Virus record (IMG/VR): IMGVR_UViG_3300034104_003735
Span: 1-45,906 of that record
From: a virus
Strand: one strand, 5' to 3'
DNA length: 45,906 bases
The position numbers were made by a program, and so were the translations under genes. Under the pieces are notes generated by a model. That model saw only the letters and a program-made list of their open reading frames with translations, searched no databases and was not told the origin of the DNA. This document shows positions 1 to 45,906 of the stretch, one piece after another (position 1 is the first letter of the stretch; each line of letters starts with the position of its first letter).

Positions 1-1
1 G

Positions 2-103
2 TCCGCCATCGAGCACGGCATTCAAGGCGCGTATGAACAACGCATCTGGGCCTTGCTCCTCATGGCTGAAATGTGCAATGCTGATCCAACGCTAAATGTC
101 TAG
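2..103 (+). CDS. 3' end of small hypothetical protein, continuing from the right edge of the window
   Basis: An open frame enters at base 2 and ends at TAG 101-103, giving 33 residues that look protein-like (an alanine/leucine/methionine helix near the end). No start lies inside this piece. If the window is circular, the frame continues in register from ATG 45899 (or GTG 45839) at the other end, giving 36 or 56 aa in total. A strong hairpin follows at 109-137. I do not recognise the product. Confidence rests on the frame match across the ends and on the position directly before a terminator-like hairpin. Confidence 0.45.
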   Translation, partial: SAIEHGIQGAYEQRIWALLLMAEMCNADPTLNV

Positions 104-108
104 AAACT

Positions 109-137
109 CTGGAGAGCGTCAAACGCGCGCTCTCCAG
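109..137 (+). terminator. Hairpin after the junction ORF
   Basis: A perfect 10-bp stem (CTGGAGAGCG 109-118 with CGCTCTCCAG 128-137) has a 9-base loop and starts five bases after the TAG stop at 101-103. It is followed only by CCTTCTGG, not a U-run, so it is either a weak intrinsic terminator or an mRNA 3'-end stabiliser. Confidence 0.5.
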
Positions 138-192
138 CCTTCTGGCCATCGTCAGACCGCTCGGCACGGCATGCCGAACAACAAAAAGCAAC

Positions 193-414
193 ATGTCAAA
201 CGAACAAACAAACACAACTGATACACCTAAGCCGATCTCAGTCTTGATCTATCGGGCCTTCGCGCCACGTAGGGTCGACGAACTCTCCAAAGCACTCGCC
301 ATCGTGCTTCAACACAGCACGCAGGACTGCTTTGCCGAGATCATCACTCCCACCATGACACTAACATTCCGTTGCAACATGCCAATCACCGTCAAGACTC
401 CGACGCTTCGCTAG
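193..414 (+). CDS. Hypothetical early protein, 73 aa
   Basis: A short soluble protein with no recognisable domain. It has a polar N-terminus rich in Asn and Thr and a mixed helical/strand body. The ATG follows an A/C-rich leader (AACAACAAAAAGCAAC) with no Shine-Dalgarno sequence, the leader type seen before several other genes here. Its TAG stop abuts copy 1 of the dispersed palindrome, and the last base of the stop is the first base of the repeat. Function unknown. Confidence 0.6.
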   Translation: MSNEQTNTTDTPKPISVLIYRAFAPRRVDELSKALAIVLQHSTQDCFAEIITPTMTLTFRCNMPITVKTPTLR

Positions 415-438
415 TTGGCTTAAGTAGCTTTAGCCAAC
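414..438 (+). repeat. Dispersed palindrome, copy 1
   Basis: Left arm GTTGGCTTAAG, centre TAG, right arm CTTTAGCCAAC. The arms pair at 10 of 11 positions. It begins on the last base of the preceding stop codon. Other copies lie at 4507, 10817, 16924, 38295, 43885 and 45570, with weaker ones at 23407 and 30701. Confidence 0.8.
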
Positions 439-477
439 AGCAGACGCGCTGGTGCGCAAAATGATCGAAAGAACCTT

Positions 478-505
478 TTGACATTTGGCGCGTCTGCGCT
501 AAGGT
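478..505 (+). promoter_or_regulatory. Promoter candidate P1
   Basis: TTGACA (478-483), a 16-base spacer and TAAGGT (500-505). The block AAAGAACC lies two bases upstream of the -35. The same block, spacing and a related -10 occur at 3109-3146. An ATG starting a 10-codon ORF (513-545) lies 7 bases after the -10. The next gene of normal size starts at 600. The rest of 439-599 shows no convincing gene. Confidence 0.5.
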
Positions 506-599
506 GTCCTCGATGCGGAAGCCATGGGTGTTCGCATCATGTTAGTTGTTGTTGTTCGGGAATTGCACGTGGCCCCGTTAACCGTGCAGCTTTTTGTAT

Positions 600-1034
600 A
601 TGCAAACATTTTTACCCTTTGCAAATTTTGATAAGTGCGCGAGCGTCTTGGACAACAAGCGACTCGGCAAGCAACGTGTTGAGACGTTGCAGATTTTCAA
701 TGCGTTAGGTGGAAAAAGCAAAGGCTGGACAAACCATCCAGCTGTTCGCATGTGGCGTGGCTATGAAAGCGCGCTGTTCCAGTATCAAGTTGCCACAGTT
801 CGTGAGTGGCAACAAAGAGGATTTCAAGATACGTGTTTGCACAAGACGGCCCAGGCCTTCGGTGTAACGCGTGAGAATTTGGAGGAGAAGATGAGCGGCC
901 CGATGCCACCATGGCTCGGCATGTTCGAACTCCATCAAAGCCATAGGTCGAATCTAGTTCGCAAGGACTGGACGCACTATGGTCAGTTTGGTTGGCCCGA
1001 AGATGGCACGTTGCCATACGTCTGGCCAGTGTAA
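600..1034 (+). CDS. MSMEG_6728-like protein, probably related to pyrimidine-dimer DNA glycosylases
   Basis: Length is 144 aa. The sequence carries the hallmarks I associate with the MSMEG_6728 family: an N-terminal MQTFLPF, a LDNKRLGKQRVE motif at about residues 17-28, NHPAVRMWRG at about 45-54, and a C-terminal segment with HRSNLVRKD and PYVWP. The family resembles the T4 endonuclease V fold by its basic helix and conserved Arg/Glu pattern, so a role in DNA repair or DNA end processing is plausible, though that link is inference. I chose ATG 600, where the family N-terminus begins, over TTG 594. There is no Shine-Dalgarno sequence. Confidence 0.75.
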   Translation: MQTFLPFANFDKCASVLDNKRLGKQRVETLQIFNALGGKSKGWTNHPAVRMWRGYESALFQYQVATVREWQQRGFQDTCLHKTAQAFGVTRENLEEKMSGPMPPWLGMFELHQSHRSNLVRKDWTHYGQFGWPEDGTLPYVWPV

Positions 1035-1059
1035 AGGTAACAAGCAAACAAGCAAAGCC

Positions 1060-1254
1060 ATGAAGAAAACATATCCAGTCGCCCATGTCCGTGATAACAC
1101 ATTTGAGCCGCGCGAAGCCGAATGGCGCGCGAAGCTCGGCCTCAGTCAGCACTGCCCAAAGAACGTGTCGACAAAGTGCGTTGCCAAACGTGCCATGCTA
1201 GTGTTCACCGTCGTCGCTACAATCATCCTCGTCGCTATCGCTTATGTTCTCTAA
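1060..1254 (+). CDS. Small tail-anchored membrane protein, 64 aa
   Basis: A polar N-terminal half is followed by one hydrophobic segment at residues 45-64 running to the C-terminus, the pattern of a tail-anchored inner-membrane protein with its bulk in the cytoplasm. The start at ATG 1060 follows an A/C-rich leader (AACAAGCAAACAAGCAAAGCC). Earlier in-frame codons would overlap the preceding gene. The last 11 bases overlap the next gene. Function unknown, possibly host take-over or superinfection exclusion by analogy with small early phage membrane proteins. Confidence 0.6.
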   Translation: MKKTYPVAHVRDNTFEPREAEWRAKLGLSQHCPKNVSTKCVAKRAMLVFTVVATIILVAIAYVL

Positions 1255-1627
1255 GTCAGACTATGTCAAACCACCCTATCGCCTTCTTGAAGAGGGCGAG
1301 CGGGTGATGGATGGTGATATTGCACACAGCATGAACTATCCACCAGGACTTCATTGGCTTAAAATCTCCAGCAAGTTCCCAATCTACAAAGGCGACCGCG
1401 AACAGTTTAAGAACGTCGTTTATACAACAACTAGACCACCATGTACAAAAAATGCAAATGGTGCAACGGCACCGGACGTGACAGAACAGATCCCCACTAC
1501 CGCTGCGCAGACTGCGACGGACTTGGAGACGTTTCCACCTGTGACAACTGTGGAAGAGCATTTGAACGATGCGATTGCGAGTCTTCAAATCGCCCTGAAG
1601 ATGCTGAACGAAAACAAGAAGAACTGA
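1244..1627 (+). CDS. Hypothetical protein with Thr/Ala/Pro linker, 127 aa
   Basis: The N-terminal ~60 residues look like a small globular domain (YRLLEEGERVMDGDIAHSM, then GLHWLKI), of the kind seen in small phage proteins of unknown function. Residues ~62-100 are a low-complexity Thr/Ala/Pro linker. The C-terminus is an amphipathic helix (VEEHLNDAIASLQIALKML). Bases 1441-1627 also encode the N-terminal part of the next gene in another frame, so its second half is overprinted. It overlaps the preceding gene by 11 bases. Function unknown. Confidence 0.6.
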   Translation: MFSKSDYVKPPYRLLEEGERVMDGDIAHSMNYPPGLHWLKISSKFPIYKGDREQFKNVVYTTTRPPCTKNANGATAPDVTEQIPTTAAQTATDLETFPPVTTVEEHLNDAIASLQIALKMLNENKKN

Positions 1628-1650
1628 TCTATGAACCCGAAGAAACTTAA
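1441..1650 (+). CDS. DnaJ-type zinc-finger-like small protein, 69 aa
   Basis: Contains CxxCxGTG at C5/C8, CxxCxGLG at C22/C25, then C34/C37 and C44/C46. Two CxxCxGxG repeats are the signature of the DnaJ central zinc domain and of small phage zinc-binding proteins. An acidic tail follows. The ATG follows an A/C-rich stretch (CAACAACTAGACCACC) typical for this genome. Some 187 bases overlap the 3' part of the upstream gene in a different frame. The cysteine pattern makes it very likely real. The partner or substrate is unknown. Confidence 0.7.
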   Translation: MYKKCKWCNGTGRDRTDPHYRCADCDGLGDVSTCDNCGRAFERCDCESSNRPEDAERKQEELIYEPEET

Positions 1651-1840
1651 ACTACCCAAGGCCACCGTCGACAAGATCATTGAATCTTACGGCGTTGGAA
1701 AACACACACTGTGCTGGTCACGAGGCCAACCAGTTGTCATTCATCTCTCGCGTGCGCTTAGTGTGGCGCACGTTATGGAGAACGTGGACAAACGCACAGA
1801 AGAACAGATCGTTAGGAAACTGAAAGGAGGTGCGAAGTGA
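1631..1840 (+). CDS. Hypothetical basic protein, 69 aa
   Basis: A small Lys/Arg-rich protein without recognised motifs, probably one alpha/beta unit. It overlaps the zinc-finger gene by 20 bases, and its TGA overlaps the GTG start of the next gene, indicating translational coupling. The coding sequence of its last residues (KGGAK) contains AAGGAGGT, which serves as the Shine-Dalgarno sequence of the next gene. Confidence 0.55.
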   Translation: MNPKKLKLPKATVDKIIESYGVGKHTLCWSRGQPVVIHLSRALSVAHVMENVDKRTEEQIVRKLKGGAK

Positions 1841-2406
1841 GTGACACGCCGAGAACGGACGCTGCTCGTTTGAAACTGGATTCAGACGATTCTAGCTGTG
1901 CTATTTACGCGCACACCCTTGACGGCTCATCTTATCACGGTGAAGTTGTTCGAGGCGATGAAATGGCGATCCTCGAACGCGAGAACGCCGCCATGCGAGA
2001 GGCGATCGGGGATTCAGATGCCGCGTTGCGCAAATGCCTGAACTACATACTGAGGCTTCCGCTTTCTGGTAGTGATGCCGAATGTGAGACCATGGATGAC
2101 GCGCATCACGCCTTGCGAGTCAGACACCCACTACACCGACATCATCTACCCACCACAATGAACAGATCCACCACCATCAACGACGGAGGCCCGGCTTTTC
2201 CGGTGCCTGACGTTTATCACCCCAACGGCCAAATCGAATACGGATCGCCTGGAATGTCCCTGCGAGCCTACTTTGCGGGGCAGGCTTTGACGGGTCTGCT
2301 GGCAAATAGCGAAGGCGAGCGCACTTTTCACGAAATTGATTGGGCTGTCTGTGCTGTTCGTCAAGCCGACGCCCTGATCGCAGAACTCAACAAGACACAA
2401 CAATGA
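1837..2406 (+). CDS. Two-part phage protein (in-frame fusion of two small families?), 189 aa
   Basis: Starts at GTG 1837 behind a perfect AAGGAGGT about 5 bases upstream, the only canonical Shine-Dalgarno sequence I found for a plus-strand gene. Residues 1-~95 begin MSDTPRTDAA and contain an ILERENAAMREAI helix, typical of a small phage family. From Met108 a second typical small phage protein begins (DGGPAFP, then GMSLRAYFAGQALTGLLA, then a terminal helix). No stop separates them. ATG 2158, preceded by an A/C-rich stretch, could also start the second part alone. Functions unknown. Confidence 0.6.
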   Translation: MSDTPRTDAARLKLDSDDSSCAIYAHTLDGSSYHGEVVRGDEMAILERENAAMREAIGDSDAALRKCLNYILRLPLSGSDAECETMDDAHHALRVRHPLHRHHLPTTMNRSTTINDGGPAFPVPDVYHPNGQIEYGSPGMSLRAYFAGQALTGLLANSEGERTFHEIDWAVCAVRQADALIAELNKTQQ

Positions 2407-2555
2407 CCCCTGAAATTCTCGATCTTCTCTTTGAACTTATCGACACCAAAATCGCTGAACACGTCGCAGAAGAACGTTCCAACGATGGAGGTTTAATAGA
2501 ATCTGTCAAGATTGATAACATTAAAACCAAACTCCGAGCACTCGTACAACAATGA
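2403..2555 (+). CDS. Small acidic hypothetical protein, 50 aa
   Basis: The ATG overlaps the preceding TGA (ATGA), so it is probably translationally coupled. The N-terminal half is a hydrophobic/acidic helix (EILDLLFELIDTKIAEHV) and the C-terminal half a second helix. No motif recognised. ATG 2403 is preferred to an earlier in-frame start because it gives the usual 4-base overlap. Confidence 0.5.
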   Translation: MTPEILDLLFELIDTKIAEHVAEERSNDGGLIESVKIDNIKTKLRALVQQ

Positions 2556-2591
2556 CCACCATCGAACAAATCAAAGACGCCTGCTGATACC

Positions 2592-2762
2592 ATGAAACAC
2601 TATCCTAAAAGTCCAGAAGAACAAGACGCCAACGGTCGAGTCGGCGCTGTCTGTCTCTTCCTTGGCCTGTTCGTTTTCTTTCTCCTCAAATCCTGTGGAG
2701 CTTACGACAAGAAGTATTCAACCATTAACAACCATGTCTCTCCTACCATACGCAACGCCTGA
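2592..2762 (+). CDS. Small membrane protein, 56 aa
   Basis: An open frame ATG 2592 to TGA 2760-2762 encodes a hydrophilic N-terminus, one hydrophobic segment at about residues 18-32 (rich in Phe and Leu) followed by KSCGAYDKK. The Leu/Ser-Cys arrangement just after the hydrophobic stretch is faintly lipobox-like but is preceded by Lys, so I read it as a single-span membrane protein. It overlaps the next gene by 29 bases. Function unknown. Confidence 0.4.
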   Translation: MKHYPKSPEEQDANGRVGAVCLFLGLFVFFLLKSCGAYDKKYSTINNHVSPTIRNA

Positions 2763-3078
2763 CGGCATTGTTTATTACGTTCCGGTCAAACGCTTTAACG
2801 CATTAGTCTCTCTCTTCCTTCAACACAACAAAATCGCCATGTTACTCTTCAAACGCATCGCCACTCCGCATCCAGAATCTGGCTACATCGTTTCCATCGA
2901 CAATTTCATTACCCAGTCCATGCACTTGCCAAACTTGCGCGAAGCCGACCTTCCATTCATTGATCGTCAAAACGATTCCATGTTGATTCAAGATCGCTTT
3001 CCACACCTCACGCCGGACGAACGAGAATTCCTCATCTCTGGCCTGACGCCAGACGACTGGGAAGCTCTTCGCCTCTGA
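2734..3078 (+). CDS. Hypothetical protein, 114 aa
   Basis: Begins MSLLPYATPDG after the leader CAACCATTAACAACC, which fits the A/C-rich rule here. Composition is that of a soluble alpha/beta protein. The C-terminus has a LTPDEREFLISGLTPDDWEAL helix resembling small phage proteins that bind a partner through a terminal helix. No family recognised. It ends about 30 bases before promoter P2. Confidence 0.6.
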   Translation: MSLLPYATPDGIVYYVPVKRFNALVSLFLQHNKIAMLLFKRIATPHPESGYIVSIDNFITQSMHLPNLREADLPFIDRQNDSMLIQDRFPHLTPDEREFLISGLTPDDWEALRL

Positions 3079-3118
3079 ACGCTATCTCAATGTTCTTTCA
3101 CAAACAGCAAAGAACCCT

Positions 3119-3146
3119 TTGACTTCCTGCCCGTCCCGCCTAAGAT
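3119..3146 (+). promoter_or_regulatory. Promoter candidate P2
   Basis: TTGACT (3119-3124), 16-base spacer, TAAGAT (3141-3146), with AAAGAACC (3109-3116) two bases upstream, the same arrangement as P1 at 468-505. The ATG of the next gene (3154) is 7 bases after the -10, so the transcript would be leaderless or nearly so. Confidence 0.6.
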
Positions 3147-3153
3147 AAACCCC

Positions 3154-3450
3154 ATGCAAGCACCAGCTATACCAGCTCTCGGCAGAGGCATTTGGCGCGA
3201 GCCAAAGAACACTGACCTTCACGCTTACAAGCAAGAAGCAATGTTCGGAAATCTCCGACCGCACAAAACAAACGGTGTAATGACCCTTTGTCAAGTAGTT
3301 GGAACCGGAGACTGGGTCTTCGTTCATGCCGACAACATCGAACCAATCCGAGTAATCACTGCTCGCAACAAACCTCCTGCTCCTTCCAAACCTGTCCGTC
3401 CCGCCTCCGAAGCCCGCATCGTTGCCAACATTCTTGACGGACTTCTTTAA
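3154..3450 (+). CDS. Hypothetical protein, 98 aa, probably from a leaderless mRNA
   Basis: A central stretch of beta-strand-like sequence (VMTLCQVVGTGDWVFVHADNIEPIRVI) resembles a small barrel. A Pro/Ala-rich segment and a C-terminal helix (EARIVANILDGLL) follow. No family recognised. The start lies 7 bases downstream of the -10 of P2, so it is probably the first codon of the transcript. Bases 3451-3605 after it hold no gene that I can see, only the A/C-rich leader of the following gene. Confidence 0.65.
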   Translation: MQAPAIPALGRGIWREPKNTDLHAYKQEAMFGNLRPHKTNGVMTLCQVVGTGDWVFVHADNIEPIRVITARNKPPAPSKPVRPASEARIVANILDGLL

Positions 3451-3605
3451 CCTCCAACCCGGCTGCGCCAGTCGCAATTCCTTCGAGCACAACCGCTCAA
3501 CAAAACCTCGCTACTGAGCGCAGCCATTAAATTTCGGGAAGCACTTACGCCTCCCAAACGTCGGAGCACGACACGCCCAACAACTCAAACCCAAAACAAA
3601 ATAAC

Positions 3606-4244
3606 GTGTATACTGAATCCAACTCCAAAGTCGTCAGCAACAACAGCCTCGGCTTTGCCCTCAAAGTCCGCGTCCCCGCTGACTACGCTACGTTCGATGC
3701 CATCTTCGGCAAAGACTCTGCGCTGAACCTCGCCATCACCCACGTGCTCTATCACGTTTGGAACGGCCAGTTCCGTGAAGCCTTCGCTGCCAAGCTCTCC
3801 GAGCGTACCGGTATCGAGATCCCCACCGTTGACGGCACCGAAGACGGCGAACTGATCTCCGAGACCAAATACCTCGCCTACGTTCTCGCTCAGAAGGACG
3901 CCGAAGGCAAGCCCGTCATCTCCCAGGCTGACGTCTCCGCCCTCGCTGCTGAGGTCGCTGCCTCCATTGAAAACCTCCAGCCCCGTCAGTCCACCCGTGG
4001 CACTGGCACCCGCACTAAGGAAGTCAAGGAAGCCGGCACCCGCATCTTCAACAGCATCCAGAACGGCGAGCGCGCCCTCGAGGACTTCATCGCCAAGTGG
4101 GAAGCCGCCAACCCTGGCAAGGTGTTCGCCCAGCTCGGCGATACCAGCGACGTCAACACCTTCATCGACGCCGTGCATATCAACTCTCTGCGCATCGCCG
4201 CCGAGATCAAGCGCCAGCAGCAGGAAGCCGCCAGCCTCCTGTAA
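3606..4244 (+). CDS. Conserved-looking phage protein, 212 aa, probably highly expressed
   Basis: Likely GTG start (GTG TAT ACT) behind a long A/C-rich leader (CAACTCAAACCCAAAACAAAATAAC) like that of the single-strand-binding protein and capsid genes. Codons end strongly in C, a mark of high expression. The protein is helical, Ala/Glu-rich and soluble. A VPADYATFDAIFG segment, a central ISQADVSALAAEVAASIE helix and a basic C-terminal helix ending KRQQQEAASLL are visible. No catalytic motif seen. Synteny ahead of replication genes suggests an early or middle DNA-associated protein, which is inference. Confidence 0.65.
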   Translation: MYTESNSKVVSNNSLGFALKVRVPADYATFDAIFGKDSALNLAITHVLYHVWNGQFREAFAAKLSERTGIEIPTVDGTEDGELISETKYLAYVLAQKDAEGKPVISQADVSALAAEVAASIENLQPRQSTRGTGTRTKEVKEAGTRIFNSIQNGERALEDFIAKWEAANPGKVFAQLGDTSDVNTFIDAVHINSLRIAAEIKRQQQEAASLL

Positions 4245-4310
4245 TCAAACCGGAAAGTGGCACGTCGAGACCCAACCTCGGCGTGCCATTTTTCACATCC
4301 ACCTACCACT

Positions 4311-4514
4311 ATGGAACTCTACTTGCTCGTCAATCCCTACGGCGAAACCGCCCTCAAAGAAAAGCTCTCTCCCGAAGATCGTCAGCTTGAAGCCGACGGT
4401 GAACTCGAAATCTACAAGCTCACTTCCGTTTCCGACATCACTGTCGAGCGTGCAACTTACGATTCCGAAGACTCCGAAGGTTCCTTCACCGCTCTCGAAA
4501 AAGAAGTCAGCTAA
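4311..4514 (+). CDS. Small acidic hypothetical protein, 67 aa
   Basis: Starts MELYLLVNPYGETALKEKL after CCACCTACCACT, again an A/C-rich leader. It is strongly acidic in the second half (DSEDSEGSFTALEKEVS) and might be a DNA-mimic or partner-binding protein, but nothing specific supports that. Its TAA stop (4512-4514) lies inside the left arm of palindrome copy 2. Confidence 0.55.
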   Translation: MELYLLVNPYGETALKEKLSPEDRQLEADGELEIYKLTSVSDITVERATYDSEDSEGSFTALEKEVS

Positions 4515-4531
4515 AGTAGCTTTAGCCAACC
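4507..4531 (+). repeat. Dispersed palindrome, copy 2
   Basis: Left arm GTCAGCTAAAG, centre TAG, right arm CTTTAGCCAAC. The stop codon of the upstream gene is embedded in the left arm. It leads directly into the multi-hairpin element at 4530-4738. Confidence 0.8.
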
Positions 4532-4738
4532 GCCTGGGCAAGCGGTATAACTGCCCTCTTTCACTTAAGCTGTGAGCTACACGGTTTAAGTGAGGGAATG
4601 CCAACCCTCGGTGAGTGCAGGCGCATCCTGCACAGGTGCAGTTAGCCGAACTAACTGTGACACGCGGTGAATAGAGCCGCCGATCAGACGCTTTGGGCAT
4701 GGGGCGTCTGGTCGTAGAGTTTCACGCCCTATCGGGCA
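4530..4738 (+). ncRNA. Candidate structured RNA made of consecutive hairpins
   Basis: No convincing ORF, but a dense run of perfect or nearly perfect stems: 4530-4534/4543-4547; 4563-4569/4587-4593 (with an inner 5-bp stem 4571-4575/4581-4585 and an outer CCCT/AGGG); 4616-4622/4628-4634 (7 bp, 5-base loop); 4640-4646/4652-4658 (7 bp, 5-base loop); 4665-4668/4678-4681; 4682-4692/4705-4715 (11 bp with one G-T); 4727-4730/4735-4738. Together they account for most of the 232-base gap. It could be a trans-acting RNA, a structured 5' leader for the gene at 4747, or a processing site. I could not match it to a known family. Part of 4535-4580 resembles tRNA D and anticodon arms, but no T arm follows. 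Confidence 0.45.
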
Positions 4739-4746
4739 ATTAGACA

Positions 4747-5013
4747 ATGAATGAAAAAGTGCAAAGCCTACTGAAACGGGCAGGTGTTTCAGGTGTTAAC
4801 AAGCCGAAAGCAACGCCAGATCATCCGACCAAAAGCCACGTTGTTGTGGCCAAGGAAGGTGACCAGGTCAAGACGATTCGGTTCGGTCAACAAGGTGTGC
4901 AAGGTAGTCCTGACGGTTCCGCAAGGAACAAGGCCTTCAAAGCACGTCATGCGAGTAATATCTCGAAAGGCAAAATGTCGGCTGCCTATTGGGCCGACAA
5001 AGTTAAGTGGTAA
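4747..5013 (+). CDS. DUF6321-like small basic phage protein, 88 aa
   Basis: The sequence has the pattern I know from a widespread small phage protein: GVNKPKATPDHPTKSH, then VVAKEGDQVKTIRFGQQGV, then a basic KAFKARHASNISKGKMSAAYWADKVKW C-terminus. Its biochemical role is unknown. The high Lys/Arg content suggests nucleic-acid contact. It starts 8 bases after the last hairpin of the preceding structured element, so that element may form its 5' untranslated region. Confidence 0.75.
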   Translation: MNEKVQSLLKRAGVSGVNKPKATPDHPTKSHVVVAKEGDQVKTIRFGQQGVQGSPDGSARNKAFKARHASNISKGKMSAAYWADKVKW

Positions 5014-5018
5014 CTCTT

Positions 5019-5165
5019 ATGCCATTCGTATCCAAAGCACAACGTGGTTATATGTTTGCAAACAATCCTGAGCTTGCTAAGGAATTTGCAGCAAAGACAC
5101 CCAAAGGCAAACAACTTCCTGAGTACGTCAAACCTGCGAAGGACAAAATGCGAAAGAAGAAATAA
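5019..5165 (+). CDS. Small basic phage protein, 48 aa
   Basis: ATG 5019 to TAA 5163-5165. Begins MPFVSKAQRGYMFANNPELAKEF, continues KTPKGKQLPEYVK and ends in a lysine run. This matches a very common small phage protein with the pattern 'SKAQRxxMxAxxPExAKEwxxxTPxGKxLPexV'. Its function is unknown. It lies directly after the DUF6321-like gene, as often seen in other phages, which supports both calls. Confidence 0.65.
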   Translation: MPFVSKAQRGYMFANNPELAKEFAAKTPKGKQLPEYVKPAKDKMRKKK

Positions 5166-5222
5166 CATCGCGAGTGATACTCTGACAGGATGGACACTAA
5201 CAAATACTCCTGTTCCAAAACT

Positions 5223-5471
5223 ATGAGCGCGAAACCATTGGCTAACGACTTCACCGAGATCCTGCTGCTTATGGAGGAACTCGGTGGGAGGTTTACAAAG
5301 ACGCTGACGCAACTGTATTTCTATGCAGATCTGCACAACAAACACATCATTCGCGAAGCGTTCGCAGATGAGTTTGACAGATACGATTCACTTCTTACCA
5401 TAAGAAAAGGAACAACAAGAGAAAACCCATATGCCCCGAATCTACACAGAGGATCTAAAAGAACTCCCTGA
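5223..5471 (+). CDS. Hypothetical helical protein, 82 aa
   Basis: A helical protein with aromatic and Leu-rich helices (EILLLMEELGGRFTKTL, then QLYFYADLHNKHIIREAF) resembling small phage proteins of unknown role. I chose ATG 5223 because it follows an A/C-rich leader. An in-frame ATG at 5190 would add 11 residues. The 3' end overlaps the next gene by 41 bases. Confidence 0.5.
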   Translation: MSAKPLANDFTEILLLMEELGGRFTKTLTQLYFYADLHNKHIIREAFADEFDRYDSLLTIRKGTTRENPYAPNLHRGSKRTP

Positions 5472-5976
5472 CATTCCAGATCGCTTTGGCGAAAAGAACT
5501 GGAGACGCTTCGAGCCAATCATCAAAGAAGTCATCAAGCGTTTCCCTGAGCCAGTCGTTTTCGTTCCGAAGAACATCGCTCCGATCACTGCTGTCTCCCG
5601 TATTCGTGACGCTGTTCGTGCGTTCTTGCATCCGACAAACAACTGGGAAAGCGAGATTGACCCTGCGCAAATCTTCAGTATCTGGCCTCAGGTGAATATC
5701 AAGATCGCTAACAAAACCCACGTTGCCATCGGACTAGAGCGTGAGCTTCTTGGCTTCAAAGTCGAGGACAAGATCGAGCGCATTCAGGAGACAGGTTTTG
5801 TGGACGCCACGAACACCGAGCTTTTCTTCGCTCTTCTGTGCTGCAAACATTTCGAACTGTTTGCACAACCTTTCAACATTCTCAACGCTACCGAGGAACA
5901 AGTCCATGAAGGTTCCATGCGCTATCCCAACGCGCCAATGGTTGATAATGGAGATGGCAGTTACACTCTGATATGA
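5431..5976 (+). CDS. Hypothetical protein, 181 aa
   Basis: A soluble alpha/beta protein with no recognised family. Visible segments are a basic/aromatic NWRRFEPIIKEVIKRFP helix, a VSRIRDAVRAFL helix and a C-terminal ...MVDNGDGSYTLI. Its ATGA end overlaps the next gene, marking the same operon. The N-terminal 41 bases overlap the previous gene in another frame. Function unknown. Confidence 0.6.
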   Translation: MPRIYTEDLKELPDIPDRFGEKNWRRFEPIIKEVIKRFPEPVVFVPKNIAPITAVSRIRDAVRAFLHPTNNWESEIDPAQIFSIWPQVNIKIANKTHVAIGLERELLGFKVEDKIERIQETGFVDATNTELFFALLCCKHFELFAQPFNILNATEEQVHEGSMRYPNAPMVDNGDGSYTLI

Positions 5977-6368
5977 GCAAAAGCCTTTCACCTTTTCGAG
6001 GTATTCCTAAAGAGGAACTCGTTAACATTTCTGTCTTCGTGCCGCGCTTGCAGTATGAACAGCTGATGAGAACGTGTCTCGGTCATGGTGACATGCCAGG
6101 CTATCTCGCTTTCGCCTACGGGCACATCGTTAAAGAAATCCAAAACCAAAAACTAAACAAACAGTATGAGCCAACCCACAGAGAATCAGTCCGGTCTATC
6201 GTTGCAAGAATTCGACTCAGCAGCGTTGCTGAATGCCGATCTGAACAAGATGAGCAACGAAGAACTGACTGCGATGGTCAAGAAGTTCCAGCAGAACAGA
6301 ACGAATCCTCACGAGATTCAGCGTCAGAAAAAGACGGCTGCGAAGAAAGCAACGGGCAAACATGTTGA
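5973..6368 (+). CDS. Hypothetical protein with overprinted tail, 131 aa
   Basis: Residues 1-~64 look like normal coding sequence (LVNISVFVPRLQYEQLMRTC and an aromatic helix ending KEIQNQKLNKQ). From base 6166 the DNA also encodes the next gene in the +1 frame, and this protein's tail becomes a low-complexity Arg/Glu/Ser/Asp mix ending at 6368. Either the tail is a disordered, genuinely overprinted region, or the real 3' end is lost to a frameshift. Start overlaps the previous TGA as ATGA. Function unknown. Confidence 0.5.
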   Translation: MSKSLSPFRGIPKEELVNISVFVPRLQYEQLMRTCLGHGDMPGYLAFAYGHIVKEIQNQKLNKQYEPTHRESVRSIVARIRLSSVAECRSEQDEQRRTDCDGQEVPAEQNESSRDSASEKDGCEESNGQTC

Positions 6369-6390
6369 CCCTCTGGGAGGATTGCTGTAA
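6166..6390 (+). CDS. Hypothetical protein, 74 aa
   Basis: The ATG follows AAAACTAAACAAACAGT, the A-rich leader type of this genome. It has a Ser/Gln-rich N-terminus, the helix MSNEELTAMVKKFQQNR, and a very basic C-terminus (QKKTAAKKATGK) that could contact nucleic acid. Its first 203 bases overlap the tail of the previous gene in another frame. The TAA stop shares a base with the next ATG (TAATG). Confidence 0.6.
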   Translation: MSQPTENQSGLSLQEFDSAALLNADLNKMSNEELTAMVKKFQQNRTNPHEIQRQKKTAAKKATGKHVDPLGGLL

Positions 6391-6575
6391 TGGGCTACGT
6401 CAACGCTGCTGTTATATTTAGTGGCGGCAGGAAGTATAAAGCCAGAGAACAATGTAACAGTTGTGGCAAACGTTGGTCACGCGATCAACACACGGCACCG
6501 TTCTCTCGCTGCGCAGAATGCCGCATTGAACTTCACAAAACTCGGCCAAAGAAAAAGACACACAAAAAGAAATGA
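6390..6575 (+). CDS. Small zinc-ribbon-like protein, 61 aa
   Basis: Two CxxC pairs (C22/C25 in CNSCGKRW and C41/C44 in CAECR) with 15 residues between them form a probable zinc ribbon. The tail is almost entirely Lys/Arg/Thr/His. A single zinc ribbon plus basic tail suggests RNA or DNA binding, or binding to host polymerase, but the target is unknown. Both ends overlap neighbours by 1-4 bases (TAATG and ATGA), so it is translated from a coupled operon. Confidence 0.65.
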   Translation: MGYVNAAVIFSGGRKYKAREQCNSCGKRWSRDQHTAPFSRCAECRIELHKTRPKKKTHKKK

Positions 6576-6907
6576 TCTATCTTGCTTCACCATACACCCA
6601 CAAAGACAAAGACGTTGTTCATGCTCGCGTTCTTGAAACGCAGCGCGCAGCTGTTAAGCTGTGGGTCGGCTACGAAAAGATTATCTTCAGTCCTATCATG
6701 CACTGGCACCATGCTGCCATCGACAACGATCTTCCGACTGATGCCGAAAGTTGGCACGCTTACAACAGCGCAATGATGCGCCGCTGTGATGCACTCTATA
6801 TTCTTCCACTCGATGGCTGGGAACAGTCAAAAGGTATGAAGGCAGAAATCGAACTAGCAGAACAACTCAACCTCCCAATTGTTACACTCAATCCCAACAC
6901 CCTATGA
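6572..6907 (+). CDS. DUF1937-like protein (nucleoside 2-deoxyribosyltransferase-like fold)
   Basis: At 111 aa it starts MIYLASPYTHKDKDVVHAR, has FSPIMHWHHAA in the middle, then CDALYILPLDGWEQSKGMKAEIELAEQLNLPIVTL. This is the DUF1937 pattern, a small Rossmann-like family related to nucleoside 2-deoxyribosyltransferases. The SPYTH and the GMKAE segment correspond to the nucleotide-binding and catalytic-Glu positions of that superfamily. A role in nucleotide salvage or hydrolysis of modified nucleotides is likely by family, but activity is unproven. ATGA overlaps on both sides. Confidence 0.75.
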   Translation: MIYLASPYTHKDKDVVHARVLETQRAAVKLWVGYEKIIFSPIMHWHHAAIDNDLPTDAESWHAYNSAMMRRCDALYILPLDGWEQSKGMKAEIELAEQLNLPIVTLNPNTL

Positions 6908-7983
6908 ACGAATTCCTCTCCTCCGATCTTGACATGGATCTCACTGGCACCGAAACGCCTAAGAAGATTCAGCCCATTGGTGAAATCCGTAAGCTGCTTC
7001 AGCCCATCGAAGGCACTGACGATTTCATTCTCGACGTTGACTGGTCTACGTTCAGCGGTTATCTGACATGCCCACGTCAAGGTGAGTTCTCCATGCTCTT
7101 CAGTCGTAACGATGGCGGCAGTGCTGCTCTGACTTATGGCCGCGCCATTCACCGTGGCCTTGAGCGTATCTACCATGCTCGTGCTGCTAACTGCGCCATT
7201 GACTGGTCGTCCATCATCTCCGACATCCATCGTGAATACGAGGGCATCGCTTATGGTGCAGAATGGCGAACACCAGAACGTGCGCTTGACACGCTCACAG
7301 AATACGTTGAAAAATACGGCAACGAAGCCTACTCAGTTCTATCGATTGGCGAAGGCACACCGTTCATCGAGAAGCCATTCAGCTATACGCTGTGCAAAGT
7401 TCCTGTCAACGCCACGTTGCCTTACACGCACGACCAGATCGTCAAGACGCATACAGGCAACCTTGATAAGGTGTATGTTCGTGACATCTATATCAACTGG
7501 ACTGGCGTTCTCGACCTCGCACTGGTGTCTGCCGATGGCAATGTCTGGCCCGTCGATCACAAGACAACTTCGATGGCAGGCCCAGCCTATTATCGTTCGT
7601 TCGCGCTTAGCGGACAGTTCGTCGGTTACTGTGCTGCCTTCCGTGAACTGCTCGGCATCGTGCCGACCGGTATGATTGGCAACTTCATCATCGGTCGCAA
7701 GCCTTCCGTCAAAGGCAAGGGCAAGTCGCTTGAGTTCGAACGCCAGCTTTACCAATATCCTGAGTGGCAGCTCGATCAGTGGAAAGTCGACATGATTCAC
7801 CACATCGAGAAGTTCATTCAAGACCTGCGCGTTGGTTACTTCGGCGCCAATCCTGTTTCTTGCTCCGGCAAGTACGGTCTGTGCCGTTACTTCACCACAT
7901 GCGAGGCCGCACCAGAAGATCGCCTGACTCACCTTATGTCGGACGCCTACGTGTTCAACGTCTGGAATCCTCTGGCCGACTAA
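6904..7983 (+). CDS. PD-(D/E)XK exonuclease, Cas4/RecB-like with Fe-S cysteines
   Basis: At 359 aa the nuclease core shows YGRAIHRGLERIY (His83 motif), GVLDLAL (Asp204) and VDHKTTS (Asp218-x-Lys220). Four cysteines at 56, 320, 327 and 333 (LTCPRQG near the N-terminus and C-x6-C-x5-C near the C-terminus) match the split Fe-S staple of AddB and Cas4 nucleases. The expected role is 5'-3' resection of dsDNA for recombination and replication. It is the first gene of a recombination group with the ATPase at 8545 and the ssDNA-binding protein at 10309. Starts by ATGA overlap and ends just before the tRNA-like gene. Confidence 0.85.
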   Translation: MNEFLSSDLDMDLTGTETPKKIQPIGEIRKLLQPIEGTDDFILDVDWSTFSGYLTCPRQGEFSMLFSRNDGGSAALTYGRAIHRGLERIYHARAANCAIDWSSIISDIHREYEGIAYGAEWRTPERALDTLTEYVEKYGNEAYSVLSIGEGTPFIEKPFSYTLCKVPVNATLPYTHDQIVKTHTGNLDKVYVRDIYINWTGVLDLALVSADGNVWPVDHKTTSMAGPAYYRSFALSGQFVGYCAAFRELLGIVPTGMIGNFIIGRKPSVKGKGKSLEFERQLYQYPEWQLDQWKVDMIHHIEKFIQDLRVGYFGANPVSCSGKYGLCRYFTTCEAAPEDRLTHLMSDAYVFNVWNPLAD

Positions 7984-7989
7984 ACCTTT

Positions 7990-8111
7990 GAGCGCGTGGC
8001 GGAATGTAAAGACGCAGGGTAGGACTCTCCTTATAAGTCATAGGATAGGCATGTCACCTGAGATGAGTTGACTAGTATATTCTCTTGCAGGTTCAAATCC
8101 TGCCGCGCTCA
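7990..8111 (+). tRNA. Class II (Leu/Ser-type) tRNA-like gene with an expanded middle
   Basis: A perfect 7-bp acceptor (GAGCGCG 7990-7996 with CGCGCTC 8104-8110), a Leu-type D arm (GCG 7999-8001, CGC 8013-8015) and a perfect T arm (GCAGG-TTCAAAT-CCTGC, 8087-8103) are present. The total is 122 nt instead of about 85. The extra length falls in the anticodon/variable region 8016-8086. One folding pairs 8016-8018 with 8057-8059, 8023-8025 with 8053-8055, 8028-8031 with 8042-8045, and uses GAGA/TCTC (8060-8063/8081-8084) as the variable arm. I cannot assign an anticodon. It may contain an intron or be a decayed or repurposed tRNA. No CCA is encoded. Confidence 0.6.
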
Positions 8112-8152
8112 CGCTTTCCCGTTAAAGAACCAAACCACACCACACCACATAT

Positions 8153-8533
8153 ATGCAACTCAAAGTCACACTCCCTGGAGAATTCACTGTCTTTAACCTT
8201 GAAGACTCCGCCACATTCATTGCCGCTATCTCACGCTCCAAGTCCTATCGGACTGAAGGCTGGGACAAAGACCAAAAGAAGATCATCGTTGAGGAAGCTG
8301 CCACGCTGACCATCGTTCCTGATGACTTCTGTGCTGACATCAAACCCATCGAGCCTATCGTCAAGCTTCAGGAATCTCTGCGCGCTGCCGAAACTCGTTG
8401 GATGGACTACTACCATAAGTCCAACAAGCTCGAGGCAGAACTCAAAGCTGCCAAAGCAGAACTCGCCAGCATTCGTGCTGCCGTCGCGCCTCCTTCTACT
8501 CCCACTCCTGTCAACGAATCTGACATCCTCTAA
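8153..8533 (+). CDS. Hypothetical protein with C-terminal coiled coil, 126 aa
   Basis: The N-terminal ~70 residues are beta-rich (MQLKVTLPGEFTVFNL). Residues ~75-108 form a heptad-rich helix (SLRAAETRWMDYYHK, then KLEAELKAAKAELASIRAAV), and a Pro/Thr tail ends in ESDIL. It starts behind an A/C-rich leader (AACCAAACCACACCACACCACATAT). The position between a nuclease and a RecA-fold ATPase suggests an accessory recombination or replication function. No family recognised. Confidence 0.6.
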   Translation: MQLKVTLPGEFTVFNLEDSATFIAAISRSKSYRTEGWDKDQKKIIVEEAATLTIVPDDFCADIKPIEPIVKLQESLRAAETRWMDYYHKSNKLEAELKAAKAELASIRAAVAPPSTPTPVNESDIL

Positions 8534-8544
8534 CCTACACTCCT

Positions 8545-9459
8545 ATGGAAATCGCCACACCTCCTGCGGCCAAGCCGCTGCCACCTAAGTTGCCGCTTCG
8601 TGCTGCTACTCCTGCCGGCCCAACACCACCACCGCTTCCCAAAGCGTTCAGCATGGCAAGTGCAAAGTGCTCTTCCAAGTCTCGCATCTTGCTGATCGGC
8701 GCGCCCGGCTCTGGCAAGACCGTCCTTGGTTGCATGTTGCCCAAGCCACTAATCCTCGACCTCGACAACAACATCGAAGGTCCAATCACGTTCATCACTG
8801 AGCAGAAGATTCTGACCGAGTCCGAAGCCAACGACGTCATCATCGTTCGTCCATTCATTGACGGCGATGGCAACCTCGTCAAGCGTGCTGATCGTTGGAC
8901 ATGCATGGGCCGTGCCATCACTGCATACCTCAAAGAATACCCTGATCGTCAAACCATCTTCATCGACTCGCTGTCTGCCGTCGTCGCAGCTGCCATGGAT
9001 GAAGTTCGACGCCAGGGTAAGATCTACATTGCAGAAGATGAACTCGGTGACAGCAAAGACCTAAACAAGACCGTCGACGAGCCTCTTCGCATTCAAGACT
9101 GGGGTGCGTTCGTCACGCTTCTCGAACAGCTCTTCATCCGTCTCTCTGGCCGTAACCTTAACCTCGTCGTCTCTGCTCATACCAAAGATGACGAAGTCGG
9201 TGAAGGCACTGGCGTTTACAAGACCTTCATCAACTGCCCTGGTTCCTTCCGAGAAAAAGTCGCTGGCATGTTCAGCGAAAGCTGGCTCATCTCTCGTGAG
9301 ATCAAAGGCGCTGGTGCTACTGCCACTTCCGAAGTCTACATCCAGACAGCAGCCGGTGGCAAACTCTCGCCTCTTGGCCTCAAGTCTGCCAAGCAGATCG
9401 GTGCCAAAGTCCTCGTCGATCTGACCAAAATCAAAAAGCTCTTCGCTCCATCCGCATGA
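8545..9459 (+). CDS. RecA-fold ATPase (AAA_24 / Sak4-like recombination protein)
   Basis: At 304 aa it carries a disordered Pro/Ala-rich N-terminus (~35 residues), then Walker A GAPGSGKT at 52-59, ILDLDNNIEGP at about 70-80, Walker B TIFIDSLSAV with Asp141, and a VVSAHTKDDE segment typical of AAA_24 phage ATPases. Members of this family act as Sak4-like single-strand annealing or recombination ATPases, usually next to an SSB and a nuclease, exactly as here. It overlaps the exonuclease gene by 4 bases. Confidence 0.8.
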   Translation: MEIATPPAAKPLPPKLPLRAATPAGPTPPPLPKAFSMASAKCSSKSRILLIGAPGSGKTVLGCMLPKPLILDLDNNIEGPITFITEQKILTESEANDVIIVRPFIDGDGNLVKRADRWTCMGRAITAYLKEYPDRQTIFIDSLSAVVAAAMDEVRRQGKIYIAEDELGDSKDLNKTVDEPLRIQDWGAFVTLLEQLFIRLSGRNLNLVVSAHTKDDEVGEGTGVYKTFINCPGSFREKVAGMFSESWLISREIKGAGATATSEVYIQTAAGGKLSPLGLKSAKQIGAKVLVDLTKIKKLFAPSA

Positions 9460-10055
9460 ACCTGATCTTTGACACTGAGACCACCGGCCTCCCTGCCAAA
9501 GGTCAATACAACAACCCTTCGCATCCTCAGACGCCGCGCGTCGTTGAACTCGCTGTGCTTCTCGTCGATAACGAAGGCGTCATTCAAGGCCATCTGAACA
9601 CGCTCATCATCCCTGAGAACTTCGAGGTTCCTTATGCCGCATCTGCTGTGCACGGTATCACTACCGCCATGGCTTACGAGCAAGGACGTCCATACGAAGA
9701 AGTCATCACGGAGTTCCGTGACCTGGCCAACAAAGCCGATACTCTTGTTGCGCACAACATCACCTACGATCTGCTCTGCATTTCTGGTGACTTCCTGCGC
9801 TTCTATGGCAAGCTCCCTAACTTCACACGCTTCTCGCAATACTGCACCAAGGAAGCGACCACACCGATCTGCGCTATCCCAGCTTCCTGGGGCCGTGGCT
9901 TCAAGTGGCCGACGTTAGACGAAGCCTACCAGCACCTCTTCAACGCTCCAGTCGTTGGCGCTCACCGTGCCATGACAGACGTTCGACACACAACCCGCAT
10001 CTTCTTCAAGACCAAATATGGACGTAACATTCCTCTGCCAGATTCGCCTACCTGA
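9456..10055 (+). CDS. DnaQ-type 3'-5' exonuclease (DEDD family)
   Basis: At 199 aa the motif FDTETTGLP (Asp6, Glu8) gives Exo I. SAVHGIT followed by VAHNITYDLL gives Exo II, and AHRAMTDVRHT gives Exo III with His and Asp (DEDDh). It is the stand-alone proofreading/RNase T-like form. The family B/A polymerase at 12619 has its own exonuclease domain, so this enzyme more likely trims recombination intermediates or degrades nucleic acid for reuse. ATGA overlap at the 5' end, and 38-base overlap with the next small gene. Confidence 0.85.
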   Translation: MNLIFDTETTGLPAKGQYNNPSHPQTPRVVELAVLLVDNEGVIQGHLNTLIIPENFEVPYAASAVHGITTAMAYEQGRPYEEVITEFRDLANKADTLVAHNITYDLLCISGDFLRFYGKLPNFTRFSQYCTKEATTPICAIPASWGRGFKWPTLDEAYQHLFNAPVVGAHRAMTDVRHTTRIFFKTKYGRNIPLPDSPT

Positions 10056-10224
10056 TAACGATCCTTCGTCGTTGGCCGGCATCTCGGAAGACATCACGGA
10101 CGAACTAACCAATGCTGGTTACGACGTCCTCTCCATCCGACCTTGGTCACGCGAAGGCGTCTCATCACCCGAGTCTATCGCATCCGCGCCAGTTGAACCC
10201 ACCTCTCCTGGCTTATTCCTTTGA
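10018..10224 (+). CDS. Small hypothetical protein, 68 aa
   Basis: Starts MDVTFLCQIRLPDNDPSSLAG and has EDITDELTNAGYDVLSIRPWSR, a beta-alpha-beta pattern typical of small phage proteins (an amphipathic helix followed by a strand and PW-R). The last third is low complexity. It overlaps the exonuclease gene by 38 bases in another frame. Unknown function. Confidence 0.5.
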   Translation: MDVTFLCQIRLPDNDPSSLAGISEDITDELTNAGYDVLSIRPWSREGVSSPESIASAPVEPTSPGLFL

Positions 10225-10308
10225 CGCAATCACGCGTCGAACGCTGGCATCGTCTCTGCCTGACAGCATGGAAAGACAGCCACCAAACAAACAAAACAAA
10301 ATACGACA

Positions 10309-10812
10309 ATGAGCGACATCAACGAAATCGACCCCACCCTTGACGAAAACGAATTCGACATCGACCTCGGCGGTATCGACACGACCATCCCGGTTCTCGA
10401 AAAAGACCCGAAGATGCGCCTCAAGATCAAGAAGGCCGAAGTGAAACCGAACAAAAAGAAGAACGGTCGCAACCTCGTGATCTACTTCACCAACGCGGAG
10501 CCTGCTACCAGCACCTCAGGCGTGACCATCCAGCCCGGCGAGTCTCTTGTCTCCAAGTACTTCGCGCTCCAGGCTAACCCTGAGCGCGTCGGCGAGGAAG
10601 GTTACAATCCCGACCGCTGGAAAGTTGACCTTTGCTCCTTCATCGACGCCATCTACGGCACCGATAAGGACAATCGTCCTCGGTTCAACACCGATCTCGT
10701 TCTCGACCTCAAAGACCGCGAGGTCGTTGCCAAGGTGGACATCGAGAAAGGCGAAGAAGGTGGCTCTTACGGTGACAAGAACACCGCGAGCAGCTTCAAG
10801 TTCGCTCAGTAA
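10309..10812 (+). CDS. Probable single-stranded DNA-binding protein, 167 aa
   Basis: The acidic N-terminus is followed by an OB-like region (MRLKIKKAEVKPNKKKNGRNLVIYF), a segment resembling phage DUF669/SSB-type proteins (SLVSKYFALQANPE), the VVAKVDIEKGEEGGSYGDKN strand pair, and a short tail ending in SFKFAQ. The long A/C-rich leader (CACCAAACAAACAAAACAAAATACGACA) and C-ending codons indicate strong expression, as expected for an SSB. Placement beside a nuclease and RecA-fold ATPase supports a recombination/replication role. The call is by context and pattern, not a definite family match. Confidence 0.55.
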   Translation: MSDINEIDPTLDENEFDIDLGGIDTTIPVLEKDPKMRLKIKKAEVKPNKKKNGRNLVIYFTNAEPATSTSGVTIQPGESLVSKYFALQANPERVGEEGYNPDRWKVDLCSFIDAIYGTDKDNRPRFNTDLVLDLKDREVVAKVDIEKGEEGGSYGDKNTASSFKFAQ

Positions 10813-10816
10813 GCTA

Positions 10817-10841
10817 GTCGGCTAAAGTTGCTTTAGCCAAC
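10817..10841 (+). repeat. Dispersed palindrome, copy 3
   Basis: Left arm GTCGGCTAAAG, centre TTG, right arm CTTTAGCCAAC. It lies 4 bases after the SSB stop codon, about 45 bases before the ParB/methyltransferase gene. The arms pair at 10 of 11 positions. Confidence 0.8.
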
Positions 10842-10886
10842 TCCGGGGGATGCGCATCCGTCCAACGCATATAACTACTCACGACT

Positions 10887-12428
10887 ATGTCTGACAAAAT
10901 CCTTCCATACACTTTAACGAAAGACCACGCGCTTGGCGCTGGTGAAATCAATATCGACGCACTGTTCGTCGGTAACCGTATCCGCTCTACGACGACGGAA
11001 GATCTCAAGTACATTCAGGAAGAGCTGGTACCTTCCATCGGACAGCATGGTCTAATTCATCCTATCACTGTCACATGGAATGACGTTGAGAATCGCTTTG
11101 AACTGATCGCTGGTTGGAATCGTCTCCAGGCTTTCAAGATCCTTGGCTACAAGAGCATTCCGTATTCGCTGCGCGAAGCGATGAGCGAAGATGATCTCAT
11201 GCGGTTGGAGATCGAGGAGAACATTCGTCGCAAGGAAATGCGCTGGCAGGATAAGGTGCTTGGCGTCTATCGCGTGCATTGCTTTGAGTCTGAAAAAGCT
11301 GCTGCTCGCCACACGAATTGGACGCTTCAGGCCACGGGCAAGATCCTCGGCGTGACCGCTGCGTCGATTTCCTATATCCTGCCGATTGCCAAGGCTCTGC
11401 TGGACAAGGATGAAGAGGTGATGAAGTGTGAGAATCACACAGCTGCTTACAAACTGCTGCTTCGTCGCAAGGAAGCAGAAGCTTTGAAGCTGTTGCATGA
11501 GCGCACGAAGCCAGGCTCAACGACAGAGCCGGCCAAGATTACATCGACTACGTCGCTGACCAAACCTTCCGCTGTGCAGATCGCTAAGAAGGAAGCGGAG
11601 AGTGGCGTGCTTGGCGGTGACGACATGGACTTCGACATCCTGCCTTCGACTGCTACGATCATGGCTGCACAGACTCGTGCAACTGACTCGCTCGTCAAGC
11701 AGAAGATTCCGCTCAGCGAACGTCTTATCAATGCTTCGTGCCTTGACTGGATGGAGCAGTGCAAGCCTGGTATGTTCGATCTCATCTATACCGATCCTCC
11801 GTTCGGCATTGACATGAAGATGCTTGATAACGTTCAGGGCATCGAGATCGTTGAGAAGTCCCATCATGTGGACGAGAACCTGTGGCTGCTTGAGCGTCTC
11901 ATGCCGCTGGCCTACAAAGTGCTCAAGGATGATTGCCATATGTTCATGTGGTATGATATCGTGCATCAGGAAAAGCTCACGGCCTGGGCCACGGCTGCTG
12001 GCTTCAAGGTTCAGAACTGGCCGTTGCTGTGGCTCAAGCCTGCTGGCGAAGCCAAGAACGATGCGTCATATCGCAACTTCACCAAAGCCTGCGAATACAT
12101 CATGGTGCTGCACAAAGGTGAGACAACACTGCGTAAACCACACGCCGTCAACTGGTGGATTGCTAGCGTTAAGGGTGAGCGTAATCAACAGCTCAATCCT
12201 TTCCTCAAGCCTTTCAGCATCTCGAAAGAACTCATCGAGTCCAGCATTGTGCCAGGCATGAAGATGCTTGACTGTTTCGCTGGCGGTGGTTCACTTGTTC
12301 GTGCTGCGGTCAACCTCGGCATCGAAGCATACGGCATCGAGAAAGACAAAGACCAGTTCCCTGCGCTGTATGAAAGCATCAAGTCGACGTATGTTGACAT
12401 CACCGGAGGCAACGTTGAATTCTCATGA
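10887..12428 (+). CDS. ParB-like nuclease-domain / DNA methyltransferase fusion
   Basis: At 513 aa, residues ~20-120 form a ParB/Srx domain (FELIAGWNRLQAFKILG at 71-87 matches the GERRxxA box, and ENIRRKEMRW at 111-120 the second box), followed by an HTH-like TGKILGVTAASISYIL (150-165). Residues ~270-510 are an N6-adenine or N4-cytosine methyltransferase with DPPFG at 303-307 and FAGGG at 464-468, in the motif order IV then I (beta-class). Such proteins methylate DNA, probably to protect phage DNA from restriction or to mark it. Overlaps the next gene by ATGA. Confidence 0.85.
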   Translation: MSDKILPYTLTKDHALGAGEINIDALFVGNRIRSTTTEDLKYIQEELVPSIGQHGLIHPITVTWNDVENRFELIAGWNRLQAFKILGYKSIPYSLREAMSEDDLMRLEIEENIRRKEMRWQDKVLGVYRVHCFESEKAAARHTNWTLQATGKILGVTAASISYILPIAKALLDKDEEVMKCENHTAAYKLLLRRKEAEALKLLHERTKPGSTTEPAKITSTTSLTKPSAVQIAKKEAESGVLGGDDMDFDILPSTATIMAAQTRATDSLVKQKIPLSERLINASCLDWMEQCKPGMFDLIYTDPPFGIDMKMLDNVQGIEIVEKSHHVDENLWLLERLMPLAYKVLKDDCHMFMWYDIVHQEKLTAWATAAGFKVQNWPLLWLKPAGEAKNDASYRNFTKACEYIMVLHKGETTLRKPHAVNWWIASVKGERNQQLNPFLKPFSISKELIESSIVPGMKMLDCFAGGGSLVRAAVNLGIEAYGIEKDKDQFPALYESIKSTYVDITGGNVEFS

Positions 12429-12625
12429 GCCGACCACGCAAAGACAAGACGCCCACGCCGTCCAAGTCTGATGCGGTCACAAGGAAGACTCTGGCTGAAA
12501 AGCTGGAGTTCTTCCAGGACTGCTTAGCATTTGTGAACGAACTTGCCAACCCTACACCTGACCAGCAATCATGGTCGATGTGGGCATCTGCCAGAATCAA
12601 CACCCTTGAACTTGAACTATGCTAA
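12425..12625 (+). CDS. Small basic protein, 66 aa
   Basis: A Lys/Arg/Thr-rich N-terminus (SRPRKDKTPTPSKSDAVTRK) precedes a helix (LAEKLEFFQDCLAFVNELA) and a short acidic end. It is coupled by ATGA to the methyltransferase and by ATGCTAA to the polymerase, so it is probably a small polymerase or replisome accessory, although this is inference from position. No domain recognised. Confidence 0.5.
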   Translation: MSRPRKDKTPTPSKSDAVTRKTLAEKLEFFQDCLAFVNELANPTPDQQSWSMWASARINTLELELC

Positions 12626-15054
12626 AGACACAACCAGCTATTCTTCTCGACGACCAAAAGATCGCAGTCATCTGTGACCACCGTTCCTCTTATGATGTCG
12701 CGCAGAACCGTCCATTCACTGGGCCGATGGGCGAGACGTTCCTCAACCAACTGCGTAAAGCCGACATCAACGTTGCTGCCTGCTACCTGGCCTGTTGCAA
12801 CGATAACCAGCACGAGCACGTGTCTGTCGATGACGATGGCGTCGTGACGAATATGCTGGATCTTCGTGTTGATCTTACCAACTATCAACCCAACCTCATC
12901 CTGCTCGTCGGACGTCTATCGCTTCGGCTTGCAGGAATTCACAAGACACTTGACGTCTATCGTGGTAGCCTGTTCATCTGCGATGATTCAAGCTCACCAT
13001 TCTATGGCTTCAAGTGTCTTGCTGTTTATCCGGCAAAAGAAGCTGTGCGTGATACAGAAAAATCTGTCGCGCTCCAGTTCGACCTTCGCCGCGCCAAGCG
13101 TGAGTCAAGCAGTCCTAAACTCATCCTGCCTGATCTGCGATTGTTCCCTGATCTAAACTATCAGGATCTGATGGACAAACTCAAGGCCATCCAACCTGGC
13201 ATGACGATCTCGGTTGACATCGAAGGTGGTATTCCTAATCCTGATAGCAAGAAGTATCCTCATACCAAGGGTATCACGTGTGTCGGCATCGCCACCTCGC
13301 CAACAGAAGCGTTCATCCTCAACCCATGGGACTTCTCTGAGACAAACGCTGCCGCTCTGATTCGTGAGTTCGGCCGCATCGCAGCTGACCCAAAGATCTA
13401 CAAGATTCTACAAAACAGTCTATATGACAACTTTGTGTTTTGCTGGCTGTGGAAAGTTATGCTGCGCTCTGTTGTCTGGGATACGATGCTTTCAGGCTGG
13501 GAGCTTTTCGCAGAGATGCCGAAGAGCCTTGAGTTCCAGGTTAGCATCACGACACGTTGGCCTTACTACAAAGATGAAGGTGGCTCTGGCGACAAGCTGA
13601 CCCACTATCTTTATTGCTTGAAGGATGCAGCCTACACCTACGAGATTGCTGAATCTCACAAACGTGCATTGAAAGGCCCATCGCTGGAACACTTCCGCTT
13701 CAACATGCGACTGCTTCCTGCAATCCTTTATTCTGAACTGCGTGGCATTCGTTATCGAAAGAACGATGCCGCACAGGCTCTGGCCGAAGTCAACTCTCAG
13801 CTCGCCATCATCCAAGCGCGTATCGACGCCATCGTTGGCAAGCCGCTCAACGTCAACTCACCCAAGCAATGCGTCGAGTATCTCTACAATACGCTTGGCT
13901 ACGAGAAGCAATACAAAAAGGACTACAAGAATGGTAAGGAAAGCCTGACTGCTGACGTCAATGCTCTGCTCTATCTTCTGAAGAAATACAACAGTCCTCA
14001 GATCATTCTGCAAATCCTCAAATACCGCACACTCGACTCTCTTCGTGAAACACTTGAAATCACCACTGATGAAGATGACCGCGTTCGTTGTTCTTACAAC
14101 GTGGTTGGCACTGACACTGGCCGTCTTGCTTGCCAAGGCTCTCCTACACGTTCTGGTGCTAACCTTCAAACCATCACAAAGAAGCTGCGCTATCTCTACT
14201 GCGCCGACGAAGGCTATGACTTCTTCGAGTGTGACTTGTCAGGCGCTGATGGTTGGACAGTTGCTGCAATGTGCCACCTCGCAGGAGACAGCACAATGCT
14301 CCGCGACTACGATGCCGGACTGAAGCCAGCGAAGATCATCGGACTCATGTATAACGAGTTCATGGAAGCGATGAAGCGTTCAAAATCCGCTGCTGCTAAC
14401 TTTCGTTCTGAGATCAACAAACTCAGCCGCGATGAACTTCGCGTTATGTGCGATGCCTTCTCTACCAAGGGCTGGCTTTACGACGCATGCAAGGCTACGC
14501 AGCACGGCACTAACTACGCCATGAAGCCGCCTACCATGTCGGCAAACCTTCTTCGCCAATCTTACAAGAAAGCAGGTTCACCGATTTACGTCTCTGTCAA
14601 AGATTGCGACATCTTGCAGAAGCTCTATCTCTCCCGCTATCCTGGCATCTCGGCGATGCACCGTAACATCAATGGTCTGCTTGCGTCTGTCCGAAAGCTC
14701 ACAGCTGCCTCTGGCAACACTCGTCGTTTCTTCGGCAATCCAAACGACCAAGTCACACAACGTGCTGCCTACGCGCATCTACCACAGCACAACACAACCT
14801 ATGCGACCAAGCTTGCATTGCTTCGGCTGTGGGAAGATCCTGAGAACTGGCGCGGTGGCCTACCAATCATCGAGCCGCTCCACCAGATTCACGATGCTAT
14901 CGCAGGCCAGTGGCCTGTCGAGATGCGAGACTGGGCAGTTCGACGTGTTCGCACTTACTTTGCTAACGAAATCAACATTGACGGTTACAAACTAATCATC
15001 CCATTCGAAGGCCACTGGGGCAGCGACTGGGGCAACATGCCAAACGAAATATGA
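12619..15054 (+). CDS. DNA polymerase, family A, with N-terminal uracil-glycosylase-like domain
   Basis: At 811 aa, residues ~1-160 resemble a family 4/5 UDG domain (NRPFTGPMGETFL at 30-42, LVGRLSLRLAG at 96-106, AVYPAKEAVRD at 135-145), but the catalytic-type motifs are degenerate. A 3'-5' exonuclease follows (VDIEGG with D200 and E202, LQNSLYD with D270, YCLKDA with D336), then the polymerase domain: TGRLA at 500-504, motif A CDLSGADGW with D539, motif B-like KATQHGTNYAM with K625, motif C QIHDA with H758/D759. It replicates the phage genome. Overlapping neighbours show one transcript. Confidence 0.88.
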   Translation: MLKTQPAILLDDQKIAVICDHRSSYDVAQNRPFTGPMGETFLNQLRKADINVAACYLACCNDNQHEHVSVDDDGVVTNMLDLRVDLTNYQPNLILLVGRLSLRLAGIHKTLDVYRGSLFICDDSSSPFYGFKCLAVYPAKEAVRDTEKSVALQFDLRRAKRESSSPKLILPDLRLFPDLNYQDLMDKLKAIQPGMTISVDIEGGIPNPDSKKYPHTKGITCVGIATSPTEAFILNPWDFSETNAAALIREFGRIAADPKIYKILQNSLYDNFVFCWLWKVMLRSVVWDTMLSGWELFAEMPKSLEFQVSITTRWPYYKDEGGSGDKLTHYLYCLKDAAYTYEIAESHKRALKGPSLEHFRFNMRLLPAILYSELRGIRYRKNDAAQALAEVNSQLAIIQARIDAIVGKPLNVNSPKQCVEYLYNTLGYEKQYKKDYKNGKESLTADVNALLYLLKKYNSPQIILQILKYRTLDSLRETLEITTDEDDRVRCSYNVVGTDTGRLACQGSPTRSGANLQTITKKLRYLYCADEGYDFFECDLSGADGWTVAAMCHLAGDSTMLRDYDAGLKPAKIIGLMYNEFMEAMKRSKSAAANFRSEINKLSRDELRVMCDAFSTKGWLYDACKATQHGTNYAMKPPTMSANLLRQSYKKAGSPIYVSVKDCDILQKLYLSRYPGISAMHRNINGLLASVRKLTAASGNTRRFFGNPNDQVTQRAAYAHLPQHNTTYATKLALLRLWEDPENWRGGLPIIEPLHQIHDAIAGQWPVEMRDWAVRRVRTYFANEINIDGYKLIIPFEGHWGSDWGNMPNEI

Positions 15055-15344
15055 TACAACAACTTACCGACGCTCTTATGGGATACTTTGAAGTCAAACG
15101 CAAGCCGAAACCTGTTCTCCGCAACATGCGGAAACCGCACGAACTTCTACTTGCTGAATTGATCTCCTCTGACGGGCCTGTTCCTGTTCCAGTCGATTAC
15201 GCAACCGAGGTCATCTTTGCAGACATCTGCATTGACGAATTCTGCGAAACGTTCCACCTGGAATACAAGACAGTCACCTACTCAATCAAAGGTATCAAAA
15301 TCCATCGCGCATTCTACGAATTCTCCTTCAAATCCAACGTATGA
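15051..15344 (+). CDS. Hypothetical protein, 97 aa
   Basis: A small protein with a basic N-terminal part (MGYFEVKRKPKPVLRNMRK) and a beta-rich C-terminal half (EYKTVTYSIKGIKIHRAFYEFSF). It is linked by ATGA overlaps to the polymerase and ligase genes, so it is probably a replication accessory. No family recognised. Confidence 0.55.
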   Translation: MIQQLTDALMGYFEVKRKPKPVLRNMRKPHELLLAELISSDGPVPVPVDYATEVIFADICIDEFCETFHLEYKTVTYSIKGIKIHRAFYEFSFKSNV

Positions 15345-16165
15345 AACCAATGCTCGCATTCAGGTACCAGGACAGAGGTCACAGGCTACCGGAGATTTTT
15401 CACGTTCAACCTAAGCTCAACGGCGTTCGCGCCTTGTGCCACAAAGGTAACTTCCAATCTCGCGACGAAATCCTCTGGCACGATGGCAAGCTTGAACACC
15501 TCGCTATTCACCTTCGTCACATGCCAGACAATCTCGTCTTTGACGGAGAACTCTATCTCCATGGTTGCTCACTTCAACGCATCAACTCTGCTGTCTCTGT
15601 CAAGTCCCGTCTCATCACCGACCTAACACCTCGCATTGAGTATTGGGTCTATGACGTCTTCGACCAGAAAAATCCAATGATGCCGTTCGAAGACCGCTTC
15701 GCCTACATGAAACACCTGCTTGACCCTATCTGCTCGCCGATCATCGTTTGCCCTACATTCCGTGTTCGTCGTGAAGGTGCCGAGCGTTTCTTTGCCAAGG
15801 CCAAACGCGAGAACTTTGAAGGCATCATGTATCGAGTCAGCGAATCTCCTTACGGCATCGTCGCCAACTGCACAAACAAGGAAAACCGTTGGCCTGTCCT
15901 TCTCAAACGCAAAGACTTCCTTGACGCCGAAGTCGTTGTCACTGGCGTCGAACACGGCGAAGGTAAATACACCGAGGCCATGGGCGCGCTAGTTTGTGAA
16001 TACGAAAATGGTAAGACCTTTCGCGTCGGCTCAGGCTTCTCTGACGCTGAACGTTTCCGCTACATCATCGATCCTCCAATTGGATACAAAATTCGAATCA
16101 AATACGAAATGCTCTCCGACGAGGGCACGCCACTGAAACCAACCTTTGAAGCCTTTGTTGACTAA
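15341..16165 (+). CDS. ATP-dependent DNA ligase
   Basis: At 274 aa it has the nucleotidyltransferase motif I QPKLNGVRA (Lys25 as adenylation site), FDGELYLHG (motif III-like), YWVYDVFD, FEGIMYR (motif IV), and LLKRKDFLDAEVVV (motif V). A C-terminal OB fold follows (GRxGSGFS-type FRVGSGFSDAERF). At this length it is a compact phage ligase lacking the extra N-terminal domain. It seals nicks during replication and recombination. ATGA-coupled to the preceding gene. Confidence 0.88.
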   Translation: MKPMLAFRYQDRGHRLPEIFHVQPKLNGVRALCHKGNFQSRDEILWHDGKLEHLAIHLRHMPDNLVFDGELYLHGCSLQRINSAVSVKSRLITDLTPRIEYWVYDVFDQKNPMMPFEDRFAYMKHLLDPICSPIIVCPTFRVRREGAERFFAKAKRENFEGIMYRVSESPYGIVANCTNKENRWPVLLKRKDFLDAEVVVTGVEHGEGKYTEAMGALVCEYENGKTFRVGSGFSDAERFRYIIDPPIGYKIRIKYEMLSDEGTPLKPTFEAFVD

Positions 16166-16166
16166 C

Positions 16167-16613
16167 ATGAATCAAGAAACAAAAAACCTCGCCATCAAAA
16201 CCGTCAGCATAATCAACGAGCTTGACGAAAAACTCTCTGCCGATCTGCCCACAACAGACCAGACTCGTACCGAACTCATGCGCATTCTGCGCTCTCTCGA
16301 AGCTCTCATCGACTCAAACGGTGCTCATCCTCGTGAACTCGACATCCTCGAAGAAGCACTCAACATCACGAACGGTGATCGACAAGCAGACTACGGCTCA
16401 GCGGCACAATCCTTTGGACGCATTGCCGACCTCTGGACTGTCTATCTCGGCCCACGTCTGAACCGCCACCTAACACCTATCGACGTAGCTCAGATGATGG
16501 TGCTGCTTAAAGTCTCTCGCTCTGTTACAACACCAAAGCGTGACACCTTTGTTGACCAAGCTGGCTACTCTCGTCTCGCGCATGTCCTCGCAACAAATAA
16601 TCACCCTTTCTGA
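16167..16613 (+). CDS. DUF6378-like phage protein, 148 aa
   Basis: The pattern ILEEALNITNGDRQADYGSAAQSFGRIADLW followed by HLTPIDVAQMMVLLKVSR and DTFVDQAGYSRLAHVL is typical of the DUF6378/'phage protein with NGDRxxxYG' family, proposed to resemble MazG-like all-alpha nucleotide pyrophosphohydrolases. The family function is not established. ATG 16167 was chosen, one base after the ligase stop, instead of the in-frame TTG inside the ligase gene. Confidence 0.75.
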   Translation: MNQETKNLAIKTVSIINELDEKLSADLPTTDQTRTELMRILRSLEALIDSNGAHPRELDILEEALNITNGDRQADYGSAAQSFGRIADLWTVYLGPRLNRHLTPIDVAQMMVLLKVSRSVTTPKRDTFVDQAGYSRLAHVLATNNHPF

Positions 16614-16932
16614 ACTTCGCAATCTTCCTCATGCAATCTTTATTGACGAATGCGAAGTCTCTCCTCCGCTTATTTATGAAGCACGTTACAAACTCTCAAT
16701 CCCTCTGATTGGCTACGACCGTAAAGCATACACACATGTTCTCATTCGATCTTTCAACAGTAAGAAGAAACAAAGTGTTTCAATCTACGGACTAAACGAA
16801 AAAAAGCAACTCGACTCTGACATCGAATTGCCTGGAAGTGTTGAAGGAACCATTAGCCATTTCCGAGCGTTAGAACTCGCTGGCTATGACTACGTTCTTT
16901 CAGAAGACCCGTTTATTGACGAAGTCGGTTAA
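16582..16932 (+). CDS. Hypothetical protein, 116 aa
   Basis: Begins MSSQQIITLSELRNLPHAIFIDECEVSPP, a mixed alpha/beta protein with a basic middle (RSFNSKKKQSVSIYGLNEKKQL) and an acidic end. No family recognised. Its 5' part overlaps the previous gene by 32 bases, and its TAA (16930-16932) lies inside palindrome copy 4. I chose ATG 16582, the first in-frame ATG that gives a plausible N-terminus. Confidence 0.6.
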   Translation: MSSQQIITLSELRNLPHAIFIDECEVSPPLIYEARYKLSIPLIGYDRKAYTHVLIRSFNSKKKQSVSIYGLNEKKQLDSDIELPGSVEGTISHFRALELAGYDYVLSEDPFIDEVG

Positions 16933-16948
16933 AGCTACTTTAGCAAAC
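16924..16948 (+). repeat. Dispersed palindrome, copy 4
   Basis: Left arm GTCGGTTAAAG, centre CTA, right arm CTTTAGCAAAC. It contains the stop codon of the gene before it and ends 4 bases before the ATG of the ATPase gene, so it must be part of that gene's leader. Confidence 0.78.
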
Positions 16949-16951
16949 AGC

Positions 16952-18190
16952 ATGAAAAGTTTCCTAGAAAATTACGAAGCGTTCACTTCTGGTAACGAAT
17001 GCCCTAAGGTGTATCACACCTGGGGCGGCCTTGCTGCGATCTCGAACTTGGTGTCAGGGCGAGTCTGGACAGATGGTGGTATCTACATGGTTTTTCCAAA
17101 CATGTATATCATCTTTGTCGGTGAGCCTGGAGCCAAGAAAAGCACAGCCATGCGGTTGTCGCATCGCGTGATCGCAGAGTTCAAAAAGATTGCATATGCT
17201 CCAGCGAGTATTACGAAGGAAGCATTGGTGCAAATGATGGCGAAAGAAGATTCACCTTGTAAGTTGGCTTTCCGCTATCAAGACAAGCCTGTGTTTTTCT
17301 CGCATCTTAGTATCTTTGCGAGCGAGCTTATTAACTTGATCAACGCTGGTGGCAATCCTGGTGGCATGATTGACTTCTTCACAGATGTATGGGATCGCTG
17401 CGATAGCGAGTTCCGTGAGACGACGAAGAACAAAGGTGACAACACTATCGTGCGACCATTCATCTCTATCACTGGATGCATGACAAACGACACCGTTAAG
17501 ATGCTGCAAAGCTTGAAGATTATTTCTTCAGGCATGACGCGTCGGTGCTTGTTCATCCATGGCGACTTGGCTGAGAAGCCAGTTGCATTTCCTGACGTGA
17601 CAGAAGAACAGCGAGAGGCTTTCAAGAATCTTGTTGCGCTTGGCGTCAAACTGCAGAATGTTTGCGGAGAATTCGCATGGGAGAACGAAGCCAGGCAGAA
17701 GTATGAAGAGTTTTATCATATGGTATGGCAGCAGAAACGAAAAGAGAGCAGCACGATCTTGAAGCAGTTTCTGGAAACAAAGCCAGAATACGTCATCAAG
17801 GTTGCCATGCTGCTCTGGCTTAGTGAACGATCAGACTCACTTGTCCTTACTGCTGAGAACGTGGTTAAGTCTTATAACCTTGTTACCAGTGTGGAGAAGG
17901 GTGGCGCTCTGTTGTTCGAGGGTGCTGGTCGTAACCAGCTATCTGCCATTGCTCAGGGTATCTACTCTGCTGTGCTTCGTCAACCAAAACAGATGATGCC
18001 AGTCAAGATGGTCTATCACATCTTTCAGAAAGATGCGACCATCGACGAGATCAAGAAGATCTTGGAGGACGAAGTTATCACAGAGCGACTGAGTCCAATC
18101 CTCAAACTGAAGGAACTTCCTGGCGAGTGGATTACCACTTATGAGAACTTCCAACGGATGAAGAAGGAAATTCCTACTGCCAAGCAGTAA
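16952..18190 (+). CDS. P-loop ATPase, DUF3987-like primase/helicase type
   Basis: At 412 aa a hydrophobic strand MYIIFVGEPGAKKSTAM gives Walker A (GEPGAKKST, residues 57-65). FISITGCM and FASELINLINAGG precede a sensor-like SGMTRRCLFI segment. The pattern is that of DUF3987-type ATPases, thought to act as the helicase half of phage primase-helicases. No primase domain is visible here. ATG 16952 follows palindrome copy 4 by 4 bases. The last 17 bases overlap the converging giant gene on the other strand. Confidence 0.65.
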   Translation: MKSFLENYEAFTSGNECPKVYHTWGGLAAISNLVSGRVWTDGGIYMVFPNMYIIFVGEPGAKKSTAMRLSHRVIAEFKKIAYAPASITKEALVQMMAKEDSPCKLAFRYQDKPVFFSHLSIFASELINLINAGGNPGGMIDFFTDVWDRCDSEFRETTKNKGDNTIVRPFISITGCMTNDTVKMLQSLKIISSGMTRRCLFIHGDLAEKPVAFPDVTEEQREAFKNLVALGVKLQNVCGEFAWENEARQKYEEFYHMVWQQKRKESSTILKQFLETKPEYVIKVAMLLWLSERSDSLVLTAENVVKSYNLVTSVEKGGALLFEGAGRNQLSAIAQGIYSAVLRQPKQMMPVKMVYHIFQKDATIDEIKKILEDEVITERLSPILKLKELPGEWITTYENFQRMKKEIPTAKQ

Positions 18191-21100
18191 GCTGTTCCAA
18201 CATCTTGTCACGCTGACGTGCTGCCGCAAGACGGTTGCCTGTCGGAACTTGACCCAATGAGCGCATAACTTGATTTGCAAGCTGTGCTTCCATCGCGCCA
18301 GTAGGTGCCGGAAACTGAACGCCCATAGAGCGCAAAGTATCCGATGCCTGCTGGCGATCTTGTTTTGTAACTGAACGACGAATATCTTTTGGGAATGTCT
18401 GCTTGATAGCTGACTCAGCAATTTGCCTAGCGAATTCACGCTGCGCGTTACGGATGTCGCGTTGAAGCATTCCTGCATCAAGACCTTCCGACACAAATTC
18501 TGCAAACTTCTGACGAGCCGCAACTGGATCACTCTGCAACAGCTGAGCAATCTGGTCTGCGGCTTTGTTCGTTTTAGCCAGACGTTCTTGACGCTGATTT
18601 TCCAAGATACGCTCTGCGTCACGAGTCTTAGTCACGCGTCGCGGAGTCATACCAAAAGCGTACAGCAATCCTTCATTGTCTGTCAAGCCCATCTTTGTTC
18701 CGCGCACCGTCAGTGCATCGCCATGCGTTGCAAGTTCGATGGCCTTGCGTAGACCGACAGGAGCAACAGTCTTAGACAACTCTGCATAATCTCCAGTGAC
18801 CATGCCAGAGATTCCTTTGAACGCAGAGTTCACCAAGTTTGTCGTCGGCCCAAACACACGTCCAGGATCAAAGCCGTTGAACTCGTTCATGCCAGGCAAG
18901 CCGGACAGGTTGAAGCGAGAACCGAAATCGACAGGCAAACCGACACGTTCAAGCAAGGCGTTCGTCGCACCACGCATAACCATATCCGCCATAAACCCGC
19001 CTTCTTCACCGTCAACATCCAGGGCATCACTAAGTGCATTGTAAGCACGTCCGCGAACATCAAGTCCAAGACGATCTTCGAGCAACGTCAGGAGAGGAGA
19101 AACAAACGGCATGCCCAACGCGCCAGCTAGGCCAAGTTGAACCAACGTCATCGTAGCCAATGCCTTTGCGTGCTGCCGCTTTGTTCCACGCTGCTGTTGC
19201 ATCAACGTAGCTGGATCTGCAAACGCACCTTTCAAGTGTGTCGCATACATCGACATCCAGTTCAACGCATAACGTTGCAGACTGTAAAGCACAGCGCCAA
19301 CATTACTGTTCTTGTAGAACTCTGGTGGACGACCGGCTCGGCCCGAAGTAAATGTCGTTTGAACAAGGAACCTGTCAGCTGATTCAATCGCTTGCTGATG
19401 TGTTAGGCCTTTCTCACGCGCAAGGCGATAACCAAGAATAGCCGCCATTCGTGAGTTCCAGCGAGTGAATGACCCATAAAGGTTCATTGACACATCTGCA
19501 TAAGCCTTCAATGGCGCGCCAGCAATATTCAACGTATCGCCAACTAGACTACGCTGTGCTGTCGCTCCAAGCGAAAGATTACTAGAAGCATCGTCGCCAA
19601 GATTCTCAAGGAACGCATGGCTATCCATACGGCCACGTCGAGCCAAGATCTCCAGCATCTCACGCTCTTGCAGGTTACCCCAGTTAGTCCACTCATCGCG
19701 GCCCATCGTCTTACCTGCGGCTTTCTTCGCGTAGAACGCAGCAAGCTCTTTGCCGACCTGCGCCAGCATCTTAGTTCCCTTCATCACGCTGCCAGTCTCA
19801 AAGACAAGCTCAGGCAACATCGTGGACAGACCTTGTGAAAGCTCTGCGATATGCGTCGGGATGTTGAAGCCAAGATGATAAACGGCATTCCACTTTGTAA
19901 GCTGCTTGGCAAACTCACTGTCAGGTGTCAGATAGTTCTCGAACGTCTTTTTCACCTGTTCGATCTGTGGCAGATATTCTCCGCTACGGAGTTCTGGTGA
20001 TGTCAGTTCATAGCGCATCTTGGACTGAGCCAAGCGATTAGAAAGCACTCGGCCCATCGTATTGATGTAATGCTGCCAACCGCTAACCATGTTCAAGTTC
20101 TCACGGCCCTCAGCAAGACGGCGAACAGGCAACGTAGGATTGGCCAAGTGAGCCTGACTAAGCCTTGTCAATTCGCCATTCAGATTCAAGAAGTCCACGT
20201 AACTCTGCGCGTTGCCAGCGAGAGCCGGAGGCAGAATCGTTTGCAACTTACGAACAAGTGTATTGTCCAACGTATCCAGCAAGGACGTCATACCTTCGCC
20301 GATATCCAGATCATAACGACGATCACGCTTCTTGCTTTCAAATCGGACTGCTCCGTTGTTTTTCGCATTCTCGCGCAAGGCAGCCAGCTCAGCGTCTGTC
20401 GAGTATCCATCAACGCTGACCTGCTTTCCGTTCGCATCATAACTGCGAAGCAGGAAATTGCCTGTTCGAATTTCTGGCGTATACCAAGGACGGCCATTCA
20501 GATTATTCTGCAAGCTGTTAATGCTGGTATTCAACTCAGCAACCATGGACTGAACGAACAAGCGGTTCTCTGCGTCTTTGACTGGATCGCCTGTGGACAA
20601 GTCTGTAGCCCATTCTGAGATCAGCTGCTGACGAACTGCGGGATCTTGTGTCCTTTCTGCATTCAACGCTTTGCTCACGATAGCAAGTGCGTCTTTATCC
20701 GGCACCATCTCACGAAGAGCTGTTGCAACGGCATGAACACCATCGCTGGCTTTCATACGCACGATGTTGCTATTCACAACCTGCAATGAACGCTTCTGGC
20801 CTTCTTGCCACATCTGCACGGCAGCACGTTCCTGAGCGGTCAGCGTGCTAAGACGCTGTGCCAACATAGGACTTGCGCTCGACGGATTCTGCAAAGGAAA
20901 CTCTAACCGATTCTTGTTCTGCCAACGATAGATATCACTAACGATGCGCTCCACACGACCACCATTCGCGAGCAACTTGAGCAAAGGTTTCCTGGCTGGA
21001 TCGATCTCAGTCCTGCCCGTAAGTGGATCATAACGACCAAAGATTGGCTCCATGGCCGACGACATGAAAGCTTTCTGTGCGCTCGGTGCATTCATCACCG

Positions 21101-24100
21101 CGTATGCCATACCGGAAATCCTAGGATACCTCGCAGCAAGCTGTTCAAGATAGACCATAGAGTTCGATGCAAACTCAGACATCTTCTGTCCTGTCGTCCT
21201 TGGCGTAGGTCCAACAAGATTCGGCCTAAAGTTTGATGCAAACGCATTTTCTTCTTCAATAATAGCCTTACCAAAGGCTTCGTCAACGGCTGAGATTTTT
21301 CCACTTGGCCAGTTACGCTGAGCTCGCTCAAGCGCATGTGCACTGTTCATACCTTTAACGGCATCAAATTGAGTTGTGCCATCACTAAATGTAATTTTTA
21401 CATATTGTGTAAAAGGATAATTTTGATCGCCAAAGTTTTTTGACCTTCCTTCTTTAGAGAATCCCATCAAAGAATCTGGAGTTCTCGCGTAAGAAGCTGG
21501 CCTTGCCTCCATGCCCTGCATCCTCAGAACACCGTCATCTCCAAGCACCAAATCCGATGCACGGATCATCGACATGCTTTGACTATCCGTCTCCAAAACC
21601 TGCGAACTCTCTGCCATCTTTGCATAGGCATCGTTCACAGCTTCCTTCACATTCTGATAGTAATCCGTAAGCCGACGAACGCCTTCTGTATTCAGCGCTC
21701 CAGCCTCGGTCGGCAGCTTGAACAGCGCACCTTTGACAGCACCAACGAGATCTCGGCCCCATTTAGCCAACGACCTGAACCAATCACGGACAGGTGTCGG
21801 TGACGAAGCGGCAAACAACTCCAGATCACCCTTCTTCGCAAGTTCTCCCATGGCCCACATAGCATGTGCGCTTGCCTCAAACTCTTCCACATTCTTGGGC
21901 TGCATCATTTCCTGCAACTCACGAATATTGCGCACACCTTGTGGCAACGTCTCAGCAAACTCACGCAGCACAGATGACCAGTTGCCCTGATTTTCCAGTG
22001 CCCAAGTCCTAAAGCCTTGACGTTTCTGCATGGCATCTGCCGACAGTAATCCGCTATTCGCAGCCTGCTCGATGTTATGACCAATCTCATGTGCCAGATT
22101 CAGTGTCCAGCTTGTGAGCTGCTCGTTCCTGCCACGCATAGCAAAATCACGTGCAGCACCGAGGTAAACCTTTCGTGCCAACCCGTTAATCGTGCTCATG
22201 CCCAGCAATTCCTGGCCGCCAATCAACGCATCGTTAATCAGCCTGCCAAACTGCACACCGTCAATGGGCAAAACCTCTTTCAGCCTAGCCAACAACGGCA
22301 TAGCAACGCGTTCAATCGCTTCGCCAGTCCATCCGCTACGCTCAAGCACACCACGTGTCAAACTCTCTAGCGTGAACTGCATCGACTCAAGCGGAGAACC
22401 GTCATTCAGCATGAAGCTCGTGCCTTCATTACTGATAATCCTCCAGTTCTCGCCGCTTGCCATACCAAACGGAGTCATCAACTTCAACTCGTTCTCAGTG
22501 AACTGTGCACGACGTTGCACTTCCCTGGCTTCAACCTCGCCAAAGGCACGACGATAGAACTCCAGCTTGGCAGTTTTCTCAGCCAAGCGCAGCGACATCC
22601 TAGTCTTAACCAGCTGTTGCACACGTTCAGCAAAGCCAGGCGTATCATAATAGACATTCCGCACGTTGTCACCAGACGCAAAGCCTTCAATGTTCTGAAT
22701 AGCATGTTGAAGCTCATGCAACAGCACACTCTTCACTTCATAACCTTTGTTAATCCGTGTAGCATTCAGCCAGATATGCGGCACTTCACCTTGACCGCTT
22801 TGAAAGTATCCAAGATACCTCTTCTTCGGTGCCTCACCAATGCGAACTTCCATATTCGCCAACTGAGGATAACGCTGATACAACTCACTATGTTCAAGCA
22901 GATCTTTCAACTTCATCGTTCCAGTCGGCAGCAGGCCTTCAATCCGCATTTTTGCACGGCTATCGTTGATCTCAAACCGCCATTTGCCATCTGGCCCAAG
23001 TAGCCAACCAGTCTCTTTCCAGATCTTCTGACGTTCAGACGTCGAAATCTCCGCATAGTTCTTCCTACCACGAGACATCCTCTCAGCTTTGATCAACGCC
23101 GTAACGTCACCACCGCCACGAGGCCCAGCCAGCAACGGACGGAACTCAGCCTTGCCAGCAGCAACTTGCTTGCCAATCTCTGCAATCTGAATCAACCGAT
23201 TCTGCATCGGCTTCGTCATGCCTTGAATAATAGTCCGGTCACCGCTCGTCAAGAAATCCCTGGCTTTCTGCATCACCTCAGGAGTCCAGAGCTTTTGAGC
23301 AACCTCAGGCAAACCCTTGATCTCCGTGGCCAACTGAGCCATTGCGCCATCAACCAGTTGGCTATCCACAGTTGTTGGAACTTCTTCCACCTTACCAGCA
23401 GTTTCAGTCGGCTTAAGCGGCTTAACGCCACTGGCAGCAGCAGCCTGTGCACGAACAGCTTTAAGCTCTTTGGCTGCCTGGACTTCGGCCAAGAACTCTT
23501 TAGACATCTCAGCGTTTGCTGGATCGCGAACAGCTTCGTCGATGATCTTCACGATGTTCTCGACGCTGCTGTCATTGCTAGCTTTGACGCGTTCTGCAAC
23601 GCGAGCACGCATGAGAGGAGAGTTTTTCAGAATGCCTGTGAGATCTTGAACAGTGACTTCCTTAACGAACTTCAAGGCTTCGTCAAGAACGACGTTGTTC
23701 ACAGCCTGCTCGTCAGGGTCTTTGGTGTCTTTGCCAATAACCTCATCGACGGCAGCCTTTGCTTTTGCACGTGCCTCTGCCTCGGCTTTCATTCGAGCCG
23801 CTTCTTCACGGATACGAGCAAGACGTTCTGCTGCCGTCTCGGTCGGCTTGGCGACTGGCGCAGGCTTTGGCGGCCCTTCAAGTTCAGCGGCTAGCGTCTT
23901 AGGAACAGCGACTTCGATGACGGTTTCCTGAACGTCTTTCAGCTTTGTGCGACCAGAAAGGAATGACTGAATGTCCTCTGGCGTTTTGATCGTGCCGTCT
24001 GCATGTGCCTTTTCCAGCGCAGCCAAATCACCATTGCGATCATTTGCACGAAGAGGTTCAAGAGACTTGCCAGTCTTATCGTTCAGAGCATCCAGCATAT

Positions 24101-26111
24101 CCTGGAAAATGCGTGAAGGCCCGGTTTCTGGTGCGGCAAGTTCAGGTGCTCCCTCCGCATCGATAGAAATTTTGCGAATGTTCTGCGTCGAGATCAACCG
24201 CCACTGATCTGGTTTGCCTTTTTTCTTTGTAAGCTTTGCAGCTTGCCAAAGTGTAGGTGGTTCGTCTTTGCCGGCCTTTGCGCGCAGTTCGGCGTTAAGT
24301 TCATCAGCCTTCGCTTTTGCAGCGTCAATCGTGTCAAACTTAACTTGCAGCCCATCAGGGCCAAGCAACTTCTCACTGGACATGACAGGCTTCCAAGCAT
24401 CACGAGCGGATTGACGAAGATAACCCGCAAACTCTGCTTGACCAGCTTCCCAGCCCTTGGTGTTCAAGACCTTGTCACGGAACGAGCCAACAGCATTGAT
24501 CATCCGGTTACGAATGTCAATCTTTGCTTCTTCTGGCATTCCAGCAGGTAGACGTTTTTCTGCGTTAAGATACTCACGCTCAAAGATCTTTTGCGCTGCC
24601 TGACCTTCTTCTGTGGTCTTGAACCAGTTGTCCATCCATGCAGCACGTTCAGCGTTCTGCTGCGTTTGTCCACGAGGACGACCACCCTTGGCGCCACCAG
24701 CTGCACGTGCCGCAAGAATGTCTGCCGCCACTTTCTTTCGAACGGTAGCAGGCTTGACTGGATCAACGGCAACTTTGTTCAGCACGGTGTTGAGAACGGC
24801 TGTTGCGGCTTCAGTCGGCGTCGAGCCTTTGTTCAGTTCAAGCTCAAGCTGTTGCGTGACCTCGGACTGTGGAATTGGCGTTTCTTTCAACGCGTTAGCA
24901 GAGGCCACGACAGCCTCGACATCTTCCGAGCCTTTGATGTTCTTGATCTCTTCACGCAGAGCTGTGAGCTGCTTTGAAACTTCTTCCAAAACATTTTGAG
25001 GATTCTCGAGTGCGACTTTGGAAATCTCATCACGCTTTTGGCGATTGAGAAGCGAGAACTTTGAGTCCTGAAGCACATCCGAGTATTCTTCTGCCAGCTT
25101 GACACGAGCATAGTCACGCTGTGTCTTGTCTTTGATGTTGCGAAGTTCCTGCGACTTTGTCGTGTATTCAGTGACACGTTGTGCAAAGATGTCGCTAGCA
25201 GGATCAGTCTTTGCAATGTCAACACGAGGCTGAACGACTGGCTGCACGTCAAGCATACGAGGTTGCATGAGCGCAGGAGTGTCAATGATGGCAAACGGAA
25301 TACTGCCTGCGACGTTAGCCAGGATGTTCTCCTTGGTAAAAACGTCACCAAGCTTTTTATCCGTCAATGCTACTTGTGCAGCTTCAACGCCTGTGATAGC
25401 CGCAGCATTATCACCGATGTATGCCGCAATCCGTTCTGGAATAGAACGAAGCGCAGTCGTGGCAACTGGTGCACCTTCAGCAGCAATGCCACTTGCAGCA
25501 GCTTGTGCCGCAGTCGCCGGAGCGACAACTGTAGTTGGCCCACGGAAGCCAACGGCAGCTGCGCCAGGAATCTTGCTGAGCGATCCAACGGCAGCGTTAA
25601 CCAACGGCCTAGCTGCAGTCATTGCGCCAAGACCAATCGCAGGAGCCACTGCCGCTGCCGCGATATCACCTTTGCCACCACCTTGTTCATATGCACCAGC
25701 GGCTGACAGCGCGCTAGTAGCACCAAGGCCTAGTGCGGTTGCAGCGCCGGCTCCAAGACCAGCAGCTGCTCCGACAGGCCCAGCGGCCATCAACGGCAGG
25801 AAGTTGACGAGACCTCGTGGGAGACTCTCGCCAACTTGCTGGCCCGTTTCAGGATTTGCTCCAAATGCTTCAAAGATGCTACGGCCCGCTTGCCCAAAGC
25901 GCTGCGGAACTCCGGTTGCTTCCAGGCCACGGTCGATCCAGTAGCTGCCCTTTTTGATGGCGCCACCAATACCAGAAACGTCTCCACTGGAGAACTCGTT
26001 GCTGTTCGTTACGTAGTCTGCAATACGACTGAAGTCCTGCAGGGACATGTCGCCAACTTTAGATTGATTGGCGCGATACAGATCGTAGACTTCTTGGAAG
26101 GATTTAGGCAT
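18174..26111 (-). CDS. Giant internal virion/ejection protein with two zincin-like motifs, 2645 aa
   Basis: The N-terminus (~100-300) has long Gly/Ala/Leu stretches able to insert in membranes, as in podovirus ejection proteins. Lys/Ala/Glu coiled-coil segments follow. LLHELQHAIQ places HExxH at 1132-1136, with LKDLLEHSELYQRYPQL before it and FGEVEAREVQRR after it, the pattern of a large-polyvalent-protein-associated domain (LPD23-like). A second, AHEIGHN, gives HExxH at 1341-1345 with EFEASAHAMW as a possible third ligand. The C-terminal half resembles other giant phage proteins (FTSGRAGRPPEF). I see no RNA-polymerase motif. It takes 17% of the window and is probably packaged in the head and ejected with DNA. 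Confidence 0.75.
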   Translation of the reverse strand: MPKSFQEVYDLYRANQSKVGDMSLQDFSRIADYVTNSNEFSSGDVSGIGGAIKKGSYWIDRGLEATGVPQRFGQAGRSIFEAFGANPETGQQVGESLPRGLVNFLPLMAAGPVGAAAGLGAGAATALGLGATSALSAAGAYEQGGGKGDIAAAAVAPAIGLGAMTAARPLVNAAVGSLSKIPGAAAVGFRGPTTVVAPATAAQAAASGIAAEGAPVATTALRSIPERIAAYIGDNAAAITGVEAAQVALTDKKLGDVFTKENILANVAGSIPFAIIDTPALMQPRMLDVQPVVQPRVDIAKTDPASDIFAQRVTEYTTKSQELRNIKDKTQRDYARVKLAEEYSDVLQDSKFSLLNRQKRDEISKVALENPQNVLEEVSKQLTALREEIKNIKGSEDVEAVVASANALKETPIPQSEVTQQLELELNKGSTPTEAATAVLNTVLNKVAVDPVKPATVRKKVAADILAARAAGGAKGGRPRGQTQQNAERAAWMDNWFKTTEEGQAAQKIFEREYLNAEKRLPAGMPEEAKIDIRNRMINAVGSFRDKVLNTKGWEAGQAEFAGYLRQSARDAWKPVMSSEKLLGPDGLQVKFDTIDAAKAKADELNAELRAKAGKDEPPTLWQAAKLTKKKGKPDQWRLISTQNIRKISIDAEGAPELAAPETGPSRIFQDMLDALNDKTGKSLEPLRANDRNGDLAALEKAHADGTIKTPEDIQSFLSGRTKLKDVQETVIEVAVPKTLAAELEGPPKPAPVAKPTETAAERLARIREEAARMKAEAEARAKAKAAVDEVIGKDTKDPDEQAVNNVVLDEALKFVKEVTVQDLTGILKNSPLMRARVAERVKASNDSSVENIVKIIDEAVRDPANAEMSKEFLAEVQAAKELKAVRAQAAAASGVKPLKPTETAGKVEEVPTTVDSQLVDGAMAQLATEIKGLPEVAQKLWTPEVMQKARDFLTSGDRTIIQGMTKPMQNRLIQIAEIGKQVAAGKAEFRPLLAGPRGGGDVTALIKAERMSRGRKNYAEISTSERQKIWKETGWLLGPDGKWRFEINDSRAKMRIEGLLPTGTMKLKDLLEHSELYQRYPQLANMEVRIGEAPKKRYLGYFQSGQGEVPHIWLNATRINKGYEVKSVLLHELQHAIQNIEGFASGDNVRNVYYDTPGFAERVQQLVKTRMSLRLAEKTAKLEFYRRAFGEVEAREVQRRAQFTENELKLMTPFGMASGENWRIISNEGTSFMLNDGSPLESMQFTLESLTRGVLERSGWTGEAIERVAMPLLARLKEVLPIDGVQFGRLINDALIGGQELLGMSTINGLARKVYLGAARDFAMRGRNEQLTSWTLNLAHEIGHNIEQAANSGLLSADAMQKRQGFRTWALENQGNWSSVLREFAETLPQGVRNIRELQEMMQPKNVEEFEASAHAMWAMGELAKKGDLELFAASSPTPVRDWFRSLAKWGRDLVGAVKGALFKLPTEAGALNTEGVRRLTDYYQNVKEAVNDAYAKMAESSQVLETDSQSMSMIRASDLVLGDDGVLRMQGMEARPASYARTPDSLMGFSKEGRSKNFGDQNYPFTQYVKITFSDGTTQFDAVKGMNSAHALERAQRNWPSGKISAVDEAFGKAIIEEENAFASNFRPNLVGPTPRTTGQKMSEFASNSMVYLEQLAARYPRISGMAYAVMNAPSAQKAFMSSAMEPIFGRYDPLTGRTEIDPARKPLLKLLANGGRVERIVSDIYRWQNKNRLEFPLQNPSSASPMLAQRLSTLTAQERAAVQMWQEGQKRSLQVVNSNIVRMKASDGVHAVATALREMVPDKDALAIVSKALNAERTQDPAVRQQLISEWATDLSTGDPVKDAENRLFVQSMVAELNTSINSLQNNLNGRPWYTPEIRTGNFLLRSYDANGKQVSVDGYSTDAELAALRENAKNNGAVRFESKKRDRRYDLDIGEGMTSLLDTLDNTLVRKLQTILPPALAGNAQSYVDFLNLNGELTRLSQAHLANPTLPVRRLAEGRENLNMVSGWQHYINTMGRVLSNRLAQSKMRYELTSPELRSGEYLPQIEQVKKTFENYLTPDSEFAKQLTKWNAVYHLGFNIPTHIAELSQGLSTMLPELVFETGSVMKGTKMLAQVGKELAAFYAKKAAGKTMGRDEWTNWGNLQEREMLEILARRGRMDSHAFLENLGDDASSNLSLGATAQRSLVGDTLNIAGAPLKAYADVSMNLYGSFTRWNSRMAAILGYRLAREKGLTHQQAIESADRFLVQTTFTSGRAGRPPEFYKNSNVGAVLYSLQRYALNWMSMYATHLKGAFADPATLMQQQRGTKRQHAKALATMTLVQLGLAGALGMPFVSPLLTLLEDRLGLDVRGRAYNALSDALDVDGEEGGFMADMVMRGATNALLERVGLPVDFGSRFNLSGLPGMNEFNGFDPGRVFGPTTNLVNSAFKGISGMVTGDYAELSKTVAPVGLRKAIELATHGDALTVRGTKMGLTDNEGLLYAFGMTPRRVTKTRDAERILENQRQERLAKTNKAADQIAQLLQSDPVAARQKFAEFVSEGLDAGMLQRDIRNAQREFARQIAESAIKQTFPKDIRRSVTKQDRQQASDTLRSMGVQFPAPTGAMEAQLANQVMRSLGQVPTGNRLAAARQRDKMLEQLTAWQ
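23407..23431 (+). repeat. Dispersed palindrome, weaker copy inside the giant gene
   Basis: Left arm GTCGGCTTAAG, centre CGG, right arm CTTAACGCCAC. It matches 20 of 25 positions of the most common form of the palindrome while encoding a Pro/Lys-Pro-Thr stretch of the giant protein. Its position is close to the regular spacing of the other copies (6.5 kb from copy 4). Confidence 0.4.
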
Positions 26112-26121
26112 AGAAGGTTAA

Positions 26122-27153
26122 TTAGTAGTTTTTCGGAATCGGGTAACCATAAGCATCCACTTCTCCAGCGATAGGAGGACTAACTGGGCGCGTTGTTGGT
26201 GGCTTAGTGCCAGCGCCAGCGTCTCCGATAAGATTTGCAAGCCAGTTTGCGATATTGTCCATCATCTGTCGCCCCGGCTGACCAATGACACGGCGAACGC
26301 CAGCAGTCAGCATATCAGCCGGAGTATAGCCTTCACCAGCTGCTTTTTGATAACCGAGCACACCGGTTGTATCCGGAGTCGGCGCAACGTAAGGAAGATT
26401 GTCATTTGTCGGTGCCGGTTCAATCGGGCCAACTACAACTTCTCCTTGTCGTGCATTAGCAATCGACTGATCAGCAGCCAGATTGTTAGCAAATGCCCTG
26501 AACATTTCCTGTTCAGACGCGCCAGGAGCCGTGCCAGCACCGAACTTAGCCGTCGATGGAACAGGCTGCTGAAAACCTCCGATGGGAACACCACCAGATG
26601 TCATAGGCGCATTTGCCATCATAGCACCGGAAAAGCCAACAGGCATTCCGTTCTGATCATATGCAACGCGAACATCGCTACCAGGTGTCTGAACAACCTT
26701 GCCGCGATTATCCGTCTGCATTGCGTTTGTGTCGTCAAAAGCTGTGCGAGTGCCAGACACACGCTGCTGCTCTTTCATCTGCTCGATCTGCGATTTCATG
26801 CCCGCAGGAACTGTGGAGCGCTGAGCATCAAGTGCAGCTTGACGAGCCGCGACAGAAGGACGATTTGGTCCAAACGCATCAAACCAAGCCAAGCCGGTCG
26901 GAGCGTTAGGATCTTCAATAGCACCACTCATTGTTCGACGAGTCATGCTTCGAGTGCCAGTGACAGGATTGACCTGACCTTGCTGCGCCTGCTTAAGCAG
27001 ATTCATCTGACCACCAAACAGAGCTTGCAGATCTTCCATCGTGGTGCCTTGAGCGGCTTTCTCACGCGCAATCTGCTCCTGCGTTTTGACGGTTGCGACA
27101 GGCCGATCTGTTGCAGTCGGCGTTGCATTTGGATTGTTAGTTTTCTCGGCCAT
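26122..27153 (-). CDS. Internal virion protein candidate, 343 aa
   Basis: A Thr/Ala/Pro/Gln-rich, low-complexity protein with TEKTNNPNATPTATDRP at the start, helices such as EKAAQGTTMEDLQALFGG, and a Gly/Pro-rich end. It lies directly upstream of the giant ejection protein in the late operon (10 bases between stop and start), so I infer a core or scaffold-like role in the virion. No enzymatic motif. The protein is probably partly disordered. Confidence 0.55.
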   Translation of the reverse strand: MAEKTNNPNATPTATDRPVATVKTQEQIAREKAAQGTTMEDLQALFGGQMNLLKQAQQGQVNPVTGTRSMTRRTMSGAIEDPNAPTGLAWFDAFGPNRPSVAARQAALDAQRSTVPAGMKSQIEQMKEQQRVSGTRTAFDDTNAMQTDNRGKVVQTPGSDVRVAYDQNGMPVGFSGAMMANAPMTSGGVPIGGFQQPVPSTAKFGAGTAPGASEQEMFRAFANNLAADQSIANARQGEVVVGPIEPAPTNDNLPYVAPTPDTTGVLGYQKAAGEGYTPADMLTAGVRRVIGQPGRQMMDNIANWLANLIGDAGAGTKPPTTRPVSPPIAGEVDAYGYPIPKNY

Positions 27154-27155
27154 AA

Positions 27156-27491
27156 TTACTGCTGTTGAGGTTGAAGCATCTGCTGGAACATTGCAAGCTG
27201 CTCAGGCGTGACTGCCATAGGCATCTGCTGGTTTTGCGACTGCATACCAGATAGCTCTGGCATACGCTGCTGAAGAATCTGATTAATCGCCTCTGGCGGA
27301 AGTAGATCACCAAGCGAACGAAGCAGACTGTCCTGCGATTGCTGCGCGGCCATCTGCGGCTTGAGACGAAGATTTTGAAGCATTTCAAGTTGTTGAAGCG
27401 CTCCTGTGGTAGTTTCTTGCGCAGCACGAATTGGCGCAAACGCAAGTGAGTAGGCGTCCATTCCTCCGCCTCGTGGTTGTTGTCCGATCAT
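27156..27491 (-). CDS. Gln-rich virion-associated protein candidate, 111 aa
   Basis: Rich in Gln, Met, Leu and Pro, with QQLEMLQNLRLKPQMAAQQ helices and an end rich in Gln/Pro. It overlaps the preceding gene start by ATGA and lies 2 bases from the next gene. Small Gln-rich helical proteins at this place in podoviruses are often internal virion proteins, which I infer only from position. Confidence 0.5.
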   Translation of the reverse strand: MIGQQPRGGGMDAYSLAFAPIRAAQETTTGALQQLEMLQNLRLKPQMAAQQSQDSLLRSLGDLLPPEAINQILQQRMPELSGMQSQNQQMPMAVTPEQLAMFQQMLQPQQQ

Positions 27492-28009
27492 AGTGATTGA
27501 GCGATTGTAAGTAACGCCTGTGAATATTCGTCTGGTAGAACCTTAGGTGTTGCTGGCGTCAAGCTCGACCCTTGGAAAAGTTCAATTGGCTTTGCCTTGC
27601 CGTAATTTGTGCGGTTAAGAACCATTGAGCCGATCGGCAACGTAACGCTTTCGCGATCCATCCAGTAGCTAACGATAGAACGCAGCAATTGTTCTTTACA
27701 GTCAAACATCCACCTCAACTTCTCGTCAAACGTGCCGGCCCAAAATGGCGCACCAAGCTTTTCAGACAACGCTAGGCGTTCGACATGCCTGACAAAGAAA
27801 TCGTTCAAGCTACGGCGAACAAAGATAATCGATGACTCTTGAAAGTCACGAAAGTTATCCGCGCCAGCCAAATACGCATTGCATGGAATAAACTGAAATC
27901 TTGTCGGCGTTGCACAGACCTGAATCTCCAGCGAAGGAAACTGCTTCTGCATGTAAGCCAACAGTTCCGGCTCGACAACATTCGGATAATCACAGAGCAG
28001 GGTAGACAT
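27488..28009 (-). CDS. Hypothetical protein beside a glycosyltransferase, 173 aa
   Basis: Begins MSTLLCDYPNVVEPELLAYM at ATG 28009. An earlier in-frame start would lie inside the glycosyltransferase gene. The middle has SSIIFVRRSLNDFFVRHVERLA, faintly like the 'IRRxxxxxxxS' segment of sulfotransferases, but no P-loop at the N-terminus is visible, so this is only a guess. It overlaps the glycosyltransferase gene by 20 bases and could act in the same modification. Confidence 0.5.
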   Translation of the reverse strand: MSTLLCDYPNVVEPELLAYMQKQFPSLEIQVCATPTRFQFIPCNAYLAGADNFRDFQESSIIFVRRSLNDFFVRHVERLALSEKLGAPFWAGTFDEKLRWMFDCKEQLLRSIVSYWMDRESVTLPIGSMVLNRTNYGKAKPIELFQGSSLTPATPKVLPDEYSQALLTIAQSL

Positions 28010-28946
28010 TGAAAATGTTTTTGATGAGGTTGCTGAAACTATAATCAAGGCTGCGTTGAAAAGCCTGCGCACGGATGTCATCGCCATCATTAACGGCTTC
28101 ACGCAACTGTGCAACGGCGCTGTCCAACAACGGCTTAGCAGCCAACTGACCTTCGTAGAAGTCATCTTCGCTTGGCTGCAACTTATATTCGACTGGATAA
28201 CCAATAGCGAATTCTGTCGGCGCTGACCAGTTCGTATAGATGACTCTCATGCCACGGGCCATGGCTTCCAAGATCGTCAAACCGAATCCTTCGGCCTGGT
28301 GCAAACTGATCAACGCATCATGTTCCGCATACAGATTTTCCATCTCCTCTTCCGTCAAGTCGTTGTTAATCATCTGAATGTTTGCGGTTGGCCCACAGTT
28401 CTTCAAGATCCTAACATAATCCTGCGAAAGATTCTTTGCTTTGATCGTCAGGCTGACGTCTCGACGACTACCAAAAGCTAGTTGAAAAGCTCGAACAACA
28501 TCAAACGGATTCTTCCGGACAATCCTTGATTGACTGTCAAAGATCGTCAAGAACTTAAACTGTGCATCTGGCCTCGGATTAAAGCAATACGTGCTTACGG
28601 CATGCGGCACTACTTTGCACTGAAAACCAGCGGCTTCAATCGCTTTGGCACAGAACTTGCTAGCTGTCCACACGACCGAGTAGTTCTCCAACGCGCGTTT
28701 TGCTTTGTCTGATAGCACTTCACTTTCCCAGACAAAATATGCAATCCTGTCACGATAAGAACCAAAACTACCGTTTTGTGAAACTCTTTGCAGCTCTTGT
28801 GCCGTTGAATGCACATAAAGCAAATCACCTTTGCCAGGCTGATCCTGCAGAACATTCACATGGTCAAGCACGCCAAGAGCTTTCACATTCAGCGTGAAAG
28901 CCTTAGCGATACCTGTCGTATTCAATGGGCCGTATGCGTCAATCAT
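27990..28946 (-). CDS. GT-B glycosyltransferase (GT4-like)
   Basis: At 318 aa the C-terminal motif HQAEGFGLTILEAMARGMRVI (Glu219 and Glu227, the E-x7-E motif) with GNWSAPTEF-like context is the GT4 signature. The N-terminal half has AYFVWESEVLSDKAKRAL and a WTASKFCAKAIEAAGF segment, typical of acceptor domains. Enzymes of this kind transfer a sugar from a nucleotide sugar. Its location among virion genes suggests capsid, tail or DNA decoration, not host lipopolysaccharide change. ATGA overlap upstream. Confidence 0.85.
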   Translation of the reverse strand: MIDAYGPLNTTGIAKAFTLNVKALGVLDHVNVLQDQPGKGDLLYVHSTAQELQRVSQNGSFGSYRDRIAYFVWESEVLSDKAKRALENYSVVWTASKFCAKAIEAAGFQCKVVPHAVSTYCFNPRPDAQFKFLTIFDSQSRIVRKNPFDVVRAFQLAFGSRRDVSLTIKAKNLSQDYVRILKNCGPTANIQMINNDLTEEEMENLYAEHDALISLHQAEGFGLTILEAMARGMRVIYTNWSAPTEFAIGYPVEYKLQPSEDDFYEGQLAAKPLLDSAVAQLREAVNDGDDIRAQAFQRSLDYSFSNLIKNIFNVYPAL

Positions 28947-29122
28947 CCGAGATCAGTTTCTTCTTTCAGTGTGTCGATTTTTGGATAGCGTGGCTCAGGT
29001 CGTTTTTCTCGCTCTGACACCATCTGCTTAACATTCTCAACCGTTGATGCGAACTTTACAGGCCCGCTAACCCCGGCGTAATCAAATTGGGAATTTTGAT
29101 ATAAGTTCGAGTCTGCTTCCAT
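28943..29122 (-). CDS. Hypothetical small protein, 59 aa
   Basis: A polar, acidic small protein (MEADSNLYQNSQFDYAGVSGPVKF, then a Lys/Arg/Glu/Pro-rich end) with no recognised domain. An ATG 15 bases further upstream is also possible. It overlaps the large tail gene's 3' end by ~67 bases in another frame, and the glycosyltransferase start by 4 bases. Unknown function, probably virion-associated by location. Confidence 0.4.
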   Translation of the reverse strand: MEADSNLYQNSQFDYAGVSGPVKFASTVENVKQMVSEREKRPEPRYPKIDTLKEETDLG

Positions 29123-31059
29123 AGATTGTATTTCCACTGTTCAATTTCAACACCGACCAAAACACGATAGCCACTGAGCATCATCGAGACATATACCGAA
29201 GCGTTTGGCACGCTTTCTGGAATGCTTTTCTCCAGCGCCCTTGTGAAATAAACGCCAGCCCATTGAGGGTCATCCCTGGTCATGATCGAGATTGTGAAGC
29301 CTGACGAGATCTCCACACAACGCCAAATGCATGGCGCCGAGTTCGTAATCAAACTGTTGTAGTTCAGACTACGCTGACCAAGCCTGGCCTTAAAGTCGTC
29401 AGTCATAAACTCATAGTTGAAACCAACTTGAGCAGAAAACGATGATGTATAGAACTGAAAAACTTCTGGAGCCAACGGCCTGTTTGGATGATATGTCGTA
29501 ATGACGTCAGCCGGCACAGTCAGCACCTGTCCAGGCTTTTCATTAAAACCGGAGATTGTTTTGGCAGTTGTTGCAGCCGATCCGCCAAGATAAAGTTGCT
29601 GCAAGTAATACTCATCACCAGGAGCTAGCCAACCAGGAAACTTATACTGAATGTTCCTCGTCGTTTTATAGCTCTTACCAAGCACTGCATCGTTCAGCGT
29701 TTTCCTTGTCTCAAGCACACGCAGATTGTCCATCTGCTTAGCTTCGATTTCAACTCGTGGCTCCTTCGTATACACAAAGCTAGCCTTATCACGAATGCGA
29801 CGAGTAATTGTCACAGCTTCATTCGTTTCCGGCTCGATCTCATAATCCACAAAATCTTGCCAGGCCGCGACATAAAAACGTGTGCGAAGCTTTGTGCCAA
29901 CTGCAATCTTTTTATCTTGAATTGCAACATCGAGATATGTCGCATTTGGGTTGTCGTTCGTTCCAACCACTTCAACTTTCTTCATTACCTGCGCCGCTTG
30001 CAAACTCGGCACCCAATCCCTCAACGTGATCTGCTCGGCACCGGCTGGAGTTACGATATTGATCTCGCTGCTCATGGCCCTTTCGCGAGTTTCAGCTTCC
30101 AAGCTCCAACCTTCCGTGTTAGACTTGCCACTGATAGCAGTATAGCCAGAACCGTAAGCTTGTGGAGGCGAGAACACTGTTGTTCCAATGTTGCCAGGCC
30201 CTCCGTAATTCGTGTGCGTGAGAATGACAAAAGTAAATGTGTTCAGCGGCCCCGGAAGAAAGTGATTAAACGTAAAAATATTACCAGTTTCCCACTGATA
30301 ACTGTAACCAACAGGAACGAAGATTGAGTTCAAAACAGCTTTGAAGGCATTCCAAAACTGTGTTGGCGTTGTAGATTCTTTAAGTTTTACCTGATTAGGT
30401 GTCGAATAATCGTCAACAAGCAGGCCAGGTTTAATATAAACATAGCAACTATGACCGATAGCATCGATACCGTTCTCGGTATAAGTAGCGCCCAATGACA
30501 CCATGTAGCCAGGAACAACTGAAAACTGTCCAAGATTATACGTGGCTTTTGCGGTTGCTTGCCCAGCAACTCGTTGCCGTTTTCTCAAAATGTCCAGTCC
30601 ACCAAAGCGCTCACTTGCTTGCTCAACATCGATCAGAAGCGGAAAACTTTCCATCGTCTCCGTCACTAGCATCTCATGATTCTGATCCATCCTCGCCCTA
30701 GTGGCGTTAAGTAGATTAAGCGAACCATCTGGAAGGGCTGTACCGGTTGGAACGACCTCACGCGTCTCACGAATCAACGAGCCGTCATCAGCTGTGCGAT
30801 AACGAAAGGTGATAGCCGCAGCGTTGACGTCGATCTGAACAAAACGATGGCGAGATTGTGTGTGATTACGCTCGTTGTAGACGTAAGGTTCAAACACGCC
30901 AAAAGTGCCCACGTCGGGTGCTGAGCCTTGTGGAATGGTTTCCTCATAAATAGCAAACGGAGCGCCAGCAAAATCTTTGCCGAATGAGCGCTGCTCAACC
31001 ATCACAAACTGGTTGCGCTGACTAGTAGGAAAACGATATGGCGTGTCGCGGTTTGGCAT
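29056..31059 (-). CDS. Large tail/virion protein of unknown type, 667 aa
   Basis: A beta-rich, soluble protein starting MPNRDTPYRFPTSQRNQF, with repeats of aromatic strands and few Cys. It lies two bases downstream of the connector-like gene, at the position of the tail nozzle (gp12-like) protein in T7-type podoviruses. That similarity is positional only. Weaker palindrome copy at 30701 lies inside it. No enzymatic motif was found. Confidence 0.55.
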   Translation of the reverse strand: MPNRDTPYRFPTSQRNQFVMVEQRSFGKDFAGAPFAIYEETIPQGSAPDVGTFGVFEPYVYNERNHTQSRHRFVQIDVNAAAITFRYRTADDGSLIRETREVVPTGTALPDGSLNLLNATRARMDQNHEMLVTETMESFPLLIDVEQASERFGGLDILRKRQRVAGQATAKATYNLGQFSVVPGYMVSLGATYTENGIDAIGHSCYVYIKPGLLVDDYSTPNQVKLKESTTPTQFWNAFKAVLNSIFVPVGYSYQWETGNIFTFNHFLPGPLNTFTFVILTHTNYGGPGNIGTTVFSPPQAYGSGYTAISGKSNTEGWSLEAETRERAMSSEINIVTPAGAEQITLRDWVPSLQAAQVMKKVEVVGTNDNPNATYLDVAIQDKKIAVGTKLRTRFYVAAWQDFVDYEIEPETNEAVTITRRIRDKASFVYTKEPRVEIEAKQMDNLRVLETRKTLNDAVLGKSYKTTRNIQYKFPGWLAPGDEYYLQQLYLGGSAATTAKTISGFNEKPGQVLTVPADVITTYHPNRPLAPEVFQFYTSSFSAQVGFNYEFMTDDFKARLGQRSLNYNSLITNSAPCIWRCVEISSGFTISIMTRDDPQWAGVYFTRALEKSIPESVPNASVYVSMMLSGYRVLVGVEIEQWKYNLWKQTRTYIKIPNLITPGLAGL
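30701..30725 (+). repeat. Dispersed palindrome, weaker copy inside the tail gene
   Basis: Left arm GTGGCGTTAAG, centre TAG, right arm ATTAAGCGAAC. It matches 20 of 25 positions of the common form and sits 7.3 kb from the copy at 23407 and 7.6 kb from that at 38295. It is inside coding sequence. Confidence 0.4.
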
Positions 31060-31061
31060 AA

Positions 31062-31751
31062 TTACGGATAGTAAATGGCTTTAGCGAAGCGGAAGGCGTC
31101 AAGCTCGTGCAGTGTGAGTAGTGCACGGTCAGCATTTTGCTGTGGAGGATTCAGGTTGCCTTCTTGACGCGGAACAAAGTCCTTGACGAGATGATTGAGT
31201 TCAATGATGGCGGCCCAGAAAAGATAGTCATGGCCACGAGTCAGCATCCAGTCAGTGTAGTTATTGGCAGCACCGCGATAAGTCGACATCCAAGTTTGGC
31301 AATCCAGCAAGATGGTTGCATTGGACGTAAGTGCTGGATCAATCCGAAGGCGGTTACCGTGAATCACAAGCTGACGCTTTGAGCGAGCACGATAAGGATT
31401 GATCATGTCGGCATCCGAAGGATAACGACGATATTCGTATGTGCGCTCGATCTTCTGCGAGCGTAGCGAGTAATCCTCTTGCATACGAACTTCAAGAGGA
31501 TAAGGTTCATTGTTCTGGAGAATCCAGGCACTCTCGATTGTCTTGAGAGTGGCCACAGGAATATCAGCTCCTGAGGGCTGGACTACCAGCTGAACTTGAG
31601 TCTTCTGCGCGTTCCAAGCATAGGTGCGCTCGGCATTGATACGAGCAGTTTCCAACGCTTCGATGATCAGATCTTGCCCGCTTGCAACGAATTCAGCTTC
31701 GGCACGCTGCAAATACCTTGCGATCTTCTGACGAATTTGACCAATGTTCAT
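31062..31751 (-). CDS. Head-tail connector/adaptor-like protein, 229 aa
   Basis: A helical protein of 229 aa beginning MNIGQIRQKIARYLQRAEAEF, with a long helix, a beta middle (RQLVIHGNRLRID) and a C-terminal helical pair. It lies between the major capsid/decoration genes and the large tail protein, the usual position of the connector that forms the head-tail adaptor ring (gp4 of P22, gp11 of T7). The family match is by size, order and helical pattern, not a clear motif. Confidence 0.55.
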   Translation of the reverse strand: MNIGQIRQKIARYLQRAEAEFVASGQDLIIEALETARINAERTYAWNAQKTQVQLVVQPSGADIPVATLKTIESAWILQNNEPYPLEVRMQEDYSLRSQKIERTYEYRRYPSDADMINPYRARSKRQLVIHGNRLRIDPALTSNATILLDCQTWMSTYRGAANNYTDWMLTRGHDYLFWAAIIELNHLVKDFVPRQEGNLNPPQQNADRALLTLHELDAFRFAKAIYYP

Positions 31752-31776
31752 ACTGATAGTCCAGCTTAGGAGTTAC

Positions 31777-31968
31777 TTAGTTGCCGCCGTATCCACGGGA
31801 GCCGAGGGAACCAAAGGAAGGCTTCTTGGCGAAGTCCTTCTTCAGGTTAGATTCGCCAGACTGCACCATGGCAGGCTCACGAGCTTCGGTAGAAAGCATC
31901 TTCGTGTCTTTCACGTCAACGCCTTCGAGTTTGGGAGGGGTATCAAAACCCATTTTCTTGATGTCCAT
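31777..31968 (-). CDS. Small hypothetical virion-region protein, 63 aa
   Basis: A Lys/Ser-rich small protein (DIKKMGFDTPPKLEGVDV, ending in SLGSRGYGGN) without recognised motif. It is located between the decoration protein and connector gene. Possibly a small virion or assembly protein. Transcribed in the same operon. Confidence 0.5.
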   Translation of the reverse strand: MDIKKMGFDTPPKLEGVDVKDTKMLSTEAREPAMVQSGESNLKKDFAKKPSFGSLGSRGYGGN

Positions 31969-31992
31969 ATTTGGATGTGTTGGATGTTTTGG

Positions 31993-32307
31993 TTACACGT
32001 CACCACCAACGAGGATGGTCAGGGTGCCGGTGAAGTCAGCAGGAGCGTCCGTTGCGGAAGCCTTGAGAAGAAGGTAGCTACCGTCCAAACTGGGAGCAGC
32101 GACCACGATGTTGGAATCAGAAGCAGACACACCGTTGTGAGCTTCTTTGATCTTGGCAAAACCAAGAGCCGAGGCGGGAATCTTGTTCGTCGTTCCGCCC
32201 TGACCGGTAAGGGTCAGGACGAATTGACGCAGAGTGAAGTTGCGGCCAGGCTGACGGTGTTCCCATCCGTCAACAAGTTGAACCGCAGTCTTTGCGAGGT
32301 CAGCCAT
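31993..32307 (-). CDS. Small structural protein, 104 aa (head decoration candidate)
   Basis: MADLAKTAVQLVDGWEHRQPG leads to a beta-rich body (VLTLTGQGGTTNKIPASALGFAKIKEA, then ILVGGDV). Compact beta proteins of about 100 aa right after the major capsid gene are frequently capsid-decorating or stabilising proteins, and this looks like one. It is separated from the capsid gene by only 4 bases, so it is co-translated. Confidence 0.55.
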   Translation of the reverse strand: MADLAKTAVQLVDGWEHRQPGRNFTLRQFVLTLTGQGGTTNKIPASALGFAKIKEAHNGVSASDSNIVVAAPSLDGSYLLLKASATDAPADFTGTLTILVGGDV

Positions 32308-32311
32308 ATGG

Positions 32312-33694
32312 TTAGTTGATGATCTTGCCGAGGTTTTCGATGAACATCGAGCGCTCAGGGAACTCGATTTCCAGACCAGCTTCAGTCATCCATTCGTCGA
32401 GGCGATAATCCGCATCGTTCGGCTGGCGATTCTTCAGCAGGGTGGTGTCGGAGTCCTGATACGGACGATAGGACATGCTGCCCATGTCCACGATCATGGC
32501 ACTGGACTGGAACATCGGATTCTCGTTAAAGACCGGACTGGTCTTGAAGTGGAGAAGACCGTTTTCAGTCTCGTACGTGGTGATCTGCATTCCGTAGGTG
32601 GTGTCCTTCTCGTTGTAGGAGCGAACGACCATGCCGTTCTTCTTCGCAGCCTGGTTAAAGCGGTGAAGGAACAGAGTGTCACACAGAGCCAGCTTCTCGA
32701 AACCGATCGAGGAGTTGTAGAGGAACAGACGACGCATCAGTTCGTCCCATTCTTCCAGGGTGACGTTGCCGCCAGCCAGGTTGATGTGACGCTTCTGGTC
32801 GTAGTCACGCCAGTCGACGTTGGAGAGGTCGGCTTCACCAGGACGGTATTCGAACAGACCACCGTTGGTGGTGTTGCCTTTGTCCCACTGGTCAAGATAC
32901 CACATCAGACCACCGAGCTTACGCTCAGGCATCGTGAAACCATCTTTGGTCGTGGTCATGTCAGTCTTGAACTCACCGAAAAGGAAGGCGAGTTCCATCA
33001 TGACAGAGTGGCGAACCTGAGCTTCACGGGCAGCCTTCTTGTAGACGCCGGTCTTGTCCCACTTCATGCCCATCTTGAGCGCGTTGCGAGTCCAGGGGCC
33101 GATCGACGTACGGAAGATCTGGGTTTGGTTGTAAAGGTCAACAGGGAACTTCACGCCGCCGGCATTAGCACGATCGCCTTCAGGCGTCGCGGTGCCGATG
33201 GCAGCGATGTTCAGACTGTTGTTGGCCGTGGTGTTGCGAACACCAGTCCAGGTTTCCAGAGCGCGCAGAGTCAGCACGTTCGTGTCGGTGTTGATCGAGG
33301 TAACGATCGCACGGCGAGCGGTGCGGCCGCTGCCAACGGTCAGTCCCTTGACCCAGACGATGTCACGAGTGCGGAACTCTTCCGCATTTGCAACGACGAG
33401 ACGGAGAGTACCGCCATCCGCCACCACGATACCAGTGCCGCCGTCGGTTTCAGCCGTGCCATCTTCCTTGACGAACGGGCCAACAGAGTTGGCTCCGACA
33501 GTCGTGGAACGAGGAGCTTTGTATCGCTCTTCGTAATGGTCGAACCGGGGCTGGTTCGTGATTTCAGTGTTGTCAATCATGGACAAGAAGGCCATGAGTG
33601 GCGCCATGCCGGTGGGGTTTTCCCACGCAAGCCGACGCCGTGCATTCAGGTGTTTTTGTGCCTCAAGCGAGGAGGTAGAACCAATACCGAACAT
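32312..33694 (-). CDS. Major capsid protein, 460 aa
   Basis: Begins MFGIGSTSSLEAQKHLNAR and has a SMIDNTEITNQPRFDHYEERYK segment, the beta-sheet-rich middle and the end WMTEAGLEIEFPERSMFIENLGKIIN. The pattern resembles the DUF5309 (SU10-like) group of HK97-fold capsid proteins. The long A-rich leader upstream (AACACAAAACAAAAAATAAACGACCT) indicates very high expression. It lies after the scaffold and before small structural genes. The family assignment is from pattern, the role from synteny. Confidence 0.75.
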   Translation of the reverse strand: MFGIGSTSSLEAQKHLNARRRLAWENPTGMAPLMAFLSMIDNTEITNQPRFDHYEERYKAPRSTTVGANSVGPFVKEDGTAETDGGTGIVVADGGTLRLVVANAEEFRTRDIVWVKGLTVGSGRTARRAIVTSINTDTNVLTLRALETWTGVRNTTANNSLNIAAIGTATPEGDRANAGGVKFPVDLYNQTQIFRTSIGPWTRNALKMGMKWDKTGVYKKAAREAQVRHSVMMELAFLFGEFKTDMTTTKDGFTMPERKLGGLMWYLDQWDKGNTTNGGLFEYRPGEADLSNVDWRDYDQKRHINLAGGNVTLEEWDELMRRLFLYNSSIGFEKLALCDTLFLHRFNQAAKKNGMVVRSYNEKDTTYGMQITTYETENGLLHFKTSPVFNENPMFQSSAMIVDMGSMSYRPYQDSDTTLLKNRQPNDADYRLDEWMTEAGLEIEFPERSMFIENLGKIIN

Positions 33695-33744
33695 AGGTCG
33701 TTTATTTTTTGTTTTGTGTTGAGTGAGCCACTTCGATCACGGGA

Positions 33745-34596
33745 TTAGTCCCAGAGTTCGTTGTAAGGCTCTTTTTTGCCTGGCCGACCAGGAGAACCAG
33801 CAGCGCCGCCATTGTTGACCGAACCGGCCATCTGACGTCGAGCAGGAGCCTGTGAAGGCCTGAGCGAGAATGTTGGATTGAACTTCCGAATCGTCTGCTG
33901 TGCAAACGAAGCAACCATGCGGATGCCTTCTTCGGGAGTTTTAGGACGATAGCCCGTCGCACGAAGGGCTTCGAAGATTTCAGGAAGGGAACCTTCCACA
34001 GTTTTCAGTGCCGGATAGGCTTTGACAACGTCATTGATGACGGTGCGCCTGGCGGATTCGCGACGCTGCTCGGCAAAGCTCTGCTCAAAGCCACCGACCT
34101 TTTCAGCCAGCTGCTGATGCAGAGCCTGAGCGATGGTAAGAACAGATTTTTCACGCGCATCGAGCAGTTCTTGGAACTGCTTGGCGCGGTCAGCCGCAGG
34201 CTTCTCAGGATCGAGTAGCGCAGTCAAGTCAGCCTCCGTGATGTCACGATAGCCGATCTGTTTGCGAAAAGCTCCCTGGTCAAACTGCTGTTGCTGTTGC
34301 TGCTGTTGCTGTCCACCGCTACGAAGAGCGGCAGTCACGGCTGCGGCAATGTCATCCGGGCCAAAGCCAGGCGAGCCGCTACGGCGTGAAGGAGGCGGAT
34401 TGCCACCAGCAGGCGGCTCATTGCCGTCGTCATCACGTTGACCACGGTAGTCAGGACTATCTGGATCGTCATGGATGGCAGGATCGTAGTCGTCTGGCGT
34501 ATTGTCGTCAGAGCCGGCTGGAGGATCGTCCTGCCAAAGATCGTTGTCACCATCTTCTGGACCGCGAAGTCCGTATTTATCAAGGTTCCATTTCAT
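33745..34596 (-). CDS. Scaffolding protein candidate, 283 aa
   Basis: A disordered acidic N-terminus (Asp/Gly/Pro), a poly-Gln stretch of nine residues, and then long helices (ITEADLTALLD, AEKVGGFEQSFAEQRRES). The basic C-terminus ends in KKEPYNELWD. It sits directly ahead of the major capsid gene as scaffolds usually do. Overlaps the upstream small gene by ATGA. No protease domain seen, so capsid maturation may use a different protein or no cleavage. Confidence 0.7.
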   Translation of the reverse strand: MKWNLDKYGLRGPEDGDNDLWQDDPPAGSDDNTPDDYDPAIHDDPDSPDYRGQRDDDGNEPPAGGNPPPSRRSGSPGFGPDDIAAAVTAALRSGGQQQQQQQQQFDQGAFRKQIGYRDITEADLTALLDPEKPAADRAKQFQELLDAREKSVLTIAQALHQQLAEKVGGFEQSFAEQRRESARRTVINDVVKAYPALKTVEGSLPEIFEALRATGYRPKTPEEGIRMVASFAQQTIRKFNPTFSLRPSQAPARRQMAGSVNNGGAAGSPGRPGKKEPYNELWD

Positions 34597-34772
34597 GTTG
34601 GGCGTTCAGTTTGTTGTTTTTCTTTCTTCTCCGTTTCGACCTTAATTTGTTGGGCGAGCCGATCGAATAGCTCGTTTTGAAGTTTCATCTGCGACAGCGT
34701 ACCAATGACTTGCTCACGAGTGATGACATCAGCGACATTGTTCACAGGCGTCAGAATCAACTCTTCTGCCAT
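34593..34772 (-). CDS. Small hypothetical protein between portal and scaffold, 59 aa
   Basis: A helical, acidic then basic protein (MAEELILTPVNNVADVITREQVIGTL, ending in a Lys/Glu/Gln tail). It starts 25 bases after the portal stop and ends with an ATGA overlap with the scaffold gene. A longer reading frame extends upstream into the portal gene, but the in-frame region there is unlike protein. Confidence 0.55.
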   Translation of the reverse strand: MAEELILTPVNNVADVITREQVIGTLSQMKLQNELFDRLAQQIKVETEKKEKQQTERPT

Positions 34773-34797
34773 GTTACGTTGCCGCTCATACTCATTG

Positions 34798-36663
34798 TTA
34801 AACCACTGGCGGAGGAGTCCCTGGGGTTGGAGTTGCGCCAGGAGCTGCTTGAGATCCGATAGTTTGCTGTCCGAGATTTGGAAGGGCTGGCGCTGGAAGT
34901 TTGAAGCGGCGTGTTTGGATTCCGCGGAGCGCGTAAATCTCTTCCATAAGTTTGTCAACATCATACATTTGGGCTGTTTGTGGGTTTCCGATAATCGCGA
35001 TAAGAAGTTCCTGCATCGACTGAGCCAAGAAGCCTTTCTCGCTCGGCATCGTGTTCTCAAATGTGAACACGTCACGAGCACCGATCAACTTCTCAACATC
35101 TTCTGGACTGAACTTCTCATAAAGTTCATCAAGGTCAGGCCGTTCTCCAAGATACTTCGCGAACATCTCGTAGGACAAACCGTAACGCAGATTGCACAGC
35201 ATCTTACGGCCCTGCGGCGCATAGCAATCTGTCCAGAGCAACGTCGCAATCATCTTCATGCGGCTTGACGCTCCGCTGTTAGCGGCACGATTTTCAGTCG
35301 CACTGCGCCGTCCTGGGCTGAACTGACCCATCGCATTCTCATTCACACCAGTCACCATCAGAAGCAGCCGCTGCATGTTATCAGCTTCGCTCATGTTGGT
35401 CGCCGTGTTGTCACGATACTCAAGCTGCTTCACATAACGCTCGATGCCATTCTTTGGCGCTCCCTGCATCGTCGTAATGATGTCGTTTCCATTTGCCAAC
35501 GACGCCATGTCGATCACGGATGGGTCAACAATCAGATTGCGACCGAGGTTCTTCCTCAGGCCCATCACGCGTGCGTTGATCAGATACGTCACGATTTCCT
35601 GAATGGAATGAATCGTGTCGCACAACGAAGCGCTCAAGGTTGTGCATGTATCCGGCGAGAGCAGGCCGACATTGTGCGGAAAGTCATCATGCACGTAGCC
35701 GTAGCGTTCGATAGAAACAATGCGCTGATCATTCGCAATGCGAACCAAGTGCAGAATCTCATACTCTTCCGGGCCGAGATCGAAATCTTTCGGAATCAAC
35801 CGAACATAATGCTCAGCCAGCACGACAACAAAGTCATCATCCTCGCTCATGTTCCGGCTGTTGTATTGCTCATCGTAAAGCATCGACAGCGCGTTGTTTT
35901 TCATGCGGCGATCCCAGGCGTCAGCGGCCATCCGCTTCACATGCTTGATGCCAGCCACCAGTCCTTTGCGCTCCAGCTGCTTGATGTAGTGAATCTTGTA
36001 TTCTTCTTCATCAGCAACCCACAGACCTTCCCGCCACCGAGTCAATGGCAGCGAAACATCCGGAAAGAACTTGAACGGCGAAAGGTTGTTGATGATGTTA
36101 CCTTCGTAACGCACAACTTCACGGTCACCGTTAGAAACCAGGTCGAAAAGATTCGAACCATTGATATTCTGCACAGAAGATTGTCCAGGAACCCAAACAG
36201 TTTGACGAACCCAGACTTCTTTCGTCACCGTGATGCCCATCCTGGCAGCATCCAGCAAAGACTGGTAGAACTTGCTGGGCCAGTGGTTTTCCTGCATTTC
36301 ACCGTGCAGAAGTTCCTCAGCAATTTCACGGATATCGCGATCTTCGTCGCCAACCTGTTCAAACTCATAGAACCTCCTGTTCTGCTGCATCAGCAAGAAG
36401 CAGAAAGCGACAAAAGTCTGAACCTGTGCAAAGCTCATTGGCACCACGAAACGCTCAGGCTCACCAACTTCTTCGGCTTCCAGGTCATTCTCATTCCTTG
36501 GCATTTCGCCACGATAAACGGACAAATTCCTGCGCCACCGTGCATACTCTTTGCCCATGATATCACGCGACCTGCTGATATTGTCTTGAAGACGATCAAA
36601 CAGTTCCTTGATATTTGCAGGAATGATTTCTGCTTCGAGCAGTTTCTTAATTTCTTGATCCAT
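34798..36663 (-). CDS. Portal protein, 621 aa
   Basis: MDQEIKKLLEAEIIPANIKELFDRLQDN, then YARWRRNLSVYRGEMPRNENDLE and FVVPMSFAQVQTFVAFCFLLMQQN, give the clip/stem pattern of phage portals. The middle has LSLYDEQY and a long helical stem, and the C-terminus ends in a Pro-rich tail. It follows the large terminase gene with a 17-base overlap. The portal forms the dodecameric DNA channel at one capsid vertex. ATG 36663 was chosen over an upstream in-frame start that would lie deeper in the terminase gene. Confidence 0.75.
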   Translation of the reverse strand: MDQEIKKLLEAEIIPANIKELFDRLQDNISRSRDIMGKEYARWRRNLSVYRGEMPRNENDLEAEEVGEPERFVVPMSFAQVQTFVAFCFLLMQQNRRFYEFEQVGDEDRDIREIAEELLHGEMQENHWPSKFYQSLLDAARMGITVTKEVWVRQTVWVPGQSSVQNINGSNLFDLVSNGDREVVRYEGNIINNLSPFKFFPDVSLPLTRWREGLWVADEEEYKIHYIKQLERKGLVAGIKHVKRMAADAWDRRMKNNALSMLYDEQYNSRNMSEDDDFVVVLAEHYVRLIPKDFDLGPEEYEILHLVRIANDQRIVSIERYGYVHDDFPHNVGLLSPDTCTTLSASLCDTIHSIQEIVTYLINARVMGLRKNLGRNLIVDPSVIDMASLANGNDIITTMQGAPKNGIERYVKQLEYRDNTATNMSEADNMQRLLLMVTGVNENAMGQFSPGRRSATENRAANSGASSRMKMIATLLWTDCYAPQGRKMLCNLRYGLSYEMFAKYLGERPDLDELYEKFSPEDVEKLIGARDVFTFENTMPSEKGFLAQSMQELLIAIIGNPQTAQMYDVDKLMEEIYALRGIQTRRFKLPAPALPNLGQQTIGSQAAPGATPTPGTPPPVV

Positions 36664-38293
36664 AGGAAGGGCGATGACGATGGGGATCTGTGATAAACGC
36701 TGGACTACGCAGTCCACCGGAGCTTCGCAGCTCTTTCATTGCTGTTTTTGCGTTGTTGACCGACAACTTTGGCAATCCGAGATTCTTAAAACTTGTCGAT
36801 CTGCGCTCAGGCGAAACATAGTGCAGGCCCGAATTAACCAAACGATAAAGATTCTCCATCATGTGGTCAGGAGCCTTCGCATAAGGCTTACCCGTTTTCG
36901 GGTCAAAGACGTAACGGTCAAACTCGTGCATTGTCTCAGCCAAAGCTGGCGAGAACTTTAGCACAGGCTGGCCGTTCCTATCACGTTCTTCCAGTTTCGC
37001 CTGGACGTTCAGAATACCACGGCTAAGGTCTTTGTCTGCAGGCTGCACTGTCAGGCCTTCCAGATCAAAGTCATCAACCATGCACCTGCCATCGTTCGGA
37101 TGTTCAATGAACGCAATCGGATCGCACAGAATCAACTCAGGCTGCCGGCCTTTCAACGCATAAAGAATCTGCCGTGCCAGGATCTTCGTCAGACAAGCAT
37201 CGAAAATCTCACGATAGAAGTATGTTGTGCCAAACGGACTTGTCGCAGCAAACAGCACAGCATGTGGAGTGCTTGGATGTGGGTCAATCGCGACGCGCAC
37301 TGTGTAGTTATCCGGTGGCGTGTAATGATCTTTCCAGCCAAATGGCACACCATCGTAACAATGCTCACTAGGATCGAACTGCGAATAGATCGTGCCGGCC
37401 AATGCCTTTGGCTTACCGTTGATTCGGGCATCCCAATGCTCTTTTGGAATGTCCTGCTTGAACATTTCGATATCTTCCTTTGACAAGTTCTCGTTGTCAT
37501 GAGTCGAACCAGTGATAAGCCACTTGCTCTCCTTCATGATCTCTAGACCTTCATCAAAGACAGAGCGAATCTGCCCAGGCGGAAAGAAATAATCATTAAT
37601 CCACATCTCTGTGATCGGCGTGCAGAGGAACCAAGCACTACCACCACGGTCAATCAAGCCACGAGCATACGCTTCCCACATGCCCTGTGGAATCGGCTCA
37701 TCCACATGAATGAAATCCCAGTCACTAGATTCATGACCTTGTGGATTTGACAGATAGGATTTAACAGTATCAATGAAGATCGTTGAGATTCCTCCATGGA
37801 TACTGTGAATCAGAATCTTACAGATCTGGCCTGTATTGTTCTTTTCGACGCCAGCAAACCATTCGGTCGGCAACAGCTTGAAGAACTTGCCACGCAGCGC
37901 TCCGTCGTTCTGATTCGTAAAAATTTCATCAGCCTTTTCCCAGTCCTGCACAAGCAGCACGCCTTTGACCGGACGTTTTGGAATACCAATCGTTCTTTTC
38001 GGATCTCCCTCAGGAATCCAGGCGCGATAACCGCGGCAGAACGAAATATCTTCCGCTGTTCCTGCAGTGCTTTTTCCCCACCTGTTACCAGTCCGCACAT
38101 ACCTACGCTTGCAGCTTGCCGCGCCGTGAAATGACACTTGCTTCGGATGTGGTTTGTAGTAAAGAATGCCATTCGCCTTCTTGTGCTTAACGCGGTCTTC
38201 CAGCATCTGCTTCTTCTGTCGAAGCAAGAGCAACCTAGCGTTCGACAAAGCCTGCCGATCGTTTGCGATTGTTTCTGGAGTGTTCTCTTCCAT
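36647..38293 (-). CDS. terL: Terminase large subunit
   Basis: At 548 aa, Walker A TGNRWGKST at about 68-76, Walker B DFIHVDEP with Asp198/Glu199, a coupling motif (AWFLCTPIT), and the RNase-H-like nuclease start VRVAIDPHP (Asp337), then LILCDPIAF. It packages DNA into the head with ATP hydrolysis and cuts concatemers. The ATG follows palindrome copy 5 directly (1 base), without a Shine-Dalgarno sequence. It is placed in the middle of the late operon, not near the small subunit. Confidence 0.92.
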   Translation of the reverse strand: MEENTPETIANDRQALSNARLLLLRQKKQMLEDRVKHKKANGILYYKPHPKQVSFHGAASCKRRYVRTGNRWGKSTAGTAEDISFCRGYRAWIPEGDPKRTIGIPKRPVKGVLLVQDWEKADEIFTNQNDGALRGKFFKLLPTEWFAGVEKNNTGQICKILIHSIHGGISTIFIDTVKSYLSNPQGHESSDWDFIHVDEPIPQGMWEAYARGLIDRGGSAWFLCTPITEMWINDYFFPPGQIRSVFDEGLEIMKESKWLITGSTHDNENLSKEDIEMFKQDIPKEHWDARINGKPKALAGTIYSQFDPSEHCYDGVPFGWKDHYTPPDNYTVRVAIDPHPSTPHAVLFAATSPFGTTYFYREIFDACLTKILARQILYALKGRQPELILCDPIAFIEHPNDGRCMVDDFDLEGLTVQPADKDLSRGILNVQAKLEERDRNGQPVLKFSPALAETMHEFDRYVFDPKTGKPYAKAPDHMMENLYRLVNSGLHYVSPERRSTSFKNLGLPKLSVNNAKTAMKELRSSGGLRSPAFITDPHRHRPSYGSRN

Positions 38294-38294
38294 G

Positions 38295-38319
38295 GTTGGC
38301 TTAAGCTACTTTAGGCGAC
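38295..38319 (-). repeat. Dispersed palindrome, copy 5
   Basis: Read on the minus strand: left arm GTCGCCTAAAG, centre TAG, right arm CTTAAGCCAAC. It fills the gap between the TGA of the preceding gene (38320-38322) and the terminase ATG, so it forms the 5' leader of terL. Its orientation follows transcription, as in the copies on the plus strand. Confidence 0.8.
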
Positions 38320-38937
38320 TCAGACAGTTGGTTCTGCTGCCACGGCTGTGGTTGTGTAGGAAAGATCGAGTTCGATCAGATAGTTACGAGTGACGACAGA
38401 CGGGTCGGAGATGAAGTCGTGGTCATCCATACGAACACGCGCAGGCTGACCAGAATTTCCTTGAGCGTCCCAAAGGCGTTTGAGCATCTTTGGAAGTTCG
38501 AGAAAGAAGTAACGGATATCTCCGGTTGTGCGGTTGGCTTGAGCGGCAGGTAACGTGTTCAAAGCTGGTGGCAGTCCAGTCAGCCCAGTGTTTTGAATGT
38601 TGAACCAAATGCGGTCAGGAACGCAAAGATTTTTAGTGATGCCGTTCGTAAAGGTCTTGTTTGTCTGCGTACCCTGCCAGGAGGCTTTGTCGGCCACGTT
38701 GAACGTGATGTAGTTCGTGGAAACTGTGACGTTTCGGATGTAGTAAATCGTGTTGGCAACGATACTGTCGAAGCTAGTGCTGAAAAAGATCGGGTCGTCG
38801 TTGCGAAGAAACTGGCTCATGCCCTCGCCATTCATCTTGAAAAGCGTGGTTGAGGTAGAGAGGACACTAATGACGATGCCGTTGTCAAGACGAGCACCAG
38901 CACCGAGCCAAGTTTGTGGTTTTGCGTCAAAGGCCAT
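38320..38937 (-). CDS. Structural protein candidate, 205 aa
   Basis: Begins MAFDAKPQTWLGAGARLDNGIVISVL, beta-rich and Thr/Asn-rich with a C-terminal strand (NYLIELDLSYTTT). It has the composition of a tail or decoration protein. ATG 38937 was chosen because it lies 4 bases after the previous stop. A longer start would overlap that gene by 47 bases. Function unknown, virion role inferred from location. Confidence 0.5.
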   Translation of the reverse strand: MAFDAKPQTWLGAGARLDNGIVISVLSTSTTLFKMNGEGMSQFLRNDDPIFFSTSFDSIVANTIYYIRNVTVSTNYITFNVADKASWQGTQTNKTFTNGITKNLCVPDRIWFNIQNTGLTGLPPALNTLPAAQANRTTGDIRYFFLELPKMLKRLWDAQGNSGQPARVRMDDHDFISDPSVVTRNYLIELDLSYTTTAVAAEPTV

Positions 38938-38941
38938 AAAG

Positions 38942-39601
38942 TTAACGATCGTCGCGATCTTTGATGATTGTTGTGTGATTGCCTTCACACAAACGTGAAA
39001 TCACCCAACCGAGTTGGTGTGGTTTGTTTGAAAGCGGGCCATCCAGCGCAAGCGAAACTTTTGGATGCCTGGCTGAAATCCAGTTAGAAAGAGCGACTTC
39101 GTCACAACGCCAGTCGTTTCCGTCGACTTCAATCTCACGAATGTAATCGACGAGATCAAGACCGCCAACGCGCGTAACAGCGCAACGGCCCATGACTGTC
39201 AGTGGACGGCGCGAAGGGCAATGCCAAATAAGGACATCGTTTTTGACAGCAAGTGAAGCAGCTGCAAGCCGATCTTCACGGGCTGGAACCTCTGGCGTAT
39301 CCATACCACGAAACCATGTCCAGTCATATCCGAGTTCGCCACCAAGGTAACGCCACATATGTCGCGCGTAGCCCAACTCCGGCGACGTGACGTCAAAAAC
39401 TCGAGTTGTGGGACCCACTGGCACAGACATGCCTGGCTCGCGAAAGACCAGTATATCGTAACCCTCTTGTCCGTTGATGACGAACTCAGAAAAACTGCGA
39501 AGGTGCTTGTTAGCATCGAACCGATCCGACATGTAGGCGCAGACAGAGATAGCACGGTCGTGCTTCTTCTCGCCTGATACATGTTGGAAAGAGAGTTTCA
39601 T
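38942..39601 (-). CDS. Glycosyltransferase-like protein, 219 aa
   Basis: Residues ~95-140 read WTWFRGMDTPEVPAREDRLAAASLAVKNDVLIWHCPSRRPLTVMGRCAVTR, a pattern I recall from a nucleotide-sugar transferase family in which a DxD-like 'RDxDS' (here RGMDT) precedes a REx-helix, 'WHxPSxRP' and a Gly-Gly motif. The sequence is plausible for a sugar transferase, but the match is not certain. It sits between two structural genes and starts by ATGA overlap, so a virion or host-surface modification role is likely. Confidence 0.45.
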   Translation of the reverse strand: MKLSFQHVSGEKKHDRAISVCAYMSDRFDANKHLRSFSEFVINGQEGYDILVFREPGMSVPVGPTTRVFDVTSPELGYARHMWRYLGGELGYDWTWFRGMDTPEVPAREDRLAAASLAVKNDVLIWHCPSRRPLTVMGRCAVTRVGGLDLVDYIREIEVDGNDWRCDEVALSNWISARHPKVSLALDGPLSNKPHQLGWVISRLCEGNHTTIIKDRDDR

Positions 39602-40020
39602 CGGCCGAAAGCTGTGAAGATAGCAGAAAGAGCACCAGGATTCATTTTGTATGCTCCTGTCGGAAGTTGCTGCGAATCCATGCTGTATTGACTGCCAGCG
39701 ATAGGATCAGGTGGCATCAGTTCGCCCTGCCGGTAAAAATCAGAATTACGCAGTTCATTCTGTCTGCCCATGGCTTGGCCTCGGTAATAGTCATCCATGG
39801 ACTTCATAGCAGGATTGCCGAGATTGAGCAGATAAGGGATCAGCGCATCAGCAAGAGCTTGCTCGTTAACAGGTTTAATTTCCGTTGCAAAACGATTTGC
39901 AGCGTTGAACGGTGCGTTGTAGCCGTCACGAGCCTGCACCATTTTTGCAGCTTCGCTAACAACGTTAGCAGCTAGCATGGGACTGGGCCGAGTCGAGGCC
40001 ATTCCAAAATCAGTTGGCAT
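39598..40020 (-). CDS. Hypothetical late protein, 140 aa
   Basis: A Pro/Asn/Ala/Met-rich, mostly soluble protein (MPTDFGMASTRPSPMLAANVV, then helical segments and MPPDPIAGSQYSMDSQQ). No domain recognised. It follows the amidase by 1 base and overlaps the next gene by ATGA. By location perhaps a virion or assembly component. Confidence 0.5.
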   Translation of the reverse strand: MPTDFGMASTRPSPMLAANVVSEAAKMVQARDGYNAPFNAANRFATEIKPVNEQALADALIPYLLNLGNPAMKSMDDYYRGQAMGRQNELRNSDFYRQGELMPPDPIAGSQYSMDSQQLPTGAYKMNPGALSAIFTAFGR

Positions 40021-40021
40021 A

Positions 40022-40579
40022 TTAAATAAAGGTTAGTAGAATTTCAGAAAGCTTTTCAGCGACTTCCAACCGCTTGGCTGGGTCAAGAATCGCTTTGCGA
40101 TCTGTTGCGTTGTCGATGAAACCAAGTTCCAAAAGGAAGCACGGTTGAAAGGACATGATGGCAAGACGAGAATGCTGGCTTTCGCTTTCTGTCTTTGCGC
40201 CACGGTCAGGGATACCAAAAATCTTGGCGACGGTCGCGGAAATCTCAGCTGCTTTGTTCTTGTGCTCATTCCCCCGATAGAACACTTCGACACCTGACGC
40301 ACGACCGCCGCCTTCGTTGCAATGCACGGAGAGCATCACAACTCCATTGTAGCGACGCGCCACCGAAGCACGTTCAAACACTGGAGCGGGATCTTTTGCA
40401 TTTGCACGTGTGCGCACTACTTTCACCGTCGCTTGAAGCAGTGCGCGAATTTCGTTCACATAGTCCATTGCAATCGTAGCCTCTTCGACACCAGCAGCGA
40501 CGGCTCCAGTGTCGTAACGTCCAATGGCACGGTTACCAAGACCGTGACCAGGATCGAGAATGATTGCTTTGGCGCTCAT
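40022..40579 (-). CDS. Endolysin: N-acetylmuramoyl-L-alanine amidase (Amidase_3)
   Basis: At 185 aa it opens with ILDPGHG (zinc His), contains GVEEATIAMDY (Glu), MLSVHCNEG (zinc His) and FLLELGFIDN (catalytic Glu), the four landmarks of Amidase_3. It cleaves the bond between muramic acid and the stem peptide. It lacks an extra cell-wall-binding domain and lies directly after the holin-like gene (1 base), forming a lysis cassette. Confidence 0.92.
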   Translation of the reverse strand: MSAKAIILDPGHGLGNRAIGRYDTGAVAAGVEEATIAMDYVNEIRALLQATVKVVRTRANAKDPAPVFERASVARRYNGVVMLSVHCNEGGGRASGVEVFYRGNEHKNKAAEISATVAKIFGIPDRGAKTESESQHSRLAIMSFQPCFLLELGFIDNATDRKAILDPAKRLEVAEKLSEILLTFI

Positions 40580-40580
40580 G

Positions 40581-40793
40581 TTAGTTATTCTTACGAGCCA
40601 GATAGGAAAGTCCGATTTCGCACAGAGCGGTGATCAGACTAGTGATGCCAACAGCAATGGTGGTGACTTCACTCGCATGGCCGTTCAGTTCAAGCCACGT
40701 ATAGAAAGGAATCAGCACATAGGAAGCACCTTTCAGCACTTGGCGAATGAGCCAACCACGAGAAGTTGTAAGAATGGCGAGAAGAAGTTTCAC
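40581..40793 (-). CDS. Holin candidate, 70 aa
   Basis: Two hydrophobic segments (about residues 21-36 and 44-65) are separated by a short polar turn, with a charged tail LARKNN. Size and topology fit a small class II holin. It starts by ATGA overlap with the lipoprotein gene and precedes the amidase, the usual lysis order. No holin family assigned from sequence alone. Confidence 0.6.
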   Translation of the reverse strand: MKLLLAILTTSRGWLIRQVLKGASYVLIPFYTWLELNGHASEVTTIAVGITSLITALCEIGLSYLARKNN

Positions 40794-40987
40794 TTGGAGC
40801 TTGTGGGTTGAATTTTGACAGCGCGATATTCTTCGCGAAGCTCAGCTGCTTTCTTGCCGATAGAAATGGAAAGAACAGTCAGCCCGTGGATATCCGTGCC
40901 TGTGTGTTTAAGCACAAAAGGCTCCAGCGTAGCGAGGCAGCTTGTCAGCGAAAGGCAAGCACAGGAGAGGATGATTCGAGTTTTCAT
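40790..40987 (-). CDS. Small lipoprotein, o-spanin candidate, 65 aa
   Basis: Signal peptide MKTRIILSCACLSLTSC has a lipobox LTSC with Cys17 as the acylation site. The mature part is a short, helical/charged chain (GKKAAELREEYRAVK). Lipoproteins of this size beside a holin and amidase are typically outer-membrane spanin subunits, so lysis of a Gram-negative host is implied. The i-spanin partner may be the protein encoded at 40984-41205. Confidence 0.65.
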   Translation of the reverse strand: MKTRIILSCACLSLTSCLATLEPFVLKHTGTDIHGLTVLSISIGKKAAELREEYRAVKIQPTSSK

Positions 40988-41205
40988 TTCTTTGTCTCGT
41001 TGGTTTTGGAAAGGCTTTGATAGATCAGACGATCGTGTTCACGAACAGTCAATTCAACTGTTGTAATTCGCTTGTCCTGATTGTTGATGGTCGTTTCAAG
41101 GCGCCCTTTGATTTCTCCAAGGGAAGATACTTGAATAACAATCGTGGCCAACGCCGTGATGACGCCAAGCACGACCAGAACAGAGTTAGATTTCTCAACA
41201 CTCAT
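40984..41205 (-). CDS. Membrane protein with coiled coil, i-spanin or holin accessory candidate, 73 aa
   Basis: Residues ~8-27 form one membrane span (VLVVLGVITALATIVIQV), followed by a heptad helix (LGEIKGRLETTINNQDKRITTVELTVREHDRLIYQSL). Start at ATG 41205, overlapping the fibre gene's stop (ATGA). The arrangement of an N-terminal span and a periplasmic coiled coil before a lipoprotein fits an i-spanin. XhlA-like is an alternative. Confidence 0.5.
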   Translation of the reverse strand: MSVEKSNSVLVVLGVITALATIVIQVSSLGEIKGRLETTINNQDKRITTVELTVREHDRLIYQSLSKTNETKK

Positions 41206-42098
41206 GGCAAGAAGTAAGGCGTATTTGACGCAATGATCGGATTTCCCGTGGCAGCCACAGTTGCAATAGAAGAGATCGAATAGTCGCAAGCGTTGGCAGT
41301 CAATTCATTGATCATGCTGTGATAAATGTAGCAGCCACCACCTGTTCCTACGCTGCCATCGGTTCCGGGAGGGCCATCGCCGTCTGGGCCAGCACCACCA
41401 GGGCCACCCAATCCGCCACTACCATATTGCGATTGCACGATACCGACTTTGCAGAAAGACATTGTGATTGTGGCGCCATTACCGCCCTGGCCGCCATTAC
41501 CGCCGCCATTGCCATAGCCTTCCTCGGAAGAGCCACCGGCTCCACCAGCACCACCTGTGCCGCCATTTGCAACAACAGAACCTGCAACGATTCCACTGAG
41601 TTGAAGTTCAGACGCGTCACCGCCAGTTCCGCCATCGCTGCCAGGACTTCCAGGCGAACCTGGAGAACCGGTCGTGCCAGTGACACCGCTTGAATTGATT
41701 TGCGTGATATAAACGTTTCCGTCACCACGAATAACGTTAATACCGCCGCGACAGGTGATCGTTCCAACTGTCGACACGGCGTAGCCCATGCCGCCAAGGG
41801 TCACGTTGTCATCCCAGCCGGATAGCGAAGTCGTAATGTTGCCAAAGGAGCCAACACCAAAAAAGAGAACAGCGGGTGCAGCAAGCGCCACCGCCGCATC
41901 ATAAGCTGCCTGCGCCGTGAGATATGGCAACTCAGGTGTGCCATTCGCTGTCGTATTATTGCCGTGAGCAGCAACGTGCAGGACTTTCTTCGTCGTGGCT
42001 GCAATCATCCCGATGTTCGTGCGCATCGCCGACTTGGCGTTCGATTGCATGAACGTGTGAATGTCCGCAGAAACTGTAATAGGACTGGGATGAGACAT
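41202..42098 (-). CDS. Tail fibre or receptor-binding protein with collagen-like and Gly-rich repeats
   Basis: At 298 aa, residues ~1-130 are a beta-rich head domain. About 138-165 contains collagen-like Gly-x-y repeats (TGTTGSPGSPGSPGSDGG), followed by alternating Gly-rich blocks (GGTGGAGGAGG and GGNGGQGG) and a C-terminal domain ending in SNTPYFLP. Gly-rich and collagen-like modules are common in trimeric phage fibres. It comes first in the lysis/fibre group and overlaps the next gene by ATGA. Confidence 0.7.
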   Translation of the reverse strand: MSHPSPITVSADIHTFMQSNAKSAMRTNIGMIAATTKKVLHVAAHGNNTTANGTPELPYLTAQAAYDAAVALAAPAVLFFGVGSFGNITTSLSGWDDNVTLGGMGYAVSTVGTITCRGGINVIRGDGNVYITQINSSGVTGTTGSPGSPGSPGSDGGTGGDASELQLSGIVAGSVVANGGTGGAGGAGGSSEEGYGNGGGNGGQGGNGATITMSFCKVGIVQSQYGSGGLGGPGGAGPDGDGPPGTDGSVGTGGGCYIYHSMINELTANACDYSISSIATVAATGNPIIASNTPYFLP

Positions 42099-42101
42099 AA
42101 A

Positions 42102-42251
42102 TTAAACTTCCGGTTGATGATAATACTGCGAGCTGTCTGGTGACACGTAGTAGTAAGTTTCCGTAGGGTCTTGATAGTAGCCCTTAGGATGACCGGCCCC
42201 AGCGCCTGGAGCAGTATCGTTACTGATGACGCTGAGGCCAAGTCCGAACAT
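42102..42251 (-). CDS. Small Gly/Tyr-rich protein, 49 aa
   Basis: ATG 42251 to TAA 42102 encodes MFGLGLSVISNDTAPGAGAG and a tyrosine-rich segment (GYYQDPTETYYYVSPD). It starts one base after the preceding stop and ends 3 bases before the next gene's ATG, in the tight late operon, so I consider it real. Too short for a domain call. Possibly a fibre accessory. Confidence 0.5.
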   Translation of the reverse strand: MFGLGLSVISNDTAPGAGAGHPKGYYQDPTETYYYVSPDSSQYYHQPEV

Positions 42252-42252
42252 A

Positions 42253-42495
42253 TTAGTTCTTGTAGAGGATTGCGGTTCCACTGACCACAGACAGTGACTT
42301 CAGCCGCATCGGAAACGAGCGAGCAGGAAACGTCAGACCGTCAATGCAACCAGCTGCGGCTTTGTAACCATCGTAAAAGACTGCAGTGTCAATTTCGACG
42401 TCCGCAAGAACGTCCATGACATAGTAGTCTCCATCAGGTGCTGGCGAGCTAGAGGTCACAACGACCAAGCCCGCATCTCCAAAGTGGCGAGTCAT
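42253..42495 (-). CDS. Hypothetical structural protein, 80 aa
   Basis: A short beta-rich protein (FGDAGLVVVTSSSPAPDGDYYVMDVLADVEIDTAVFYDGY, ending in KSLSVVSGTAILYKN) of the composition typical of small head/tail decoration or fibre-adaptor proteins. No family recognised. In the same operon as the fibre genes. Confidence 0.55.
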   Translation of the reverse strand: MTRHFGDAGLVVVTSSSPAPDGDYYVMDVLADVEIDTAVFYDGYKAAAGCIDGLTFPARSFPMRLKSLSVVSGTAILYKN

Positions 42496-42504
42496 GGTCG
42501 TGTA

Positions 42505-43104
42505 TTAGTAGAGGCTAGCGACCGGCACCTTGTCGGCCGTGAACGTGGTGGGAGGAGTGATCGACGTGGCGATCGTGCCGAAGGTCTGAGTAAGACCGTT
42601 ACCGAGCACGTTCGTGCCGACCTGGCAATGAGCAGGCACGCTGCGGAACTTAGCGGTCGTGCCGTTGAACGTCAGACCAATCCAGTAGTAACCAGGTTCA
42701 AGGTCAATCGTGGTAGCGGCCTCGCCAGCGGCGTTCAGTGCAAATGCAACCTGCTGAGCATTGGCGGCCGTTCCGACCGTTGCGCCTGCGGCAGCGCTCG
42801 CACGAAGCAGTGCACCGCTTTCGCTGTACAGCGTGGCGATCACTTTATCCGTGCCGCCGACAGAGCCGACAAGATTCTGGATACCGGTAACGCGACATGG
42901 AGCATCAACTCGCACACGACCAACATAAACAGTGCCGTTGGTGCAGGCCGTGTCAGTTCCGCTTGTCGCAGCGGCAGGCTGCCAGGTTCCGCCGGCAGGC
43001 TTACGCGTGACGTTGATGTCGTAACCCAGATTTTCGTTAACCTGGTCGATGACGGACTGCAGCTGATCGAGCTGACCGTCGTTGTTTTGAACTTTGGTAA
43101 TCAT
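42505..43104 (-). CDS. Structural or tail-associated protein, 199 aa
   Basis: N-terminal coiled-coil segment (NDGQLDQLQSVIDQVNENLGYD), then a Thr/Ala/Gly-rich beta body with a predicted carbohydrate-binding-like fold (YIGRVRVDAP..., then GYYWIGLTFNG) and a terminal strand. An N-terminal coil plus beta body suggests a trimeric fibre or head-fibre protein, inferred from pattern. ATGA overlap with the small terminase gene. Confidence 0.55.
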   Translation of the reverse strand: MITKVQNNDGQLDQLQSVIDQVNENLGYDINVTRKPAGGTWQPAAATSGTDTACTNGTVYVGRVRVDAPCRVTGIQNLVGSVGGTDKVIATLYSESGALLRASAAAGATVGTAANAQQVAFALNAAGEAATTIDLEPGYYWIGLTFNGTTAKFRSVPAHCQVGTNVLGNGLTQTFGTIATSITPPTTFTADKVPVASLY

Positions 43105-43688
43105 AGGATAGTTAGATTTTGTTCAATGGTTTTAATCTGTTCGCTGAGATTGTCGATCTCATCCAAACCTTCAGCCGATCCATTAGTCGGTTGAACTTTT
43201 TCGCGACCAATCGGCCCAAGCGTTCTGGCCAGAATAGCCTCACTTGCTTTCAGCTGTGTCGCAGACGAGATGTTGTCACCGCCGGCCGCAATATTGATGA
43301 TCGTCATGGCAGCAGCCGCAGACGCGTTTTGCAACAGCTTGAACGCACCATCTTCGATGCGCTCATTGTGAATGATGTTAACGATCTCCTGCTGGAACCA
43401 CGGCTGCTTGAAAAGCATCTGCACCGAGGCGCGGCTTTTGCCGACCGCTTCCGCCACCTGCTTCTGCGTCAACCCTTGCGCAATCAAATACGCTGCTTGC
43501 CTGTGCCACGCGTTCTCTTTCTGAATGATCTGCGTTGGCGGTTTCCTTCCGTGCAGCAACGGCGAAGTAGAAGGCATCGGCGCTGGCGTCTCGCGCGGAC
43601 TCAGCAGGCCATCCATTACGTCAAAGTCGTAATCGGTATCGCGCGAACTTTTATTCGCTTGCTGAAGGTCTGCTTTGCTGAAACTCAT
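43101..43688 (-). CDS. Terminase small subunit candidate (HTH protein), 195 aa
   Basis: Residues ~67-93 form a helix-turn-helix (AYLIAQGLTQKQVAEAVGKSRASVQMLF), followed by a helical oligomerisation region (EDGAFKLLQNASAAAAMTIINIA) and a Pro-rich linker before. It is the second gene of the late operon and resembles small terminases that bind phage DNA as rings. The assignment is probable, not definite. Overlaps the preceding tiny gene by ATGA. Confidence 0.6.
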   Translation of the reverse strand: MSFSKADLQQANKSSRDTDYDFDVMDGLLSPRETPAPMPSTSPLLHGRKPPTQIIQKENAWHRQAAYLIAQGLTQKQVAEAVGKSRASVQMLFKQPWFQQEIVNIIHNERIEDGAFKLLQNASAAAAMTIINIAAGGDNISSATQLKASEAILARTLGPIGREKVQPTNGSAEGLDEIDNLSEQIKTIEQNLTIL

Positions 43689-43783
43689 GGCTTAATCGGG
43701 CGTGGCGCTGGCTTAGGCTTGTCCATCACGAAGCCCTGGAAACCCGTGGGCTTTGCTGGTTCTGCGGTTGGTCTTTCGGACAT
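43685..43783 (-). CDS. Small Pro/Lys-rich protein, 32 aa, first gene of the late operon
   Basis: ATG 43783 to TGA 43685-43687, with ATGA overlap to the next gene. Sequence is Pro/Lys/Ala-rich (MSERPTAEPAKPTGFQ, then MDKPKPAPRPIKP). The ATG lies 5 bases downstream of a perfect TATAAT, so its mRNA would start at or near the first codon. It may act as a coupling cistron for small-terminase translation. A protein function is not evident. Confidence 0.5.
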   Translation of the reverse strand: MSERPTAEPAKPTGFQGFVMDKPKPAPRPIKP

Positions 43784-43788
43784 GTCGC

Positions 43789-43794
43789 ATTATA
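43789..43794 (-). promoter_or_regulatory. Late promoter candidate, -10 TATAAT
   Basis: On the minus strand the sequence reads CCTTATAATGCGACATG, a perfect -10 five bases before the first late ATG. No good -35 is seen at the usual distance (only ACTCGCG-type sequence), suggesting activator dependence. It would fire the whole late operon and give a leaderless mRNA. Confidence 0.55.
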
Positions 43795-43884
43795 AGGCGG
43801 TTTCGGAAAGGCGCGAGTAGTAAAATGTAATTCTTTTCAGCCTACGAACCTGTGTAACTCTTACGCACCTCGGCCCGTGGCCCA

Positions 43885-43909
43885 GTCGCCTTAAGCTGCT
43901 TAAGCCCAC
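43885..43909 (+). repeat. Dispersed palindrome, copy 6
   Basis: Left arm GTCGCCTTAAG, centre CTG, right arm CTTAAGCCCAC. It lies in the divergent non-coding region, about 90 bases from the late promoter, not next to a stop codon. Downstream bases 43911-43960 repeat GCGTCTAA/GCGTCTAG-like units. Confidence 0.75.
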
Positions 43910-44024
43910 TGCGCGTTTAACGCGTCTAATGCGTTCAAGGCGTCTAGCGCGCTTGGCCAGACTCCGGGTCGTTTTCGATTGTTTTGCGGTGGAGATAATA
44001 CCAGCATCGGCGACTCCAGAGGGC

Positions 44025-44233
44025 AAGGGTACCCTTCTTACAAGCGCACCTCAGGCAAGGTTAAAGTAGAGTGGTGTCCGAACCAAGCGGCAAGCGGGGT
44101 GCGGAATGGGCCGGGCGAACATCCCGGAGGCATAACCGGAGAGGGGAGAGTATCCCCTACAAAGCCGAAGAACTGGGGGACTGGTTCCTAGGGCGACACT
44201 CCGAGGCCGGACAAATCCGGACGCCTGCTTGGC
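44025..44233 (+). ncRNA. Candidate structured RNA in the divergent region
   Basis: No convincing gene between 43784 and 44438. Stems are seen at AAGGGT/ACCCTT (44025-44036), CCGGG/CCCGG (44111-44115/44123-44127), AGGGGA/TCCCCT (44142-44147/44153-44158), CCGGA/TCCGG (44207-44211/44216-44220) and GCC/GGC (44223-44225/44231-44233). The density of perfect stems is above what I would expect by chance in a GC-rich region, but no overall fold or family is evident. A 70-residue open frame here (43979-44191) has no coding character. Confidence 0.35.
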
Positions 44234-44344
44234 GGAACAGTGGCTAGTGCGAGCGAACTGGCGCGAAGATGGTAGCAATACCGGAGCGAATAGCGGCGCG
44301 ATGATGCACGGCCAAAGTGTGAATGTTTGTAATGTTTGGACATT

Positions 44345-44391
44345 CCGCACAAGGTAGTTGACAACGAAAGTTGAACGGCTATCTTGTGCGG
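44345..44391 (+). promoter_or_regulatory. Promoter inside a 13-bp inverted repeat (operator-like)
   Basis: Arms CCGCACAAGGTAG (44345-44357) and CTATCTTGTGCGG (44379-44391) match at 12 of 13 positions. Between them is TTGACA (44358-44363), a 16-base spacer and TATCTT (44380-44385) overlapping the right arm. A dimeric regulator binding the arms could control the rightward gene at 44439. Confidence 0.55.
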
Positions 44392-44438
44392 CAGTCCGGA
44401 CATAAAGTTCGGCAAGCAACAACGAACAAACAACAAAC

Positions 44439-44660
44439 ATGGAACTACTTATCCCACATAATGTCATCGGCGATGTTGAAAAAACCAGCAAAGGTTTGAG
44501 CATTAGGCTTGACGGCATTCGCTGGACAAACGAGCAGTCAGAAGCCTTTGAGAACATGGCAACAATCTTTGCTTTCAAAGGTCGGGCGCGTGAAGAGCTT
44601 GAAGAAGCAATTAGTAATCTTGCCCTCTTTGAATTCCTGCGTAATTGTATTGTCAAATGA
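44439..44660 (+). CDS. Hypothetical early protein, 73 aa
   Basis: A helical/strand protein (MELLIPHNVIGDVEKTSKGLSIRLDGIRW, then EAFENMATIFAFKGRAREELEEAI) behind an A/C-rich leader (GAACAAACAACAAAC). It lies first after the promoter-operator at 44345-44391 and is followed by a strong hairpin. No domain recognised. Confidence 0.65.
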   Translation: MELLIPHNVIGDVEKTSKGLSIRLDGIRWTNEQSEAFENMATIFAFKGRAREELEEAISNLALFEFLRNCIVK

Positions 44661-44672
44661 GCAGACACACGG

Positions 44673-44699
44673 GGCAGGCAGCAACCCTGCTTGCCTGCC
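44673..44699 (+). terminator. Hairpin after the 44439 gene
   Basis: Arms GGCAGGCA (44673-44680) and TGCCTGCC (44692-44699) are a perfect 8-bp stem with an 11-base loop, 12 bases after the stop. It has no U-tract. A closely related stem follows the next gene at 45227-45258. Confidence 0.5.
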
Positions 44700-44745
44700 T
44701 CGTAGTCTGGCCATAAGGCTAGAAAACAACAAACAAACAACAAAC

Positions 44746-45219
44746 ATGAAAACGACACACACCTATGCAATCAAGAGCTTCGGCAATACGACGGCAATTG
44801 ACCGGGAGATCGACATCTCCTGGCCTGAAACGTTGGATGCTTTCGTGGCGAACGTGCCCGGAGGAGCGGAGCGGGTTTACAGCCTCCTGCGCGGTTTCGT
44901 GGCGGCGCACCACGTCCAGAGCAAGGTTAAGTCGGCATTCGGTGCCGAAAAGCCTAGTGATGAACAGCGCAAGCTGATCAACGCGGTAAAGGATGAGGAA
45001 GTGCTCACTGGCGTGGACTTCGTGCCGGGCGAGCGTGGCAAGGAGGATGAAGTTGTTAAGAAGATTCGTGCAGCCGACGGCGACGGTAAGCTCACCGCGG
45101 AAAAAATCGACGAGCTGGCAACCCGCTGGGGCGGCCATGCGAACGATGCAGAGGAACTGATCGAAGTTTATCTCGCCTGGAAAAAGCGCCAGGCCATGAG
45201 CAAAGACCTGGGACTGTAA
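44746..45219 (+). CDS. Hypothetical early protein, 157 aa
   Basis: The ATG at 44746 follows a leader of repeated AACAAAC units. The N-terminus is beta-rich (MKTTHTYAIKSFGNTTAI), the middle helical (AERVYSLLRGFVAAHH), and a Lys/Asp/Glu-rich region leads to a C-terminal helix (AEELIEVYLAWKKRQAM). No family recognised. An earlier in-frame ATG at 44509 would overlap the 44439 gene over 150 bases and is rejected. Confidence 0.65.
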   Translation: MKTTHTYAIKSFGNTTAIDREIDISWPETLDAFVANVPGGAERVYSLLRGFVAAHHVQSKVKSAFGAEKPSDEQRKLINAVKDEEVLTGVDFVPGERGKEDEVVKKIRAADGDGKLTAEKIDELATRWGGHANDAEELIEVYLAWKKRQAMSKDLGL

Positions 45220-45226
45220 TGGAAGT

Positions 45227-45258
45227 CGGCAGGCAGGGCGGCAACGTCTTGCCTGTCG
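45227..45258 (+). terminator. Hairpin after the 44746 gene
   Basis: Arms CGGCAGGCA (45227-45235) and TGCCTGTCG (45250-45258) pair over 9 bp with one G-T, a 14-base loop. It is similar in sequence to the stem at 44673-44699, again without a U-tract, and starts 7 bases after the stop. Confidence 0.5.
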
Positions 45259-45322
45259 GATTCCGGGACAACCGGACGGTGCGTTAAACGCGCCTAACAA
45301 CAACAACAAACAACACAACACT

Positions 45323-45553
45323 ATGTCACACTGGAGCTGGAACGAAGAAGAAGCCAAGAAGTGCAGTGCCGCGCGGAAACGCGCCCAAGGCCGTGTCAAA
45401 GAAATCTTTGGCGCAGTCCTGGCGTCTGCCGCAATCGGCATCGGCCCAAGAAGCGTGCTGGAAATCGCCGATAGTGGCGAAAACGACAAGCGCGTGCCCA
45501 ACAGCCGTGCCGCTCTCGAGGCCCAAAAGGTCGCTGATATTCTCGGCCTATAA
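45323..45553 (+). CDS. Hypothetical early protein, 76 aa
   Basis: MSHWSWNEEEAKKCSAARKRAQGR begins after a leader rich in AACAACAAC and CAACACAACACT. The middle is Ala/Ile/Gly-rich (AVLASAAIGIGPRSVLEIA) and the end helical (AALEAQKVADILGL). No domain recognised. Palindrome copy 7 follows 16 bases after its stop. Confidence 0.6.
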   Translation: MSHWSWNEEEAKKCSAARKRAQGRVKEIFGAVLASAAIGIGPRSVLEIADSGENDKRVPNSRAALEAQKVADILGL

Positions 45554-45569
45554 ACGCTCAAAGCGCCCG

Positions 45570-45594
45570 GTCGCGTTAAGTAGCTTAAGCCAAC
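45570..45594 (+). repeat. Dispersed palindrome, copy 7
   Basis: Left arm GTCGCGTTAAG, centre TAG, right arm CTTAAGCCAAC, 16 bases after the stop of the 45323 gene. On a circular map it is only 750 bases from copy 1. Confidence 0.75.
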
Positions 45595-45650
45595 AACGCG
45601 GCCAGGGCGTTAGGAGAGTTTTAAAACGAGACGACGTTCGTTCGTTCGCC

Positions 45651-45882
45651 CGTGCGGATTTTTAGCTCTCGTGCGTTGGAACGGCGAGACGAACGCACGA
45701 TGCCACTCGCTCACCGCCTCGCTCGGTGTGTGGGCGTGGTTCGTGGGTTGGGTGATTTATATATATGAGAGATAATAATACAGACACCAAACACCAGACA
45801 GTCCGGCAACGGCTACCAAACAGCTAGCAACGGCATCCGTGCGTGGCATCGTTCGAGCGAGCAGGGCCAAAAAATCCGCACG
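45651..45882. repeat. Inverted repeat flanking an AT-rich, hairpin-rich region
   Basis: CGTGCGGATTTTT (45651-45663) recurs as its reverse complement AAAAATCCGCACG (45870-45882), about 206 bases apart. Within lie a perfect 9-bp hairpin (TCGTGCGTT 45669-45677 with AACGCACGA 45692-45700), a TTCG repeat just to the left (45637-45648), and the AT tract TTTATATATATGAGAGATAATAATA (45756-45780). The makeup resembles a replication origin or a terminal region. No coding gene seen in 45595-45780. Confidence 0.5.
45748..45776 (+). promoter_or_regulatory. Promoter candidate inside the AT-rich region
   Basis: TTGGGT (45748-45753), a 17-base spacer and GATAAT (45771-45776). It faces rightwards toward the junction ORF at 45839/45899 and, on a circular map, the left-end genes. 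The -35 is imperfect. Confidence 0.4.
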
Positions 45883-45906
45883 CACGAACGGCCGAGCGAT
45901 GAAAGC
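45839..45906 (+). CDS. 5' end of small hypothetical protein crossing the right edge
   Basis: An open frame from GTG 45839 (or ATG 45899) reaches the window end in phase and joins in frame with the open frame at base 2, if the window is circular. The leader after the promoter at 45748-45776 is A/C-rich. The piece here encodes a short basic N-terminus. Combined length would be 36 or 56 aa. The product is unrecognised. Confidence 0.4.
   Translation, partial: MRGIVRASRAKKSARTNGRAMK

Follow-up and report, generated by a model that had tools for sequence, protein, structure and literature searches.

The window, which comprises the whole 45,906-bp virus record, carries a gene for a ParB-methyltransferase fusion protein and nine copies of a 25-bp palindrome arranged as an 11-3-11 dyad, with the consensus GTYGGCTWAAG-YWR-CTTWAGCCRAC (Table 1). 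A symmetric matrix was generated from the seven strong copies, and 50 dinucleotide-preserving shuffles served as the control. The nine copies score from 40 down to 20 (weakest, 20.2), whereas the top shuffle score is 14.0. Likewise, the consensus GGCTAAAGTAGCTTTAGCC with up to three mismatches has 6 matches in the window versus none in 100 shuffles. All seven copies that the initial annotation had described as clear are present, although the second begins at 4506, one base before the position given there (4507), and the two it had called weaker, at 23407 and 30701, both clearly exceed the shuffle scores. The shuffle control, named beforehand as a test that could refute the motif, thereby places all nine copies above all 50 shuffles. 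The best score after these nine, 10.8 with the seven-site matrix, falls below the shuffle maximum and belongs to a candidate tenth site that was accepted in one of two refinements. A tRNA scan of the window and a DNA-level search of phages gave no match, and an exact-pattern scan of viral contigs did not find the window's palindrome sequence again, because site sequences are lineage specific.

Table 1. Palindromic sites and proposed cognate gene, by position in the window
Feature	Position	Strand	Remarks
Palindromic site 1	414-438		At the stop of a 73-aa ORF
Palindromic site 2	4506-4530		Overlaps the end of an 85-aa ORF
Palindromic site 3	10817-10841		Precedes the ParB-methyltransferase gene by 45 bp
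Proposed cognate protein, 513 aa	10887-12428	+	ParB_N CTPase, DNA-binding domain, linker, methyltransferase
Palindromic site 4	16924-16948		Precedes the likely primase start (ATG 16952) by 3 bp
Palindromic site 5	23407-23431		Within a 2645-aa ORF (18174-26111)
Candidate weak tenth site	26987-27011		Within ORF 26122-27153; would halve a 7.3-kb gap
Palindromic site 6	30701-30725		Within ORF 29056-31059 (667 aa)
Palindromic site 7	38295-38319		Fills the gap from ORF 38320-38988 to the terminase start
Palindromic site 8	43885-43909		Intergenic
Palindromic site 9	45570-45594		Intergenic

The protein encoded next to the third site matches Pfam families PF02195 (E 4e-9) and PF01555. A ParB_N domain is thus present, in keeping with the ParB domain named by the initial annotation, but its fusion to a methyltransferase had been missed. 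The model of the ParB region (pLDDT 93) has NBS-bound Noc as its best PDB fold match, followed by ParB and KorB. In the structure model, the DNA-binding domain is ParB/Noc-like, with predicted helix-turn-helix (HTH) helices at residues 147-154 and 158-172 and a next helix at 184-207, and the profile alignment to Noc runs through the HTH region. A beta-class N6/N4 DNA methyltransferase occupies about residues 270-513, after the linker; its motif IV (TDPPF) is followed by motif I (DCFAGGGS), which is the beta-class order (DPPY/F, FxGxG/S). A PDB profile search matched the ParB region to Noc, Spo0J, and ParB and the remainder to CcrM, MboIIA, and HpyAVI-type enzymes, and a fold search with the methyltransferase matched CcrM, MboIIA, and HpyAVI. 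The corresponding protein of Desulfofustis phage LS06 has a weak match to PF17762 (E 0.04). Bacterial genome searches with the ParB-methyltransferase returned either no relative or methyltransferases without the ParB part. Plasmid matches covered chiefly the methyltransferase half.

Palindrome families in related phages

Seventy-nine related loci were gathered by terminase search, and more genomes were added via the ParB-methyltransferase gene, with two subgroup alignments and the same palindrome analysis. A blind palindrome search revealed that many relatives have 25-bp odd-centered families whose sequence differs from lineage to lineage (for example, GTCCGGTTCTTTTTGAGAACCGAAC, GTGCGTATCACTTTCTGATACGCAC, and AACAATTTCAATGATTGAATTTGTT). 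In phage LS06, strong copies of GCTATGTCCCAAATTGGGACATAGC occur all round the circular genome, while an even-length dyad is used by a few lineages (G036, G040, G042, and MW202489). With refined matrices, 330 sites were identified in 36 genomes, 7 to 15 per genome; this set, picked by eye, consists of complete or near-complete genomes of at least 37 kb. Conservation in relatives, the other refuting test named by the initial annotation, is therefore seen in geometry and dispersion but not in the exact sequence.

An objective check used a relabelled-alphabet null in which the called sites had been masked. Families above the null maximum occur in 34 of 45 fusion-bearing genomes but in none of the few (n=9) control genomes without a full fusion (Fisher p 3.2e-5), and at the 99% null threshold the counts are 37/45 and 1/9, the single exception being G054. 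The eight fusion genomes with no family above the 99% null are G020, G021, G004, G028, G033, G037, G048, and Mel-JY34. Weak candidate families are seen in G004 and Mel-JY34 despite that threshold. The repeats of G055 were rejected as dispersed sites, being local tandem repeats.

Across the 36 genomes, sites are spaced more evenly than under uniform placement (Fisher p 1.7e-28) or a gene-boundary null (p 2.6e-43; 30/36 genomes below 0.05), p-values that overstate independence because the genomes are related. Each lineage nevertheless has its own site sequence. The largest gap between sites has a median of 8.2 kb. Close to half of the sites (148/330) lie mostly outside ORFs of at least 70 aa, versus 26 expected, and since they occupy gaps between genes, they often adjoin stop or start codons. 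The placement on stop codons emphasized by the initial annotation is thus locally true but is not the organizing rule, as some sites are inside long genes. A site is found within 300 bp upstream of the terminase start in 7/19 genomes (1.3 expected) and after the primase in 13/36 (2.4 expected).

Among the genes of the window, that of the fusion alone occurs in all 36 palindrome-bearing genomes and is absent from Tiera, Kuura, and PaP2, three phages that have the polymerase, primase, Sak4, and exonuclease in common with the window and have no palindrome family. Packaging, replication-start, or recombination sites would fit the copies that adjoin terminase and the replication module common to all 36 genomes. 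We judge this very improbable, as the window terminase has no detectable relative in 17 of the 36 genomes with sites, which runs against the packaging role raised in the initial annotation, and the polymerase, primase, Sak4, and exonuclease are present in relatives without sites. Moreover, the copies are many and evenly spaced, not one or two.

Partition sites had also been proposed. Partition-like sites stand as an option, but true partition is improbable: a search of 33 genomes for ParA-type ATPases (PF13614) was negative, whereas 14/14 control genomes were positive. Tyrosine integrase (PF00589) was likewise found in none of 33 genomes, which counts against both recombination sites and the sites of a repressor (see below). 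With neither ParA nor tyrosine integrase detected in these genomes, nothing found points to lysogeny.

Co-divergence of half-sites and DNA-binding helices

Co-divergence was analyzed in the 31 odd-geometry genomes by a scan of five phage proteins in 348 sequence windows. Inner half-site distance follows residues 139-174 of the fusion (r=0.60, the top of all 348), and outer half-site distance follows residues 181-216, with a peak r of 0.55 at 181-210. These regions coincide with the predicted HTH (147-172) and the next helix (184-207). In partial Mantel tests conditioned on the remaining backbone, the inner half-site gives 0.46 with the HTH and -0.18 with residues 181-216, while the outer half-site gives 0.385 with residues 181-216 and 0.007 with the HTH. 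Residue-level mutual information between protein and site is weak among the 31 sequences. Inner half-site distance also correlates with the distances of Sak4 (partial r 0.335) and exonuclease (0.27), and shared ancestry is therefore not fully removed. As these correlations remain and the two ParB segments were selected after the scan, the support for the ParB HTH and next helix as the probable site readers is strong but indirect.

We consider it likely that the palindromes are specific DNA sites, akin to parS, NBS, or OB, for the ParB-methyltransferase fusion that the phage itself encodes. The product of 10887-12428, put forward as a candidate binder by the initial annotation and favored by both the co-occurrence and the HTH co-divergence, is very probably their cognate protein. 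Each site would be read by a dimer of the fusion and, to judge from the co-divergence, the inner half of an arm would be contacted by the HTH and the outer half by the helix after it.

The stoperators suggested by the initial annotation, here meaning operator sites of another phage regulator, share several of these features: those of Cluster A mycobacteriophages are numerous, dispersed, phage specific, and biased to intergenic DNA, often short gaps (PMC9283540). However, they are asymmetric 13-bp sequences, bound by a monomeric repressor and oriented with transcription (PMC9283540), whereas the palindromes are symmetric dyads with even spacing. No other window gene is universal with the palindromes and absent from the comparison phages, and the co-divergence peak falls in the ParB HTH. 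We thus regard a separate repressor as very improbable.

RNA hairpins, acting as terminators or as the mRNA 3'-end processing signals of the initial annotation, are the least probable explanation and one to which we give hardly any credence. The arms can indeed pair as a stem with a 3-nt loop, and many copies are near stop codons, but hairpins are disfavored because arm changes are not compensated, with 25 compensated changes versus 61 expected from independent arms. The outer GT...AC and the central bases are also conserved, some copies are inside genes, site sequence co-diverges with a DNA-binding domain, and an Rfam scan of the window gave no match. The uncompensated arms and the co-divergence agree with the earlier suggestion of recognition by a factor and not only a hairpin.

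Related systems and possible outputs

The palindromes and the fusion share a ParB fold, CTPase motifs, and palindromic sites with ParABS systems (Spo0J/ParB-parS, including phage and plasmid forms). The phage system differs in that ParA was not found in 33 genomes and the sites are evenly dispersed, and where canonical ParB has a C-terminal dimerization domain, the fusion has the methyltransferase. The ParB region also matches the fold of KorB, and the half-site letters GCTAAA/TTTAGC presumably resemble the OB motif, here in reverse order. KorB of plasmid RK2 is a ParB-family CTPase clamp that loads at its operator OB and slides to distant positions, but it represses with KorA and lacks a methyltransferase (PMC11790492). 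Noc, the nucleoid occlusion protein of Bacillus subtilis and the structure that the ParB region matches best, similarly combines a ParB-fold CTPase and an HTH with genome-scattered sites (NBS). In contrast to the fusion, Noc is bacterial, binds membrane, and has no methyltransferase, and NBS is 16 bp (PMC8429893), whereas the sites here are about 25 bp, phage borne, and different in every lineage.

The fusion architecture itself is already known. Phage ParB-CTPase/N6_N4 methyltransferase fusions with a domain pairing identical to that of the window protein have been described as frequent in phages, with anti-defense or phage-host roles suggested (Kaljevic et al. 2025, PMC12704722), and a Bacillus cereus ParB-methylase with the same pairing, cited in PMC5512222, has a ParB domain described as a nonspecific nickase. 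The portions of Kaljevic et al. 2025 considered here report no DNA target, and the word "palindrome" is absent from the main text (PMC12704722). Within the open-licence literature covered, no report of cognate dispersed sites for ParB-methyltransferase fusions was found.

Noc, ParB, and KorB load at a site, bind nucleotide, close, and slide (PMC8429893, PMC11790492), and fusions of the same fold may bind CTP, ATP, or GTP (PMC12704722). By homology, the phage fusion would load at a palindrome, bind nucleotide, close as a clamp, and slide onto flanking DNA, and one site per 3-8 kb would bring the entire phage genome within clamp reach. What the clamp does there is the least certain step. Because it carries a methyltransferase in most phages, a likely output is self-marking, and methylation that marks or protects the phage's own DNA is plausible. 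Tentatively, then, the fusion may be a nucleotide-gated sliding methyltransferase whose clamps, loaded at evenly spaced ParB sites, sweep the DNA and mark it as self. Specificity might in that case come from the lineage-specific sites and not from the methylated sequence alone, a corollary that we advance with the same reserve.

A serious possibility, although we put it a little short of even, is that the fusion binds the sites for long-range transcription regulation, as KorB or VirB does, or for organization of phage DNA during replication, and not for genome-wide methylation; the methyltransferase would then be accessory or mainly a dimerization domain. AGxRR-like and ENxxR motifs of the ParB part are kept in nearly all members, while motif IV of the methyltransferase is altered in several (DIPY, DSPY, and DFPY). 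The G050 fusion keeps its ParB motifs but lacks recognizable methyltransferase motifs, and its genome still has 7 sites. Methylation is therefore not essential everywhere, and the persistence of the G050 sites points to the ParB half as the binder. Sites at gene boundaries, including those upstream of terminase and after primase, also suit regulation, and sliding takes KorB to promoters as far as 1.5 kb away from its sites (PMC11790492). Conversely, most members retain DPPY/F plus the SAM-binding motif, and operators alone would not be expected to be evenly spaced or to include two sites inside long window genes. Given the variable motif IV and its loss in G050, an architectural or KorB-like output is about as likely as self-marking.

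Under either output, the palindromes provide a concrete proposed DNA target for ParB-methyltransferase fusions in dozens of phages, and the roughly 30 pairs of site and DNA-binding domain form a natural data set for decoding ParB specificity. In this candidate system, evenly spaced ParB sites cover an entire viral genome without ParA. Should the clamp indeed carry methylation, DNA would be modified by territory and not only by a short recognition sequence.

Palindrome spacing and the G050 ParB protein

Dispersed palindromes with an even-length centre occur in the lineages of four related phage genomes (G036, G040, G042 and MW202489 [L141]), indicating that half-site spacing has been altered at least once among palindrome lineages. 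The related phage genome G050 retains seven palindromes despite the loss of methyltransferase motifs from its ParB protein.

Large ORF and domain-bearing genes

The 2645-aa ORF, with relatives in 20 of the 36 site-bearing genomes, probably encodes a large virion protein. The glycosyltransferase-domain gene is located amid structural genes. Relatives of the DUF6378 protein are scarce in the phage set compared.

Coordinates and properties of the genes discussed (window positions unless stated)
Feature	Position	Strand	Remarks
ParB ORF of G050 (L364)	2857-4092 (G050)		Catalytic motifs gone from methyltransferase half
Uncharacterised early gene	3606-4244	+	Common to 23/36 palindrome-bearing phages
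Uncharacterised early gene	5431-5976	+	Common to 24/36 palindrome-bearing phages
DUF6378 protein	16146-16613	+	PF19905
2645-aa ORF	18174-26111	-	In a 45.9-kb genome
Glycosyltransferase group 1 domain protein	27990-28946	-	PF00534

Early genes of palindrome-bearing phages

Neither of the two uncharacterised early genes was found in Tiera, Kuura or PaP2, comparison phages without the palindrome family, and their products are possible partners of the ParB protein.
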